Part shown: positions 1 through 64,000 of the stretch, one piece after another | How positions within the stretch are numbered: position 1 is the first letter of the stretch | Layout: each line of letters begins with the position of its first letter | Source: Paraliobacillus zengyii | Lineage (GTDB): Bacteria > Bacillota > Bacilli > Bacillales > Amphibacillaceae | Direction: 5' to 3' | DNA length: 64,000 nucleotides | Assembly (NCBI RefSeq): GCF_003268595.1 | Contig: NZ_CP029797.1 | Coordinates: forward strand, 1,571,501-1,635,500 | Position numbers and translations under genes: made by a program | The notes under the pieces: model-generated | What the model was told of the DNA's origin: nothing | Seen by the model: the letters and a program-made list of their open reading frames with translations, nothing else | Databases searched by the model: none

Positions 1-491
1 TAAAACATAATGCCATTTAAATGGTCAATTTCATGCTGTAGGACAACAGCGGCATAACCACGTAATCTCAGTTTAATTGGATCGCCGGCTAAGTTAATAG
101 CTTTTACTGTGATACGTGCATATCTAGGAACATAGCCTTGGACTTCTCGATCGACGGACAAACAACCTTCACCGCTTGATAAAAAAGTTTTCTCGACAGA
201 ATGACTAACAATTTTCGGATTGAATAAACCCTCACTATAGAAATTGCCATCAAAATCCTCAAAATGAATGGCAATCATTCTTTTAGATAGACCAATTTGT
301 GGTGCGGCTATTCCGACACCAGGTCTTAATTGATATTTTTCAGCGATCTCTTGATCTTGACTATTTTTAAGAAAATCTAACATTTCGTGCAGTGTCGCGC
401 TATCTTGCTCGGTTGCCGGTAATGCTACTTCTTTTGCAACTTCTTCCAAAATAGGATTACCTTCACGCACAATATCATCCATGGTAATCAA
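1..491 (-). CDS. def: Peptide deformylase, C-terminus beyond window
   Basis: Removes the N-terminal formyl group from nascent proteins using a metal (Fe/Zn) held by Cys and two His. Translated from the reverse strand it shows all three deformylase motifs in order: [15 protein letters not shown] (metal Cys) and HEIDH (two metal His and catalytic Glu). It resembles the longer Gram-positive type 2 enzyme, B. subtilis DefB/YkrB. The start is taken as TTG at 491, giving MITMDDIV after an AAGGAG ribosome site; this matches the MITM start of DefB. The window edge cuts the gene just after [11 protein letters not shown], so the last 20 or so residues are missing. It is divergent from ykyA, as in B. 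subtilis. Not in the six-frame list because it runs off the edge. Confidence 0.93.
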
Positions 492-521
492 CTGGTTCAC
501 TCTCCTTATCGGTGTTTTTAC

Positions 522-538
522 TGTTACATAGTGTAACA
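522..538. promoter_or_regulatory. Perfect inverted repeat, possible operator for def
   Basis: TGTTACA-TAG-TGTAACA is a perfect 7-3-7 inverted repeat. It lies immediately downstream of the predicted -10 of the leftward def promoter, where a repressor would block initiation. Related half sites recur upstream of pdhA (ACTGTTACAGT at 1448-1458 and TATGTAACAG at 1594-1603). The binding protein is unknown; function is inferred from symmetry and position only. Confidence 0.4.
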
Positions 539-547
539 TAACTATTA

Positions 548-576
548 AATATAATGATATTATATTATTTTTGCAA
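548..576 (-). promoter_or_regulatory. Candidate sigma-A promoter of def
   Basis: Read leftward, TTGCAA (576-571), a 17-base spacer and TATATT (553-548) form a good sigma-A promoter about 60 bases upstream of the def start codon. Confidence 0.55.
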
Positions 577-623
577 AAGATATGAGAACTTTTCTAAAAT
601 AGTATAAGAAATGTAAAACGTTA

Positions 624-632
624 TGTTATAAT
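624..632 (+). promoter_or_regulatory. Candidate extended -10 promoter of ykyA
   Basis: TG-T-TATAAT is an exact extended -10 element 58 bases upstream of the ykyA start. No good -35 hexamer precedes it, as is usual for extended -10 promoters. Confidence 0.5.
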
Positions 633-689
633 ATTTTCATAAATGTCAAAAAATATAATAAAAGGCATCAAGATTAAGGAGGCAGCATT

Positions 690-1340
690 TTGAAATTAAA
701 GGTTTTACTTATAGGTTTAGTAAGTATCTCATTATTAGCAGCATGTTCTGGTGAATCCACGACAGAAGAAATGTATGGACATTTAGAGGAAGCGGTGGAA
801 CTAGAGAACGAATTTGTTTCCCAACAACAGCCGTTAAATGAACTAGAGGAACAAGAACAAGCAATCTATCAAGAAATTACAACATTAGGAATGGATGATA
901 TGGAACAAATCATTTCACTCGCTGATGAAGCATTACAATCAATTGAAGAAAGAAAAGAATTACTTGTTGCTGAGAAAGAGAGTATTGATGCAAGTAAGGA
1001 AGAGTTTGATAAAATTGAACCGTTAATATCTGACATAGAAGATGAGACTGTCCAAACAAACGCTAATGAAATGTATGAAATAATGGAAGAAAGATATCAA
1101 GCATACATAAACTTACATGATACATATGTTGTATCATTAGAGAATGATCAAGCATTATATGAATTATTGAAACAAGAAGAGCTAGAAGAAGATGCAGTAA
1201 CAGAGCAAATCGATAAAGTAAATGCGCAGTACGAGAAAGTAATTGAAGCAAATAATACGTTTAGTGAAACAACAGATGCGTTTAATGAAAGTAAGAAGAC
1301 ATTTTACGAATCTACTGACTTAAACGTAACATATGAGTAA
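690..1340 (+). CDS. ykyA: YkyA-family putative cell-wall-binding lipoprotein
   Basis: Predicted lipoprotein of 216 residues. The N-terminus has a short positively charged segment, a hydrophobic stretch and the lipobox LLAAC, with Cys19 as the lipidated residue. The rest is almost entirely charged, Glu/Lys-rich alpha-helical sequence likely to form coiled coils, without Pro-rich breaks. Length, composition and location between def and pdhA match YkyA of B. subtilis. The start is TTG with AAGGAGG nine bases upstream. The gene stands alone: its own promoter precedes it and a terminator follows immediately. The biochemical role of the family is unknown; it is expected on the outer face of the membrane. 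Confidence 0.8.
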   Translation: MKLKVLLIGLVSISLLAACSGESTTEEMYGHLEEAVELENEFVSQQQPLNELEEQEQAIYQEITTLGMDDMEQIISLADEALQSIEERKELLVAEKESIDASKEEFDKIEPLISDIEDETVQTNANEMYEIMEERYQAYINLHDTYVVSLENDQALYELLKQEELEEDAVTEQIDKVNAQYEKVIEANNTFSETTDAFNESKKTFYESTDLNVTYE

Positions 1341-1342
1341 AC

Positions 1343-1376
1343 AAAAAAACTTCTCAATTTTGGGAAGTTTTTTTGT
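1343..1376 (+). terminator. Terminator after ykyA
   Basis: Hairpin with arms AACTTC/GAAGTT followed directly by a T run, starting a few bases after the ykyA stop. Confidence 0.85.
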
Positions 1377-2830
<1,454 letters not shown>

Positions 2831-2833
2831 ATC

Positions 2834-3811
2834 ATGGCTCAAATGACGATGATTCAAGCAATAACTGATGCATTGCGCACAGAATTAAAAAATGATGAAA
2901 ACGTATTAGTATTTGGAGAAGACGTTGGTCAAAACGGCGGTGTATTCCGTGCTACTGAAGGACTACAAGATGAATTCGGTGAAGAGCGTGTATTCGATAC
3001 TCCTCTAGCAGAATCTGCAATTGCAGGTATTTCAATCGGTTTAGCAACACAAGGTTACCGTCCTGTACCTGAGATTCAATTCTTTGGCTTTGTTTATGAA
3101 GCAATGGATGCAATTAATGGTCAAATGGCTCGTTTACGTTATCGTACTGGTAACACAATGAATGCACCAATCACAATTCGCGCACCATTTGGTGGCGGTG
3201 TGCACACACCTGAATTGCACGCAGATTCGTTAGAAGGTTTAATTGCACAACAACCAGGTATGAAAGTAGTAATCCCTTCAAATCCATACGATGCAAAAGG
3301 ATTATTAATTTCTGCAATTCGCGACAATGACCCAGTTGTATATTTAGAGCATATGAAACTATATCGTTCATTCCGTGAAGAGGTTCCAGAAGAAGAGTAT
3401 ACTGTTGAACTTGGTAAAGCTAATGTTAAACGTGAAGGTACAGATGTAACATTAGTAGCATATGGAGCAATGGTTCAAGCTTCTTTAAAAGCTGCTGAAG
3501 AGTTAGAGAAAAACGGCATCCAAGCGGAAGTAATTGATCTACGTACTGTTATGCCTTTAGATATGGAAACAATTATTGAGTCAGTTAAGAAAACAAATCG
3601 TGTTGTTGTTGTTCAAGAAGCACAGCGTCAAGCTGGTATGGCATCACACATCGTTACTGAAATACAAGAACGTGCAATCTTACATTTAGAAGCACCAATT
3701 TTACGTGTAGCGGCACCAGATACAGTTTATGCATTTACGCAAGCTGAAGAAGTATGGTTGCCAAATTATGAAGATATTGTTGAAAAAGTAAACAAAGTAA
3801 TGAACTTTTAA
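2834..3811 (+). CDS. pdhB: Pyruvate dehydrogenase E1 beta subunit
   Basis: Beta subunit of the E1 heterotetramer; contributes the ThDP pyrimidine-binding half of the active site. Recognisable stretches include [16 protein letters not shown] near the N-terminus, [12 protein letters not shown], and the C-terminal transketolase domain with DLRTVMPLD. Its 325 residues equal the length of B. subtilis PdhB. A GGAG sequence inside the end of pdhA serves as ribosome site, so the two subunits are probably made in a fixed ratio. No missing motif seen. Confidence 0.96.
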
Positions 3812-3838
3812 AATAAAGACTGATGGGAGGTAACAAGA

Positions 3839-5452
3839 ATGGCATATGAATTTAAATTACCAGATATTGGTGAAGGAATCCATGAAGGTGAAATCGTTAA
3901 ATGGTTTGTAAAAGCCGGAGACGAACTTAAAGAAGATGATGTACTTTGCGAAGTGCAAAATGATAAAGCAGTAGTTGAAATACCATCACCAGTAGAAGGT
4001 ACTGTAAAAGAAGTACACTTTGACGAAGGAACGGTAGCAACAGTAGGCCAAACAATTATCACCATTGATGCGGAAGGTTATGAAGATCAAGGTGGAAATG
4101 AAGAAGCTGAAGAAGCTACTAAAGAAACACAATCTGAATCTACTACAAGTGGAGATAAGGGTGCATATGAATTTAAATTACCAGACATTGGTGAGGGCAT
4201 CCACGAAGGTGAAATTGTTAAATGGTTTGTAAAAGCCGGAGACGAACTTAAAGAAGATGATGTGCTTTGCGAAGTGCAAAATGATAAAGCAGTAGTTGAA
4301 ATACCGTCACCAGTAGAAGGTACTGTAAAAGAAGTACACTTTGATGAAGGAACGGTAGCAACAGTAGGTCAAACAATTATTACGATTGATGCTGTTGGAT
4401 ATGAAGGAGAAACGACTTCAGAAGAGCCTGCTAAAGAAGAAAAGAAAACAGAAAAGCAAGCACCAAAGTCTAACTCTAATTCTAAGGAAGTAGATAAAGA
4501 CCGTCGTATAATTGCTATGCCTTCTGTTCGTAAATATGCTCGTGATAATGACGTATCTATTTCTAGTGTAGCAGGATCTGGTAAAAATGATCGTATCCTA
4601 AAAGAAGATATTGATGCTTTCTTAAATGGTGATCAAGTAGCAGAAACTACTACGGAAACGAAATCATCTGATCAAGGTTCAACTGTTATCAAAGATGAGA
4701 AAAAAGCGAAATCATCTGCAGCTAGCAAACAAACCGTTCCAGAAGGTAACTTCCCTGAAACGCGTGAAAAGATGACTGCAATTCGTAAATCTATTGCAAA
4801 AGCAATGGTTAATTCTAAACACAAAGCTCCTCATGTTACATTACATGATGAAATTGATGTTACTGAACTTGTTGCACATAGAAAGAAATTCAAAACTATT
4901 GCAGCTGAAAAAGATATTAAATTAACGTATCTACCATATGTTGTAAAAGCATTAGTATCTGCATTGAAGATGTATCCAATGTTGAATGCATCTATTGATG
5001 ATGATACACAAGAAATTATTCACAAGCATTACTATAATATCGGTATTGCGGCAGACACTGAAAAAGGTTTACTTGTGCCAGTAGTTAAAAACGCTGACCA
5101 TAAATCAATCTTTGCAATTTCACAAGAAATTAATGAATTAGGTCAAAAAGCAAAAGATGGTAAACTTTCACCAGACGAAATGAAAGGTGCATCATCTACA
5201 ATATCAAATATTGGTTCTGCAGGTGGACAGTGGTTTACACCAGTTATTAACTACCCAGAAGCAGGTATCTTAGGTATTGGACGTATTGCTGAAAAACCAG
5301 TTGTTAAAGACGGTGAAATTGTTATTGCACCAGTCATAGCATTATCATTAAGCTTTGATCACCGTATCGTTGATGGTGCTACAGCTCAAATGGCAATGAA
5401 CCAAGTGAAACGTTTACTAAACGATCCACAATTAATTATGATGGAGGCGTAA
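3839..5452 (+). CDS. pdhC: Dihydrolipoamide acetyltransferase E2 with two lipoyl domains
   Basis: Core of the pyruvate dehydrogenase complex; transfers acetyl from lipoamide to CoA. Order of domains: lipoyl 1 (about residues 2-78), acidic linker, lipoyl 2 (about 109-185), Lys/Ser-rich linker, peripheral subunit-binding domain (about 222-257, [13 protein letters not shown]), flexible linker, and the catalytic domain ending in [10 protein letters not shown] with the active-site His and Asp. Each lipoyl domain has the modified Lys in NDKAVVEI. B. subtilis PdhC has one lipoyl domain and about 442 residues; here there are 537. The two lipoyl domains are identical over nearly 80 residues and the DNA differs almost only at silent sites, which points to a recent duplication or gene conversion. 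ATG follows GGGAGG. Confidence 0.97.
3842..4393 (+). repeat. Tandem duplication encoding two lipoyl domains
   Basis: Bases 3842-4072 and 4163-4393 are near-identical direct repeats with a period of 321 bases (107 codons). The few differences I see are in third positions, such as ATCCAT/ATCCAC and GTA/GTG. The spacer between them encodes a Glu-rich linker. Confidence 0.95.
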
Positions 5453-5455
5453 ATT

Positions 5456-6865
5456 ATGGTAGTAGGAGATTTTCCGATTGATTTAGACACACTAGTAGTT
5501 GGCGCTGGTCCTGGTGGATATGTTGCAGCAATTCGTGCAGCACAAACTGGACAAAAAGTAGCCATCGTTGATAAAGGTACACTTGGAGGGGTTTGTTTAA
5601 ACGTTGGGTGTATCCCATCTAAAGCATTAATCCAAGCTGGCCATCGTTTTGAAGAAGCACACGGAGCAGATGAAATGGGTATTAAAGCCGAGAATGTTAC
5701 CGTTGATTTTTCAAAAGTACAAGAGTGGAAACAAAGCGTTGTTGATAAACTTACTGGTGGAGTTGAAGGTTTATTAAAAGGAAATAAAGTTGAAATTATA
5801 AAAGGTGAAGTATACTTTGTTGATAAAAATTCAGTAAAAGTAATGGACGAGAAGAACTCTCAAAGTTACACATTTAAAAATTGTATTATTGCAACTGGTT
5901 CAACACCAATTGAAATTCCGACTTTCAAATTTTCAGAACGTGTTATTGATTCTACAGGTGCATTAAACTTAAAAGAAATCCCTAAAAAACTAGTTGTCGT
6001 TGGTGGCGGTTATGTTGGTACTGAATTAGGAACTGCTTATGCTAACTTTGGTACAGAAGTTACTATTTTAGAAGGTGCTGACGAGATACTTGGCGGATTT
6101 GAAAAGCAAATGTCATCTTTAGTTAAGCGTCATTTGAAAAAGAAAAACGTTACAATTGTTACGAAAGCAATGGCTAAAGGTGCTGAGGTTACCGATAACG
6201 GTGTTAAAGTTACCTATGAAGCAAAAGGTAAAGAAGAAACAGTGGAAGCAGATTACGTGCTAGTAACAGTAGGGCGTAAACCTAATACTGCTGAAATTGG
6301 TTTAGAACAAGTTGGAATCGAAACAGATGACAGAGGTTTAATCAAAATTGATAAACAATGTCGTACGAACATTGATAACATCTATGCAATTGGCGATATC
6401 GTAGCAGGACCTCCATTAGCTCATAAAGCTTCTTATGAAGGAAAAGTTGCAGCAGAAGCAATTGCAGGAGAAAAATCAGAAATCGATTACAATGGTATTC
6501 CAGCTGTTGTATTCTCTGAACCTGAATTAGCTACTGTAGGATATGACGAACAAAGTGCAAAAGATGCAGGATTTGATGTTATCGGATCTAAATTCCCATT
6601 TGCTGCTAATGGTCGTGCATTATCACTTGGTAGTGGTGAAGGATTTGTTAAACTTGTTACAAGAAAAGAAGATGGCCTAGTATTAGGTGCTCAAATCGCG
6701 GGTGCTAATGCAAGTGACATGATTTCTGAACTTGGTTTAGCGATTGAAGCAGGAATGACAGCTGAAGATCTAGCTATGACAATTCACGCACATCCAACAC
6801 TTGGAGAAATTACTATGGAAGCTGCAGAAGTAGCTATGGGTACACCAATCCATATTGTAAAATAA
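5456..6865 (+). CDS. pdhD: Dihydrolipoamide dehydrogenase E3
   Basis: FAD flavoprotein that reoxidises dihydrolipoamide with NAD+; shared E3 of 2-oxo-acid dehydrogenases. Shows the FAD fold [10 protein letters not shown] (about 17-26), the redox disulfide GGVCLNVGC (Cys47/Cys52), the NAD fold [12 protein letters not shown], a second FAD motif YAIGDI, and the C-terminal HAHPTLGE whose His-Glu pair completes the active site of the partner subunit. Length 469, typical. Starts four bases after pdhC. A very strong terminator follows, closing the operon. Confidence 0.97.
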
Positions 6866-6875
6866 AGATTAAATG

Positions 6876-6914
6876 AAAAGCCTATGTTTGGATATCCAAA
6901 CATAGGCTTTTTCT
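6876..6914 (+). terminator. Terminator of the pdh operon
   Basis: Perfect hairpin with 17-base arms (AAAAGCCTATG and so on) and a three-base loop, followed by T residues. Confidence 0.95.
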
Positions 6915-7028
6915 ATGACAATGGTGGCTAATCAAAATTAACTATGAGAAATTTCTTTTGAAAAGGAAGATATTTGTCAGATTTTCCAGTATAATAGTAA
7001 ATATACATACGACACCAGGAGGGAAACT

Positions 7029-7910
7029 ATGAAACATAAGCTATTCGTACTACTCATTGGAGCAATTCTTTTATTGGTCGGCTGTAATAATGAAAATACA
7101 GACGAGAATACGCAAGAAGAAAGTAATGATGAGACACAAACAAACGAAAAAAATCAAGAAGAACAAATAGAAGAAGATGTAGAAGAAACAGATACAGAAA
7201 CAGAAGAAGATGAAGTAGTTGAAGAAGAACCAGAGTCTGTTGAAGTAGAGTATCAAATTAATTCAGATACTTGGAGTGTAGAACCTCTAAATGATGCTAA
7301 TGAGGATGTGGTTTTATTAACTATTGATGATGCACCAGATGGTAATGCATTAGAAATGGCAAAAACATTAGTGAAGCTTGATGCGAAAGCAATCTTTTTT
7401 GTGAATGGACACTTTCTTGATACGGATGAAGAAAAGGCAGTTTTAAAAGAAATTTATGAAATGGGCTTTCCAATCGGTAATCATACGTATACACATCAAA
7501 ATTTGAAAGAGGTTAGTGAAGAAGAACAACGTGAAGAAATTGTCAGCTTAAATGATCTAGTTGAAGAGATCATTGGTGAACGTCCGCAATTTTTCCGTGC
7601 ACCACATGGAGCTAATACTGATTACTCGACACAGCTTGCGGAAGAAGAGGGCATGGTTGTGATGAATTGGACATATGGTTATGATTATTTTACACCATAT
7701 CAGGATGCTGATAAACTAGCAACCGCGATGATTACAGGAGAAGGGCCAGAAGTCGATATTTCCTATTCATTACTTAAACCAGGTGCGAACCTGTTAATGC
7801 ATGATCGTGATTGGACTGCGGCAGCATTAGAAGAGATTGTAACTGGTCTCCGTGATAAAGGGTATGAAATGGTAGATCCAGCAGCAATACAAAAAGTGGA
7901 TGCGAGCTAG
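7029..7910 (+). CDS. Polysaccharide deacetylase (NodB) lipoprotein
   Basis: Predicted membrane-anchored carbohydrate esterase family 4 enzyme. The N-terminus is a signal peptide with lipobox LLVGC, Cys19 lipidated. Residues about 20-75 are an extremely acidic Glu/Asp/Asn/Thr linker, then a NodB domain from about 98. Motifs: LLTIDDAPD (usual T-F-D-D-G-P, so the Gly is Ala here), HTYTH (metal His pair) and FFRAPHGA. A late MNWTYGYDYF and LLMHD supply the remaining conserved positions. Likely substrate is peptidoglycan or another wall glycan; the exact one cannot be read from sequence. AGGAGG precedes the ATG. Monocistronic, with its own terminator; the acidic linker suits a salt-tolerant host. 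Confidence 0.88.
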   Translation: MKHKLFVLLIGAILLLVGCNNENTDENTQEESNDETQTNEKNQEEQIEEDVEETDTETEEDEVVEEEPESVEVEYQINSDTWSVEPLNDANEDVVLLTIDDAPDGNALEMAKTLVKLDAKAIFFVNGHFLDTDEEKAVLKEIYEMGFPIGNHTYTHQNLKEVSEEEQREEIVSLNDLVEEIIGERPQFFRAPHGANTDYSTQLAEEEGMVVMNWTYGYDYFTPYQDADKLATAMITGEGPEVDISYSLLKPGANLLMHDRDWTAAALEEIVTGLRDKGYEMVDPAAIQKVDAS

Positions 7911-7925
7911 AATTTATAAGATTAG

Positions 7926-7975
7926 ATAAAAAACGACGAACAAATGGCATCTATCCATCTGCTCGTCGTTTTTTA
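7926..7975 (+). terminator. Terminator after the deacetylase gene
   Basis: AAAACGACGA and TCGTCGTTTT arms around an inner ATGG/CCAT stem, with T residues on the 3' side. Confidence 0.85.
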
Positions 7976-8000
7976 AAACCCTTTTCGCGAACATCGTTAC

Positions 8001-8555
8001 TCAATATTCGTACTTGAGAGAAACTGCGACGTAGATTTCTTACTCACTCCACAATTGAAATGGGATCGCTTTCCGTGGGCACGGCTTCAGCTAACTCGGA
8101 TAAGCAAAAACCGCTTTCCGAGTGGATCTTCAGCCCGCGCTGTTCCCACTGGAGTCTCACCCATTTCAATTGCTCCGCTAGTTTTGTTTATAAATAAGTA
8201 AAGCGTTTCCTATTGCATACTGAATTAAAACGTCAGCAACTATATTAGTAAGTGAAAAATATATCAGTTTTCAATCTTCAATGTCAAAAACGTTATAACG
8301 TTTTGAAATTAGTTGCTCTAATCAGTGAAAGAAGCAAATGGGTGACACTCTAGTGGGAACAGCACAAGCCGAAGATCCACTAGGTAAAGTGTTTTTCTTT
8401 ACCTAGTTAGCTGAGGCTGTGCCCACAGAAAGGGAGACCATTTGCTTCTGTAGCGGGTATTATGTCGCAGTTGATGACAATTTTGACGCAAGGTATGTTA
8501 CGTCAGAGTTTATAAAAATTTAGTAATAAACAGTCTGTTCTTAATATTAATTAGC
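8001..8555. repeat. Composite palindromic element, copy 1 (most complete)
   Basis: The gap between the deacetylase gene and speA is filled by a GC-richer element. AACTGCGAC (8022-8030) is followed by palindromic unit A (about 8047-8182), a roughly 150-base AT-rich spacer, unit B in inverted orientation (8331-8458), and GTCGCAGTT (8464-8472). Outer arms of unit A are ACAATTGAAATGGG and CCCATTTCAATTG. Central arms of unit B are CTAGGTAAAG (8380-8389) and CTTTACCTAG (8397-8406). Flank similarity to the copy at 18 kb extends past both ends. No convincing coding frame, transposase or target duplication is visible. Confidence 0.85.
8287..8304. promoter_or_regulatory. 18-bp perfect palindrome in the element spacer
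   Basis: AAAACGTTATAACGTTTT is self-complementary. It lies in the spacer between the two palindromic units of copy 1. It looks like a protein-binding site, but no gene starts next to it and I assign no regulator. Confidence 0.3.
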
Positions 8556-8580
8556 GTTCCTTCGTTGTACGTGCATGTTT

Positions 8581-10053
8581 TTATGTTATTGGTTTCATTT
8601 CTTTAATGACATGGATCGTTTGAAGTGTATCATCTTCTAAACCTTGGACAGGTAAACCTGCAGCTAAATTTTGTTTAATATATTCTAAATTTTCTTCGGT
8701 AATAATCTCTCCTGGAATAAAGATAGGAATGCCAGGTGGATAAACCATAATGGATTCCGCACTAGTTCTTCCAGCAGCTGCTTCTAATGGAACAGTCTCT
8801 GATTCAGCATAAAACGCATCACGTGGCGTTATACTTAACAGGGGAATAGCAGGAATGGTAACATCTATTAGATTGTCTGTAGACGACTTTTGATGCGATT
8901 TTTCTAGGTGCTGCAATGCCTGTACTAATAAACTTGTTTCTTTACTCGAATCGCCAGGTGTAATGATGCAAAGTATATTGTACATATCAGATAATTCAAC
9001 TTCGATATTATACTGTTTTCGTAACCATACCTCAACATCATAACCTGTAATACCAAGTTGTTTTACAGAAATAATTAATTTCGTTGGATCATAACCAAAT
9101 GTTGCTTCACTACCTAACATTTCTTTACCAGCACACAAAAGGTGTGGAATTTTATTTATCTCTTTTCGAGTTGTTTCTGCTAGTAGTAATGTTTCATCTA
9201 ATAATTGTTTCCCATTGATAGCTAATTGTTTACGGGCAACATCAAGTGAAGCAAGTAATATATAGGATGTTGATGTTGTTGTTAACATCGATAAAACACT
9301 TTGTACACGAGAATGTGAAACTAATCCCTCTTTTAAATTCAGAACAGAACTTTGGGTTAGGGAGCCACCAAGTTTATGAACACTCGTTGCAGCTAAATCT
9401 GCACCAGCTTGCATCGCAGAGAGTGGTAACTCATCGTGAAAATGAATATGCACGCCGTGCGCTTCATCAACTAGTACGGGTATCTTATGACTGTGGGCGA
9501 TTTCAACAATACGTTGTAAATCAGCTGCAATCCCAAAATAAGTCGGGTTAATCACAAAAACCCCTTTAGCATCTGGATGTGCTTCGAGTGCTCTATTTAC
9601 AGATTCAGGTGTAATCCCATGGGCAATTCCAAGTTTATTATCTAACTCTGGATGAACAAAGATTGGAATAGCACCAGCGAAAATAAGTGCAGTTGTTACG
9701 GATTTGTGAATGTTACGTGGTACAATAATTTTATCACCAGGGCCACAGACGCTTAGAACCATAGCCATAATTGCTCCACTTGTCCCTTGTACGGAGAAGA
9801 AAGTATAATCGGCACCAAATGCTTGTGCAGCTAAATCTTGTGCTTGTTTAATCATTCCTTGTGGATGGTGCAAGTCATCTAATGGTTCGATATTTATTAA
9901 GTCGATTGATAGTGCATTTTCTCCTATAAAGGATCGAAAAGTTGGATCCATTCCTACTCCCTTTTTATGACCTGGTATGTGAAATGGAATAGGATTATTT
10001 TCAGCATGTTTTTTTAATCCTGTAAATAAAGGTGTTTCATGTTGTGCTTGCAT
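8581..10053 (-). CDS. speA: Arginine decarboxylase, Orn/Lys/Arg decarboxylase family
   Basis: PLP enzyme converting arginine to agmatine, first step of spermidine synthesis in Bacillus. The start is set at 10053 (MQAQHETPLFTGLKK) because AGAGAGGT lies just upstream, and the resulting 490 residues equal the B. subtilis SpeA length; the open frame runs further upstream but without support. Motifs: PFHIPGHKKG near the N-terminus, FSVQGTSGA, LVDEAHGVH, and the PLP lysine in SVHKLGGS. The C-terminal domain carries YPPGIPIFIPGE. Sequence and neighbourhood match speA rather than the aminotransferase-like yaaO paralogue. It is divergent from yktA. No clear terminator lies at its 3' end before the repeat element. 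Confidence 0.93.
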   Translation of the reverse strand: MQAQHETPLFTGLKKHAENNPIPFHIPGHKKGVGMDPTFRSFIGENALSIDLINIEPLDDLHHPQGMIKQAQDLAAQAFGADYTFFSVQGTSGAIMAMVLSVCGPGDKIIVPRNIHKSVTTALIFAGAIPIFVHPELDNKLGIAHGITPESVNRALEAHPDAKGVFVINPTYFGIAADLQRIVEIAHSHKIPVLVDEAHGVHIHFHDELPLSAMQAGADLAATSVHKLGGSLTQSSVLNLKEGLVSHSRVQSVLSMLTTTSTSYILLASLDVARKQLAINGKQLLDETLLLAETTRKEINKIPHLLCAGKEMLGSEATFGYDPTKLIISVKQLGITGYDVEVWLRKQYNIEVELSDMYNILCIITPGDSSKETSLLVQALQHLEKSHQKSSTDNLIDVTIPAIPLLSITPRDAFYAESETVPLEAAAGRTSAESIMVYPPGIPIFIPGEIITEENLEYIKQNLAAGLPVQGLEDDTLQTIHVIKEMKPIT

Positions 10054-10175
10054 AAAGGCTACCTCTCTTTGTAAAATATAAATGATAGTGATAGAAAACA
10101 AATGAATTATAGCAAATTAAAATGTGAATTACTAGTTAGCGATTCACTATGCATAGAAGAAAGGACGGTTATAAT

Positions 10176-10445
10176 ATGTCATATAGTTATCCAATAGATC
10201 CATCATGGAGTACAACAGATGTAATCGATGTCGTAAACTTTATATCAATTGTTGAGAAAGCACATGAAGATGGTGTTAAACGTGAGGACATTATGTTAGC
10301 TTATACAAAGTTTAAACAAATAGTTCCATCTATGAGCGAAGAAAAACAAATTGATAAAAAATTTGAAAAGGATACAGGTTACTCAATTTATCGTGCAATC
10401 AAGCAAGCTAAATCCGCAAAAAAAGGTGAACGCGTTAAAATGTAA
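10176..10445 (+). CDS. yktA: UPF0223 family protein YktA
   Basis: Small soluble protein of 89 residues with no known activity. The sequence SYSYPIDPSWSTTDVIDVV, then EKAHEDGV and the C-terminal FEKDTGYSIYRAIKQAK, are hallmarks of the UPF0223 family. The start is the ATG at 10176, after AAAGGACGG; an upstream in-frame ATG would add a tail absent from the family. Predicted mostly helical. Position between speA and yktB matches B. subtilis. Confidence 0.88.
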   Translation: MSYSYPIDPSWSTTDVIDVVNFISIVEKAHEDGVKREDIMLAYTKFKQIVPSMSEEKQIDKKFEKDTGYSIYRAIKQAKSAKKGERVKM

Positions 10446-10451
10446 ATAAAA

Positions 10452-10491
10452 TTACTGTTTTTGTATAGCCTAGGTTATACAAAAACAGTAA
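10452..10491. terminator. Bidirectional terminator between yktA and yktB
   Basis: Perfect hairpin with 16-base arms (TTACTGTTTTTGTATA and its complement) around an eight-base loop containing CCTAGG. The A/T-rich outer arms give U-runs in both directions, serving the two convergent genes. Confidence 0.88.
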
Positions 10492-10504
10492 TAACATGTA
10501 GACC

Positions 10505-11122
10505 TTAAATCGTGTCTAAACTGGAGCGATAAAAAGGTATTAATGTATCAATTGTTTCTTTTATATGGTCGATTAGTTCCTTGCCATTCATATCAATAGC
10601 TTCTGTAGGGGAAATATGACGGCCAACTAAAAACTCAGCTTTTTTTACATCACGAAACCGTTCTAGATTGGTTTCAGTTAATTCCTTGATCGAAAAAGCA
10701 TCCTTTTTCATATGATCAAGTGAGACAACGAAATCCTTAGGGAGCTCTTGTAATTCATCCAATTGTTTTATAAACTGTTTTGCTATCTTTTCTTTATATG
10801 GTAGTTCATAAATGAACGCGAGCCATATGAAAATATGGTCATCAAACAAGCCAACTTGAAAATGAGGGAGCATTTTATAACCGCGTTTACTATGTGCAAC
10901 AGCTAGCCATGTATCATTTGGTGGGTTAACAGAACGACGTGCATGTCTTGCAATATGTAAGAACATTTCGTTCCCTAACGTAGCAGATAAATGTGTAGCT
11001 AATTCTGTTCCTATAATTTCGAATTTTGGTTGAATCCGTTGTTGGATGGCCTCCATTCTATTTTCTAAACCATCAATTTGGAATGTGTCAAAGTCTTTTT
11101 GTTCAAATCCATTAAACGTCAT
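10505..11122 (-). CDS. yktB: UPF0637 family protein YktB
   Basis: Soluble protein of 205 residues from a family of unknown function with solved structures but no assigned role. Recognised by FNGFEQKDFDTF at the start, HIARHARRSVNPPNDTWLA in the middle and the YKMLPHFQVGLFDDHIFIW block. The start ATG follows AAAGGTGA. Convergent with yktA, divergent from suhB, same arrangement as B. subtilis. No signal peptide or membrane segment. Confidence 0.9.
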   Translation of the reverse strand: MTFNGFEQKDFDTFQIDGLENRMEAIQQRIQPKFEIIGTELATHLSATLGNEMFLHIARHARRSVNPPNDTWLAVAHSKRGYKMLPHFQVGLFDDHIFIWLAFIYELPYKEKIAKQFIKQLDELQELPKDFVVSLDHMKKDAFSIKELTETNLERFRDVKKAEFLVGRHISPTEAIDMNGKELIDHIKETIDTLIPFYRSSLDTI

Positions 11123-11267
11123 AGTTATTCACCTTTCTACTTCTTTAATAGCTTCTATTTTACCATAAACCAACATGATCTTGCATTATTTACGTTGGAA
11201 AGATGCATACATATCAATTTTCTGCTACTATAAACGAAAAGCAACTCTTGAAATGGAGGCTAAAAAT

Positions 11268-12071
11268 ATGGATATTACGAATAGAGATCAAATATATCAG
11301 TTTGCAAAAGAATGGGTACTAGAAGCCGGTGAGCATATTCGAAATGTAATTGACGAACCATTAACCATTGATACAAAGTCAAATCCAAATGACCTTGTAA
11401 CACAAATGGATCGAAATACGGAAGAATATTTTGCGAAAAAGATTAAAGGCACTTTCCCGGCACATAAATTACTGTCAGAAGAAGGTTTTGGTGATAATTT
11501 AGAAACATTGGATGGAACGGTGTGGATTATTGATCCCATTGATGGCACAATGAATTTCGTTCACCAAAAAAGAAATTTCGCTATTTCAGTTGGAATCTAC
11601 CAAGATGGTGTTGGTGAAATTGCGTTTATTTATAATGTGATGGAAGATATTCTATATCATGCAAAAAAAGGACAAGGTGCATTTAAGGATATCGTAAAGT
11701 TACCGAAACTAGATGAAAAGGTGACGTTAGATCAAAGTATTTTGTTAATTAATAGTTTATGGAGTGGAGAAAATAAACGAATTAACCACGAAAAAATTCA
11801 AGATCTTGTTAGAAAAGTCAGAGGAACACGTTCATATGGATCAGCAGCTCTAGAATTTGCTGGAATTGCTGAAGGCGTACTAGATGGATACATTTCCATG
11901 AAGTTATATCCTTGGGATTTTGCAGCTGGTGTTATTTTAATCGAAGAAGTTGGTGGTACAACATCGCAGGCTAATGGTAAAGCTTTAAATTTCCTAACAG
12001 AAAATACTGTTTTCTCAGGGAACTTCCAAATAGCTAAGGAGATTATAGACAATTACATAGAACTAAAATAG
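11268..12071 (+). CDS. suhB: Inositol monophosphatase family phosphatase
   Basis: Mg2+-dependent, lithium-sensitive-type phosphatase of the IMPase/FIG superfamily; B. subtilis YktC (SuhB) hydrolyses inositol-1-phosphate. Metal ligands are visible: EE in LLSEEGFG (about 71-72), DPIDGTMNF (89-97) and the C-terminal PWDFAAG. Start is the ATG at 11268 after TGGAGG, giving 267 residues; the longer upstream frame adds an unrelated segment. Substrate range in this family is broad, so the true in-cell substrate is uncertain. Followed by a terminator shared with ylaI. Confidence 0.9.
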   Translation: MDITNRDQIYQFAKEWVLEAGEHIRNVIDEPLTIDTKSNPNDLVTQMDRNTEEYFAKKIKGTFPAHKLLSEEGFGDNLETLDGTVWIIDPIDGTMNFVHQKRNFAISVGIYQDGVGEIAFIYNVMEDILYHAKKGQGAFKDIVKLPKLDEKVTLDQSILLINSLWSGENKRINHEKIQDLVRKVRGTRSYGSAALEFAGIAEGVLDGYISMKLYPWDFAAGVILIEEVGGTTSQANGKALNFLTENTVFSGNFQIAKEIIDNYIELK

Positions 12072-12073
12072 CG

Positions 12074-12126
12074 AAAAAAGAAGATCCCATTATCTCCTAT
12101 TACTGGAGGAAGGGATCTTCTTTTTT
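12074..12126. terminator. Bidirectional terminator between suhB and ylaI
   Basis: AAAAAAGAAGATCCC and its complement, with an inner TCTCC/GGAGG stem. Its right arm encodes the last residues of ylaI. Confidence 0.85.
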
Positions 12127-12306
12127 ACGTTCTTGATAAAACTTGAACTTTCCTGTTGCAAGTCTTTTTTTTGTTTTTTCTCCAATGCGATCGGAACAGC
12201 TTGGACATAAATATAAATGTTTCCGACGGTTTCTTAATCGTTTTGCTAGAGGAGAGTCAGGATCGATCGTATCAATTGAATCACATATTGGACATTTAAC
12301 TTGCAT
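12100..12306 (-). CDS. ylaI: YlaI family zinc-ribbon protein
   Basis: Protein of 68 residues with two CxxC pairs, CPIC (about 5-8) and CPSC (about 34-37), which should hold one zinc ion. The middle SPLAKRLRNRRKH and the C-terminal ATGKFKFYQ match the DUF2197/YlaI family. Function unknown. ATG follows GAGGTG. Same location as in B. subtilis between yktC and ylaJ/ylaN, although the intervening ylaA-H genes are absent here. Confidence 0.82.
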   Translation of the reverse strand: MQVKCPICDSIDTIDPDSPLAKRLRNRRKHLYLCPSCSDRIGEKTKKRLATGKFKFYQERKKEDPFLQ

Positions 12307-12508
12307 CTTACCACACCTCTATTAAATATATATCGTATTTGCTTATTTACTTAAATCATATGGGATTAACCCTTAATTAATAGTTTATCACAGTTTTACT
12401 TATATAATAAGTTTTTATGTAACAAAATCTTTATTATACCTTTGTTTGAGATTTTGAAATAAAGGGTAAAATTGTATAGATAGTGTATAAAAGAAGGGTT
12501 GGTTATTA

Positions 12509-12733
12509 ATGAAGAAAACAATAGTATATAGTATTGTTGGTCTATTAGCGACTTACTTTATGACAAATAAAAGAATACGAAGAGTACTGGAGTCAAATAT
12601 GGAAAAAGAAGCAGCTTTTTTTCCAATTGAAGAAGCAGGAGAACCAGAGACAGATAACCCAGAAAATGCAAATATGGTTGATGAGGGTTCGCAATTTGGC
12701 GTGAAATACTATAATAACTTACAAGAAGAATAG
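12509..12733 (+). CDS. Small membrane-anchored protein of unknown function
   Basis: 74 residues. The N-terminus (about 4-20, TIVYSIVGLLATYFM) is hydrophobic and could be one membrane segment or an uncleaved signal. The rest is acidic and soluble. I do not recognise the family. The start ATG has AGAAGGG upstream. It ends in LQEE-stop inside a perfect palindrome shared with the convergent ylaJ. Real gene likely because of start signal, codon use like neighbours and the terminator. Confidence 0.6.
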   Translation: MKKTIVYSIVGLLATYFMTNKRIRRVLESNMEKEAAFFPIEEAGEPETDNPENANMVDEGSQFGVKYYNNLQEE

Positions 12734-12755
12734 ACAAATTTGTCTATTCTTCTTG
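12722..12755. terminator. 34-bp perfect palindrome covering two stop codons
   Basis: The sequence from 12722 (CAAGAAGAATAGACAAA and its exact complement) is a perfect palindrome with no loop. It contains the stop codons of both the 74-residue gene and ylaJ and codes the Glu-Glu ending of each protein. A bidirectional terminator is likely, although the U-tracts are short. Confidence 0.75.
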
Positions 12756-13346
12756 ATTAAGATGGTTATTTGATTGTTCTTCTTGAATATCTTCTAATTC
12801 TTTTTCTTCATTTTCTGGAATTGACTGTTTATTAGAGTCTTTTTCACCTTGATTTGTGTTTTCAGGTGGTAACTCTGGCATATATCGGCCTACAATGGCA
12901 GATAATTCTTCCATAACTCCACTTACTGGATCACCAGACTGTACACTACGGGCCATGGCTTTAATTCGTTCTGTAGCATCTGCATCCGCAATAACCATTG
13001 CAGTCTTTCCATAAGGATCGTCATGTAATGCTTCTGTAACAGCGTATTTGATAGATCCAACTCTTGTCCGATCTATTTCTTTATCTACGTCTATTCCAAC
13101 TACCGCATAAGGACCAGCAATAATTGCCGTTGCTTCATTAACATCAGGTACATTATTTGCTAAATTTGCTAAATGTTTTGCGATTTCTTGATTTGATCCA
13201 TCCTCATTTTGTGATACTTCAGAATCTTTTACATGTAGGACATGATCCTCGTTTCCTTGATTAGCTAAATTCTCTTCTTCTTCTTGCCCCTGACAACCTG
13301 CAAGGATAAAAAATATGGATAAAAAGATCATCGTATATTTTATCAA
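12744..13346 (-). CDS. ylaJ: YhcN/YlaJ family sporulation lipoprotein
   Basis: Predicted lipoprotein of 200 residues found in spores; in B. subtilis YlaJ and YhcN contribute to germination. The signal peptide ends with lipobox ILAGC. The conserved domain covers about 55-150: IAKHLANLANNVPDVNEATAIIAGPYAVVGIDVD, KYAVTEALHDDPYGKTAMV and DADATERIKAMA. The C-terminal 40 residues are acidic and low complexity. Start is TTG with AAGGAGGA nine bases upstream. A forespore (sigma-G) promoter would be expected from the known family but I could not identify one. Confidence 0.85.
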   Translation of the reverse strand: MIKYTMIFLSIFFILAGCQGQEEEENLANQGNEDHVLHVKDSEVSQNEDGSNQEIAKHLANLANNVPDVNEATAIIAGPYAVVGIDVDKEIDRTRVGSIKYAVTEALHDDPYGKTAMVIADADATERIKAMARSVQSGDPVSGVMEELSAIVGRYMPELPPENTNQGEKDSNKQSIPENEEKELEDIQEEQSNNHLNQEE

Positions 13347-13572
13347 ATATATCTTCCTCCTTATAATTTGTGATATGTTTGTACATTTTCTTGTGCTTAT
13401 TTTTCGTTAAAAATAGAAAGTTATACAGTTTAACGATTATTAATTTAGCTTTGAGAAGATACGCAACATATTTATATACAAAAAATTCTATGTAAATCGT
13501 CGGAATCATCTTGCTTTTTAGGATTATTAACGCTAATATAAATGAAAGAAGTTCTTTAACGGAGGGGATTGA

Positions 13573-13857
13573 GTGATACCTGAAGTAATCGTAAGTAAAG
13601 CAGAAAAAGCCTATGTACTTTTACAAGAAGACGCAGATAAAATCCTGAAGCTTATAAGAGTTCAAATGGATAATTTAACAATGCCTCAATGTCCACTATA
13701 CGAGGAAGTGTTAGACACACATATGTTTGGCCTTTCGAGAGAGATTGATTTTGCGGTTCGTTTAAACTTAATCTCAGAAGAAGAAGGTAAACAACTTTTG
13801 GAAAGTTTAGAAAGACAATTGAATTTGTTACACGAAGCTGCACAACAATCGATGTAG
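13573..13857 (+). CDS. ylaN: YlaN, small iron-linked regulator protein
   Basis: Protein of 94 residues. The block [19 protein letters not shown] followed by [16 protein letters not shown] is diagnostic of the YlaN family. In Staphylococcus aureus and B. subtilis YlaN has been tied to iron homeostasis through interaction with Fur; before that it was listed as an essential protein of unknown role. Start is GTG after GGAGGGG. Predicted all-helical. It stands directly upstream of ftsW as in B. subtilis, with its own terminator between. Confidence 0.9.
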
Positions 13858-13880
13858 TTGTGTCTCTCTGTCTTAGATAA

Positions 13881-13907
13881 AGCCTTTGCCAATGGCAAGG
13901 TTTTTTT
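13881..13907 (+). terminator. Terminator after ylaN
   Basis: CCTTTGCC/GGCAAGG stem with a three-base loop and seven T residues. Confidence 0.8.
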
Positions 13908-13944
13908 ACTTTTTAACACATATTTTTGGTGAAGGAGTAAGGTA

Positions 13945-15129
13945 ATGAAGCAAAAATGGAAAATGTTTGACTTTACACTAGCTTTTACGCCATTAATTCT
14001 CGCTATTTTTGGTATTATAATGATATATAGTTCAAGTATGGTTATTGCAGTAATGGACGGTAAGGCACCTAGTTATTATATGCTCAAACAGTTGCAATGG
14101 TTTATTATCGGTTTAGTTTTTTTCATTTTCTGTAGTTTTTTTAACTATCGTCATTATCAAAAGGTAATGAAATTCATTATAATAGGTCTAATTTTAATGT
14201 TAGTAGTGGTTCTTTTTGAAGATCCGGTGAAAGGAGCACGATCATGGCTTTATATTGGTCCATTTTCAGTACAACCTGCTGAATTTGTGAAATTAGGATT
14301 AATTATGTATTTAGCTTCTGTATATGCTAAAAAACAAAGTTATCTAAATAATTTCACTGCAGGTGTGTTGCCTCCACTTGTGATGACTGGTATTTTATTA
14401 GGCTTGATTTTTTTTCAACCAGATATAGGAACAGCAGCAATTATTTTTTTAATCGCTTGTTCTGTTATCTTTAGTGCAGGAATTAAACTTAGACATCTAT
14501 CCTTATTATTTGTGTTTGGTGCAGTCTTTATTGTCTTTGTAGGTTCTGATATGTTGACTACTGAGCGTCTTTCAAGATTTACAGGTGCATACCAACCTTT
14601 TACTAACCCTGAAGATGGTGGTTATCAGCTGATCCAATCGTATATTGCAATTGGAACAGGTGGATTGGACGGGTTAGGTTTAGGACAAAGCGTACAGAAA
14701 CTTGGTTATTTAACAGAAGGATATAATGATTTTATTATGGCTGTAATAGCAGAAGAACTTGGTTTTATAGGTGTTATTATTGTAATCGGTTTGTTAGCTA
14801 TTATTGTCTTAAGAGGTTTATTTATCGCAAAAATTTGTCAAGATAGTTTTGGTTCCTTATTAGCTATTGGAATTTCCTCCATGGTTGGGATCCAAGCATT
14901 TATTAATTTAGGTGCAATAAGTGGACTGTTGCCAATTACAGGAGTAACATTACCATTTGTTAGTTATGGAGGATCATCTTTATTAGTATTAATGATCTCA
15001 ATGGGTATCTTAAATAATGTCGCACGTCACGTAAAAAAATCATTATCTGATTCTGCCTCAGGACACATTAATGATCAACAAGAAACAAAGGATAGGAGAA
15101 TACGCCCTGTTCGTGCGTATAATAGTTAA
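13945..15129 (+). CDS. ftsW: FtsW, septal peptidoglycan polymerase (SEDS)
   Basis: Ten-helix SEDS glycosyltransferase that polymerises lipid II at the septum together with a class B PBP (PbpB here). Seen: YSSSM in the first helices, GARSWLYIGPFSVQPAEFVKLG, the long extracellular loop with RFTGAYQPF, LGLGQSVQKLGYLTEGYNDFI, AEELGFIG and LPFVSYGGSSL. 394 residues, about normal. It is the vegetative paralogue by position (after ylaN); the second SEDS gene at 43.4 kb is spoVE. In B. subtilis pycA follows; here it does not. Confidence 0.92.
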   Translation: MKQKWKMFDFTLAFTPLILAIFGIIMIYSSSMVIAVMDGKAPSYYMLKQLQWFIIGLVFFIFCSFFNYRHYQKVMKFIIIGLILMLVVVLFEDPVKGARSWLYIGPFSVQPAEFVKLGLIMYLASVYAKKQSYLNNFTAGVLPPLVMTGILLGLIFFQPDIGTAAIIFLIACSVIFSAGIKLRHLSLLFVFGAVFIVFVGSDMLTTERLSRFTGAYQPFTNPEDGGYQLIQSYIAIGTGGLDGLGLGQSVQKLGYLTEGYNDFIMAVIAEELGFIGVIIVIGLLAIIVLRGLFIAKICQDSFGSLLAIGISSMVGIQAFINLGAISGLLPITGVTLPFVSYGGSSLLVLMISMGILNNVARHVKKSLSDSASGHINDQQETKDRRIRPVRAYNS

Positions 15130-15141
15130 TTATTAATTATG

Positions 15142-15174
15142 AAAGTCCCAACTAGTAAAAAGCTGGGGCTTTTA
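15142..15174 (+). terminator. Terminator after ftsW
   Basis: AAAGTCCCA...TGGGGCTTT hairpin followed by T residues. Confidence 0.85.
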
Positions 15175-15331
15175 ATTTGTGAACTTTTTGTGCCAAAATG
15201 TATAAAAACCTTGCAAATTTAACTTTTCTTTGCTAAAAATAATAACGTATGAAGATAGAATGTATATTTATTTAAAAACAGAAAATTGATTACTTATAAA
15301 TTTTTGAGTGACAAAAGGGATGTGAAATACA

Positions 15332-16264
15332 ATGGATAAGGCAGAAACACCATCACGTAAGATGTTAACGAATACTGCTGAAAGTGGAAAAAAAAGTATC
15401 GCATCCGATTTAAAGGCATTGTTAAAAACAGGAATTATTCAATCGAATGTCATGACAGCTTTTGCAGGCTTTTGGGTTGCATTATACTATAACAATATGC
15501 AAGTGCATACACACTGGTTATCATTAGCATTGATGTTAATAGGCACTGCTTTGGTTATTGGTGGAGGCTGTGTGTTAAATAATTATTATGACCGTGATAT
15601 TGATCCAGTGATGTCGCGTACGAAAAAACGCCCAACAGTAACTGGAACGATCCCATTATCTGTTATATTAGCTTTAGGTATAGGGCTATCAATCATGGGT
15701 ATTGTTGTTTTGTTATTTATTACGTGGCAAGCAGCATTAGTAGCTGCATTCGGTTGGTTCGCTTATGTTGTCTTATATACAATGTGGTCTAAAAGAAGAT
15801 ATACATTAAACACAGCAATAGGTAGTCTTTCTGGCGCTGTTCCTCCGTTAATAGGTTGGGCGGCTGTAGATCCAAACCTTTCTTTAGCTGCCTGGGCATT
15901 ATTCGGTATTATGTTTGTTTGGCAGACACCGCACTTCCTAGCGCTAGCAATGAAAAAAACGGAAGAATATAGGGCGGCTAATATTCCAATGTTACCTGTC
16001 ATTTATGGATTTAAGGTTACTAAACGGCAGATTATTATGTATATTATTTGTTTACTACCTCTTCCATTCCTTCTCAGTGAACTTGGTACAGTATTTATAA
16101 TTTTGGCTAGTGTGTTAAATATTATTTGGCTTACATTAGCATTAAATGGATTTAAAAAGATGGATGATTTAAAATGGGCGAATCGCTTATTTGTTTATTC
16201 TCTATTTTATTTAATGATTCTATGCATTAGTATGGTGGTTTTAACGCTACCATCTGTTATATAA
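15332..16264 (+). CDS. ctaB: Haem O synthase (protohaem IX farnesyltransferase)
   Basis: Membrane UbiA-family prenyltransferase that adds a farnesyl group to haem B, giving haem O for terminal oxidases. Residues about 30-310 form nine hydrophobic segments. The first Asp-rich motif NNYYDRDIDPVMSRTKKRP (about 87-105) binds Mg-farnesyl diphosphate; the second is near TEEYRAANIPMLP. 310 residues, normal. GGGATG lies upstream of the ATG. Usually paired with ctaA (haem A synthase), which is not adjacent here. Followed 35 bases later by ctaM. Confidence 0.95.
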   Translation: MDKAETPSRKMLTNTAESGKKSIASDLKALLKTGIIQSNVMTAFAGFWVALYYNNMQVHTHWLSLALMLIGTALVIGGGCVLNNYYDRDIDPVMSRTKKRPTVTGTIPLSVILALGIGLSIMGIVVLLFITWQAALVAAFGWFAYVVLYTMWSKRRYTLNTAIGSLSGAVPPLIGWAAVDPNLSLAAWALFGIMFVWQTPHFLALAMKKTEEYRAANIPMLPVIYGFKVTKRQIIMYIICLLPLPFLLSELGTVFIILASVLNIIWLTLALNGFKKMDDLKWANRLFVYSLFYLMILCISMVVLTLPSVI

Positions 16265-16299
16265 GAGAAAAGTAAAGCAAGAAGAGAGGAAATCGTTGC

Positions 16300-16755
16300 A
16301 TGCCATTTTTACCTACACTAAGCACAGCTTTTATTATTTTAAGTGCAATACTTGTTGCAATTGGCTGGCTCTTAATCGTTAAGAAGAAATACAAGGCACA
16401 TAAATACACGATGATAAGTGCGGCTATAAGTGCATTATTATTTTTTATTATCTATGCATCTCGAACAGTTTTTGTAGGCAACACTAGTTTTGGTGGTCCT
16501 GATGATCTGAAGATTTATTATACGATATATTTGGTTTTTCATATTATTTTAGCAACAACAGGTGCGGTTTTTGGAATTGTAACACTTACCCTTGCTTTTA
16601 AACGGAATATTATAAAACATCGTAAGTTGGGACCAATAACGAGTATTATTTGGTTCTTTGTAGCTATAACTGGTACTATAGTGTATGCACTCTTATACGT
16701 ATTTTATGAGAGTGGCGAGACAACTAGTATGATTAAAGCAATACTTGGATTTTAA
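16300..16755 (+). CDS. ctaM: DUF420 membrane protein CtaM
   Basis: Four-helix membrane protein of 151 residues in the DUF420 family. In S. aureus and B. subtilis CtaM (YozB) is needed for maturation of aa3-type oxidases. Conserved histidines appear in KAHKY, LVFHII and IIKHRKLGP, a pattern fitting haem or copper binding. Position straight after ctaB, with AGAGAGG upstream, supports co-transcription and the assignment. Its presence suggests an aa3 quinol oxidase elsewhere in the genome. Confidence 0.83.
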   Translation: MPFLPTLSTAFIILSAILVAIGWLLIVKKKYKAHKYTMISAAISALLFFIIYASRTVFVGNTSFGGPDDLKIYYTIYLVFHIILATTGAVFGIVTLTLAFKRNIIKHRKLGPITSIIWFFVAITGTIVYALLYVFYESGETTSMIKAILGF

Positions 16756-16761
16756 TCAATA

Positions 16762-16796
16762 AAAAGAGGCTGATTTTTAAAATCAGCCTCTTTTAA
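16762..16796. terminator. Terminator between ctaM and the AI-2E permease gene
   Basis: AAAAGAGGCTGATTTT and its perfect complement with a one-base loop plus T run; convergent, so it can serve both. It overlaps the last codon region of the leftward gene. Confidence 0.9.
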
Positions 16797-17851
16797 ATTT
16801 TAAATTTTAATTTGATAATCCCAGCTTCTTTTGCTGAATTAAAAGCGATAACAAACAGTGGACCTATTATAAAACCAAGCAAACCAATTAATTGAAGACC
16901 AATATACATGGCAATCAATGTTGCCAATGGTGATAAACCGATATGTCTCCCCATTACCTTGGGTTCCACGGTTCTCCGAATAATTAAAAGAACAATAGCG
17001 AGCACAGCTAGTTGTGATCCAAGTACGATGTCACCGGTTATATACATATACAACGACCACGGTCCTAAAACTGCAATTGATCCAATGATTGGGATGAAAT
17101 CAATAACCCAAATAATAAGTGACATAATTAACGCGTATTCCGGGAAAATAAATAGTAGGCCTAGCAACGATATGACAAAAATAACTGTGCTAACTAGAAA
17201 CTGTGCTTTCAGAAAGCCTAAGACAACATAAGATAATCGTGCACTCATAAACCGAGCTTTCTCTGCTGTATCTGCAGTGAGATAATAATAAGATTTTGAT
17301 TTCAAAAGTGGTAATTCGATCATAAACAAGAATAAAGCAATTAAGTAAACGATAAAGCTCACAATGTATTGTGGTACGGCAGCTACATAACCGGCGATGT
17401 TTTCAAGCTGTAGGTTATTTTTAATTGTTTCGTTAACAATCAATACATTTTCCTTTATACTATCTTTTACCTGATCTACAAATTCTGTAGGTAGATCCTT
17501 CATCACACGGTCCAAATCAGCTTCCCACTCTATGACTTTTCCATTTATTTGATTGACATATGTTGGCGTATTCTCAGCAAGTGTAACGACATGCTTTACA
17601 ACACTTGTAACTGTATATGTACCAATAATTCCGACAATTAATATAAATACCAGAAAGACAATAGTAACTGCAAACTTCCGATTTATCTTAAAGCGAAATT
17701 GTAACCATCGAATGGTAGGGTTCAAGAATAATGCTGTAAAAAAGGCAAGTATTAGCGGAATAGAAACAGGTAATACAAAGTAACCAATCAAAATAAGTAG
17801 TAATGCTAATAAAATTAATATCCAATGACGTTTACTAAGATAACGGAACAA
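16793..17851 (-). CDS. AI-2E family (UPF0118) membrane transporter
   Basis: 352-residue permease with about eight membrane helices: two at the N-terminus, a periplasm-facing helical region (about 90-150), then a C-terminal bundle with IIWVIDFIPIIGSIAVLGPW and VEPKVMGRHIGLSPLATLIAMYIGLQLIG, typical of the family. Members export varied small molecules or Na+; a sporulation member is YtvI, to which this could be related. Start is TTG at 17851, 13 bases after AAAGGAG, a rather long gap. Not present here in B. subtilis; it occupies the place of ctaC-ctaG. Confidence 0.85.
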   Translation of the reverse strand: MFRYLSKRHWILILLALLLILIGYFVLPVSIPLILAFFTALFLNPTIRWLQFRFKINRKFAVTIVFLVFILIVGIIGTYTVTSVVKHVVTLAENTPTYVNQINGKVIEWEADLDRVMKDLPTEFVDQVKDSIKENVLIVNETIKNNLQLENIAGYVAAVPQYIVSFIVYLIALFLFMIELPLLKSKSYYYLTADTAEKARFMSARLSYVVLGFLKAQFLVSTVIFVISLLGLLFIFPEYALIMSLIIWVIDFIPIIGSIAVLGPWSLYMYITGDIVLGSQLAVLAIVLLIIRRTVEPKVMGRHIGLSPLATLIAMYIGLQLIGLLGFIIGPLFVIAFNSAKEAGIIKLKFKI

Positions 17852-18006
17852 TTTATGTATGTGACTCCTTTCAAGAGGAAACTGTTTTCAAAAATCCTTT
17901 ATACAAAATATAGCATGAAGTTGGTTAATTTAATAGTGCTTAAGTAAGTTAATCACTTTATTTTGTGAAATTTAATAATAGACTCAATTTTCCTCAGTTT
18001 TTGCTT

Positions 18007-18235
18007 TCAATATTCAGAGTGGAGAGAAACTGCGACGTAGATTCTATACCCGCTCCACAATTGAAATGGGCTCGCTTTCCGAGTGGATCTTCAGCCCGCG
18101 CTGTTCCCACAGAAAGGGAGCCCATTTGCTTCCGTAGCGGGTGTTAAGTCGCAGTTGATATAAATCTTGACGCAAGGAATATTAAGTTGGAGTCTATAGT
18201 CATTTAGTCATAAACAATCCTCCTTTAGAAAGCTG
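18007..18235. repeat. Composite palindromic element, copy 2 (collapsed)
   Basis: Contains AACTGCGAC (18028-18036) and GTCGCAGTT (18148-18156) only about 120 bases apart. The left part matches unit A of copy 1 and the right part matches unit B, joined at CCCAC. A segment between two CGCTTTCCG direct repeats of unit A is also missing. The 50-80 bases outside each end still align with copy 1. The rest of the 17852-18372 gap is AT-rich with no gene seen. Confidence 0.82.
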
Positions 18236-18372
18236 CCTACCATTAAGGTGACTATCGGATCTAAATTCACTTCAAGTTTTTTTCTTCAGAAATGCAAGTT
18301 TTTTACTTAGTCGGTCATAATAACAAATGATGAATAGTTGTATTCAATCAATTAACACGGAGGAGGATATTT

Positions 18373-18801
18373 ATGAAAACTGTAAAAGATATAATGACGC
18401 AGGACGTTACTTATTGTTCCCCAGATGACTCGCTTATTAAAGCAGCTGAAATGATGAAGCAACATAACGTTGGTGCTATTCCAGTTTGTCAAGATAACAA
18501 AGAAATAATGGGTATGGTGACTGACCGTGATTTAGTCCTTAGAGGTTATGCTTTAGATAAACCAGGAACAACAAAAATTAAAGAAGTTATGACAGATCAT
18601 CTTATTACAGCAGAACAAAACACTAATGTTCAAGAAGCAAGTTCTATTATGGCAGAACATCAAATTAGACGCTTACCAATTGTAGAAAACAAGAAAATTG
18701 TCGGTATTGTCGCATTAGGTGACTTATCATTAGATGACAAGTCAAATATGGCTGCTGGGCATGCATTAGAAGAAATTTCAGAACGTCCAGAATTACACTA
18801 A
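18373..18801 (+). CDS. ylbB: CBS-domain protein YlbB
   Basis: 142 residues made of two CBS domains: about 5-62 (DIMTQDVTYCSPDDSL, GMVTDRDLVLRGYAL) and about 70-126 (EVMTDHLITAEQNTNV, RRLPIVENKKIVGIVALGDL). A pair of CBS domains forms a Bateman module that binds adenosine nucleotides; partner and ligand unknown. AGGAGGA precedes the ATG. A terminator follows. Gene order with ylbC fits B. subtilis. Confidence 0.9.
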   Translation: MKTVKDIMTQDVTYCSPDDSLIKAAEMMKQHNVGAIPVCQDNKEIMGMVTDRDLVLRGYALDKPGTTKIKEVMTDHLITAEQNTNVQEASSIMAEHQIRRLPIVENKKIVGIVALGDLSLDDKSNMAAGHALEEISERPELH

Positions 18802-18819
18802 TATAATTGTTGACTATCT

Positions 18820-18857
18820 AAAGGCTCTTTACTGAAGTTAAGTAAAGGGTCTTTTTA
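18820..18857 (+). terminator. Terminator after ylbB
   Basis: 14-base arms (AAAGGCTCTTTACT with its G-U-containing complement) and a five-T run. Confidence 0.85.
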
Positions 18858-18946
18858 TAGTTTCCTAATGCATTCAATAATAAAAGGTTGTACACATACA
18901 TAATATAGTAGTGCAGGAAATTGGATTCGCAAAGGAGCTAAAATGC

Positions 18947-19999
18947 ATGAAAAATGTAGTAAAAAGAGTCCTCTTTGTTTTTTTATTAGGTGCAGGTGTT
19001 TTTTATATGTTACAAGGAAAAGTGGGAACGCAGGAAGTAATATCTAATGTTGAGAGTTTGATGAGCCAAAAAGAAATAGTAAACGATGCTAAAGTATCGC
19101 CAGTATATATAGCCTCAAAGACAACTACTCACAATGGAGTATTTAGTTGGATTGGTGAAACAACAGATGCACTACGAGAAGAAAAAGGGGAGCCAATTCG
19201 TAAAGATTTAAGTCCATATGGGTATACGTGGTGGGTTTATCAAAATGGTGATGACCAGTACATACAATTTGGCGTGAAGGAGAAAAGGATTGTTACGCTC
19301 TATGCTACTGGAGTTGAATCTAACTTTGACCCGATTAAAATTGGGACATCTTATCAAGTATTAGCAGAAGAATATCAATTTGAAGATCAAATTAGTTTTT
19401 CTACTTATACATTTAAACTTACAGAAGAAGATAAGAAAATGAGACCATTAAAACAGATTAATGAAAATCTTTTCATTCAATTTTATTTTGATTCATACAA
19501 TGAAGTATTGTCGTCATTTCGGTTAATGACAGAAGAAGTCTTGCTGATGCAGCAACCTTATGAAATTAGCTTTCGTGGTAAACTTCCTGAATCGCCATTT
19601 GTTTCAGAAGAGGATTGGCAGTCTATTGCTTCGGGTGAAGAACAACAAATTTTCGCAATAACAAATGTAATTAGAAATAGATTTGATAGAGATCAACTTG
19701 TATGGAATGAATCAGTGCAAGAAGTTGCTTATAACCATAGTAAAGATATGGAAAAAAATAATTATTTCTCTCATTATTCACAATCAGGAGCAAGCCTTAA
19801 AGAACGATTAGAAGTAAATGATGAAATATACAAATTAGCAGGAGAAAACATTGCAGCGCAATATGTAGATGCTCCTGCTGCTGTTGAGGGCTGGTTAAAT
19901 AGTGACGGGCACCGAGAGGCACTTCTAAAAAAAGAATATACAGATTTAGGTGTTGGTGTTTACCGTGACTATTATACACAAAACTTTTTAGGTAAGTAA
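18947..19999 (+). CDS. ylbC: YlbC, CAP/SCP-domain secreted protein
   Basis: 350 residues. N-terminal signal anchor (VLFVFLLGAGVFYML), then a CAP-associated N-terminal domain (about 60-200, with RKDLSPYGYTWWVY), and a CAP/SCP domain (about 225-345) with NRFDRDQLVWNESVQEVAYNHSKDM, HYSQSGASLKERL, AGENIA and GWLNSDGHREALL. CAP proteins are extracytoplasmic, often wall or spore associated; activity here unknown. I chose the ATG at 18947 (MKNVVKRV) after AAAGGAG; an upstream GTG lacks a ribosome site. Confidence 0.87.
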   Translation: MKNVVKRVLFVFLLGAGVFYMLQGKVGTQEVISNVESLMSQKEIVNDAKVSPVYIASKTTTHNGVFSWIGETTDALREEKGEPIRKDLSPYGYTWWVYQNGDDQYIQFGVKEKRIVTLYATGVESNFDPIKIGTSYQVLAEEYQFEDQISFSTYTFKLTEEDKKMRPLKQINENLFIQFYFDSYNEVLSSFRLMTEEVLLMQQPYEISFRGKLPESPFVSEEDWQSIASGEEQQIFAITNVIRNRFDRDQLVWNESVQEVAYNHSKDMEKNNYFSHYSQSGASLKERLEVNDEIYKLAGENIAAQYVDAPAAVEGWLNSDGHREALLKKEYTDLGVGVYRDYYTQNFLGK

Positions 20000-20080
20000 C
20001 GATACTATTCACGTATCACCTTTTGTGCCTAATTGACATAAACTATTTTGATAGTAAATAGGGATAAGAGGTGATCGTTT

Positions 20081-20497
20081 GTGTCTAATCCTGAACTGGA
20101 TCCGAGCATTGCAAAATTCAAAAAATTTGTTCAAGAACATCCAGGCTTAATTAGAGAAGTTCGAAATGGGAATAAAAGGTGGCAAGATTTCTATGAACAA
20201 TGGGTGTTATTAGGAGAAGATGATTCAAGTTGGGAAACGTATCTCAAAGATGCATCCAGTAAAAAGGTAGAAGAGCCTGCCAAAAAAAAGAAAAGTAAAC
20301 AAGAGTGGATGAAACAAGTAACAGGTTTGATGGAAAAAGTAGATATGAATAAAATGGAAGGGAATATTGAGCAATTAAATGGAGCCATTACAAACATCCA
20401 ATCATTACTGGCTCAATTTAAAGATGAAAATCAACAAACGCCAACTAAACCATCAAATCCATCAACACGTAGACCTTTTCAGTTTTATCGTGATTAG
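20081..20497 (+). CDS. ylbD: YlbD, putative spore coat protein
   Basis: 138 residues, charged and helical. The N-terminal FKKFVQEHPGLIREVRNGNKRWQDFYEQWVLLGEDD is characteristic of the YlbD family, listed as a putative coat protein in B. subtilis. A Lys-rich central linker is followed by a helical end with TNIQSLLAQF. GTG start after AGAGGTGAT. The stop overlaps the ribosome site of ylbE. Confidence 0.85.
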   Translation: MSNPELDPSIAKFKKFVQEHPGLIREVRNGNKRWQDFYEQWVLLGEDDSSWETYLKDASSKKVEEPAKKKKSKQEWMKQVTGLMEKVDMNKMEGNIEQLNGAITNIQSLLAQFKDENQQTPTKPSNPSTRRPFQFYRD

Positions 20498-20509
20498 GAG
20501 GAGATCTTT

Positions 20510-20743
20510 ATCGATCCTAGAGTATACAATCAAATAAATGCGAAACCGGAGTTGTTGTTTTTTCTGCGTAATCAACCAATTTGGTATCGAACATTATCGA
20601 GAGATCCTACCCAATTTGAGCAATTCGAAAAAGAAGCAAAAAGTTACCTTGGTAAAACGATTCCGCAACGTGTTGAGAAAGTATCGGAACAAATGCAAAT
20701 GATGGCAATGTTTCTTCAAATGGCAAGTGCTTGGAAAGATTAG
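20510..20743 (+). CDS. ylbE: YlbE, apparently starting at an AUC codon
   Basis: 77-residue protein of the YlbE family: NAKPELLFFLRNQPIWYRTLSRDP and the end GKTIPQRVEKVSEQMQMMAMFLQMA. Family members are about 79 residues, so the N-terminus must lie near 20510. There AGGAGG (20496-20501) is followed, eight bases later, by ATC in frame, reading I/M-D-P-R-V-Y-N-Q. There is no ATG, GTG or TTG until TTG at about 20543, where translation would lose a conserved part and lack good spacing. So initiation at AUC is the best reading; a substitution or sequencing error of ATG is the alternative. Function unknown. Confidence 0.78.
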   Translation: MDPRVYNQINAKPELLFFLRNQPIWYRTLSRDPTQFEQFEKEAKSYLGKTIPQRVEKVSEQMQMMAMFLQMASAWKD

Positions 20744-20763
20744 CACTTGCCCTCTTTTTTTTT
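20724..20763 (+). terminator. Terminator overlapping the end of ylbE
   Basis: CAAGTGCT/AGCACTTG arms, the second just after the Lys-Asp-stop codons, followed by CCC and a run of T. Confidence 0.8.
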
Positions 20764-20805
20764 AGGCACTTTACTGGTATGATAATCCTTATGGAGGTGA
20801 AGATT

Positions 20806-21243
20806 GTGTTAGCTACATCTGAAATTGTTGATTTGATAGATGAATCTGAACGTATTGGTCAAATGATTATGCAATCAGAACTCATGATTGATTATATAGA
20901 AGCAAAAGAAGCATTGGCAAATGATAAAGAAGCACAGCGTCTTATTACTACTTTCCATGATAAAAAGGAACAGTATGAAGAAGTACAGAGGTTTGGGCGT
21001 TATCATCCGGACTATAGTGCGATTACGAAAGAAATTCGTGCAACGAAGCGAGAGATGGATATGAATGATTACGTTGCAAAATTTAAAATTACGGAACGAA
21101 ATGTGCAAACATTATTAGATGAGGTTAGTGAACGTATTGCACAAAGTGTTAGTAGTCAAGTTAAAGTGCCAAAAGATGGCGCATTATTAACAGACAGTGG
21201 ATGTGGTTGCGGATCTGGTGGCGGTTGCGGCTGTGCATCATAG
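20806..21243 (+). CDS. ylbF: RicF/YlbF, Fe-S RNA-maturation complex subunit
   Basis: Subunit of the RicA-RicF-RicT (YmcA-YlbF-YaaT) complex that binds [4Fe-4S] clusters and assists RNase Y processing, and so affects competence, biofilm and sporulation. 145 residues. The YlbF/YmcA helical domain fills about 1-120 (LMIDYIEAKEALANDKEAQRLI, RFGRYHPDYSAITKEIR). The C-terminal tail is Gly/Cys-rich, with CGCGSGGGCGC supplying cluster ligands. GTG at 20806 after GGAGGTGA is the start; longer frames upstream overlap the ylbE terminator. Confidence 0.9.
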   Translation: MLATSEIVDLIDESERIGQMIMQSELMIDYIEAKEALANDKEAQRLITTFHDKKEQYEEVQRFGRYHPDYSAITKEIRATKREMDMNDYVAKFKITERNVQTLLDEVSERIAQSVSSQVKVPKDGALLTDSGCGCGSGGGCGCAS

Positions 21244-21305
21244 ATAGAGTAATCTATATTTATCCTGTTAGATGCGAAACAAAAAAGTAAGCGAGGAAAA
21301 CACAA

Positions 21306-21581
21306 ATGCGAACACAACGACAAGGACTTATTATTTGGTTTCAACATATGAAAAATATGAAACAAATCAAGCGGTACGGCCATCTCATTTATGTTTCAAG
21401 AAATTTGAAGTATGCTGTAGTATACGTTGATAAAGAAGAAGTAGATGACAAACTAATAAAGTTAGAGAAGCTTCCCTTCATTACACGTGTAGAGAAGTCC
21501 TTTAAACCATTTATCAGAACAGAGTTTGAAAATGCTAAAAAGGATAAAGCGAAAGAGTATGATTACAAGATGGGAATTTAG
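21306..21581 (+). CDS. ylbG: UPF0298 family protein YlbG
   Basis: 91-residue protein. The stretch YGHLIYVSRNLKYAVVYVDKEE and the ending PFIRTEFENAKKDKAKEYDY are diagnostic of UPF0298. Function unknown; located between ylbF and rsmD as in B. subtilis. AGCGAGG precedes the ATG. Followed by a strong terminator. Confidence 0.88.
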   Translation: MRTQRQGLIIWFQHMKNMKQIKRYGHLIYVSRNLKYAVVYVDKEEVDDKLIKLEKLPFITRVEKSFKPFIRTEFENAKKDKAKEYDYKMGI

Positions 21582-21605
21582 AGGTTTAACTACTTAAATG
21601 AACAA

Positions 21606-21643
21606 AAAAAGCCTGCAGATCAATTAATCTGCAGGCCCTTTTT
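21606..21643 (+). terminator. Terminator after ylbG
   Basis: GCCTGCAGAT/ATCTGCAGGC perfect arms with a six-base loop and trailing T residues. Confidence 0.9.
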
Positions 21644-21664
21644 AACTTCTATATTAGAAATCAA

Positions 21665-21780
21665 AAAGGCAAAGGGAGAGGAGAAACCGGAGGAAGTACT
21701 TATGGGGAAACGTAAGCCTTCTCCGTCTTCAAGAAGTAACCAAAGCCTTGTTTAGCTACCTCACTAGCCTAGTATAGACG
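21665..21780 (+). ncRNA. ylbH (rsmD) leader RNA
   Basis: A purine-rich, structured stretch lies in the 346-base gap before rsmD. CGGAGGAAG pairs with CTTCTCCG around an inner hairpin CTTATG/CGTAAG with loop GGGAAA. AGGC near the start can pair with GCCT near the end. This corresponds to the ylbH leader, a conserved RNA reported upstream of this gene in Bacillus; its mechanism is not known. The assignment rests on position plus my recall of the motif. Confidence 0.72.
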
Positions 21781-21927
21781 AGAAATATTTTTCTATACAT
21801 TTCTTGTTAAGGAACTTATAAATAAAAGTTTTAGTGCCATGTTTTGACACAGTTTGATTAAAATTTCTGTCATGCAGCATTTTATGGTAGGATGGAAGTC
21901 GAATAATATAAATAAGAGGTGTGCATG

Positions 21928-22999
<1,072 letters not shown>

Positions 23000-23015
<16 letters not shown>

Positions 23016-24214
23016 GCTCGAATCCGACTAAGAAGAATTAAAAATGCAACGAAAAGGGAAGCTAGTGTGATAATTGGTCCGTATTCTTGGATAGCTGTAT
23101 ACAATTGGAAAGATCCTTGTGTTTCCGTTGATAAGAAAGCAGGAATTAATTTTCTTGTTTCTAGTGCTTGATTGGAATATAAATACGGAAATAGTAAAAT
23201 AACTAAGCAACTTGCAAATATACCATGTAAAATTCTTGCGAAAAAGTAGGGGATGAAGCGAATATCTGTTTCTGCTAGTATGCTAGCTACTTGTGCTTGT
23301 ACGGAAAAACCATTAAAAGCAAAGATAAAACTTAAAATAACAGCTTGTGGTAAAAGATCGGTCATATTTGTATTAGCAATCATTTGGGCACCAAGTGTAA
23401 TTTCAAAGAGACCTGAGAATAATGGTAATGCTAGTTCGCTTGGTAAATTAAAAGCTACAAGTACCACGCCGATCCCATTAGAAATAAAGGTTGCTAGACC
23501 AATAGCGTGAAGTAGTGCGGTAAACACAGAAAACATAATGATAAATCCACCAATCATTAATAATGTTTGTACGGATTGCGTGATAGCATCACCAAAAATT
23601 TTACCAAAAGGTCTACTATCTTTTAATCGTGTCTCATGCAGTTCACTAAATGCTCTACCAATGGCAAGTCCTTTCACTCTATATCTTGGTTTAAGCTCTT
23701 TCTCCTTACCGTAAAAACGCATGCACACACCAACAAGTGCATTACTGGAATAATGTACGACAGCAAGCAGAAATCCTAGTGAGGCATCATGAAAGAAGCC
23801 AACTGATACTGCTGCAATAATAAACAAAGGATTTGAAGCGTTAGTAAAAGAGACTAACCGTTCTGCTTCTATTTTAGTTAATTGTTTTTCTTGTCGCAGT
23901 CTTGCTGTTAATTTAGCGCCAGATGGATAGCCGCTTGCCATGCCCATTGCCCAGACAAAGCTTCCAACCCCAGGGACATTAAATACAGGACGCATGATTG
24001 GTTCAAATAAAACGCCAATAAAACGAACCACACCAAAACCAATTAATAACTCTGCTGTAACAAAAAAAGGAAGTAAAGAAGGGAAAACTGTTCCCCACCA
24101 CATATCAATTCCGCGTATACTTGCTTCTAGTGCATCTTTTGGAAAAGTAATCAGCGCTACAGCAACAAATAGTGCTATGCTTGCTAAGAAGCCTGACTTC
24201 GTTTTTGATTTCAA
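23000..24214 (-). CDS. ylbJ: Sporulation integral membrane protein YlbJ
   Basis: 404-residue polytopic protein of the nucleoside-recognition (Gate) superfamily. B. subtilis YlbJ is a mother-cell (sigma-E) protein needed for heat-resistant spores. Seen: RGIDMWWGTVFPSLLPFFVTAELLIGFG, FVWAMGMASGYPSGAKLTARLR, FTNASNPLFIIAAVSVGFF and a mirrored second half with GLFEITLGAQMI. About nine to ten helices. Start is TTG ten bases after AGGAGG. A sigma-E promoter is expected but I could not pick one confidently. Confidence 0.9.
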
Positions 24215-24421
24215 TTGTTTTATGCCTCCTAATTCGCTTTCACTATTCTGTACTTCTAAATTAAATAATAGTAGAATAAGTATAGTTTCTCTTGTCCAAG
24301 CCTCTATAACAATGTATACGCAAGTACCGCTTTTTTTTATGCTTAAGAATAGATAAAAAGTCTATCTAAAATAGAAAAGGCATAAAGTAAATAGTAAACT
24401 AACAGACAAGTGGGGGAAAAA

Positions 24422-25438
24422 ATGAATTGGAATAAGAAAAAGATTATAATTTATAGTGTATTAATGATTGTCATTGCTTTTCTAGTTGCTTATCGACTAC
24501 CGTATTACATATATAAACCTGGTGGAGCAGATGCGCTTAGTCCCGTTGTTGAAGTAGCCGATGGATATGAAAGTGAAGGAGACATGCACTTAGTAACGGT
24601 AAGGGGTGGACAAGCAACGCCTTTACAATATATATGGGCTTTAATGCAACCTCATCAAGATATTGAACGTTTGGAAGATGTATTTCCAGAGGGGATTAGT
24701 CAAGAAGAATACTTTCAAGCTCAACTACAAATGATGGAAAGTTCACAAGAGGCATCTACTGTTGTTGCCTACCAAGCAGCAGATCAGGAGATAGATATTT
24801 CTTATGAAGGGGTATATGTTGTTTCAGTTTTAGAAGATATGCCAGCTTTTGATAAGTTAGAAACAGGCGATAAAATAACAGAGATAAATGATCAAGTAAT
24901 TAAAGATGCTGATGAATTAATCGAAATGGTAAGTGGCATGCAAGTTGGTGAAGAAATTTCTTTAACGATTGATAGAGAAGAAGAACAAATAAATGAAGTG
25001 GTTACATTAGCCGAATTTCCTGATAACCCTGATCAAGTAGGCATTGGGATTCAACTTGTTACCAATAGAGAAGTTACGGTTGATCCTGAAATTACATTTA
25101 CAAGTGGTGAAATCGGTGGACCTAGTGCTGGATTAATGTTTTCTTTAGAAATATATGATCAATTAACAGAAGAGGATCTTACAAAAGGACAAGAGATAGC
25201 AGGTACAGGAGAAATTAGCTATGAAGGAGATGTTTTACCTATTGGTGGTATTGATAAGAAAGTAATCGCTGCTGATAAAGAGGGATGTACGATCTTCTTT
25301 GCACCAAATCAAGGTGGAGCTGAAGATTCAAATTATCAAGTTGCACTGGAAACAGCTAATGAAATCGATACAGAGATGGAAATTGTGCCAGTAGACACAT
25401 TTGAAGACGCCATTACTTATTTAGAAAATCTAGAATAG
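24422..25438 (+). CDS. ylbL: YlbL, PDZ and Lon-type serine protease (SepM-like)
   Basis: 338 residues. One N-terminal membrane helix (IIIYSVLMIVIAFLVAY), a PDZ domain (about 115-205, GVYVVSVLEDMPAFDKLETGDKI), then a Lon S16 catalytic domain with Ser in GGPSAGLMF and Lys in GGIDKKVIAA. SepM of streptococci trims competence peptide; B. subtilis YlbL has been linked to DNA-damage-induced YneA turnover. ATG at 24422 follows GTGGGGG. ylbK, which precedes it in B. subtilis, is absent. Perfect terminator follows. Confidence 0.93.
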   Translation: MNWNKKKIIIYSVLMIVIAFLVAYRLPYYIYKPGGADALSPVVEVADGYESEGDMHLVTVRGGQATPLQYIWALMQPHQDIERLEDVFPEGISQEEYFQAQLQMMESSQEASTVVAYQAADQEIDISYEGVYVVSVLEDMPAFDKLETGDKITEINDQVIKDADELIEMVSGMQVGEEISLTIDREEEQINEVVTLAEFPDNPDQVGIGIQLVTNREVTVDPEITFTSGEIGGPSAGLMFSLEIYDQLTEEDLTKGQEIAGTGEISYEGDVLPIGGIDKKVIAADKEGCTIFFAPNQGGAEDSNYQVALETANEIDTEMEIVPVDTFEDAITYLENLE

Positions 25439-25443
25439 AACAT

Positions 25444-25475
25444 GAACCCCCATTAGTATGACTAATGGGGGTTCT
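25444..25475 (+). terminator. Terminator after ylbL
   Basis: GAACCCCCATTAGT/ACTAATGGGGGTTC with a two- to three-base loop; T-rich tail. Confidence 0.9.
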
Positions 25476-25544
25476 GTATTATTAAAAGCTGTCGTACCTA
25501 AAGCAATTTATCTTTTGTTAAAATGTTGTATCGCATTTTCCATC

Positions 25545-25985
25545 AACTGAGACTTAATAGAATTTCCTGCCCCGCTCCTCAAGTGAAATTGACTCCCTTT
25601 CCGCAGGCACGGCTTCAGCTAACTCGAAAACTAAGAACGTTTCCGAGTGGATCTTCAGCCCGCGCTGTTCCTGCAGGAGTGTCGCCAATTTCACTTGATA
25701 CGCTAGTTTATTACACAGTAATATTAGAGAGCATAAATTAATCACATGTCGAAAAGGTACGCTATCAAGCGAAGAAAGCAAATGGATGACACTCCTCGAA
25801 AATAAAAAACGATTTTCGTGCGATGTGAACTCTTAGAAGCATTCCTTGTCCTGTGGGAACAGCAAATGTTTTAGGGTGGGATGAGTAATCCCAATCCCAC
25901 AAGTTGATGATCCACTCGGAAAGAGACTTTTGGACCTGCGATTACTCGCCACATCAAGATCGTTTGCTGACGAAGCGGGTAAGGA
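25545..25985. repeat. Composite palindromic element, copy 3
   Basis: Unit A (25571-25706) is well preserved, with outer arms CAAGTGAAATTG and CAATTTCACTTG. Unit B (25771-25980) is inverted and degenerate; it carries inserted sequence including a GGGTGGGAT/ATCCCACCC-like hairpin near 25875-25900, and ends in GAAGCGGGT. Part of the 935-base gap between ylbL and tmcAL, which has no credible gene. Confidence 0.75.
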
Positions 25986-26020
25986 TCTTATAATGGTGAA
26001 ATGGAAATGTTAACACAAAT

Positions 26021-26152
26021 TAGCGAAGGAAAAATGCGAGACTCCTATGGGAAAGGAACAGTCTGAAGACCCCGCAGTGAGCGTTTTTTGCTCACGAGGA
26101 GGCTGAAGCGTTCCCCATGGAAAGCGAGTGTTTTTCTGCAGCGACAGATTAA
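26021..26152. repeat. Single palindromic unit, canonical form
   Basis: Stand-alone unit with GCGAGACTCC at the left, GTCTGAAGACCCCGC, a central hairpin GTGAGC/GCTCAC, GAGGAGGCTGAAGC, and GGAAAGCGAGT at the right. Its central arms differ from all other copies but are complementary to each other. This version resembles repeats I remember from many Bacillaceae genomes. Confidence 0.75.
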
Positions 26153-26205
26153 CAAGGAATTATATAGCATAACCTTTATAATCTATGTCGTAGTTTCGTT
26201 CGTTC

Positions 26206-26259
26206 AAGTTCGTCAGTCAAAGCACTATGATACTTACGAAAGGGATACGAAGTCAACTT
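26206..26259 (-). repeat. Second short repeat family, copy a
   Basis: On the reverse strand this 54-base block matches 44561-44614 at 48 of 54 positions (AAGTTGACTTCGTA ... TTTGACTGACGAACTT). Weaker similarity continues about 25 bases beyond. It lies next to palindromic element copy 3 and does not code. Confidence 0.85.
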
Positions 26260-26373
26260 CAAATTTGTATTATGAGACTTTCTAGTTATGCTAAGACATA
26301 TCTGCCACTTTTACTCTGCTAAAGTTGAGTAACAAGTAATTAAGTTTACGAAATAAGTTCATTTAAGAACATT

Positions 26374-27591
26374 TCATTTCATGTATGGTGGATTAAATTC
26401 TTGTTTACGCATTTGGTTGCGCATTGTGGCAGGTAATACCGTGTAATAGGCATCACTTGCTCGTTCATCTAATGCTAACATTTGTGATAAGTTACGACTT
26501 AATTGCGTCACAATTGGTACGAGACGTTCTTTCTTCGTGTTATTCAAATGAATCTTTCCTTGTTCCGACATACCAAGTAAACGAATGTAAGGAATAGACT
26601 GTTCAAATTGGATTTGTTTGATCTCATTCTTTGTTGTATGGGTTAAAATATGAACAAACATACGTTGTATACGCGTATTAGTAAAACGTTTTGTATGTAA
26701 TGCTGTGAGCCATTGCTTGAAACTCGTTACTTCGTGGACGGTCTTTTTTAACCGATACTCCATCCCTTCATCTACACCTTGGATCATTTGCAACGCTTCT
26801 AAAGACATAGTGGCTACACGGTATTGTAGGAATGAAAAATAAGCTTCCCAGGTGTGCCAAATACCTGTTTGTTCCTTATAAGCTGTTAGATACTGTTGAG
26901 TACTTTCTGGTAAAGACTGTGACACGTCATCTGAAATGTCATGTCGATCTAATAAACCTTTCCGAATGCTCGTAGCACTAGCATATGGATGCTTAATAAC
27001 TTGATCATGGTAATCACTTTGTACTCTTTTAATCGTGATAGCTTTAATTAATGGATTAATTTTGTGAATACTTTTTACGTAACTAAAGCCTAAAATGTTA
27101 TTTGGTTTACTAAGATCAAGGCCATTCGTGTTGGTTGTTAAGCCGATTTTTTGAAAGGCTCTATTATTTGCTACAGGATAGGATTTTCCTAAGGACAACT
27201 CATTTTTAATAATAGCATTGAATTCGATTTTATTTTCTTCTAAAATTTGATATGCTTGATGAAAGGAATCTATATTTCCTTGTTCACTACCAAAACAAAT
27301 AGACGAAACTTTTAGTTCGTTTAATAATGCAATTGCACCAGAAGCGAAATTGTCACTATGTTGTACTGCACTAGCATATGGTAATTCAATGACAATATCG
27401 ACACCTTGATCAATTGCCATGCGGGCCCGCATAAACTTATCAACAATTGCAGGTTCGCCTCTTTGTAGAAAGTTTCCGCTCATACAGGCGATGACACATG
27501 TTGCATCTGTTTGTTCTTTTGCCTGCTTCACATGATATTGATGTCCGTAATGAAAGGGATTATACTCTACAATAATGCCACAAGCTTGCAT
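26374..27591 (-). CDS. tmcAL: tRNA(Met) cytidine acetate ligase TmcAL
   Basis: Forms N4-acetylcytidine at position 34 of elongator tRNA-Met from acetate and ATP (B. subtilis YlbM). The N-terminal nucleotidyltransferase domain begins MQACGIIVEYNPFHYGHQYHV, the GxxGH-like motif; MSGNFLQRGEPAIVDKFMRA and IELPYASAVQHSDNFASGAI follow. 405 residues from the ATG at 27591, which has AAGGAG eight bases upstream; the upstream extension is not conserved. Divergent from ylbN-rpmF. Confidence 0.93.
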   Translation of the reverse strand: MQACGIIVEYNPFHYGHQYHVKQAKEQTDATCVIACMSGNFLQRGEPAIVDKFMRARMAIDQGVDIVIELPYASAVQHSDNFASGAIALLNELKVSSICFGSEQGNIDSFHQAYQILEENKIEFNAIIKNELSLGKSYPVANNRAFQKIGLTTNTNGLDLSKPNNILGFSYVKSIHKINPLIKAITIKRVQSDYHDQVIKHPYASATSIRKGLLDRHDISDDVSQSLPESTQQYLTAYKEQTGIWHTWEAYFSFLQYRVATMSLEALQMIQGVDEGMEYRLKKTVHEVTSFKQWLTALHTKRFTNTRIQRMFVHILTHTTKNEIKQIQFEQSIPYIRLLGMSEQGKIHLNNTKKERLVPIVTQLSRNLSQMLALDERASDAYYTVLPATMRNQMRKQEFNPPYMK

Positions 27592-27671
27592 AGATTTCAC
27601 TCCTTCTGGATAGTATTGTACCATAGCAAGTAAGTAATAAAAAAATCACATCGAAGTGTAAAGAAAAAATG

Positions 27672-27700
27672 TTGACAAACAACCAATTTCCTTTTACAAT
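27672..27700 (+). promoter_or_regulatory. Consensus sigma-A promoter of ylbN-rpmF
   Basis: TTGACA, 17 bases, TACAAT; the strongest promoter match in the window. It suits a ribosomal protein operon and sits 27 bases before the ylbN start. Confidence 0.9.
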
Positions 27701-27726
27701 AAACGATGTGCCTTGAGGTGATACAA

Positions 27727-28248
27727 ATGAAAATTTCTATTCAAAAGATAATTCGTTCTGAAGTTATTCAATTTGACGAAAAAGTAGATATTTCGGAAAT
27801 TGAAACGTGGAACAATGATATTAGAAGGATCGATCCTGTTTTAGTTAAGGGAAGTCTTACAGCACAAGGTGATCAGATAACGTGTCAAATGACACTAAAA
27901 GGTATGATGGTCCTACCATGTGCGAGAACATTAATCGATGTCGAATATCCATTTGAATTAGAAGCAACAGAACTTTTTTCTATTAGTCCTTATTACAATG
28001 AAGAGGATGATTCAGAAATTCATCCAGTTGATGGAGAATTACTTGACCTTGATCCTTATATCATGGAGAATGTGATATTGAAAATTCCTTTACGTGTTTT
28101 TGCTAGTGAGAAAGAATTAGAAGAACACGCGTTAACTTCAGGTAATGGATGGGAACTTGTTCTCGAAGAAAAAAAAGAGGAAACGATTGATCCTCGTATG
28201 AGAAAATTACAATTTCTATTAGATAAAGAAAACAAAGAAAATCAATAA
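27727..28248 (+). CDS. ylbN: DUF177 (YceD-like) protein YlbN
   Basis: 173 residues of the DUF177 family, which in most bacteria is encoded just before rpmF; in plants and E. coli homologues are linked to 23S rRNA accumulation. Seen: MLPCARTLIDVEYP-type block (VLPCARTLIDVEYPFELEATELF), IHPVDGELLDLDPYIMENVILKIPLRVF and the Asp-Pro-Arg end. ATG at 27727 after GAGGTGAT. Likely co-transcribed with rpmF 90 bases downstream. Confidence 0.88.
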   Translation: MKISIQKIIRSEVIQFDEKVDISEIETWNNDIRRIDPVLVKGSLTAQGDQITCQMTLKGMMVLPCARTLIDVEYPFELEATELFSISPYYNEEDDSEIHPVDGELLDLDPYIMENVILKIPLRVFASEKELEEHALTSGNGWELVLEEKKEETIDPRMRKLQFLLDKENKENQ

Positions 28249-28341
28249 GGTAAAGTGATTTAAACTAATGCCACTTCCTTGCCTTAATGTTTGATATAGT
28301 AAGGGAAGATTTTCGTTTCGTAAGTGAAGGAGGTGTAAGAC

Positions 28342-28515
28342 ATGGCTGTACCAAAAAGAAAAACGTCTAAAAAAGTTAAAAATCAACGTCGTACACATAA
28401 AAAATTACATGTACCGGGTATGATTGTATGTTCGAATTGTGGTGAACTTACTAAACCTCACCATGTTTGCAAAGCTTGCGGACAATATGATGGTAAACAA
28501 GTAGTAGAACAATAG
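28342..28515 (+). CDS. rpmF: 50S ribosomal protein L32
   Basis: 57-residue zinc-containing L32 (below the ORF length cutoff). Starts [19 protein letters not shown] and carries [18 protein letters not shown], two CxxC pairs for one zinc ion, so it is the zinc-dependent form. AAGGAGGTG lies upstream of the ATG. Conserved ylbN-rpmF pairing. Confidence 0.97.
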
Positions 28516-28522
28516 AACGTTG

Positions 28523-28556
28523 AAAAGATGGCAGGGACTTCCTGTCATCTTTTTTG
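28523..28556 (+). terminator. Terminator after rpmF
   Basis: AAAAGATGGCAGG/CCTGTCATCTTTT hairpin with T run. Confidence 0.88.
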
Positions 28557-28729
28557 TTTGTCAAATTCTATTGATAAACTATGTTGCTTTAACAACATAA
28601 TAGGATACTGTTCTACTTGTTTTTAAAACGATGACGTTTAAAATTCTGCTATTAAAATAGACAGGTTTGATTCTAGCACTCCTATTTTTTGCATATAGTA
28701 ATAGCAAAAGTAATAGGAGGGGGAATAAA

Positions 28730-29206
28730 ATGAGTACGACTAGACAAGATGCGTGGTCACAGGATGAAGATGCGCTTTTAGCGGAGACGGTATTACGCTA
28801 TATACGTAATGGTAAAACACAATTAGAGGCATTTAAAGAAGTTGGTAAAAGGTTAGTTAGAACGCCAGCAGCTTGCGGTTTTAGGTGGAATGCTTCGATA
28901 CGAAAACAGTATCAACAAGCAATTGATTTAGCTAAAAAAGAAAGAAAAAAACAACCTCATGAGTCAATATATCTTCCGACAGAAATGAATCAGCATCTAA
29001 CGTTAGAGGCCGCGATTTCTATCTTAGAAAAAGTAAAAGGTAATTATGATGCGATTGAACAAAAGCAAACTATTGATTATCAACAAGTTCATGACATAAT
29101 AGATGAAAATAAAGCGTTAAAAAAACAACTAGAGAAATATGAAGAGGCTTTTAATGAAATGCAACGATTATGGGGAAATTTTGATAAACCTACTATTAAG
29201 TTATAG
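28730..29206 (+). CDS. gerR: RsfA/GerR-family sporulation transcription factor
   Basis: 158 residues. N-terminal Myb/SANT-like DNA-binding domain: RQDAWSQDEDALLAETVLRYI, GKTQLEAFKEVGKRLVRTPAACGFRWN. The C-terminal third is a predicted coiled coil (DENKALKKQLEKYEEAF). The gene after rpmF in B. subtilis is ylbO (gerR), a mother-cell regulator of the sigma-E regulon; position favours that over rsfA, its forespore paralogue. ATG at 28730 has AGGAGGGGG upstream. The symbol rests mainly on synteny. Confidence 0.78.
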   Translation: MSTTRQDAWSQDEDALLAETVLRYIRNGKTQLEAFKEVGKRLVRTPAACGFRWNASIRKQYQQAIDLAKKERKKQPHESIYLPTEMNQHLTLEAAISILEKVKGNYDAIEQKQTIDYQQVHDIIDENKALKKQLEKYEEAFNEMQRLWGNFDKPTIKL

Positions 29207-29207
29207 A

Positions 29208-29237
29208 CCTTGTAGAAAGTTTGCAAGGCTTTTTATT
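29208..29237 (+). terminator. Terminator after gerR
   Basis: CCTTG/CAAGG short stem then CTTTTTAT, right after the stop codon. Confidence 0.6.
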
Positions 29238-29480
29238 TGCTAAAAAAGAGGAATAACTAGTTTGCACTAGACGGATAAATGACAATATTATATGCTAAGG
29301 TATGGAAATATAAATACAATGAGTGAATTGAGTGTATATAAATAGAGCTATTATCTTGACGCGTCTCTAAGAAAAGTGTCATAATTAGCTCGGTTTAACT
29401 GGTATTTATAACTAGTTTGTTCTATAAAAAAACAAGCGTGCATTCGTAGTGTAAAAATCAAAGTTAGTGGGTTGAAGTAG

Positions 29481-29867
29481 ATGTCACACATCATTGCATA
29501 CCTATTTGCAATTAGCATTACATTCCCTATATTAGTTACAGTTGGACTTTATTACATATTCAAAAGAATATATAAACATCCCAAAAAGGTATTGCATAGT
29601 AGCATTGCATATTCTACGCTATTTTACATTATTTCTGTTATGATTATGTTAAAACACTTATTCCAGTCATCTTATGTCGGTATAATCATTCTTTTTTTGT
29701 TAGTAGTATTGATGAGTTTTGTTATTTTACAGTGGAAATTCACGCATGAAGTTATTTTTAGACACGCTTTTAAATTGTTTTGGCGTTCTATGTTTCTTTT
29801 CTTTTTGGTTGCCTATGTCTTACTTGGATTAACAGGTATCATAATGGAACTTATTATCACCATGTAA
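29481..29867 (+). CDS. DUF3397 membrane protein
   Basis: 128 residues with four hydrophobic segments (about 5-27, 42-62, 66-86, 103-125) and short basic loops. Matches the DUF3397 pattern, small proteins found beside bshC/mraZ in Bacillaceae; no function is known. Only a weak ribosome site (TTGAAG) precedes the ATG. Genes ylbP and panE, which lie here in B. subtilis, are absent. Confidence 0.65.
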   Translation: MSHIIAYLFAISITFPILVTVGLYYIFKRIYKHPKKVLHSSIAYSTLFYIISVMIMLKHLFQSSYVGIIILFLLVVLMSFVILQWKFTHEVIFRHAFKLFWRSMFLFFLVAYVLLGLTGIIMELIITM

Positions 29868-29938
29868 TACTATTTCAATCGTAATTACTTATAATCTAGC
29901 ATAAATAGAAGAACCCATAACAGAAGGAGCAGGTACTT

Positions 29939-31564
29939 GTGTACATTAATCCCATAACATTAGCGCATAGTAAGTTATTAGAAGATTATTATCAACAAAA
30001 AGAAGAGATTATGCAACAATTTGATTATGATCCATTTATGGAAGAAACAATGAAACAACGTGTATTCGACTTACATAATCAAGCTTATGATCGAGATCGA
30101 CTTGTTTCTGTATTAAAACACCTAAATAAAAAATGGCATGCAGATGAAGCTGTCTTTGCCAATATAGAACGTCTAAAAGATCCAACAAGTGTCACTGTTA
30201 TTGGTGGTCAACAAGCAGGACTTTTAACAGGGCCTCTTTATACGATTCACAAAATGATTTCAATTATTGCCTTTGCTAAAAAGCAAGAAGACGAATTAGG
30301 GATTCCGGTCATTCCAGTATTTTGGATTGCAGGGGAAGATCATGATTTTGCGGAAATTAATCATATTATGGTAGCACAAGAACAAGGTAAAATGAGAAAA
30401 CATAAAATTGCGCACTATGTGAAACAAAAGCAATCTATGTCACTATTACCGCTAGATAATCAACTGGCTAGTGATTGGTTAGAATCTCTTTTTAAAGAAT
30501 TGGATGAAACAATACATACGAAAAGAATCTACAAACAAGTAAAACAGGCATTAAGCCATTCGGATACTTATGTTGACTTTTTCGCGGAAATTACGAGTGT
30601 ACTATTTCAAGGAGAAGGGTTAGTGTTAATAGACTCTGGTAATCCGATGGTACGTCAATTAGAGAAAAAGCATTTTCAAGCGATGATTAAGCATCAACCA
30701 GAGATAAGCAAGGATGTATATCAAAGTTTGCAAACGACGAAAAAAAACGGTTATTCTATATCTGTTGATGTCAATGAGGAAGACGGTCACTTATTTTATC
30801 ATTTAAATGGAGAGCGGATTTTACTAGTGAAAACGGATAAAGATAAGTGGTCTGGTAAAAATAAAGAATGTCAATTTACAACATCTGAATTAATAGAAAT
30901 AGCTGAAAATAATCCTGAATTGTTGAGCAATAATGTGGTAACGAGACCATTGATGCAGGAGTGTTTATTCCCCACTCTTGCGTTTATGGCTGGACCAGGT
31001 GAATTAGGTTATTGGTCCATTTTAAAACCTGCATTTCATGCAATAGGGTACAAGATGCCACCAGTGTTACCAAGACTTTCATTCACGTTGCTGGATCGTA
31101 AGACAGAGAAAAAGATAAAGCAACATGGTATGGATGTTGGAGAAGTAATTCGAACAGGAGCGTTACAAGATAAATTAACTTGGCTAGGCTCTCAATTAAA
31201 TCCGCCACTAGGTACGTTAGTTGAACAGGTGAAACAGTCGATAGATCATATTCACCAGCCTTTGCGAGATGTTGCGAAATCAATGGGACCAGATCTTGAG
31301 AATTTGGCAGATAAAAATTTGGAATATCTCTTACAAAGTATAGATTACTTACATGAATCTCTAGAAAAAAATGTGGTAGGAAGACACGATCAAACGATTG
31401 AAATGTTTGATAGGGTACATGTTACGTTGCATCCTAATAATGGTTTACAAGAAAGGTCATGGAATGCAGTTTCCTTCATAAACCAATTTGGAGAAAATTG
31501 GATTAGAGATATAATTAATCAACCGTATACGTTTAGACACTTTCATTATTCTGTTACACTATGA
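29939..31564 (+). CDS. bshC: Bacillithiol synthase BshC
   Basis: Adds cysteine to GlcN-malate in the last step of bacillithiol synthesis, so the organism uses this low-molecular-weight thiol. 541 residues. Recognised by VTVIGGQQAGLLTGPLYTIHKMIS, IPVFWIAGEDHDFAEINH, NVVTRPLMQECLFPTLAFMAGPGELGYWS and a C-terminal coiled coil. GTG start after AAGGAG. Located before mraZ as in B. subtilis (yllA). Confidence 0.95.
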   Translation: MYINPITLAHSKLLEDYYQQKEEIMQQFDYDPFMEETMKQRVFDLHNQAYDRDRLVSVLKHLNKKWHADEAVFANIERLKDPTSVTVIGGQQAGLLTGPLYTIHKMISIIAFAKKQEDELGIPVIPVFWIAGEDHDFAEINHIMVAQEQGKMRKHKIAHYVKQKQSMSLLPLDNQLASDWLESLFKELDETIHTKRIYKQVKQALSHSDTYVDFFAEITSVLFQGEGLVLIDSGNPMVRQLEKKHFQAMIKHQPEISKDVYQSLQTTKKNGYSISVDVNEEDGHLFYHLNGERILLVKTDKDKWSGKNKECQFTTSELIEIAENNPELLSNNVVTRPLMQECLFPTLAFMAGPGELGYWSILKPAFHAIGYKMPPVLPRLSFTLLDRKTEKKIKQHGMDVGEVIRTGALQDKLTWLGSQLNPPLGTLVEQVKQSIDHIHQPLRDVAKSMGPDLENLADKNLEYLLQSIDYLHESLEKNVVGRHDQTIEMFDRVHVTLHPNNGLQERSWNAVSFINQFGENWIRDIINQPYTFRHFHYSVTL

Positions 31565-31600
31565 TCCCCACATCTTACCACTAAATAATAATGAAGCTGA

Positions 31601-31638
31601 TAAAAAGGGCGCTAACCTCATGGTTAGCGCCCTTTTTT
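31601..31638 (+). terminator. Terminator after bshC
   Basis: AAAAGGGCGCTAACC and perfect complement with a four-base loop and T run. Confidence 0.93.
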
Positions 31639-31733
31639 ATCTGTGTATAAGTCTTACATTATTTACTAAACTAGCTCAAACCATCGCTAAAAGCCAATAA
31701 ATCTAAAAGGAATGTTACTAAATTAAAAAAATG

Positions 31734-31779
31734 GTGGAGGATAGTGGGGGGTTGTGGTAAGATAGAAAAAAAGGTGGGC
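31734..31779 (+). promoter_or_regulatory. MraZ operator repeats over an extended -10 promoter
   Basis: GTGGAG (31734), GTGGGG (31744) and GTGGTA (31754) recur at exactly 10-base steps; a further GTGGGC at 31774 keeps the phase, skipping one step. MraZ proteins are known to bind tandem GTG-type repeats in their own promoter. The third repeat overlaps TG-G-TAAGAT (31755-31763), an extended -10, so bound MraZ would block the dcw promoter. The last repeat coincides with the mraZ ribosome site region. Confidence 0.75.
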
Positions 31780-31786
31780 GATCTAT

Positions 31787-32218
31787 ATGTTTATGGGAGA
31801 ATACAAACATAATATTGATACCAAGGGTCGCATTATTGTTCCTTCAAAATTCAGAGATGGGCTTGGTGAAACCTTTGTTGTTACGCGAGGTTTAGATCAA
31901 TGTTTATTTGCTTATCCAATGACTGAATGGCGCCTTTTAGAAGAAAAGTTAAAAAAATTACCGTTAACAAAAAAAGATGCACGTGCCTTTACACGATTTT
32001 TCTTTTCTGGCGCAGTTGAATGTGAGGTAGATAAGCAGGGTAGAATAAATATTCCTGCAGCACTACGCAAATATGCTGTATTAGATAAAGAATGTGCCGT
32101 TATTGGTGTTTCGAATCGAGTAGAAATTTGGTCAGATCAAGCTTGGACAGGCTATGTTGAAGAGTCTGAAGAATCTTTTTCTGAAATTGCAGAAAATATG
32201 CTTGATATAGACTTTTAA
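31787..32218 (+). CDS. mraZ: MraZ transcriptional regulator
   Basis: 143-residue AbrB-like double SpoVT-fold protein that represses the division/cell-wall cluster it heads. Two MraZ domains: [24 protein letters not shown] at the N-terminus and [19 protein letters not shown] in the second half. DxKGR and DxQGR motifs are both intact. The start ATG gives MFMGEY as in B. subtilis. Four GTGG repeats lie just upstream. Confidence 0.95.
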
Positions 32219-32281
32219 AATTATAAATGTAATCTAAAACCTAGAAAATAGGATGTTTTACTAAAAGAAGAAGGTGGAAGA

Positions 32282-33262
32282 ATGTTTGAACATGAAAGTG
32301 TGCTACAGCTACAAGCGGTAGAAGGATTGAATATACGCCCAAATGGTACATATGTTGATGGCACATTAGGGGCCGGTGGTCATGCTGAAAAAATAGTTGA
32401 AAAGCTAAATGACGAAGGCTTACTAGTAGCGTTTGATCAAGATCAGATTGCTTTAGAAGCAGCAAAAAAGAGATTAGCTGCACATGACAATAAAATGTTG
32501 TTTGTGCATTCGAATTTCAGATATTTACAAGATGTTTTGGCAGAACATCAAATTGATGAAGTAGATGGTATTCTATTTGATCTTGGTGTATCCTCTCCTC
32601 AATTAGATCAAAGTGAACGTGGCTTTAGTTATCAACATGATGCACCACTTGATATGAGAATGGATCAAACACAAACAACATCAGCTTATGAAGTTGTTAA
32701 TACGTGGTCGTATGAAGCGCTAGTTCGGATCTTTTTTAAATATGGTGAAGAGAAGTTTTCCAAACAAGTTGCTCGTAAAATAGAAGCTGCAAGACAAAAG
32801 AAACCAATTGAATCTACAGTTGAGCTTGCAGAGATCATTAAAGAGGGTATTCCTGCAGCTACCAGAAGAACTGGTGGCCATCCTGCAAAGCGTGTATTTC
32901 AAGCGATTCGTATTGCGGTAAATGACGAGTTACATGCTTTCTATGATGTTTTACATCAAGCAGCAGAGTCTGTATCTGTTGGTGGAAGAATTGCAGTCAT
33001 TACTTTTCATTCGTTAGAAGACAGAATATGTAAGCAGGCTTTTAAGAAGTGGAGCTCTTTACCACCACTTCCTAGAAACATTCCAATTATACCGGAGACG
33101 AGTCAACCACCATTTAAACAAATTACGAAAAAGCCAATTGTGGCAGATGAAGAAGAACTAGATAACAATAGGCGGGCGCGTTCTGCAAAGTTACGTATCG
33201 TTGAAAAAGTAAAACCTTGGAATGATCAATTTTTCTTTAAAGAAGGGCGGGATCAGGCATGA
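32282..33262 (+). CDS. rsmH: 16S rRNA (cytosine1402-N4)-methyltransferase RsmH
   Basis: SAM-dependent methylation of C1402 in the decoding centre. Motifs: [16 protein letters not shown]-binding [57 protein letters not shown] and FHSLEDRI. 326 residues, slightly longer than usual. ATG after AAGGTGGA. Its stop overlaps the ftsL start. Confidence 0.96.
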
Positions 33263-33648
33263 GTGCTAGTGAAGCAAGAAATTGGCAACAAACAGCGGCT
33301 GAAAGAAGTGAACAAACCTACCGACAAACGGAAACAAAGAAACAAGTTAAGGTAGATGTTACGCAACGTTGGATAACACCAGGAGAAAAGTTTTTATATG
33401 TTATTTTTTCTTTGGCTACAGCAGCAACATTATTTTATGTTGTATCGTTTAGTACAAATTTAGACGCTTTAAATCGAGATATACAAAGCTTAGAAAGTAC
33501 CGTGGAACAGCAAGAAACGATCAACGCTAATTTAACATATCAAGTAAAAGAATATAGTAATCCTGATCGCATTCTTCGTATTGCTAAAGAGAATGGATTG
33601 AAAATTCAAAACACAGAAGTAAAGCAAACAGCTACAATTTCTGAATAG
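33259..33648 (+). CDS. ftsL: Cell division protein FtsL
   Basis: Bitopic divisome protein that forms a trimer with DivIC and DivIB and activates PbpB-FtsW. 129 residues: about 45 cytoplasmic residues, one membrane helix ([20 protein letters not shown]), then an extracytoplasmic coiled coil ([21 protein letters not shown]) and the [14 protein letters not shown] motif. Sequence is weakly conserved in the family; position between rsmH and pbpB makes the call. ATGA overlap with rsmH. Confidence 0.92.
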
Positions 33649-33669
33649 ACAGTAATGGGGTGATCAAAA

Positions 33670-35865
33670 GTGAAGAAAAATAAAACGACATCGACGATGG
33701 CAAACCTATTCATACTTATATTTGTCGTGATATTTTTAACACTATCTGGTCGCTTTTTATACATACAAGCAACTGGTGAAATTCAGGGAATAGATTTACA
33801 AGAATGGGCGGATGATCGTAGGACGAATAATTACGCAATAGAAGCAAACCGAGGAACGATTTATGATCGTAATGGCATGGATCTTGCGCAAGATCGGGCA
33901 ACATATAGCTTATATGCGATTGTTGATGAGGCTTATTCTACAAACCTTGATAATCCCAAACATGTGGATAATGTAGATAAGACTGCAGAAGCATTAGCAC
34001 CTTTGTTGGATATGGAAGTAGCAGAAGTTAAATCTGTTCTTCAAACGGGTATAGAAAATGATAAATTTCAAGTAGAATTTGGTGCAAATGGTAGTCAGTT
34101 AAGTCAAGAAGTGAAGTTGGATATTGAAGCACTCGATTTACCAGGAATAAATTTCGATGAAGAAGCAAAGCGTTATTATCCAAATGGTACTTTCGCTTCT
34201 CAGATAATCGGTCTTGCCCAAAAAAATGATGATTCAATTATTACTGGTATAACAGGTATTGAAGCGCAATTAGATGATTACTTACAAGGAACGAATGGTT
34301 CAATTTCGTATAAACGGGATAAATACAATACTAAATTACTAGACCCTGATGAAATTATTCAAGAAGAAGAAGATGGGGACAATGTTTACCTAACAATTGA
34401 CCAAAAAATTCAAACATTCCTAGAGGATGCAATGTCACAAGTGGTAGAAGATTACAATCCTGCACGTATTACTGCCACAGTCATTGATCCAAAAACGGGA
34501 GAAATATTAGCGATGAGTAACAGGCCAAGTTATAATCCAAATGACCTTGAAAACGTTGAGAATTGGTATAATGATGTGGTATCGACGCCAATTGAACCTG
34601 GTTCTACTATGAAAGCTTTTACTTTAGCTGCAGCAATTGAAGAAGGCGTCTATAATGGTGATGAACTCTATGAATCTGGAAGTTATAAAATTGATGAAAT
34701 TGAAAAACCAATTACAGATTATAATCAATCATGGGGTTTGATACCATTTGATGAGGGTATTCGACGATCTTCAAACGTTGCTGTGTCTAAGTTAGTCTGG
34801 GAGAAGATGGGAACAGAAACGTTTTTAGAATACTTAAATGCGTTTCATTTCGACCAAAATACGGGGATTGATTTACCTAGAGAGCAGGCAGGGACAATAC
34901 TGTATAATTATACGATTGAGAAGTTAACCACTGCTTATGGTCAAGGCTCAACTGTTACGCCAATTCAACTCATTCAAGCAGCTACAGCACTAGCTAATGA
35001 TGGTAATATGATGAAGCCATACGTGATATCAAAAATAACGGATAGTGAAACTGGCCAAATTGTTGAAGAAACAGAATCAGAGGTAGTAGGCAATCCGATA
35101 TCTGAGGAGACGGCAAACCAAGTACTTGATATATTAGAAACAGTTGTAACCGAAGAAGATGGAACAGCCCATAATATTTATAATTTATCTGATTATTCTG
35201 TTGCTGGTAAAACAGGTACAGCACAACTTTCTCAGGGTGGATATTTAACTGGGGCTAATAATTATATCTTTTCCTTTTTAGGGATGGCACCGAAGGAAGA
35301 TCCAGAGCTTATTATGTACATTACGGTACAACAGCCTGAACTAGAAGTAGGAGAAGCAGGGTCTGCTCCTGTTTCTTACATTTTTAAAAATGTTATGGAG
35401 AATAGTTTACATTACTTAAATATTCAACCTGATAAAGAAGAACAAGAAACTGTTGCAACTTATACATTTCCAGAAGTTATAGGAGAATCTGTAGACGAAG
35501 TCAAAGCAAATTTAGAAGAAAACGATCTGAAAGTTACCATGATTGGTAATGGCGAGTCGGTTACAGCTTCATCTGTTACATCTGGCGAGAAAGTGGTATC
35601 TGGTGAACATATCTTGTTAGTTACAGATAATCCAACGATGCCAAACATTACTGGTTGGTCATTGCGCAATGTTATCGAGTTAGGTGAATTAGTTGATCTG
35701 GATTTAGAATATATAGGAAGTGGTTACGCCACCTCTCAAAGTGTCAAAACTGGATCAGATATAGGGGAAAACACCTATATGATGGTTGAATTTTCGCCAC
35801 CTGAGAATACTGAAGAAGAGTCAGAAGATGAGTCAGAAGAAGAAACAACATCAGAAAATGATTAA
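33670..35865 (+). CDS. pbpB: Penicillin-binding protein 2B (septal transpeptidase)
   Basis: Class B PBP making septal cross-links with FtsW. 731 residues: N-terminal membrane anchor, pedestal domain with RGTIYDRNGMDLAQD, transpeptidase with active Ser (about 312) in GSTMK, SSN (RRSSNVAVS) and KTG (VAGKTGTAQ), then two PASTA domains (FPEVIGESVDEVKANL, MPNITGWSLRNVI) and an acidic tail rich in Glu and Ser. GTG start after GGGGTGAT. Paralogue spoVD follows 99 bases downstream. Confidence 0.95.
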   Translation: MKKNKTTSTMANLFILIFVVIFLTLSGRFLYIQATGEIQGIDLQEWADDRRTNNYAIEANRGTIYDRNGMDLAQDRATYSLYAIVDEAYSTNLDNPKHVDNVDKTAEALAPLLDMEVAEVKSVLQTGIENDKFQVEFGANGSQLSQEVKLDIEALDLPGINFDEEAKRYYPNGTFASQIIGLAQKNDDSIITGITGIEAQLDDYLQGTNGSISYKRDKYNTKLLDPDEIIQEEEDGDNVYLTIDQKIQTFLEDAMSQVVEDYNPARITATVIDPKTGEILAMSNRPSYNPNDLENVENWYNDVVSTPIEPGSTMKAFTLAAAIEEGVYNGDELYESGSYKIDEIEKPITDYNQSWGLIPFDEGIRRSSNVAVSKLVWEKMGTETFLEYLNAFHFDQNTGIDLPREQAGTILYNYTIEKLTTAYGQGSTVTPIQLIQAATALANDGNMMKPYVISKITDSETGQIVEETESEVVGNPISEETANQVLDILETVVTEEDGTAHNIYNLSDYSVAGKTGTAQLSQGGYLTGANNYIFSFLGMAPKEDPELIMYITVQQPELEVGEAGSAPVSYIFKNVMENSLHYLNIQPDKEEQETVATYTFPEVIGESVDEVKANLEENDLKVTMIGNGESVTASSVTSGEKVVSGEHILLVTDNPTMPNITGWSLRNVIELGELVDLDLEYIGSGYATSQSVKTGSDIGENTYMMVEFSPPENTEEESEDESEEETTSEND

Positions 35866-35964
35866 TTAGAGTGAAGCATTCAAAGTGATGCAGTGTTCTA
35901 TTCGTTTAACATTTACATATACTAGATACAACTTTACTTGGATAATGTGAGGAGTTATTAAGCC

Positions 35965-37884
35965 ATGAAACGTGTATCAAATGTAACGATGCGAAAACGA
36001 ATTGTCACTGTATTTCTTTTTGCTTTTCTTTTGTTTTTAGTAATAACGATTCGCTTGGGTTATGTTCAGTTCATAATGGGTGACGAGCTGATGGATAAAG
36101 CGGAAGCTTCATGGAGTAGGGACATTGATTTTGAAGCTGAGCGTGGTCAAATCTTGGACAAGAATGGCTTAGTGTTAGCAGAAAATGTTACAGCCCCTAC
36201 GATTATGGTTGTTCCGAGACAAATCAAAGATTCAGAAAGAGCTGCAACATTACTAAGCAATATCTTAGAAATATCGGAAGAAGACATGTTATTAGAATTA
36301 ACGAAAAACACGAGTATCGTGCGATTTAACGCCGGAAGAAAGGTTACAGAAGAACAAGCAGAGGCGGTTCAAACGCTAGCTTTAGATGGGGTTTACGTTG
36401 CTAAAGATACGAAACGATATTATCCCAATGGCGATTATCTTTCACATGTGTTAGGTTTTAGTGGAATAGATAATCAAGGGTTAATGGGACTAGAGTTATA
36501 TTATGATGAAGAGCTCAGCGGAGAAAAAGGAAGTCTATCATTCTATTCTGATGCTAAAGGTCAACGATTACCCAGTTTAGCAGATACGTATCAAGCGCCA
36601 ACTGATGGTTTGGATATGAAATTGTCTATTGATGCGAAAGTTCAAACAATTATAGAAAGAGAGCTGGATCAAGCGGAAGCAACGTATAATCCAGATGGCG
36701 CATTAGCGATAGCAGTTGATCCTGATACAGGTGGTATTCTTGCAATGGCTTCAAGGCCTAATTTTGATCCAGAAGATTATCAATCTGTAGATGCAGATAT
36801 TTATAATCGAAATTTACCAATTTGGAGCACATATGAACCTGGTTCCACCTTTAAAATTATCACATTAGCTGCAGCGTTGGAAGAAGAAGTTGTTGATTTA
36901 GAGGAAGATGAATTTTTTGATGATGGAAGTATGGAAGTAGGCGGTGCGACATTACACTGTTGGAAAAGTGGTGGTCATGGCCAACAAACTTACTTAGAAG
37001 TTGTCCAAAATTCATGTAACCCTGGTTTTATTTCTTTAGGTCAAAAAATTGGTAAAGAAAAACTGTTTTCCTATATAGATGATTTTGGTTTTGGACAAAA
37101 GACTGGCGTTGATTTATTTGGTGAAGAGAATGGGATATTATTTAACTTAGATCAAGTAGGACCTGTTGAACTAGCTACTACTTCATTTGGTCAAGGTGTA
37201 TCAGTAACGCCAATTCAACAAGTTATGGCGGTCTCAGCAGCAGTAAACGGTGGATATTTATATGAACCATATGTTGCTGCAGAATGGTTGGATCCAGTAA
37301 CAGGTGAAAGTGTGGAAACAGTTGAACCTACCTTGAAAAGACAGGTAATTTCAAATGAAACTTCTATCCAAATACGTGAGGCTTTAGAAAGTGTTGTGGC
37401 AAAAGGAACTGGTAGAGGTGCTTATGTAGAAGGATATCGAGTAGGTGGTAAAACAGGAACTGCCCAAAAAGTTGGAGAAGATGGACAGTATATGGCGGAT
37501 AATCATATCGTTTCTTTTATTGGATTCGCTCCTGCTAATGACCCAGAAATTGTTGTCTATTTAGCTATCGACAACCCGAAGGACACTGTTCAATTTGGTG
37601 GAGTGGTAGCTGCTCCAATTGTTGGAAATATAATGGAGGATAGTCTACGTGCTATGGGCGTACCTACAACTACAGAAGGTTTAGAGAAAGAATATCAGTG
37701 GCCAGATCAACCGTTAGTTGAGGTGCCAGATTTAATTGGCGTGTCTCGTAATGAATTACAAGAATACTTAATTAATCTTTCGATAGAAGCATCGGGTGAA
37801 GGAGATAAAGTAATTGAGCAGGATCCGGCAGCCGGAACGAAATTAGAAGAAGGAGAAACAGTTCGTCTATACTTTTCTGATTAA
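35965..37884 (+). CDS. spoVD: SpoVD, sporulation-specific class B PBP
   Basis: Transpeptidase for spore cortex peptidoglycan, partner of SpoVE. 639 residues. Membrane anchor at the N-terminus, RGQILDKNGLVLAEN, active Ser (about 294) in GSTFK, SCN (QNSCNPGF) and KTG (GGKTGTAQK), one C-terminal PASTA domain (VPDLIGVSRNELQEYL). One PASTA and the SCN motif distinguish it from pbpB. A sigma-E promoter is expected in the gap; no confident match. Start ATG preceded by GTGAGGAG. Confidence 0.93.
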   Translation: MKRVSNVTMRKRIVTVFLFAFLLFLVITIRLGYVQFIMGDELMDKAEASWSRDIDFEAERGQILDKNGLVLAENVTAPTIMVVPRQIKDSERAATLLSNILEISEEDMLLELTKNTSIVRFNAGRKVTEEQAEAVQTLALDGVYVAKDTKRYYPNGDYLSHVLGFSGIDNQGLMGLELYYDEELSGEKGSLSFYSDAKGQRLPSLADTYQAPTDGLDMKLSIDAKVQTIIERELDQAEATYNPDGALAIAVDPDTGGILAMASRPNFDPEDYQSVDADIYNRNLPIWSTYEPGSTFKIITLAAALEEEVVDLEEDEFFDDGSMEVGGATLHCWKSGGHGQQTYLEVVQNSCNPGFISLGQKIGKEKLFSYIDDFGFGQKTGVDLFGEENGILFNLDQVGPVELATTSFGQGVSVTPIQQVMAVSAAVNGGYLYEPYVAAEWLDPVTGESVETVEPTLKRQVISNETSIQIREALESVVAKGTGRGAYVEGYRVGGKTGTAQKVGEDGQYMADNHIVSFIGFAPANDPEIVVYLAIDNPKDTVQFGGVVAAPIVGNIMEDSLRAMGVPTTTEGLEKEYQWPDQPLVEVPDLIGVSRNELQEYLINLSIEASGEGDKVIEQDPAAGTKLEEGETVRLYFSD

Positions 37885-37998
37885 AAATAGATACGATTAA
37901 TCATGAAGATTAAGACTAAATTTGTTATACTAAAGAAGTTGTGAAGAAAACTATAAATAACTTATAAATAATCAGTAAAGATAGTAAGGGTGAAAGCG

Positions 37999-39480
37999 AT
38001 GAAAAAACTACAAGAAGTTCTAGACATTATTCCTGTATACCAATTGAATCAGACATTAGATAATATAAATATAAACGGTGTAACAATCGATTCTAGAGAA
38101 GTACAAAAAGGTAACTTATTTATTTGTATTGATGGCTATACAGTTGATGGACACAATTTTGCTAAACAGGCTGAAGCGAATGGTGCTCATGCAATAGTAG
38201 CTGAAAAACCGTTAGATGGAATCAACATTCCAGTTATATATGTTCGTGATACGATTAAAGCTGTCGGACTTTTAGCTAATAGCTATTATGATAATCCGAC
38301 ACAAGCGCTACAACTTATTGGTATTACTGGTACGAATGGAAAGACAAGTGTTACGTATCTCTTAGATGCAATTTTTCAAAAAAACCAACAAAAAACAGGA
38401 GTAATTGGAACGATTCAGATGAAAATAGGAGAAAGAAAAGTTCCTGTTGCAAACACAACACCTGAAGCTTCCTTTTTACAAAAAGGTTTTAAAGAGATGA
38501 TAGATAGTGGAGTAGAAACAGCTATTATGGAAGTGTCCTCACACGCTTTAGAAATGGGAAGAGTTAATGGGTGTGATTTTAATATTGCAGTCTATACGAA
38601 TTTATCACAAGACCATTTGGATTATCATGATAGTATGGAGAGTTATTTTCAAGCTAAGAGTCGCCTATTTCAACAATTGGGAAACCGATATGATCCAAAA
38701 AAACCTAAATATGCCGTAATTAATCAAGATGATGAGTATAGTGAAAAGTTTATCAATGCGACAACACAGCCTGTAGTTACGTATGGTATAGACAATGAAG
38801 CGGATGTCCGTGCAACGAACCTAGAATTAAATGCAAACGGTACGTCCTTTGAACTGGTTACTTATAAAGGGAACATAGCTATTTCTAGTAAGTTAATGGG
38901 TAAATTCAGTATATATAATATGCTGGCGGCTGTAGCTACCGCTTTATTATCCAACATTCCTTTAAAGATAATTAAAGAGGCATTAGAAGAAACAGCAGGT
39001 GTAAGTGGCAGATTTGAACCTGTTCAAATTGGTCAAACATATGGTGTAGTTGTTGATTATGCACATACGCCGGATTCACTTGAAAATGTATTGCAGACTA
39101 TGCGAGGGTTTGCAGAAGGTGATATCTATGTTGTGGTTGGTTGCGGCGGTGATCGTGATAAAACAAAACGTCCTTTAATGGCGAATATAGCTGTTAATTA
39201 TGCTACCCATGCGATTTTCACTTCTGACAATCCACGTTCTGAAGACCCTTCCGTAATCATTGAAGATATGATTAGAGGAATCGATATGAATAATTACGAC
39301 GTTATTATCGATCGCAAAGAAGCTATAGAAAAAAGTATTGCTTTGGCCAAAAGAAATGATATGATATTAATTGCTGGAAAAGGCCATGAAACATATCAAA
39401 TTATTGGTCCACAAACGTTAGACTTTGATGATAGAAAAGTTGCTAAACATGCAATAGAAAAACGTTTAAAACAAGAATAA
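37999..39480 (+). CDS. murE: UDP-MurNAc-tripeptide synthetase MurE (meso-DAP)
   Basis: ATP-dependent ligase adding the third stem-peptide residue. GITGTNGKTSVTYL is the ATP loop; DYAHTPDSLENVL, GCGGDRDKTKRP and the DNPRSEDP motif follow. DNPR is the signature for meso-diaminopimelate, so the wall is DAP type. 493 residues from ATG 37999 after AAGGGTGA; a GTG nine bases earlier is less likely. Confidence 0.96.
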   Translation: MKKLQEVLDIIPVYQLNQTLDNININGVTIDSREVQKGNLFICIDGYTVDGHNFAKQAEANGAHAIVAEKPLDGINIPVIYVRDTIKAVGLLANSYYDNPTQALQLIGITGTNGKTSVTYLLDAIFQKNQQKTGVIGTIQMKIGERKVPVANTTPEASFLQKGFKEMIDSGVETAIMEVSSHALEMGRVNGCDFNIAVYTNLSQDHLDYHDSMESYFQAKSRLFQQLGNRYDPKKPKYAVINQDDEYSEKFINATTQPVVTYGIDNEADVRATNLELNANGTSFELVTYKGNIAISSKLMGKFSIYNMLAAVATALLSNIPLKIIKEALEETAGVSGRFEPVQIGQTYGVVVDYAHTPDSLENVLQTMRGFAEGDIYVVVGCGGDRDKTKRPLMANIAVNYATHAIFTSDNPRSEDPSVIIEDMIRGIDMNNYDVIIDRKEAIEKSIALAKRNDMILIAGKGHETYQIIGPQTLDFDDRKVAKHAIEKRLKQE

Positions 39481-39536
39481 GTGCTTTTATAACAAATGTA
39501 AGAGGTTGTATTACTGTTTAATGAGGAGTTATCACT

Positions 39537-40895
39537 ATGTTATTTACCTTACCTTTTCTAAAGGGATTGTTTCCTGATACAAAGGGGGCCATTCATGATC
39601 AATTTATAATCAATCAAGTTACAACAGATAGTAGAAAACCAATGTCACATGCATTGTTTGTGCCTTTAGTAGGAGACAAATTTGATGGGCATGCCTATAT
39701 GAATCAAGCAATTGAACAAGGCGCAGTTGCTACTATATGGGAAAAAGACAAACCGTTGCCGAAGTTTTTGCCAACGGATTTTCCTGTGTTCTTTGTTAAA
39801 GATACACTAATTGCGCTACAACAATTAGCACAGGCATATCGGCTAAAGATAAATCCAACAGTTATAGGCGTAACTGGGTCGAACGGTAAAACGACGACGA
39901 AAGATTTAATCGCAACTGTTTTGTCAAGCCGCTATCGTGCACATTATACCAATGGTAATTTTAATAATCATATCGGTTTACCTTTAACAATCCTTTCAAT
40001 GCCAAATGATACCGAAATGCTTGTATTAGAAATGGGAATGAATCATTTTGGAGAAATGGAACGTCTATCTAACATTTCAGAACCTGATATTGCAGTAATT
40101 ACAAATATTGGAGAATCACATATTGAGTATCTAGGCTCAAGAGCTGGTATAGCAAAAGCGAAGGCTGAAATATTAAGTGGGTTAAAAGTTGATGGTACAC
40201 TATTAATTGATGGAGATGAACCATTATTATTGCCGTACAGTGAACAAGTTGATACAACTAAAATAGGGTTTGATCTTTCAAATGATATCGTAATAGATCA
40301 ATTTAACATGCATCCGTTACATTCATCTTTTCGATTAATGGCCAAGGATACATATGAAATCCCGTTATTGGGAAAGCACCATGCCCAGAATGCTGCATTC
40401 GCAATTCAAATAGCAGTAAAACTCGGTATGGAGTGCAAAGAAATCCAACAAGCACTTTTAGAAGTTGATCGAACAGGCATGCGTTTTGAAGTAATGAATG
40501 GTAGGGGTGGGGTAACGTTAATTAATGATGCATATAATGCCTCTCCAACATCTATGAAGGCTGCTATTAACGTAGTGAAAGAAATTACAGGATACGAAAG
40601 AAAAATTGTCGTCTTAGGCGATATGTTTGAACTAGGTAATGCTTCAAAAGAATTCCATCGTTCAATTGCAGATGTACTATCTCTGCCAATCGAGTATGTA
40701 TGTACAATTGGAGAGGATGCTATTGAAATAAGTAAGGCAGTTAATAAACAAAATCCGTTGATTCATACAAAACACTTTGCGAATAAAGAAGAGGCAATTA
40801 CTTTTTTAGAGGCGTATTTAGACGAACAAACATTAATTTTAGTGAAAGCTTCAAGAGGCATGCAATTAGAAACAATTATTGATCGACTATTATAA
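39537..40895 (+). CDS. murF: UDP-MurNAc-pentapeptide synthetase MurF
   Basis: Adds D-Ala-D-Ala to the tripeptide precursor. ATP loop [41 protein letters not shown], and NDAYNASPTSMKAAI near the end. 452 residues. In B. subtilis murF is elsewhere with ddl; here it lies between murE and mraY, as in the general bacterial dcw order. ATG after GAGGAG. Confidence 0.96.
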   Translation: MLFTLPFLKGLFPDTKGAIHDQFIINQVTTDSRKPMSHALFVPLVGDKFDGHAYMNQAIEQGAVATIWEKDKPLPKFLPTDFPVFFVKDTLIALQQLAQAYRLKINPTVIGVTGSNGKTTTKDLIATVLSSRYRAHYTNGNFNNHIGLPLTILSMPNDTEMLVLEMGMNHFGEMERLSNISEPDIAVITNIGESHIEYLGSRAGIAKAKAEILSGLKVDGTLLIDGDEPLLLPYSEQVDTTKIGFDLSNDIVIDQFNMHPLHSSFRLMAKDTYEIPLLGKHHAQNAAFAIQIAVKLGMECKEIQQALLEVDRTGMRFEVMNGRGGVTLINDAYNASPTSMKAAINVVKEITGYERKIVVLGDMFELGNASKEFHRSIADVLSLPIEYVCTIGEDAIEISKAVNKQNPLIHTKHFANKEEAITFLEAYLDEQTLILVKASRGMQLETIIDRLL

Positions 40896-40943
40896 AATTT
40901 CAAAAACAATGGGCGGTTTGACTAAAAGAGGAGGAAATAGATC

Positions 40944-41930
40944 ATGAATGAATATATATTAATAATTACGATGAGTATTGCGTTTTTAATTACCGTCCTA
41001 TTATCACCAATTTTCATACCACTTTTACGTCGGTTAAAGTTTGGTCAGAGTATACGTGAAGAAGGACCAAAGTCGCATATGAAAAAGACGGGAACACCTA
41101 CAATGGGTGGGGTTGTGATTGTTTTAAGTGTTGCAATTACAACACTGATCATTACCAGCAAATTTAATGCTAGTTCAATAAATTCGGAAACAATGCTACT
41201 TATCCTGGTGTTAGTAGGGTATGGTATCCTTGGTTTTTTAGATGATTTTATCAAAGTAGTATTAAAAAGAAATCTTGGTCTGACATCAAAACAAAAAATG
41301 TTCGGACAAGTGCTAATTGCGGCTATTTTTTATGTCGTATTAGTCATACAGGACTTTCCTACATATATTTCAATTCCAGGTACGAGTGTACAGTTTGATT
41401 TAGGATGGGGATATGCGGTCTTTGTTATACTAATGATTGTTGGAGCATCTAATGCAGTTAACTTAACGGATGGTCTTGATGGACTTGTCGCAGGAACAGC
41501 AACGATTGCATTTGGTGCTTTTGGCATTTTAGCGTGGTATGGTATACCTCAATTTGAAGTGACGATTTTCTCTTTAGCGATAGTTGGAGCTTTATTAGGT
41601 TTCTTAGTATTTAATGCACATCCAGCTAAAGTATTTATGGGTGATACTGGTTCGTTGGCATTAGGTGGAGCGATAGCTGCTATAGCTATCTTAACGAAAA
41701 TGGAATTAATGCTTGTTATTATCGGTGGTGTGTTTGTGCTTGAAACACTATCTGTTATTATTCAAGTCATTTCTTTTAAAACAACAGGAAAACGAGTATT
41801 TAAAATGAGTCCGTTGCACCATCACTATGAATTAAAAGGTTGGTCAGAATGGCGCGTTGTCACAACCTTTTGGCTTGTTGGACTTTTATGTGCTGCGTTA
41901 GGAATTTATATTGAGGTGTGGTTAACATGA
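40944..41930 (+). CDS. mraY: Phospho-MurNAc-pentapeptide transferase MraY
   Basis: Integral membrane enzyme that makes lipid I on undecaprenyl phosphate. Motifs: [20 protein letters not shown] (DD), [15 protein letters not shown], and HHHYELKGW. About ten helices; 328 residues. AGAGGAGG precedes the ATG. ATGA overlap with murD. Confidence 0.96.
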
Positions 41931-43282
41931 ATAAACTAAAGAACTTCCCATATCAAAATGTCTTAGTACTTGGTTTAGCTAAGAGTGGCACGGCGGCTTG
42001 TAAAGTTTTAGTGAAAAATGGTTGTACGGTCCGAGCGAATGACTTAAAAGTAAAGGAAACAAGTGATCCAGTCATAGCTGAATTAAATAAGTTAGGTATT
42101 GAGGTGACCACTGGTTCACACCCATTAAAATTGTTAGATGAAATAGACGTTGTAGTGAAAAACCCTGGTATTCCTTATGAAAATGATCTTTTAATAGAAG
42201 CTGAAGTAAAAGGGATACCTATTATTACAGAAATTGAGCTTATTCATTATCTTATTACAGCGCCATATATAGGGATAACAGGTTCAAATGGTAAAACAAC
42301 AACAACTACATTAATTCATGAGATGTTAGAAAAAAGTAATAAAAGAAGCAAATTAGCAGGCAATATAGGTAAGGTTGCAGTTGAAATAGCTGAAAATCTA
42401 AAAGAAGAGGAAACAATGGTTGTTGAACTATCATCCTTTCAATTAATGGGAACCCAAGAATTTCAGCCACATATAGCAGTAATGTTGAATTTGTTTCAGG
42501 CGCATTTGGATTATCATAAAACTTTTCATAATTATAAAGATGCTAAGGCACGTATCTTTGCGAATCAAACAGAGAAAGATTACTTTGTTTACAATGCAGA
42601 AGATGGTGAGATTGCTACATTAATTGATCATGTTGTTGCAACTAAGGTGCCATTTAGTATTCATGAAAAAGGACTTACAAATGGTGCATGGTGTGATGAG
42701 ACCTATGTTTATTTTAGGGATAAACGCATTATTGCAAAAGAAAATATTCGCTTAGTTGGTGATCACAATTTAGAAAATGTCTTAGCTGCAGTAGCTGCAA
42801 GCATGCTATCTGGTGCGACCAAAGAAGGAATTAACGAAGTTTTAACAACTTTTCCAGGTGTCAAACATAGAACGCAATATGTAGAACAAATCAATGGCAG
42901 GCTATTTTATAATGATTCAAAAGCTACTAATATTTTAGCGACTTCAAAAGCATTAGACTCTTTTGAACAACCGGTTATTTTATTAGCTGGTGGTTTGGAT
43001 CGTGGAAATGATTTTGACGCGTTAATTCCGTACTTAACAAATGTAAAAGCAATGATCTTATTTGGTGAGACAGCTATTAAGTTAAATGAAACAGGGCAGC
43101 AAGCAGGTATAGAAGATATCGTGTTTGCTGACAATATGGCCCAAGCAGTGGATTTAGCATTCGAACTTTCAGACGAAAAGGATATCATTCTGTTGTCGCC
43201 AGCTTGTGCAAGTTGGGATCAATATCGAACTTTTGAAGAAAGAGGAGACATGTTTATAGAAGCTGTGCATACATTAAAATAA
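41927..43282 (+). CDS. murD: UDP-MurNAc-L-alanine:D-glutamate ligase MurD
   Basis: Second amino-acid ligase of the precursor pathway. N-terminal Rossmann-like [19 protein letters not shown] loop [48 protein letters not shown] and [12 protein letters not shown]. 451 residues from ATG 41927, overlapping the mraY stop by four bases; the GTG at 41918 has no better ribosome site. Terminator follows. Confidence 0.95.
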
Positions 43283-43296
43283 GGGCTTGTACTAAG

Positions 43297-43334
43297 AGCC
43301 TCACCTTCCATATTAATCGGAAGGTGAGGCTTTT
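43297..43334 (+). terminator. Terminator after murD
   Basis: AGCCTCACCTTCC/GGAAGGTGAGGCT perfect arms followed by TTTTG. Confidence 0.88.
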
Positions 43335-43376
43335 GTATTCTTATTTTACATGTAAATGGAAATGGGGTCATGTTAG

Positions 43377-44486
43377 GTGGAAAGTAGACAAAAGACACAG
43401 CTGCGTCCTGATTACCTTTTGATTATCACCATATTAGCACTTTTATTAATAGGAGTTGTTATGGTATATAGTGCATCAGCAATTTGGGCTGATTATAAAT
43501 TTAACGATTCCCTTTATTTTGCTAAGCGTCAACTTCTATTTGCGACAGTCGGCTTAGTGGCTATGTTTAGTGTAGCACGTGTACCATACCAAGTATGGCG
43601 GACCTATTCAAAAGTTATTTTAGTTATTTGTTTTGTTTTATTGATAGCAGTATTAATTCCTGGAGTTGGCTTAGTTCGTGGTGGAGCAAGGAGTTGGATT
43701 GGTATAGGTGCCTTTAGTATTCAACCTGCTGAATTCATGAAGTTAGGTCTCGTTATTTTCTTAGCAACTTATCTAGCCGAAAAACAGCGATATATTACAT
43801 CCTTCAAAGAGGGCTTCTTGCCATTGTTGTTATTAATATTTACAAGTTTTGGACTTATTATGCTCCAACCAGATTTGGGTACGGGTATGATTGTTATCCT
43901 AACCTGTTTTGTGCTCTTATTTGTGGCGGGAGCTAGAATTAGCCACTTCGTAGGCCTAGGAGTTTTAGGAGTGATCGGTTTTGCAGGTTTAATTATTTCG
44001 GCGCCATATCGAATCAATCGGATTACAGCTTTTCTAAATCCTTGGGAAGACCCACTAGGAAATGGGTTTCAAATTATTCAATCGCTCTATGCAATTGGAC
44101 CAGGTGGTCTCTTAGGAATGGGCTTTGGAAATAGCCTACAAAAGTTTTTTTATCTACCTGAACCACACAATGATTTTATTTTCGCTATATTAGCTGAGGA
44201 ACTTGGTTTTATCGGTGCTTTAATACTTATAAGTCTATTCTTTATGTTGTTTTGGAGAGGTACTAAAATAGGTTTAGCTGCACCTGATAAATTCGGTATG
44301 TTACTTGGGTTAGGTATAACAGTTATGATTGCGTTGCAAGTAATTATCAACATGAGTGTCGTAATTGGTTTAATTCCAGTAACAGGAATTACATTGCCTT
44401 TCTTAAGTTATGGTGGTTCTTCTCTTACATTAACATTGGCTGCCATGGGCATTATTATAAATGTCAGTAAATATAGTAATGAATAA
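43377..44486 (+). CDS. spoVE: SpoVE, sporulation SEDS peptidoglycan polymerase
   Basis: SEDS family protein of 369 residues with about ten helices; partner of SpoVD in cortex synthesis. Shows VMVYSASA, GGARSWIGIGAFSIQPAEFMKLG, NRITAFLNPWEDP, GPGGLLGMGFGNSLQKFFYLPEPHNDFIFAILAEELGFIGA and LPFLSYGGSSL. NPWEDP and the position after murD identify spoVE rather than ftsW, which is at 13.9 kb. GTG start with only a weak ribosome site. A terminator isolates it from murD, fitting separate sporulation control. murG does not follow. Confidence 0.9.
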   Translation: MESRQKTQLRPDYLLIITILALLLIGVVMVYSASAIWADYKFNDSLYFAKRQLLFATVGLVAMFSVARVPYQVWRTYSKVILVICFVLLIAVLIPGVGLVRGGARSWIGIGAFSIQPAEFMKLGLVIFLATYLAEKQRYITSFKEGFLPLLLLIFTSFGLIMLQPDLGTGMIVILTCFVLLFVAGARISHFVGLGVLGVIGFAGLIISAPYRINRITAFLNPWEDPLGNGFQIIQSLYAIGPGGLLGMGFGNSLQKFFYLPEPHNDFIFAILAEELGFIGALILISLFFMLFWRGTKIGLAAPDKFGMLLGLGITVMIALQVIINMSVVIGLIPVTGITLPFLSYGGSSLTLTLAAMGIIINVSKYSNE

Positions 44487-44560
44487 ATAGTATATACTCA
44501 ATTTCGCAAAGTGAAATTGGCAAATAAGTCTTGATATAATTAATAAGACTTGCAAAGGTA

Positions 44561-44614
44561 AAGTTGACTTCGTACTCCTTTCATAAGCAGCATGGTGCTT
44601 TGACTGACGAACTT
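44561..44614 (+). repeat. Second short repeat family, copy b
   Basis: 54 bases that match the reverse strand of 26206-26259 with six substitutions. It sits just upstream of palindromic element copy 4; downstream CTATGACGTAA also resembles CTACGACATAG of the other copy. Confidence 0.85.
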
Positions 44615-44664
44615 AAGAGATGCTATGACGTAACATTTGTATAAATTAAAAAATAGATTACTTT

Positions 44665-45200
44665 AGACACGCTACGTAAGCAAATGGTCTCCCTTTCCGC
44701 AGGCACGGCTTCAGCTAACTCGGAAACTAAGTACGTTTCCGAGTGGATCTTCAGCCCGTGCTGTTCCTGCTGGAGAGTCGACCATTTGCTTCCTCCGCTG
44801 GTTTGTAGCAATAAAAAAATGCAGAAATGGCGAATCTATTTTATTGGCAACTAATATAAAAAGAGTGATTACAGAGATTCCAATTATTAATAAAATAACT
44901 ATTTATTTTCTGGGAATCTCGACCACCTCAGTCGCTAATTTAGTTACCAGCCCAATTAACAAAATATTGTTTATTACTTGTAATTGCCTACAAACAAATG
45001 AAGTATATTAGCGAAGATTGCAAATGGTTGTGCCCACGGAAAGGAAGACCAATTGCTACCGTAGCATGGTAGCAATCAGTAAATTATTTTGGTAGCCGGT
45101 AACAATGTTACCTCGCAGTTGATGATAATTCCTACTCAAGGAACGTTATGTCAGAGTGTATGAATGTTTGTAATATTACAGTCTTTTAGAAAGCAGCTCT
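44665..45200. repeat. Composite palindromic element, copy 4
   Basis: Unit A (44665-44803) is intact: outer arms AAGCAAATGGTC and GACCATTTGCTT, central hairpin CTCGGAAAC (44719-44727) and GTTTCCGAG (44735-44743). Unit B (about 45008-45062) is only a remnant (GTGCCCACGGAAAGGAAGACC). CTCGCAGTT (45112-45120) and the following 60 bases align with the right flank of copies 1 and 2. The 44487-45580 gap, where B. subtilis has murG and murB, has no other gene I can support. Confidence 0.8.
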
Positions 45201-45322
45201 GTTAAAAGATTGTCAATAATATAGCAACTATATGCGAAACTTAAAACATACAATGATGTGCACTTATTTTTTTGTGAGAAAGTTGAGTTGTATAATTATT
45301 TATACTTTATATATTCTAATTA

Positions 45323-45358
45323 AAAAGCTTATCTTACACAAAAAGATGAGCTTTTTTG
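45323..45358 (+). terminator. Orphan terminator-like hairpin before divIB
   Basis: AAAAAGCTTATCTT/AAGATGAGCTTTTTT arms. No gene ends nearby, so it closes either a leftover transcript or an unannotated small RNA. Confidence 0.65.
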
Positions 45359-45580
45359 ATTGAGTAAATTTTGATAGAAACAATATGTTGTCATAAAATC
45401 CTTCAAACTTGCGTAAAAAGATGAATTTTGTAGAAAAATCCATCTTTTGGATCAGAAAATCTTACAACTTTAACTGATAAAATATGATATACTTTTAGAG
45501 TGACGAACTATTCAAATATAGTTCTACTATTTTGTTTGTATAAGCTTGTTATTTTGTTTCAATAAAGGAAGAATGAGGAG

Positions 45581-46369
45581 ATGGAAGAAAAAAAGGTTAT
45601 ATCCATAGAAGATCGTATTCCAAAGCTAAAGGAAGCAAGAAAAAAGAAAACAAATAGGCGTTTAGTATTCTATTTATCATTATTTTTTATCTTGATTTCG
45701 ATAGTTGTATATTTACAATCTCCTCTTAGTTATATACAGCATATTGTAGTGAATGGAAATGAATATGTTGCAGAGGATGTAATAGTTGAATTAAGTGAAT
45801 TATCAACCGACAATAATTTATGGAGTGTTAGCTTGGATGACACTGCTGCAATAATTAAAGAACATCCAGAATTAAAAGATGTACAAGTCCAAAGAGAATT
45901 ACCAAATTCGATTGTAATAACTGTAGAGGAATTAAAGAAGGTTGCTTACATAAAAATGGAAGATAGTTACAGGCCATTATTAGAGAACGGGGAAGTTATT
46001 GAATCTATTGACGCATCAAAATGGCAAGGTGATGCACCACTACTAATCGATTTTACAAAGGAAACTTATATTAAAGAAATTGCAGAAGAGTTACAGCAAT
46101 TACCAGTTACAGTCGCTGATTTAATATCGGAGATCTATTGGAAGCCAACAGAGGCAAATCCATATAAAGTTTTATTATTCATGGATGATGGTTATCAAGT
46201 AGAATCTTCTATTAGGAATTTTGCTACCTACTTACAAACTTATCCTTCTATCGTTAGTCAGCTAGAAGAAAAAGCTGGAATCATTCGTATTGGTGAAGGC
46301 GGAGCTGTATTCGATCCTTATAATGAAACTGATGAAGAAGAGGAGGCGGAAAATGAAACTGAGGGGTAA
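45581..46369 (+). CDS. divIB: Cell division protein DivIB (FtsQ)
   Basis: 262 residues: cytoplasmic basic tail, one membrane helix (LVFYLSLFFILISIVVYL), POTRA domain (IQHIVVNGNEYVAEDVIVEL), beta domain (DVQVQRELPNSIVITVEELKKVAYI), and an acidic C-terminal tail. Divisome scaffold with FtsL and DivIC. ATG after GAGGAG. Overlaps ylxW by 17 bases. murG and murB, which precede it in B. subtilis, are missing. Confidence 0.92.
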   Translation: MEEKKVISIEDRIPKLKEARKKKTNRRLVFYLSLFFILISIVVYLQSPLSYIQHIVVNGNEYVAEDVIVELSELSTDNNLWSVSLDDTAAIIKEHPELKDVQVQRELPNSIVITVEELKKVAYIKMEDSYRPLLENGEVIESIDASKWQGDAPLLIDFTKETYIKEIAEELQQLPVTVADLISEIYWKPTEANPYKVLLFMDDGYQVESSIRNFATYLQTYPSIVSQLEEKAGIIRIGEGGAVFDPYNETDEEEEAENETEG

Positions 46370-47045
46370 ACATGTAGTACTCTCGTTTGTATTATTCATT
46401 TTTGGTTTTCTTGTCGCCTTTAGTTATCAAAATACGAAAGAGCAAGCAGAAGTGATTCAATTATCCCAGCAAGAGTGGGAAAAAGATTTTTATTACAGAC
46501 AGCAATTACTTCAATTTGAAGAACAAAGTCTTGAATTACAAGAAAAGGTAGATGATTACCGACAAGAAATAAGTACACTGGAGGAATCGTTAGGTGAACA
46601 AGAAACAGCGATAGGTGAATATGTTGAAACGAAGCGTAAACTCCAAATTTTAACGGGAGAATTACCTATTACTGGTCCTGGTATTCGCGTAACTTTGTCT
46701 GATGCGAATTATATACCAACTGCTGAGAATGCAAATCAATATATTGTTCACGACCGTCATGTTCAATTAGTAATAAATGAATTATATAGTGCGGGGGCAA
46801 AAGCAATTGCAATAAATGGTCAACGCATTTATAAAGATAGTTACGTTACGTGTATTGGTCCAGTAATATCTGTTGATGGAAAACAGTATCCGGCACCATT
46901 CTCTATTGAAGCGATAGGTGAACAGGAGACTTTAGAAGTAAGTTTAGAACTGAAAAACGGTGTAATTGATATGTTAGTAAATGATAATGTAGAAGTTGAG
47001 GTTGGAACTACCGACCAGATTGCTATGGATGCAAGAGTTAATTAA
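46353..47045 (+). CDS. ylxW: DUF881 family protein YlxW
   Basis: 230 residues: N-terminal membrane anchor (VVLSFVLFIFGFLVAFSY), coiled coil (about 45-90), then the DUF881 domain with GELPITGPGIRVTLSDA, HDRHVQLVINELYSAGAKAIAINGQRI and TCIGPVISVDGKQYPAPFSIEAIG. Role unknown, though always beside divIB-sbp-ftsA. The ATG at 46353 lies within the end of divIB, seven bases after GAGGAGGCGG. Confidence 0.88.
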   Translation: MKLRGKHVVLSFVLFIFGFLVAFSYQNTKEQAEVIQLSQQEWEKDFYYRQQLLQFEEQSLELQEKVDDYRQEISTLEESLGEQETAIGEYVETKRKLQILTGELPITGPGIRVTLSDANYIPTAENANQYIVHDRHVQLVINELYSAGAKAIAINGQRIYKDSYVTCIGPVISVDGKQYPAPFSIEAIGEQETLEVSLELKNGVIDMLVNDNVEVEVGTTDQIAMDARVN

Positions 47046-47059
47046 GAAAGGTGATCGGT

Positions 47060-47779
47060 TTGTCAACTAAAAGTAAAATCATTTTGGCTCTAATATTTTC
47101 CTGTATTGGATTTATGATTGCAATCCAATTCCAATCCATACAAGAACCAAAGGAACGGGACACAAGAGATATGTGGGAAATCCGTACCCAATTACAAGCT
47201 GAACAAGAGACACAACAAGAACTCTATCAACAATTAGATGAATTAGAAACAACATTACAAGAGTATAAAGATAATGCAGAACAAGACCAGATTAACACCT
47301 TAATGGAATCGGTTGAAGTACTGGAAATGGAAGCTGGATTAACCGATAAAACAGGCAGAGGCATTACCATAACAATTAATCCAGTTTTTGAAGAGTCAAA
47401 TGAAGAACAAGTTTATCCAAGTGTTACACCGGAATTGCTAAATCGACTTATTAATGAGTTGAACAATTATGGTGCTACAGACATCGCAATTGGAAATGAG
47501 AGATATATTGGCGTTACACCAATTCGAAATGTAAATGGTGAGACTTATGTTAATAATCGTGCCTTACCAGATATTCCGTTTGTCATTAAAGTTTTATCAA
47601 ATGAACCGGAACGATTACTAGATTATATGGAAGTTAGCCAATCAAAAGATGACTTTTCCATCGAGAATATGGAATTTGATATCAACGTTGAAGATACGGT
47701 AACTTTACCTTCCTATGATGGAAACATCGATTTAGAAATAGTAGAATTAGATGAAACTAACGAAGCAGGTGAAGAATAA
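47060..47779 (+). CDS. ylxX: DUF881 family protein YlxX
   Basis: 239 residues and a paralogue of ylxW: anchor helix (IILALIFSCIGFMIAIQF), coiled coil, DUF881 domain with DKTGRGITITINP, PELLNRLINELNNYGATDIAIGNERY and VNGETYVNNRALPDIPFVIKVLS. I prefer the TTG at 47060, five bases after AAAGGTGA, over GTG at 47051 inside that ribosome site. Its stop overlaps the sbp start. Confidence 0.85.
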   Translation: MSTKSKIILALIFSCIGFMIAIQFQSIQEPKERDTRDMWEIRTQLQAEQETQQELYQQLDELETTLQEYKDNAEQDQINTLMESVEVLEMEAGLTDKTGRGITITINPVFEESNEEQVYPSVTPELLNRLINELNNYGATDIAIGNERYIGVTPIRNVNGETYVNNRALPDIPFVIKVLSNEPERLLDYMEVSQSKDDFSIENMEFDINVEDTVTLPSYDGNIDLEIVELDETNEAGEE

Positions 47780-48129
47780 TGTGGTTACCAGCATTGTTCT
47801 TAGTCGTCGGTATCGCATTAGGTTTTTTATCAGATATTACGATTCCAGAACAATATACGTTGTATCTATCGATTGCGGTTTTAGCAGCGCTTGATACGCT
47901 CTTGGGTGGTATACGTGCTTATTTAGACAAGAAATTTGATCAAATGATTTTCATTTCAGGATTTTTCTTTAATATTGGTTTAGCGGTTGTACTAGCATTT
48001 TTAGGTGTGCAATTGGGTATTGACCTTTATTTAGCTGCAATATTTGCATTTGGTGTAAGACTGTTTCAAAACATAGCGATTATTCGACGACATCTATTTA
48101 AAAGTAGAAAAAAACAAGAAAATATATAA
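47779..48129 (+). CDS. sbp: Small basic protein Sbp (DUF1290)
   Basis: 116 residues with three to four membrane helices: LPALFLVVGIALGFLSDITIP, YLSIAVLAALDTLLGGIRAYLD, FDQMIFISGFFFNIGLAVVLAFLG, and a basic C-terminal tail. Conserved neighbour of ftsA in Firmicutes; function unknown. Start overlaps the ylxX stop (TAATG). Confidence 0.9.
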   Translation: MWLPALFLVVGIALGFLSDITIPEQYTLYLSIAVLAALDTLLGGIRAYLDKKFDQMIFISGFFFNIGLAVVLAFLGVQLGIDLYLAAIFAFGVRLFQNIAIIRRHLFKSRKKQENI

Positions 48130-48165
48130 AAAAAGTTATTTTAAACAGAAAATAGTCGTAATATG

Positions 48166-48195
48166 TTGCATAATGTACTAAAGTAGAGATATAAA
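48166..48195 (+). promoter_or_regulatory. Candidate sigma-A promoter of ftsAZ
   Basis: TTGCAT, 18 bases, TATAAA in the gap between sbp and ftsA. Confidence 0.5.
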
Positions 48196-48223
48196 GATAT
48201 TGTTAAAAGAATGACTATAAAAA

Positions 48224-48232
48224 TGGTATACT
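48224..48232 (+). promoter_or_regulatory. Second candidate ftsAZ promoter (extended -10)
   Basis: TG-G-TATACT lies 35 bases further down. Multiple promoters before ftsA are known in B. subtilis, including a sigma-H one; I cannot assign a sporulation factor here. Confidence 0.45.
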
Positions 48233-48344
48233 GAATGAGAGATAGTATTTTGTGAAATTATTTTAAGATATCGATTGTAATTTTAATGATTATTCGTTAA
48301 TATTTGTACTATTCAGATGCCTTAGATTGGGAGGGGCCTTACTT

Positions 48345-49631
48345 TTGAACAACAATGAAATTTTAGTCAGCCTGGATATAGGTACATCAAAAATAAAAGT
48401 AATTATCGGTGAAGTATTAAGTGATTCGTTAAACATTATTGGGGTAGGGACAGCAAAATCGAATGGAATGAAAAAAGGAGCAATCGTAGATATTGATCAA
48501 ACGGTGCAATCTATTCGTGCTGCCGTAGAACAAGCGGAGAGAATGGTAGATTTAAAAATTGATCGTGTGATTGTTGGTGTGAATGGTAATCATGTTCAGT
48601 TACAACCGTGTCATGGTGTTGTTGCTGTTGCAAGTGATAATCGTGAAATAGGTAATGAAGATGTAACAAGAGTTATCGATGCGGCACAAGTTATATCGAT
48701 ACCTCCTGAACGTGAAATTATTGATGTTATCCCTAAACAATTTATTGTAGACGGATTAGATGAGATTACGGATCCAAGAGGAATGATTGGTGTACGCCTT
48801 GAAATGGAAGGTACAATTATTACTTGTTCTAGAACGATGTTACATAATATTTTGAAATGTGTAGAACGCGCTAACTTAGATGTTATAGATATCTGTTTAC
48901 AACCACTTGCTACGGGTTCGATAGCTTTATCAAAAGATGAAATAAATTTAGGCGTCGCGTTAATTGATGTAGGTGGAGGTAGTACAACTGTTTCAGTTTT
49001 TGAAGATGATCACCTAGTTTCCACAAGTGTAGTCGCATTAGGTGGAGACAATATTACAAAAGACATCTCCATCGGGTTACGCACTACATCAGAAGATGCA
49101 GAAGAAATTAAAATTAATCATGGCCACGCTTTTTATGAAGATGCTCGTGAAGAGGAAACATTTGAAGCAGCAATTATAGGAAGTGACCAAAAACAGACAT
49201 TTAATCAATTAGAAATATCTGATATGATTGAAGCTAGATTAGAAGAAATTTACACTTTTGCAGCACGTGAAATTAAAAAAATGGGTTATTCAGAAGTTCC
49301 AGGTGGCTTCGTTCTTACTGGTGGTTGTATTAAAATGCCTGGAGCAATTGAACTTGCACAAGATTTATTTCATGCCAATGTACGAATGGCCATTCCTGAT
49401 TATATTGGAGTGCGAGAGCCACAGTTCACGTCTGGTGTTGGTATCTTGAAATTCGCATATCGTAATGCGAAGATTCAGGGTAAAGAACTATCAGCTGCAG
49501 TAACTTTAGCTGACCAGTCTATGGAAAAGCCTAAGAAACAAAAACGAACACCAAATACAAATGAGAAATCAAGTTCAAATAAGAAAAAGGAATCAAGTAT
49601 TGCTAACTTATTCAAATACTTTTTTGATTAG
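48345..49631 (+). CDS. ftsA: Cell division protein FtsA
   Basis: Actin-fold membrane tether of FtsZ. 428 residues. Phosphate-1 motif VSLDIGTSKIKVIIGE, SHS2 domain (RVIVGVNGNHVQL), VALIDVGGGSTTVSVF, LGGDNITKDISIGL and FVLTGGCIKMPG. The C-terminus is Lys/Ser-rich and ends in an amphipathic helix (SIANLFKYFFD) for membrane binding. TTG at 48345 lies eight bases after GGGAGGGG and matches the known N-terminus MNNNE; an upstream TTG overlaps the ribosome site. Confidence 0.95.
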   Translation: MNNNEILVSLDIGTSKIKVIIGEVLSDSLNIIGVGTAKSNGMKKGAIVDIDQTVQSIRAAVEQAERMVDLKIDRVIVGVNGNHVQLQPCHGVVAVASDNREIGNEDVTRVIDAAQVISIPPEREIIDVIPKQFIVDGLDEITDPRGMIGVRLEMEGTIITCSRTMLHNILKCVERANLDVIDICLQPLATGSIALSKDEINLGVALIDVGGGSTTVSVFEDDHLVSTSVVALGGDNITKDISIGLRTTSEDAEEIKINHGHAFYEDAREEETFEAAIIGSDQKQTFNQLEISDMIEARLEEIYTFAAREIKKMGYSEVPGGFVLTGGCIKMPGAIELAQDLFHANVRMAIPDYIGVREPQFTSGVGILKFAYRNAKIQGKELSAAVTLADQSMEKPKKQKRTPNTNEKSSSNKKKESSIANLFKYFFD

Positions 49632-49710
49632 AATAGTTTCTGAAAGAATTCTTATAGTAGGAAGCTAACTTCATTGAATCTTGTAAACTTGCAAATTAGG
49701 AGGAACGAAC

Positions 49711-50859
49711 ATGTTAGAGTTTGATACAGAAATGGATCAGCTAGCAACGATTAAAGTAATCGGTGTTGGTGGTGGTGGAAGCAATGCTGTGAACCGTATG
49801 ATTGAACACGGTGTACAGGGTGTTGAATTCATTGCTGTTAACACTGATGCGCAAGCTTTAAATTTATCAAAAGCAGAAGTTAAAATACAAATTGGTACAA
49901 AATTGACGAGAGGATTAGGTGCAGGTGCTAATCCAGAAGTTGGTCGAAAAGCTGCTGAAGAAAGTAAAGAGCAATTAGAAGAAGTTCTTGCAGGAGCAGA
50001 TATGATCTTTGTAACAGCTGGTATGGGTGGCGGAACTGGTACTGGTGCTGCACCTGTTATAGCACAAGTTGCAAAAGAATTAGGCGCGTTAACTGTAGGA
50101 GTTGTAACACGACCATTTACGTTTGAAGGAAGAAAACGTTCTACACAGGCAGCAAGTGGAACAGATGGTCTAAAAGCTAGTGTAGATACTTTAATTGTCA
50201 TTCCAAATGATCGTTTATTAGAAATTGTTGATAAGAACACACCTATGTTAGAAGCGTTCCGTGAAGCAGATAATGTTTTACGACAAGGTGTACAAGGTAT
50301 TTCTGACTTAATCGCTGTACCTGGATTAATTAACGTCGATTTTGCCGATGTAAAAACAATAATGTCTGATAAAGGTTCTGCGTTAATGGGTATTGGTATT
50401 GCCACTGGAGAAAATAGAGCAGTGGAAGCAGCGAAGAAGGCAATCTCTTCACCTTTATTGGAAACTTCAATTGACGGTGCTCATGGTGTTTTAATGAATA
50501 TTACGGGTGGTAATAATTTAAGCTTGTATGAAGTGCAAGAAGCGGCAGATATTGTTACATCTGCTGCAGATCAAGAGGTAAATGTTATATTTGGTTCTGT
50601 TATCAATGAGGAATTAAAAGATGAAATAGTGGTAACAGTTATTGCAACTGGATTTGATGAATCGCAGTTGAATACGCCCAAAACCAAGCAACAACGTCCA
50701 AGCGCTGCACAACAATCACCTAAAGCGCCAGCACAATCGGATGATAAACCACGACGTGAAGAAAGTAATCGTGAAGCGTCTCCACAGCAAAATACACGTC
50801 AAGAAGAAGATACACTAGATGTACCTACATTTTTACGTAACAGAAACCGAAGACGATAA
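49711..50859 (+). CDS. ftsZ: Cell division protein FtsZ
   Basis: Tubulin-like GTPase forming the Z ring. 382 residues: [20 protein letters not shown] loop [24 protein letters not shown] synergy region, then a Gln/Pro/Glu-rich linker and the C-terminal peptide [13 protein letters not shown] that binds FtsA, SepF, EzrA and others. AGGAGG before ATG. Terminator after it, so ftsA-ftsZ form one unit. Confidence 0.98.
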
Positions 50860-50876
50860 ATTAAAAATAAGTTATC

Positions 50877-50916
50877 AAAAGGACAAGTGGCTATTGCGCA
50901 TTTGTCCTTTTTTTTG
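50877..50916 (+). terminator. Terminator after ftsZ
   Basis: AAAAGGACAA/TTGTCCTTTT stem and a run of eight T. Confidence 0.88.
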
Positions 50917-51101
50917 GACATTTTTAAATAATGTTATATAACTTTTAAACCTCGAAAGTGTCGAAAATTCCGAAGTGGTTAAAAAGTTTCGTTGTATTCT
51001 TTATAAATGCTATTTTATTCGAAGAGTTGGTTAGGAAATAGCACATCAAATTATTTGGTTTTTACAAAAAATAGAATTATATAGTTAATTGCATGTGATT
51101 T

Positions 51102-51141
51102 AAATAGAGAAGAATATCCTAGGATATTCTTCTCTATTTTT
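51102..51141. terminator. Orphan perfect palindrome / terminator
   Basis: 38-base perfect palindrome centred on CCTAGG (AAATAGAGAAGAATATCC and complement) followed by T residues. No coding gene ends within 240 bases upstream; a small RNA or a lost gene are possible explanations. Confidence 0.7.
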
Positions 51142-51143
51142 AA

Positions 51144-51230
51144 TGCGACAATTTACTATCGAAACTCTAAAAATTAGCGGTAATTCCCTTACAACATATG
51201 ACAGACTTTTAGAGATAGCTTCGGTATACT
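51144..51230 (+). promoter_or_regulatory. Putative spoIIG promoter with Spo0A-like boxes
   Basis: ATGACA (51198-51203) and TATACT (51225-51230) are separated by 21 bases. The B. subtilis spoIIG promoter has a similarly long 22-base spacer and needs Spo0A. One-mismatch Spo0A cores lie upstream: TGCGACA (reverse TGTCGCA, 51144) and TATCGAA (51157). Confidence 0.45.
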
Positions 51231-51271
51231 TGCAACAAATTAGTAAGCAATTAGTAGAGAGGAAGTAAAAT

Positions 51272-52192
51272 GTGACCATCTATGTTGATGCAGTATTTTT
51301 ATTGAATTTTTTAATTGATTGGATGATTCTATTATTAACCCAACAGATGTCTAAAATGGCAACAGGTAAATTCTCACTTCTTATTGCTGCTGTAATCGCG
51401 GCATTATTAGTTCCTATAACCATCTTCTATCCAAATTCAATTATACTGCATCCCATTGGAAAAATAGTGTATTCTGTTCTAATCGTATTCGCAGGCTTTG
51501 GATTTCATAACATGCGACGATTCACCAAATTACTAGTTACATTTTATTTTATTTCTATTGCATTGGGAGGTGGATTAACAGGATTACATTTTTTTATTAA
51601 GAGCCCTATGTATTATTCAGAACACGGGTTTTTAACTTGGAGTAGTGGTTATGGTGATCCGATTAGTTGGTTGTTTGTTGTGATAGGATTTCCAATTGTT
51701 TGGATCTTTACAAAAAAAACAATGGACAAGCACGCACTACTTAAATTCCGTCAAGATCAGTATATGCAGGTCACGATTGTTTTAAAGGAAAAGGAAGTAT
51801 CTACAATCGGATATGTTGATAGTGGCAATCATCTAGTCGATCCAATAAGTCAAAAACCTGTTATTATATGTGATTACAAAATTATTAATCAATTATTTCA
51901 GGAAGAAGAAGTAGCGCAATTAAAAGAGGCGCAAGAAACGTGTGATTTTGACTGTATTCCGGATCATCTAATGACACAGGTTCAATTTGTACCGTATCAA
52001 GGCGTTTCAGGTGATCAACGGTTTCTTGTAGTCGTAAAACCAAAATTTATAACGATAGAATATGGTAATCAATTAATAAAAGTATCTAAGGTACTTATTG
52101 GCATTCAATTTGGCAAGCTTACAGCAGATGAAAGTTATCATTGCTTGTTACAACCAGGATTGTTTAATGAAATTGCTACGAACTCAGCATGA
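51272..52192 (+). CDS. spoIIGA: SpoIIGA, aspartic protease that activates sigma-E
   Basis: Membrane protease that removes the pro-sequence of sigma-E in the mother cell on a signal from the forespore (SpoIIR). 306 residues: five N-terminal membrane helices (YVDAVFLLNFLIDWMILLL onward, GYGDPISWLFVVIGFP), then a soluble aspartic-protease-like domain with catalytic Asp in YVDSGNHLVDP. GTG start after AGAGGAAG. sigE follows 21 bases later. Confidence 0.94.
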   Translation: MTIYVDAVFLLNFLIDWMILLLTQQMSKMATGKFSLLIAAVIAALLVPITIFYPNSIILHPIGKIVYSVLIVFAGFGFHNMRRFTKLLVTFYFISIALGGGLTGLHFFIKSPMYYSEHGFLTWSSGYGDPISWLFVVIGFPIVWIFTKKTMDKHALLKFRQDQYMQVTIVLKEKEVSTIGYVDSGNHLVDPISQKPVIICDYKIINQLFQEEEVAQLKEAQETCDFDCIPDHLMTQVQFVPYQGVSGDQRFLVVVKPKFITIEYGNQLIKVSKVLIGIQFGKLTADESYHCLLQPGLFNEIATNSA

Positions 52193-52213
52193 ACATGAAG
52201 GGGAGATATATAT

Positions 52214-52933
52214 ATGAAAAGATGGTTAATTCGATTTAAATTAGGCTGGTATAAAATTCGTTTGAAATTAGGTTTTAAACCAAAGGAGATTTATTACATA
52301 GGAGGGAGCGAACCCTTACCCCCGCCTCTATCAAAAGAAGAAGAACAAGTTTTATTGCAAAAATTGCCTAGTGGAGACAAGTCAGCAAGAGCTGTTTTAA
52401 TTGAACGAAATCTGCGTCTTGTTGTCTATATCGCAAGGAAATTTGAGAATACGGGAATAAACATTGAGGATCTGATTAGTATTGGCACAATTGGCTTAAT
52501 CAAAGCGGTTAATACATTTAATATTGAGAAGAAGATTAAATTAGCTACCTACGCCTCCCGTTGTATTGAAAATGAAGTTTTAATGTATTTACGGAAAAAT
52601 AACAAACTTAAATCCGAAGTTTCATTTGATGAACCGTTAAACATTGATTGGGATGGAAATGAATTACTGCTTTCTGATATTTTAGGAACAGATGAGAATA
52701 TTACAATTAAAGACGTAGAAGCAGATGTTGACAAATCCTTATTAAGAAATGCTTTGGAACAGTTAAATGAAAGAGAGAAACAAATTATGGAATTAAGGTT
52801 TGGATTAATTGGTGATGAAGAAAAAACACAGAAGGATGTTGCAGATATGTTAGGTATCTCACAATCCTATATTTCACGTTTAGAGAAAAAAATTATCCGA
52901 CGTTTACAAAAAGAATTTAATAAGATGGTATAG
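52214..52933 (+). CDS. sigE: Sporulation sigma factor E, pro-protein
   Basis: Mother-cell sigma factor. 239 residues; the basic amphipathic pro-region (about 1-27, [18 protein letters not shown]) is intact, then region 2 ([51 protein letters not shown]) and region 4 ([36 protein letters not shown]). Preceded by GGGGAGA. Operon with spoIIGA. Confidence 0.97.
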
Positions 52934-52987
52934 CAAGTAATGACTTGTTTTCCGGAAAATTGAGAGCCTGTACGGGATAATTTTCCT

Positions 52988-53017
52988 GCATAAAAGATCC
53001 TCCTCGTGGTGATACTG
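52988..53017 (+). promoter_or_regulatory. Sigma-F/sigma-G promoter of sigG
   Basis: GCATA (52988-52992), 15 bases, GGTGATACTG (53008-53017). Both elements fit the forespore consensus (GYATA and GGnnAnAMTR), as expected because sigG is read by sigma-F and then by itself. Confidence 0.85.
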
Positions 53018-53053
53018 TTCCATGAGTAACATCTCCAAATGGGAGGGTGGAAA

Positions 53054-53836
53054 ATGGCAAGACATAAAGTAGAAATATGTGGTGTAGATACTTCTAAGTT
53101 ACCAGTACTTAAGAATGACGAAATGAGAAAACTGTTTAAGCAACTACAAGAAGACAACGACCTTTTTGCCAGAGAAACACTTGTAAATGGAAATTTACGA
53201 TTGGTGTTAAGCATTATTCAGCGATTCCAGAATCGTGGAGAATATGGTGATGATTTATTTCAAGTTGGTTGTATTGGTTTGATGAAATCCATTGACAATT
53301 TTGACTTAGGGCAGAATGTAAAATTTTCAACTTATGCTGTACCTATGATTATTGGAGAAATACGCCGTTATTTACGTGATAATAATCCAATTCGAGTTTC
53401 ACGTTCTCTCCGCGATACAGCTTATAAAGCGCTACAAGTGAGAGAAAAGTTAATGAGTAAGACATTAAGAGATCCGACAGCCATGGAAATTGCAGAAGAA
53501 ATGGGTGTATCTCATGGGGATATCGTTTTCGCTATGGATGCGATCCAAGACCCAGTGTCATTATTTGAACCTATTTATAATGATGGGGGCGATCCAATAT
53601 TTGTAATGGATCAAATAAGTGACGATAAAGATAAGGAATCAAATTGGCTTGATCAAATATCTTTAAAAGAAGGTATGCATCGTTTAAATGAAAGAGAAAA
53701 GATGATTTTGACAAAACGATTTTTTCAAGGGAAAACACAAATGGAAGTTGCAGATGAAATTGGAATCTCACAAGCACAAGTTTCCCGTTTAGAAAAAGCA
53801 GCAATTCAAGAAATGAATAAAGAAATGTTTGAATAA
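53054..53836 (+). CDS. sigG: Sporulation sigma factor G
   Basis: Late forespore sigma factor, 260 residues, the same length as in B. subtilis. N-terminal MARHKVEICGVDTSKLPVL, region 2 RETLVNGNLRLVLSIIQRF, FQVGCIGLMKSIDNFDL, TYAVPMIIGEIRRYLRDN, region 3 MEIAEEMGVSHGDI and region 4 LNEREKMILTKRFFQGKTQMEVADEIGISQAQVSRLEK. ATG at 53054 after GGGAGGGTGG. Its own forespore promoter lies upstream. Confidence 0.97.
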   Translation: MARHKVEICGVDTSKLPVLKNDEMRKLFKQLQEDNDLFARETLVNGNLRLVLSIIQRFQNRGEYGDDLFQVGCIGLMKSIDNFDLGQNVKFSTYAVPMIIGEIRRYLRDNNPIRVSRSLRDTAYKALQVREKLMSKTLRDPTAMEIAEEMGVSHGDIVFAMDAIQDPVSLFEPIYNDGGDPIFVMDQISDDKDKESNWLDQISLKEGMHRLNEREKMILTKRFFQGKTQMEVADEIGISQAQVSRLEKAAIQEMNKEMFE

Positions 53837-53941
53837 ACACGTTATGCATGCATCCCATTGCAATCATCAGTAAGACTCTTGGTTCAACTATTAATCAGTT
53901 TGAAAGGAAAACCCCAACTGATTGAAGTTTGACTTTATATG

Positions 53942-53978
53942 AACCCGACTATACGTTATTGTATAGTCGGGTTTTTTG
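53942..53978 (+). terminator. Terminator between sigG and ylmC
   Basis: AACCCGACTATA/TATAGTCGGGTT perfect arms with an eight-base loop and T run. Confidence 0.92.
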
Positions 53979-54046
53979 TTTTGATGAATAATACGAAAAT
54001 ATTAGGTTTATGTGCATATAGTAGTAAAAAGGAAGGTGATTATATT

Positions 54047-54289
54047 ATGGTAACATTGACAAATATGCAGGTGAAAGAAATTATATTCGTTGAAACAGGA
54101 GAAAAGATTGGGAACATAATTGACTTGGAGATAGATGTTGACAAAGGTATTATAACGCATGTTGTAATTGCGATGAAAAATAAAATGATGGGCCTATTTG
54201 GAAAACAAGAAGAAGTAATTATTCCATGGGACCATATTGTCACTGTTGGTTCAGATGTGATATTAATAAAAGAAACTGATTTGAAGTAA
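54047..54289 (+). CDS. ylmC: YlmC/YmxH family PRC-barrel protein
   Basis: 80-residue PRC-barrel domain: MQVKEIIFVETGEKIGNIIDLEIDVDKGIITHVVI, FGKQEEVIIPWDHIVTVGSDVILIK. The family is labelled sporulation protein and is expressed in the forespore in B. subtilis; activity unknown. The start is the ATG at 54047 after AAGGAAGGTG; the longer frame upstream runs through the terminator. Confidence 0.87.
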   Translation: MVTLTNMQVKEIIFVETGEKIGNIIDLEIDVDKGIITHVVIAMKNKMMGLFGKQEEVIIPWDHIVTVGSDVILIKETDLK

Positions 54290-54400
54290 ATAAGGTAGAA
54301 ATAAATAAAGTTCAGATAAAAATCTAATTCTTCTGCGATTGAGAGGAGAATTTAGTCAGGTTATATGATAAAATAGTGAAAAATGCAAGGAGAGATCAAA

Positions 54401-55216
54401 TTGGAACCTTTTAAACAAAAAAATGAATCCATTATGGAGCTCTCATATGGACAAGGTAACAATCCAAAGCTAATTGCAGGAATCACAACGCGCTTTGGAG
54501 GGGAAAGTACTGCACCATTTGATTCTTTAAATATGGGATTTCATGTTCCAGACGATCCGAAGCGTGTGCTCGATAATCGAAAGAAAGTTGCTGAACTGTT
54601 AGCATTTCCTTTACATAATTGGATTATGGGAGAACAAACGCATCAAACAAATATTCATGTTGTAAAGCAGGATGATCCAAACATTGGATCAGGTGCTTTA
54701 ACGAATAAGGATGCACTGAAGGATATAGATGGTCTCATTACGAATCAACAGAATGTGTTATTAACGGCAATGTATGCAGACTGTGTTCCATTATACTACT
54801 TTGATCCTACTACAGACTGGATTGGTATTGCACATGCTGGATGGCGCGGTACTGTAAATCAAATGGCTAAGCATATGGTAGATAAATTAACGGACCACGG
54901 GGCTAATATCGCTACGTTGCAAGTGACAATAGGACCATCTATTTCTGTATCAAATTATCAAGTAGATGAAAAGGTTTATCAACTTATTCCTAATAAATGG
55001 AGAGAAGAAGTTACGCAGAAATTTGATGCGACACATTATTTGTTTGACCTACATAAATTGCATCAATTAATATTGATTGATAGTGGGGTAAAACCAAATA
55101 ACATTTTTATAACGAATTATTGTACTTATCAAGATGACGCTTTTTATTCCCATCGAAAAGAAGAGGGGAAAACAGGAAGAATGCTAGGCTACATAGGTTT
55201 AAAGACAGCTAGATAA
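54401..55216 (+). CDS. ylmD: YlmD, YfiH-family purine nucleoside/multicopper-like enzyme
   Basis: Member of the YfiH/LACC1 family (formerly polyphenol oxidase), with reported purine nucleoside phosphorylase and adenosine deaminase activity in homologues. Seen: GITTRFGGESTAPFDSLNMGFHV, GEQTHQTNIHVV, TAMYADCVPLYYFD, IAHAGWRGTV and SHRKEEGKTGRMLGYI; the zinc ligands are the H, C and H of QTHQ, ADCVP and HAGW. TTG at 54401 is the start because the only upstream ATG precedes the AAGGAGAG ribosome site. 271 residues. Confidence 0.88.
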   Translation: MEPFKQKNESIMELSYGQGNNPKLIAGITTRFGGESTAPFDSLNMGFHVPDDPKRVLDNRKKVAELLAFPLHNWIMGEQTHQTNIHVVKQDDPNIGSGALTNKDALKDIDGLITNQQNVLLTAMYADCVPLYYFDPTTDWIGIAHAGWRGTVNQMAKHMVDKLTDHGANIATLQVTIGPSISVSNYQVDEKVYQLIPNKWREEVTQKFDATHYLFDLHKLHQLILIDSGVKPNNIFITNYCTYQDDAFYSHRKEEGKTGRMLGYIGLKTAR

Positions 55217-55260
55217 GTTGATACCAAATGCTGATTCGTAGTAAGAAAGGATAGAGAAAT

Positions 55261-55950
55261 ATGAATGTAGAACAAAACTTAAAGACAATTGAAACGAATA
55301 TAATAGAAGCGTGCACACGGGCAAATCGTAATCCTGAAGAAATTACAATCATTGGCGTGACGAAATATGTTACAATAGAACGTACAGAAGAAGCGTTCCA
55401 AGCTGGTGTTGTTGATCTAGCAGAGAATCGACTAGAAGGTCTGTCTGAGAAACAAGCATTTCTCTCTCAAGAGCAAATAAATTGGCATTTTATTGGGACA
55501 CTTCAATCACGTAAAGTAAAGAGTGTTATTGGCTCAATAAATTACTTGCATTCACTTGATCGTTTGTCTTTAGCAAAAGAAATTAATAAACGTTCGGATG
55601 ATGTTTTGTCCTGTTTTGTACAGGTTAATGTTAGTGGAGAAGAATCCAAGCAAGGTTTAGATAGTAAAGAAGTGATGGATTTTATTACCGCTTTAGAAGA
55701 GTATCCTGCTGTTAAAGTAATTGGGCTAATGACAATGGCTCCTCATATAAAAGATGAACAAGAACTTCGCAGTACTTTTCGATCTTTAAGAGAGTTACGA
55801 GATGCTATTAAACAAAAACAGTTGGCCCACGCACCATGTAAATACCTATCCATGGGCATGAGTAATGACTATCAAATTGCTATTGAAGAAGGGGCTACAC
55901 ATATTCGAATTGGTTCTAATTTGGTAGGGACAACAACTGAAACGAGGTGA
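55261..55950 (+). CDS. ylmE: YlmE, PLP homeostasis protein (YggS family)
   Basis: 229-residue TIM-barrel protein binding pyridoxal phosphate without known catalysis; controls PLP and amino-acid balance. PLP Lys in IGVTKYV, then [39 protein letters not shown] and [28 protein letters not shown]. In Firmicutes it is next to sepF. Stop is just before the sepF start. Confidence 0.93.
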
Positions 55951-55955
55951 GCAAA

Positions 55956-56387
55956 ATGAGCATGAAAAATAAATTTAAAACATTATTTTCAGTCGAAGAT
56001 GACTATGAATATGTTGATGAGGAAGAAGTGAATTCAGAGGAACCTTCTACTAGAAGCGAAAAACGTACTGGGCAAAATGTTGTGAGCTTAAAATCTGTTC
56101 AAGCATCTGCAAAGGTGGTTCTATCTGAGCCACGTTCTTATGATGAAACACAAGAGATAGCTGATCATATTGTTAATCGTCGGTCTGTTGTAATCAATTT
56201 ACAACAAGTTGATTTTCAACAAGCAAAACGAATTGTTGATTTCTTAAGTGGTACTGTTTATGCTGTTTCAGGTGAAATACAAAAACTTGGACCGCACACC
56301 TTTTTATGTACACCGGATAATGTTGATGTTTCAGGAAGTATTACACAAATGATTGAAGAAGAGGAAGAATTTGAGCAGAGGTGGTAA
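55956..56387 (+). CDS. sepF: Cell division protein SepF
   Basis: 143-residue FtsZ-binding membrane tether. N-terminal amphipathic helix [13 protein letters not shown], acidic linker, then the SepF core [63 protein letters not shown] at 55956 after GAGGTGA gives the conserved start MSMKNK. Confidence 0.95.
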
Positions 56388-56393
56388 GTGGTC

Positions 56394-56660
56394 ATGTATA
56401 TGCTTTATGAAATAATTACAGGTGCAATTGAACTGTATAGTTATGTGTTAATTATCTATATTTTAATGTCTTGGTTTCCAGGAGCAAGAGAATCATCGTT
56501 TGGAAATATCATATCTAGATTAAGTGAACCATATTTGGAACCATTTCGTAAAATCATCCCACCATTGGGAATGATCGATATTTCACCAATAGTAGCTATA
56601 TTTGTACTTAGGTATTTAATACCAAGTGGAATTAACGTATTGTTTGGTTGGTTTATTTAA
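56394..56660 (+). CDS. ylmG: YggT family membrane protein YlmG
   Basis: 88 residues with two membrane helices: ELYSYVLIIYILMSWFPGA and ISPIVAIFVLRYLIPSGI, joined by LSEPYLEPFRKIIPPLG, the YggT signature. Linked to division or osmotic tolerance in other organisms; role uncertain. ATG at 56394, nine bases after AGAGGTGG. Confidence 0.9.
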   Translation: MYMLYEIITGAIELYSYVLIIYILMSWFPGARESSFGNIISRLSEPYLEPFRKIIPPLGMIDISPIVAIFVLRYLIPSGINVLFGWFI

Positions 56661-56689
56661 TTGTTTTAATGGAGTGAAGAGAAGATACA

Positions 56690-57463
56690 ATGGAAATATA
56701 TCAACATTTTAGAAAAGAAGAGCAGCCATTTATCGATCAAGTCCTTTCTTGGAAAGAACAAGTGGAAAAGCAATACCAACAAAAATGTAGTGACTTTTTA
56801 GATCCACGCGAGCAAAAGATCTTTCAAAGTTTAATTGGAAATGACGATCAATTTACGCTTTCCTTTTTTGGTGGTACAGAAGAAACAGAAAGAAAACAAG
56901 CTATTTTAGCCCCTTATTACCAGTCAATTGAGCAGATGGATTTCCCGATTACTTTATTGCATGCTGTTTATCCAACGAAGTTTATCACAATTGAGCATCG
57001 TGACGTACTAGGGGCATTTCTATCATTAGGTGTTCAACGAAAAAAATTAGGGGATATTGTCGTAGATGACGGCACTATTCAACTGTTGGTTTCATCTGAT
57101 ATTGCTCCTTTTATCTCGTTTAACTTAACATCTGTTAAGAAAGCGACGATTGAATGGGTAGAGAAACCTTTAGAAGAAGTTATTCTATCACGTGAAACAT
57201 GGCAGTCGCATATGACGTTTGTAAGTTCTTTACGGCTGGATATTATGATGAAAGAAATATACGGTATATCAAGGCAAACTGCAGTACAAGCAATTCAAAA
57301 GAAGCTTGTAAAAGTGAACTTCAGAATTGTCGAAGATATTGCTTTTGTAGTAGAAGAAGGGGATGTATTTTCTTTGCGAGGTAAAGGAAGAAGCAGATTG
57401 AAGGAAATACTCGGTACTTCTAAAAAAAATAAAACGCAAATAAATTACGATATCCTAAAATAA
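56690..57463 (+). CDS. ylmH: YlmH, S4-domain ribosome-binding protein
   Basis: 257 residues, same length as B. subtilis. N-terminal YlmH domain (HFRKEEQPFIDQVLSW, FLDPREQKIFQSL), then an S4 RNA-binding domain (about 182-240: SSLRLDIMMKEIYGISRQTAVQAIQKKLVKVNF). YlmH has been connected to ribosome-associated quality control. ATG after TGGAGTGA. Confidence 0.92.
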   Translation: MEIYQHFRKEEQPFIDQVLSWKEQVEKQYQQKCSDFLDPREQKIFQSLIGNDDQFTLSFFGGTEETERKQAILAPYYQSIEQMDFPITLLHAVYPTKFITIEHRDVLGAFLSLGVQRKKLGDIVVDDGTIQLLVSSDIAPFISFNLTSVKKATIEWVEKPLEEVILSRETWQSHMTFVSSLRLDIMMKEIYGISRQTAVQAIQKKLVKVNFRIVEDIAFVVEEGDVFSLRGKGRSRLKEILGTSKKNKTQINYDILK

Positions 57464-57542
57464 TTAAAATTTTAGCAGGAATTGTACTAATTTTGTCGAA
57501 TTATATAAAGAAGCTATAAAACTTCACAAGGAGGTGGCCGAT

Positions 57543-58058
57543 GTGCCATTGACACCATTGGATATTCATAATAAAGAATTTTCTCGAGGATTTAGAGGTT
57601 ACGATGAGGATGACGTAAACGAATTTTTAGACCAGATTATTAAAGATTATGAGTTGGTAATAAGGGATAAAAAGGAATTGAAGAATCAAGTAGAAGACAT
57701 GAAAGATAGACTTGGTCATTTCTCTAATATTGAAGAGACATTAAATAAATCAATTCTAATTGCACAAGAGACTGCAGAAGAAGTAAAAGGAAACGCGAAT
57801 AAAGAATCAAAACTCATTATTAAAGAAGCAGAAAAAAATGCAGATCGTATTATTAATGAAGCACTTCAAAAATCAAGAAGTATAGCAATTGAAGTAGAAG
57901 AATTAAAGAAACAAGCAAAAGTATTCCGTACACGCTTGAAGATGTTAGTAGAAGCTCAACTTGAATTAGTTGAAAATGACGATTGGGATGGTTTATTCCA
58001 AACACGTATGGATGAAGAGTATGAAAATGATGAAGAAGTAGAAACAAATCGTTACTAA
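57543..58058 (+). CDS. divIVA: Polar/septal organiser DivIVA
   Basis: 171 residues. N-terminal membrane-curvature domain (MPLTPLDIHNKEFSRGFRGYDEDDVNEFLD), then long coiled coils (NIEETLNKSILIAQETAEEV, EAEKNADRIINEAL). GTG at 57543 gives the conserved MPLTP start; the GTG at 57534 lies within the AAGGAGGTGG ribosome site. Last gene of the ylm cluster before ileS. Confidence 0.95.
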   Translation: MPLTPLDIHNKEFSRGFRGYDEDDVNEFLDQIIKDYELVIRDKKELKNQVEDMKDRLGHFSNIEETLNKSILIAQETAEEVKGNANKESKLIIKEAEKNADRIINEALQKSRSIAIEVEELKKQAKVFRTRLKMLVEAQLELVENDDWDGLFQTRMDEEYENDEEVETNRY

Positions 58059-58061
58059 AAC

Positions 58062-58090
58062 TTGACGTTTTTATCGTTAATACATATAAT
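58062..58090 (+). promoter_or_regulatory. Sigma-A promoter of ileS
   Basis: TTGACG, 17 bases, TATAAT directly after the divIVA stop; it drives the T-box leader. Confidence 0.88.
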
Positions 58091-58097
58091 GGATTAA

Positions 58098-58392
58098 CTT
58101 AAAGCTATTATAATTTATAAGATTTAATTTTCTATAACAAAGAAAAGCAATGCAAGGGAAAGTAGAATAGATTTAGACTGTTAATAAGCGAGTTAGGGTT
58201 GGTGTAAGCCTGACACAGTATCTATTTTAAAATCACCCTTAAGCTTCCTACTTGAAAGGTTTCGAGTAAAGTAGGACGTGTCCATCACGTTACGATGCTA
58301 AGCGGATAAAAATCTTAAGAACGTTTTTATCTAGTAAGGGTGGTACCGCGAGTCTTCTCGTCCCTTTAGGGATCTTGAGGGCTTTTTTTGTT
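58098..58392 (+). promoter_or_regulatory. T-box riboswitch of ileS
   Basis: tRNA-sensing leader. The T-box sequence AAGGGTGGTACCGCG (58336-58350) is exact and precedes a terminator stem (CGTCCCTTTAGGGA onwards, then a T run). Stem I includes GTTAGGGTTGG and a probable specifier ATC at 58220-58222 (in CAGTATCTATT), matching isoleucine. Uncharged tRNA-Ile should stabilise the antiterminator and allow ileS expression. Confidence 0.93.
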
Positions 58393-58441
58393 GAAAAAAA
58401 TAAGTAAAAGTAATGTTACGATCATTCAAGGAGGAAGAAAA

Positions 58442-61195
58442 ATGGATTATAAAGACACGCTATTAATGCCAAAAACAGAATTCCCAATGCGCGGTAATTT
58501 GCCTAATAAAGAACCGAAAATGCAAGAAAAATGGGATGAGGACAACATGTATCAACAAGTACAAGCGCGTACAGAAGGTAGACCGCTATTTGTTTTACAT
58601 GATGGCCCTCCGTACGCAAATGGTGATTTGCATATGGGTCATGCCTTAAATAAAGTACTTAAAGATTTTATTGTTAAATACAAATCAATGTCAGGATTCC
58701 ATGCGCCATATGTTCCAGGATGGGATACACATGGACTGCCAATTGAGCAAGCATTGGCTAAAAAGAAAGTTAATCGTAAGAAGATGTCAATTGCTGAATT
58801 TAGACAAAAGTGTGCTGAATATGCGCTAAAACAAGTGGACAATCAACGTATTCAATTCAAACAACTTGGTGTACGGGGAGATTGGGATAACCCATATATT
58901 ACATTAGAAAAAGAATATGAAGCTGCACAAATCCAAGTATTTGGTGACATGGCGAAAAAGGGATACATTTATAAAGGGTTAAAACCTGTTTACTGGTCAC
59001 CATCGTCTGAATCTGCATTAGCTGAAGCAGAAATTGAATACCAGGATAAACGTTCAGCATCAATCTACGTGACTTTTGATGTAAAAATTCCAGGTGACTT
59101 GCTCCAAGGAGATGAGAAGTTCATTATTTGGACAACAACACCTTGGACAATTCCTGCAAACTTAGCAATCGCACTGCATCCTGATTTAACATACGCAGTA
59201 GTAAAAGTAAATGATGCGAAGTATATTGTTGCAGAAGAAATGATCGAGCAAGTGAAAGAAACACTAGAATGGGAAAAAACAGAGGTTGTCCAAACATTTA
59301 AAGGGCAAGAAGCAGATCATCTAGTTGCAAAACACCCTTTCTATGACCGTGATTCATTAGTTATTTTAGGTGATCACGTTACGACTGAAAGTGGTACTGG
59401 ACTTGTTCACACAGCGCCAGGACACGGTGAAGATGACTTTATCATTGGTAAGAAGAATGGCTTAGAAGTTCTTTGTCCTGTTGATGAAAAGGGTGTGTTT
59501 ACTGACGAGGCACCTGGATTTGAAGGATTATTTTACGATGCTGCAAATAAAGAAATTACTGAGAAGCTTGAGGAAGTTGGGGCACTACTAAAACTTACTT
59601 TCATTACACACTCGTATCCACATGACTGGCGTACGAAGAAACCGACCATTTTCCGTGCAACAAATCAGTGGTTTGCATCAATTAAAGATTTCCGGGAAGA
59701 TATTCTTGCTGAAATCAACAGAGTTAACTGGGTACCAAAATGGGGCGAAACGCGTCTTTATAATATGGTGCGTGATCGAGAAGATTGGTGTATTTCACGT
59801 CAACGTGCATGGGGAGTTCCTATTCCTGTATTCTACGGGGAAGATCGTCTACCAATTATTACGGATGAAACGATTCAACATGTTTCTAACTTATTCCGTG
59901 AACATGGTTCAAATATTTGGTTTGAATGGGATACGAAAGATTTATTACCAGAAGGATTTACTTCAGTTCAGAGTCCAGGAAATACATTTACAAAAGAAAT
60001 GGACATCATGGATGTATGGTTTGATTCAGGTTCATCTCATCAAGGTGTTCTAAATGAACGTCCTGAATTACAACGTCCAGCTGATGTATATTTAGAAGGT
60101 TCTGATCAATATCGTGGATGGTTTAATTCCTCAATTTCTACAGCAGTGGCTGTAACTGGTAAAGCGCCATTTAATACAATCATTAGTCATGGTTTTGCTT
60201 TAGACGGTAAAGGAAGAAAAATGAGTAAATCGGTAGGTAATGTGGTTGTTCCATCAAAAATCATGAAACAATATGGTGCTGATATTTTACGTTTGTGGGT
60301 TGCATCAGTCGATTATCAAGCAGACGTTCGTATTTCGGATGAAATTATTAAGCAAGCATCAGAAGGTTATCGTAAAATCCGTAATACATTCCGCTTCATG
60401 CTTGGAAATATCGCTGATTTTGATCCGGCTATTCATACGATCAAAGATAAGGATTTGCAAGAAGTAGATCAATATATGCAAGTTCGTTTACAGAGCTTAA
60501 TTAAAAAAGTAACAAAATCATATGAGGAATATGATTTCTCAAGTGTTAATCAAGCAATTCACAATTTCTGTTCGATTGAATTAAGTGCATTTTATTTAGA
60601 TTTTGGAAAAGATGTACTATATATCGAAGCTGAAGATAGTTCAAGACGTCGAAGTATTCAAACAGTTTATTATGAGATCGTTACTAGCTTAGTTAAACTA
60701 TTAGCACCGATTCTTTCGCACACAGCAGAAGAAGTTTGGGAACACATTCCACACGTACAAGAGAAAAGTGTTCAATTAACAGATATGCCTGTTGCCAGAG
60801 AAATTGCTAATCAAGAGCAAATTCAAGCAAAATGGGATCATTTCATGACAATTCGTGATGATGTTCTAAAAGCATTAGAAGAAGCACGAGCTGAGAAAGT
60901 AATTGGTAAATCTTTAGAAGCAAAACTGCAAATTGTTGCAAAAGATGCTGATACAAAAGAATTGCTTACAAGTATGGAGGATATCCATCAATTGTTTATT
61001 GTCTCCGAAGTTGAAGTAGTAGCAGAATTAACGGATGTTAAAGAATTTGAACAAGTTTTTGTTAAAGTTGAAAAACATTGCGCTGAGCGTTGTGAACGTT
61101 GTTGGGTAGCTTCCGAAACAGTTGGAGAAGATCCAGCACATCCAGCACTATGTACAAGATGTGCAGCGATTGTTACAGAACATTATCCCGCATAA
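58442..61195 (+). CDS. ileS: Isoleucyl-tRNA synthetase
   Basis: Class I synthetase of 917 residues (B. subtilis 921). HIGH-type motif [20 protein letters not shown]1 editing domain ([25 protein letters not shown]), KMSKS motif [10 protein letters not shown], and the C-terminal zinc finger CERCW ... CTRC. Start is ATG 58442 ([10 protein letters not shown]) after AAGGAGG; an upstream TTG lies in the T-box terminator. The KMSKS, zinc finger and length fit the bacterial (mupirocin-sensitive) type. Confidence 0.97.
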
Positions 61196-61208
61196 TACAG
61201 ATTTAAAT

Positions 61209-61246
61209 AAAAACCATCAAATTGCACGTTGATTTGATGGTTTTTT
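61209..61246 (+). terminator. Terminator after ileS
   Basis: AAAAACCATCAAAT/ATTTGATGGTTTTT perfect arms with nine-base loop. Confidence 0.93.
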
Positions 61247-61401
61247 ATAATTATTAATCTTTTGCATGCTAACTGGTAATAAGAAGCGTCAGAATTTATA
61301 GACACTATTAGTACACACGTCAACTTATTCTCTTTTCACTAACATATTTTATTTGAATATATTATTTCAGAACTGTTTTTCAGAAAAGGGGGTAGTGGTT
61401 T

Positions 61402-61779
61402 ATGTATTATGTTTATCAGCCCGGTTACTATTATTATCCTGATTATATGTTCGATAGGCCGTATGATCAAAGTATAAGGCAGCAGTTTCCTCCAATTAAT
61501 CCGAACTTATTGTATCAATCAGCAAATGAAACTAGAAGACTCATGAAAGATGCTAATATGGTTCTTGATAAGCTGTCAAATTCAAAGGAATTTAACACCG
61601 AACTTATGTATGCTGCACAATCTTCAAATAAAAAAGAGGTTAATCGCTTAATTAATTCATTGGGTTTAGCATCTGATGTAACAATAGATTTTAATCCAGA
61701 TGGATTACATCTGGAATTTAAATCACAAGTGGAATCAAAAGAGTGTTGTCACCTAAAGATTGCGCTCCGTTGGCGTTAA
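61402..61779 (+). CDS. Tyr-rich small protein of unknown function
   Basis: 125 residues. The N-terminus is Tyr/Pro-rich (MYYVYQPGYYYYPDYMFD), then a helical middle (NETRRLMKDANMVLDKL) and a beta-like end with CCHLKIALRWR. I have an impression of similar small Bacillaceae proteins with a Tyr-rich start and an LRWR-type ending, but no named family. Composition suggests a spore coat or surface role; that is a guess. AAAAGGGGGT precedes the ATG. In B. subtilis lspA-region genes follow ileS, not this one. Confidence 0.65.
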   Translation: MYYVYQPGYYYYPDYMFDRPYDQSIRQQFPPINPNLLYQSANETRRLMKDANMVLDKLSNSKEFNTELMYAAQSSNKKEVNRLINSLGLASDVTIDFNPDGLHLEFKSQVESKECCHLKIALRWR

Positions 61780-61983
61780 AAGGGATCTTATGTGCTAAAA
61801 GCAAATAAATAAATCAACTTGCTCATTTGAAAAATGGGAGCTATTCATTGGTTGGTTGCGTTTGAACTATATTTATTCTATTACATGTCCATATTAAAAA
61901 AGGCCTACTAGCTAAAAGATTAATACCTATGACGGAATTAACATACATTGCGAGGTAACTTACCTTAAGTCACAATGTTGATT

Positions 61984-62092
61984 AACTGCGACATAACAGA
62001 ATTCCCTGACCTGCTTCTCAAGTGAAATTGACTCCCTTTCCGCAGGCACGGCTTCAGCTAACTCGGAAACAAAGTACGTTTCCGAGTGGATC
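61984..62092. repeat. Composite palindromic element, copy 5, left part
   Basis: AACTGCGAC (61984-61992) and the left half of unit A (CAAGTGAAATTGACTCC, GGCACGGCTTCAGC), then the central hairpin ACTCGGAAAC/GTTTCCGAGT (62061-62087). Interrupted after GGATC by a group II intron; it resumes at 63974. The 61780-61983 stretch shows nothing recognisable. Confidence 0.88.
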
Positions 62093-63973
62093 GTGCGCCC
62101 GGCATGGGTTATAACTAGCTGGTGAAAGTCCACTACAGGTTTGGCAGTAGGAACTGTTAGCGAATGGCAAGGGTGTCTATCGTGAGGTAGAATCTGAAGG
62201 AAGCCGGACGCAAAATCCCGAACTGACGAACAGAAACTGTATATAAGGCTGAATCGGAACGGACGAGTTTGCGATCCCTTACAAAGTCCAATACTGCCCA
62301 AATTCCGTACAGTAAATACAGCAGTTACATGGGAGGAAAGTTATAACTCTTACCCGGGGAGGTCTCACGAAGGTCTAATAAGACAATTGTATTAGTGATA
62401 ATACGATGAATTGTGAGAAGTCAGCAGACGCCATAGTAGTTTCTCAATGAAACGAAGGGCAGAACAACCTTAAATCTTGGAAAACAGGGAGGTGTAGACA
62501 TCGCCGCCTAAGCACAGAAAACAGTGTGGTAAAGACCGAATAGATGGCTACCTATGAGTAAATACGTTGGAAACGGAAGGATTCATAGGAGTGTGCAGGC
62601 ATGTCGCATAAGAAATGAAAGAACAAGATAGTATCAACTTAATCGAAAAAGTGATAAAAACGGATAACCTCTGGAAAGCACATGATAAAGTGAAAAGCAA
62701 TAAAGGTGCCCCAGGAATAGATGGGATCACAATAGATGAATTGGAAGATCACATGAAGGGATACTTTGATCACCTACAAAGGAAATTAAGGGATGGAACT
62801 TACGCCCCCCAACCGGTTAAAAGAGTAGCTATTCCAAAGGCAGATGGTTCCAAAAGATATCTAGGGATTCCATGTGCACTTGATAGAGTAGTTCAACAAG
62901 CGATCTTACAAGTCATAGATCCCATCATTGACCCGTATTTTTCTAAATATAGTTACGGCTTCCGGAAAGGGAAAGATGCTCATCAAGCTATTCAAAAAGC
63001 GCAAACCTATTATGAAGAAGGTTACCGAACAATTGTAGACTGTGATCTAAAAAGTTATTTTGATACCATTCATCACCAACGATTGCAATCCTACTTGGAA
63101 TACTTCATCAAAGATAAGATCGTCTTGAAATTGATCTGGAAGTTCCTATGCTCCGGCATTATAGATAGGAACATCTTTATCGAAACCAACGAAGGAGCAC
63201 CGCAAGGTGGCCCACTATCACCAATTTTAGCGAATGTCTATCTCAATCAATTAGATCGCGAACTGGAGAAACGAGGACATCGATTCATTCGATATGCCGA
63301 TGATTTCATTATCTTTGTGAAGAGTCCACGAGCTGGAGAGAGAGTGATGATAAATATCACCGCATTTTTGGAGGGGAAACTTCAATTAACGATTAATCAG
63401 AAGAAAAGTCACGTAACTTCAGCGACAAAAGCGACCTTTCTGGGTTTCCAACTACTAGACTACATGGGAAAGTAGGGTGCCGGCCAAGTCGGTCGGCGAA
63501 GCAGAAGTTCAAAGAGAAACTTAGAACAATGACAAGTCTCAAAAGACCAGGAAAATTCGAAGAAATTGTTGCAGAGATTAATCAAACGATAGTTGGTTGG
63601 ATTAACTACTTCGGAATAGGTTATATGAAGGCATTTATAAAAGAAACCCAACAGTGGTTAAACCGTCGATTAAGACAATTGATATGGAAAAGATGGAAGA
63701 AAACAAAGACGAAGTACAAAAGACTTCGGAAATATGGGATATCACATGTGGATGCGATCAAACTCGCTAGCTCAAGGAAAGGGTATTGGCGATTAGCATT
63801 CAACCATATTATCCATCAAGCCATCTCCATAGAACGTTTAGGGAAATGGGGTCTAAAGGATATGAATATCCTTTACCATATAAGATACTTAAAAGGTTGA
63901 ACCGCCGTATACGGATCCGTACGTACGTACGGTGGTGTGAGAGGTCGGGGCTGTGAAGCCCCTCCTACTCGAT
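62093..63973 (+). mobile_element. Group II intron, probable bacterial class C
   Basis: Complete 1881-bp intron. The 5' end GTGCGCCCGGCATGGG fits GUGYG; the 3' end is AT (AY). Domain V is visible as ACCGCCGTA/TACGGTGGT arms (63901-63936), and domain VI as GGGGCT/AGCCCC (63947-63962). Both boundaries are exact because the interrupted repeat is continuous in copy 4: GTGGATC joins TTCAGCCCG. Insertion is five bases past an inverted repeat, and the intron is short with no endonuclease domain, all class C traits. Splicing and mobility in trans may remain possible although its protein gene is broken. Confidence 0.93.
62615..63900 (+). pseudogene. ltrA: Group II intron reverse transcriptase/maturase, frameshifted
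   Basis: Intron-encoded protein of about 425 residues in two frames. Part 1 (62615-63475) holds RT motifs: KVKSNKGAPGIDGITIDEL, SYGFRKGKDAHQAIQKA, VDCDLKSYFDTIHH, EGAPQGGPLSPILANVYLN and the catalytic RYADDFIIF. It stops after FLGFQLLDYMGK. Part 2 in the next frame continues without loss: KVGCRPSRSAKQKFKEKLRT, then maturase domain X (GWINYFGIGYMKAFIKETQQW) to the end. One missing G in the GGG before AAAG at about 63466-63471 restores the frame (MGKVGCRP). No HNH endonuclease follows. Could be a real mutation or a sequencing slip. Confidence 0.9.
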
Positions 63974-64000
63974 TTCAGCCCGTGCTGTTCCTGCAGGAGT
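63974..64000. repeat. Composite palindromic element, copy 5, right part
   Basis: TTCAGCCCGTGCTGTTCC and CTGCAGGAGT continue unit A after the intron; the window ends inside it. Confidence 0.9.

Follow-up and report, generated by a model that had tools for sequence, protein, structure and literature searches.

A hairpin with covarying stems, probably folded as RNA, in MITE-like elements of Paraliobacillus zengyii and other Bacilli

A hairpin dispersed through the Paraliobacillus zengyii genome recurs in the 64,000-nucleotide stretch of DNA analysed here (the window). We put at somewhat better than even (a probability of about 0.57) the reading that the elements bearing it are non-autonomous and MITE-like and that what they conserve is a structured RNA hairpin.

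Hairpin units in the genome and in the window

As an earlier note on this DNA had proposed, a covariance model was built and searched. It detected at least 149 hairpin units, grouped in 93 clusters, across the 3.73-Mb genome, and found matches in other Bacilli genomes as well. The repeating object had been described as a unit of about 135 bp; the unit stands, but it most often occurs in an inverted pair between terminal repeats, with 55 of the 93 clusters made of one unit and its inverted partner ('+-') and none in the reverse arrangement ('-+'). The order is unit A, an AT-rich spacer and the opposite-sense unit B, so that both RNA senses read outward, and a full element in this genome measures about 416-680 bp between AACTGCGACRTA repeats. 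The terminal-repeat pattern matched at 111 places and the reversed pattern at 33; the former was present on both sides, with up to three mismatches, in 16 of the 30 paired elements examined. The motif GGATCTTCAGCCCG, searched with up to three mismatches, gave 11 matches (shuffle mean 1.3; 0 of 100 shuffles reached 11), seven inside units, four of these exact, and four outside.

Units were found at all the places named by the earlier note (five loci plus 26.0 kb), and the outer and central arm pairs that it quoted are present in the sequence. At 8.0 kb a unit is indeed present, but the locus really holds two, and the CTAGGTAAAG stem is that of the second. This element 1 runs from a left terminal repeat, GAAACTGCGACGTA (8020..8033, plus strand; an exact pattern match, genome 1579520-1579533), through unit A (8043..8177, plus strand, 142.3 bits with the model) and the inverted unit B (8325..8457, minus strand, 127.9 bits) to a right terminal repeat, TCAACTGCGACATA on the minus strand (8461..8474, two mismatches to the pattern). 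The match to the Rfam family tsr24 (RF02577), which defines the tsr24-sense RNA strand, lies on the minus strand in unit A and on the plus strand in unit B. The 18.0-kb copy remains as a unit (18049..18138, plus strand, with a terminal repeat at 18026-18039) but is internally deleted and chimeric-looking, scoring 23.9 bits. The supposed lone unit at 26.0 kb turned out to be unit B of element 3 (26019..26148, minus strand, 93.5 bits), the inverted partner of unit A (25571..25702, plus strand, 120.3 bits); between them lies a broken unit piece (25849..25932, minus strand, 23.4 bits) in which a mini-hairpin-like insert was recognized by eye in the sequence, and a terminal repeat with one mismatch follows at 26184-26197. 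At 44.7 kb, element 4 has one good unit (44668..44798, plus strand, 120.9 bits). An apparent decayed partner near 45017-45066 was seen by eye only, and the covariance model gave no match there. The 62.0-kb copy is one unit that is split by a group II intron and has its partner beyond the window, at genome 1635682-1635815. In this element 5, a terminal repeat, TTAACTGCGACATA (61982..61995, plus strand, two mismatches), precedes the 5' part of the unit (62010..62092, plus strand, matched by the model); the intron (about 62093..63973, plus strand) lies between GGATC and TTCAGCC and carries an ORF with a reverse transcriptase domain that ends at 63475 and a second ORF at 63529-63900, after which the unit resumes (63974..64000, plus strand) and continues past the window edge.

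Covariation and the folded strand

The hairpin, of about 130 bases, has two stems, outer and inner, both free to vary but changing in step, and one of its strands shows conserved internal loops as well as an AACAG bulge and an apical loop rich in U. Sequence information was 0.30 bits in the outer stem (84.1% paired) and 0.68 bits in the inner stem (91.6% paired), compared with 1.33-1.59 bits in the loops and bulge. The claim that arms covary between copies was borne out on 85 distinct unit sequences (2075 cells, 25 pairs). Paired cells amounted to 94.0%, against 78.0% (sd 0.5) in shuffled and 37-47% in slid alignments, where the structure, having come from the same alignment, favours the unslid version. 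Two-sided changes occurred in 362 cells (110 shuffled, at most 51 slid) and in 20 of the 25 pairs (13.6 shuffled, up to 15 slid); none of 500 shuffles reached either the observed paired fraction or the observed count of covarying pairs, in statistics that ignore relatedness.

Mismatches and wobble pairs distinguished the two strands. At positions flanked by pairs, A-C outnumbered G-T by 39 to 4 on the plus strand, and unique genome-by-position events gave 50 A-C against 21 G-T (p 0.0008). Units on the two genome strands agreed in the sense of the asymmetry (23:9 and 30:10), which argues against a replication-linked mutation bias. Furthermore, the tsr24-sense strand folded better in 79 of 85 units, with a mean difference of -6.4 kcal/mol compared with -3.4 kcal/mol for shuffles. 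The strand difference was small in a looser arm-mismatch count (A-C 157, G-T 120), other mismatch kinds were about as frequent as A-C (73 vs 68 in the unique-event count), and among 29 genomes five leaned in the opposite direction and six were equal. A T-G pair at columns 34/151, nearly constant (83 of 85) and equivalent to A-C on the tsr24 strand, flips the plain column tally: G-T 122 to A-C 67 when it is counted, 39 to 67 when it is left out. Taken together, the G-U/A-C asymmetry and the folding energy favour one strand and thus selection of a single-stranded fold, which is probably RNA. The earlier proposal of selection for a folded RNA or DNA hairpin is therefore supported, by covariation and strand asymmetry, in the form of a folded single strand. 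On these sequence features, covariation combined with strand-specific wobble pairs, the hairpin would belong among structured RNAs.

The spacer of a window copy contains a promoter match of 11 of 12. As a general feature, a promoter within the spacer was rejected for lack of enrichment, with 3 of 96 spacer strands scoring at least 10 compared with a mean of 4.1 in shuffles. No intrinsic terminator was found in element 1, and the terminator at 25444-25474 lies outside the unit. Among 40 placed elements, 11 were located between convergent and three between divergent genes; the corresponding numbers for the gaps of the window (n=41) were four and seven.

Element ends, mobility and nested modules

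At least three kinds of ends bound the MITE-like elements in which the units lie: AACTGCGACRTA in this genome, IS1182-type GAGGCTGGGACA, and GCTCTGTTAAA with 9-bp duplications. IS1182 is what we take to be the family name of the GAGGCTGGGACA-type ISs. The elements are short, have terminal inverted repeats and many copies and lack a transposase gene of their own (an ORF of at least 120 aa overlapped one of 43 elements). The hairpin moves from one element family to another, as the same one is found in different genera between terminal repeats that are unrelated. No target duplication was definable for the AACTGCGACRTA-type copies examined. Seven G115-type copies showed a perfect 9-bp duplication in four cases, eight of nine bases in one, shifted ends in one and a missing end in one, and IS1182-type copies had both ends in 10 of 12 cases and no target duplication in those 10. 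Among the loci examined, none showed a transposase with AACTGCGACRTA ends. For GAGGCYGGGACA-type ends, ISs with near-identical ends exist, and the G031 ends are nearly those of resident IS1182-like ISs, including their difference of TAA on the left and AAA on the right. Two candidates were discarded. The DDE-type IS of L083 and L084, considered as a partner, has different ends of its own (CATAGCCGTCAAGCTAAG) and sits inside the unit; L120, considered as the parent IS of the G031 elements, is itself a copy that bears a unit, has since received insertions and includes an assembly gap. By eye, the L083/L084 IS is flanked by an apparent duplication of about 10 unit bases.

Mobility was also evident from the comparison with another genome of the genus, in which an empty site measures 139 bp between flanking matches, against 1016 bp, and from G031, G161 and G115, where nearly identical, sharply ended copies occupy different sites. 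With the terminal repeats, the inverted pairs and the empty site, the suggestion of a non-autonomous mobile element gained support. Within the order, 122 of 159 genomes had matches to the covariance model, as did 24 genomes outside it. A collection scan with an exact 20-mer, too strict a search, returned two contigs, both from Paraliobacillus quinghaiensis; the plasmid search returned one record with a match and the phage search none.

Smaller structured modules are nested in some of the units, namely a hairpin of about 35 bp with a constant loop, GAGUAAUCGCA, and Bacillaceae-1 RNA. In 18 chosen units, almost all of them drawn from the longer ones, the mini-hairpin motif was found in 17 and an IS end in none, and the idea that longer units are carriers of IS remnants was mostly wrong; L002 does show an IS remnant. 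Tentatively, Bacilli may harbour an ecosystem of modular, structured RNAs whose movement depends on no single transposon: the 130-nt hairpin, in at least three unrelated small-transposon families, would itself carry Bacillaceae-1 and the 35-nt hairpin, insertions would be accepted where the fold survives, and the RNA shape rather than the terminal repeats would persist.

Competing explanations and known families

The hairpin might act as DNA, as an extruded cruciform or single-stranded hairpin recognizable to transposases as well as to insertions that seek out structure (group II introns, IS1182-type and other ISs). The group II intron in the window unit, the DDE-type IS that L083 and L084 carry within units, at one and the same motif, and a transposase fragment shortly after a broken unit in L120 would fit, and IS1272 is reported to replace stem-loops (PMC5678879). 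However, a hairpin with unrelated ends is not the site of one transposase, wobble-pair asymmetry is unexpected for duplex cruciforms and tsr24 is catalogued as RNA, and we hold a DNA role to be rather unlikely. Less likely still is that several lineages have domesticated mobile copies into an sRNA or 3'-UTR element of use to the host. The annotation of tsr24 in Rfam as an sRNA agrees with it, as does the excess of convergent over divergent locations relative to the window gaps, but such a bias may arise when insertions that damage promoters are removed, and the high copy number, the paired inverted units, the decayed and chimeric copies and the presence/absence difference at one locus between two genomes of one genus speak against it. 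Finally, arms could be alike only through conversion or template switching in the palindrome, with no selection on folding; long palindromes are generally known to be correctable arm to arm, and whole arms do differ between copies. Neither conserved unpaired loops beside freely varying stems nor a strand-specific wobble excess is predicted by such a process, which was already disfavoured and which we consider very improbable.

Under the preferred reading, a mobile element with an RNA hairpin as its content, transposases of other elements would move the copies in trans, and RNA would be made by read-through from neighbouring genes without a promoter of the element's own. The folded hairpin, perhaps protein-bound or nuclease-resistant, might make insertions into transcribed gaps harmless or of slight use; this would keep the structure intact and well suited to fill a mobile element, and acceptance of further structured modules (the 35-bp hairpin, Bacillaceae-1 RNA) would lead to nesting. 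Should a single RNA family extend from Staphylococcus to this Bacillaceae-type genome, with several transposon families copying it, that family would be a very common one among the structured RNAs of Bacilli; the conserved loops would then point to a shared cellular partner, which could be fished for. Nesting also makes it possible to ask whether RNA folding is selected in transposon cargo. Screens for sRNAs can drop dispersed repeats; an S. aureus RNA-seq study discarded intergenic regions occurring at least 10 times in the genome (PMC5496865).

The earlier note knew no named family, and a literature search, with subscription papers mostly outside its coverage, yielded no description recognized as matching the hairpin family. 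Sequence and structure comparison nevertheless indicates a distant relationship to part of tsr24, catalogued in Rfam as an S. aureus small RNA, although window copies remained below the gathering cut-off of 50 bits (40.7 and 30.5 for element 1; 31.5 at 25.6 kb, on the minus strand of unit A). Scores in L124 and L126 (39.5-40.6 bits) were also under the cut-off, which was passed by L163 and by all five scanned loci (seven fetched) that the covariance model had found in genome G223 (61.7-112.5 bits); at an E-value of 0.0001, tsr24 matched only two of the 18 loci that had been taken from several genomes. The tsr24 E-value alone is not proof of homology, because in a relaxed Rfam scan of element 1 unrelated microRNA-precursor families reached similar E-values, far under their cut-offs; these, including MIR7533 (42.6 bits, cut-off 230), were taken as chance matches to a long hairpin. 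The tsr24 matches always fell on the strand opposite the plus unit, in either orientation, hence on the same hairpin and strand, and in the alignment GACUCC..GGGA.CAG..GAAGA.C and GCUGA..CCC..GGAAAGCG are common to both in the same order, hairpin and strand. The elements here differ in having two inverted units and other ends.

By description, the units resemble bcr1 of the Bacillus cereus group and Bhal-1 of B. halodurans, dispersed intergenic stem-loop repeats of Bacilli (PMC2267715). Similar to MITEs of the IS1182 family (IS1272) are units with GAGGCTGGGACA-type ends on both sides (G031, G161, G098) or on at least one (G132, G157, G124, G223), and these ends resemble those of ISs in G000, G031 and G010, whereas the window elements end in AACTGCGACRTA. 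Bacillaceae-1 RNA (RF01690) is likewise a structured RNA of Bacillaceae that hosts the 35-bp mini-hairpin (three loci), but it is another hairpin, nested inside the unit in L120 and L199. REP/BIME sequences, and REPINs with their RAYT transposases, are palindromic intergenic repeats that often form inverted pairs. Mobilization by a Y1/RAYT transposase was rejected for this genome, where PF01797 had no match (5 of 14 control genomes had one). The units here share the palindromic, intergenic and often inverted-paired character of those repeats, but are about 130 nt long and have internal loops.

Hairpin units and their covariation

Direct- and inverted-repeat finding, motif counts and reading of the sequence showed that the palindromic units described in the earlier note are real and, with corrections, lie where it had placed them, the first pair being unit A at 8043-8177 (+, the orientation as aligned) and unit B at 8325-8457 (-), together element 1. 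The covariance model it had proposed (R1) was built from 85 aligned units and, when searched against the P. zengyii genome, returned at least 149 units, a lower bound because 150 candidates were scored. These units form 93 clusters: 55 contain two units, + followed by -, 37 contain a single unit and one reads '--', while the order '-+' occurred in none of the 93. The 43 elements of this genome that were examined are located in gaps between genes, 26 of them tandem, 11 convergent, 3 divergent and 3 unplaced, compared with 30 tandem, 4 convergent and 7 divergent among window gaps of at least 50 bp. The window also holds, inside ORF 3839-5452, a 244-bp direct duplication (3842-4085 and 4163-4406) with 94% identity and a spacing of 321, a ylbH leader at 21602-21728, and a T-box leader at 58141-58368 upstream of a 935-aa ORF at 58388.

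Each unit is a long, imperfect hairpin, made up, moving inwards, of an outer stem that varies from copy to copy; a TTTCC/GGA(G) block; a stem with a GGGC/..CCC end and a bulge, CTGTT (AACAG when read on the opposite strand); the stem CACGGCT/AGC.CGTG; TCAGCTAA and TGGATCTTC, which together form an internal loop; an inner stem, likewise variable among copies; and, at the tip, an apical loop rich in A on the + orientation strand. Information content was 0.30 bits per column in the outer stem and 0.68 in the inner stem, against 1.33 to 1.59 in the loops and bulge; the two middle stems (1.63 and 1.50) were as conserved as the loops. In the 85-unit alignment, 94.0% of cells at the 25 predicted pairs were paired and 20 pairs displayed two-sided changes, with a covariation score of 0.416 compared with 0.143 for shuffled and at most 0.081 for slid alignments. 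Since the structure was derived from the same alignment and kinship among units was left unmodelled, this is strong covariation evidence for the fold, short of a formal R-scape result.

The strand favoured by the fold

A fold selected as RNA should tolerate G-U pairs but not A-C. At pair-flanked positions of 72 outer and 61 inner arms (alignment A1), the + orientation carried 39 A-C, 4 G-T and 30 other mismatches, and a wider set of 176 arms gave 68, 22 and 73. Counting once per genome and position in the wider set left 50 A-C, 21 G-T and 67 others (p 0.0008, A-C vs G-T); A-C exceeded G-T in 18 of 29 genomes, with the opposite lean in 5 and equality in 6. An A-C excess on the + orientation therefore means G-U pairs on the opposite strand, which also folded better in 79 of the 85 units, with a mean gain of 6.4 kcal/mol vs 3.4 in shuffled sequences. 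Replication strand bias does not account for this, because units on the + and - genome strands show the same sense of asymmetry (23:9 and 30:10). On the other side, a looser tally over whole local alignments gave only 157 A-C against 120 G-T, and a T-G pair that hardly varies among units would read A-C on the favoured strand; a plain column tally counted 122 G-T and 67 A-C with this pair, and 39 and 67 without it.

Carrier elements and nested modules

In P. zengyii, unit pairs are flanked by AACTGCGACRTA repeats. The pattern GAAACTGCGACRTA had 111 matches with up to two mismatches in this genome, vs 33 for its reversed control, and 30 of 45 matches with at most one mismatch to the terminal-repeat pattern lay directly outside a unit end. 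The repeat was present on both sides (up to 3 mismatches) in 16 of 30 paired elements examined, and by eye 15 of these 16 had a GATAGA-like extension at one end and an ATCATC-like one at the other; no target duplication could be defined for this type. Ends in two other genomes (G023, G128) resemble this type by eye. The element at 25.4-26.4 kb is a lineage-specific insertion or loss, because the flanking matches are 1016 bp apart here and 139 bp apart in the one other genome from this genus.

Carriers of the unit in other genera have different ends. In genomes G031 and G161, the elements span 285-302 bp, hold a single unit and end in GAGGCYGGGACATAA (left) and GAGGYTGGGACAAAA (right, reverse complement); no duplication was visible in the 10 copies, out of 12, for which both ends were found. 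Nearly the same ends, with the same left/right difference, bound full-length ISs (DDE_Tnp_1_6, PF13751) in G031, G010 and P. zengyii; these are provisionally called IS1182-like, after the family of IS1272. P. zengyii has 23 PF13751 matches (e.g. L104, L110, L114), and all 6 inspected have GAGGCTGGGACATAA-type ends; the other genome from the genus gave no PF13751 match. One study reports that IS1272 transposition replaces stem-loops without duplications (PMC5678879). The carrier of the unit in G115 measures 188 bp and has GCTCTGTTAAA ends. Its 9-bp duplications are perfect in 4 of 7 copies and match at 8 of 9 positions in one more; of the others, one has shifted ends and one an end that was not found.

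Units are themselves interrupted. A group II intron at 62093-63973 (group-II-D1D4 and Intron_gpII matches) splits one unit between GGATC and TTCAGCC, just after the inner stem; its reverse transcriptase ORF stops early, at 63475, and a second ORF follows. DDE-type ISs (PF01609; L083:1380-2930 and L084:1780-3360) have inserted into two different units at one and the same GCCGTGCCC motif, which makes the unit a possible hot spot for insertion.

A mini-hairpin of about 35 bp (TGGGAYTGCGATTACTCRTCCCA plus a tail), with a constant GAGTAATCGCA loop and a covarying stem, was found in 17 of 18 units, hand-chosen and nearly all among the longer ones. It occurs in either orientation and at three sites, namely next to the bulge, within the apical loop and, as judged by eye, in the arm opposite the bulge. 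Loci include window 25849-25955, L099, L004, L101, L029, L020 and others in P. zengyii, and L196-L204 in other genomes. Of 60 family genomes, 24 contain its exact core, with up to 153 copies in one, and none of the 60 matches the reversed control. On the GAGTAATCGCA strand, its stem had 14 G-T and 3 A-C over 37 sites. Units are not the only place where the mini-hairpin is found: in L199, L203 and L197 (the last between 16S and 23S rRNA) it lies inside matches to Bacillaceae-1 (RF01690), with its favoured strand opposite to the model strand. Bacillaceae-1, described in its publication as a candidate RNA of Bacillaceae (PMC2864571), is in turn nested in a unit at L120 (65.3 bits) and L199, both times on the unit's RNA-sense strand. 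A literature search, which left most subscription papers outside its reach, found no description of nesting of further structured modules.

Proposed transcription and relationship to tsr24

Because element spacers gave no sign of promoter enrichment, element 1 none of an intrinsic terminator, and the elements lie in gaps, we propose that unit RNA would be produced by read-through, its fold perhaps being retained as harmless or protective in transcripts, possibly via a bound protein. Repeats may be dropped from sRNA screens: an S. aureus study discarded intergenic regions present ten or more times (PMC5496865), and a second study reports multi-copy small transcripts mostly near transposases (PMC2873960).

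The unit was present in 31 of 61 genomes by blastn, P. zengyii included, and R1 detected it in 122 of 159 genomes from the order and in 29 of a class sample of 151, 24 of these 29 outside the order. The family is real, widespread and old: a structured hairpin, probably of RNA, which small mobile elements of several kinds carry as their content.

The earlier note knew of no named family. In a relaxed cmscan of element 1, the S. aureus small RNA tsr24 (RF02577) matched unit A on the - strand (40.7 bits) and unit B on the + strand (30.5 bits), below its cut-off of 50 bits and on the strand favoured by wobble and folding; the match at 25.6 kb scored 31.5 bits. MicroRNA-precursor families reached similar E-values in the same scan (best 42.6 bits vs a cut-off of 230), so the tsr24 E-value taken alone would not be convincing. 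Among 18 loci from several genomes, two reached about 40 bits (E 0.0001) with common loop blocks in the alignment, and in the scan that included genome G223, 9 of 15 loci matched at E 0.001; all five G223 loci scanned, of seven fetched after R1 had found them, exceeded the cut-off (61.7-112.5 bits). Given these matches, the loop blocks and the G223 loci, we regard the hairpin of tsr24 and the unit as homologous, although the window copies stand outside formal membership; the hairpin family is partly known already, via tsr24.
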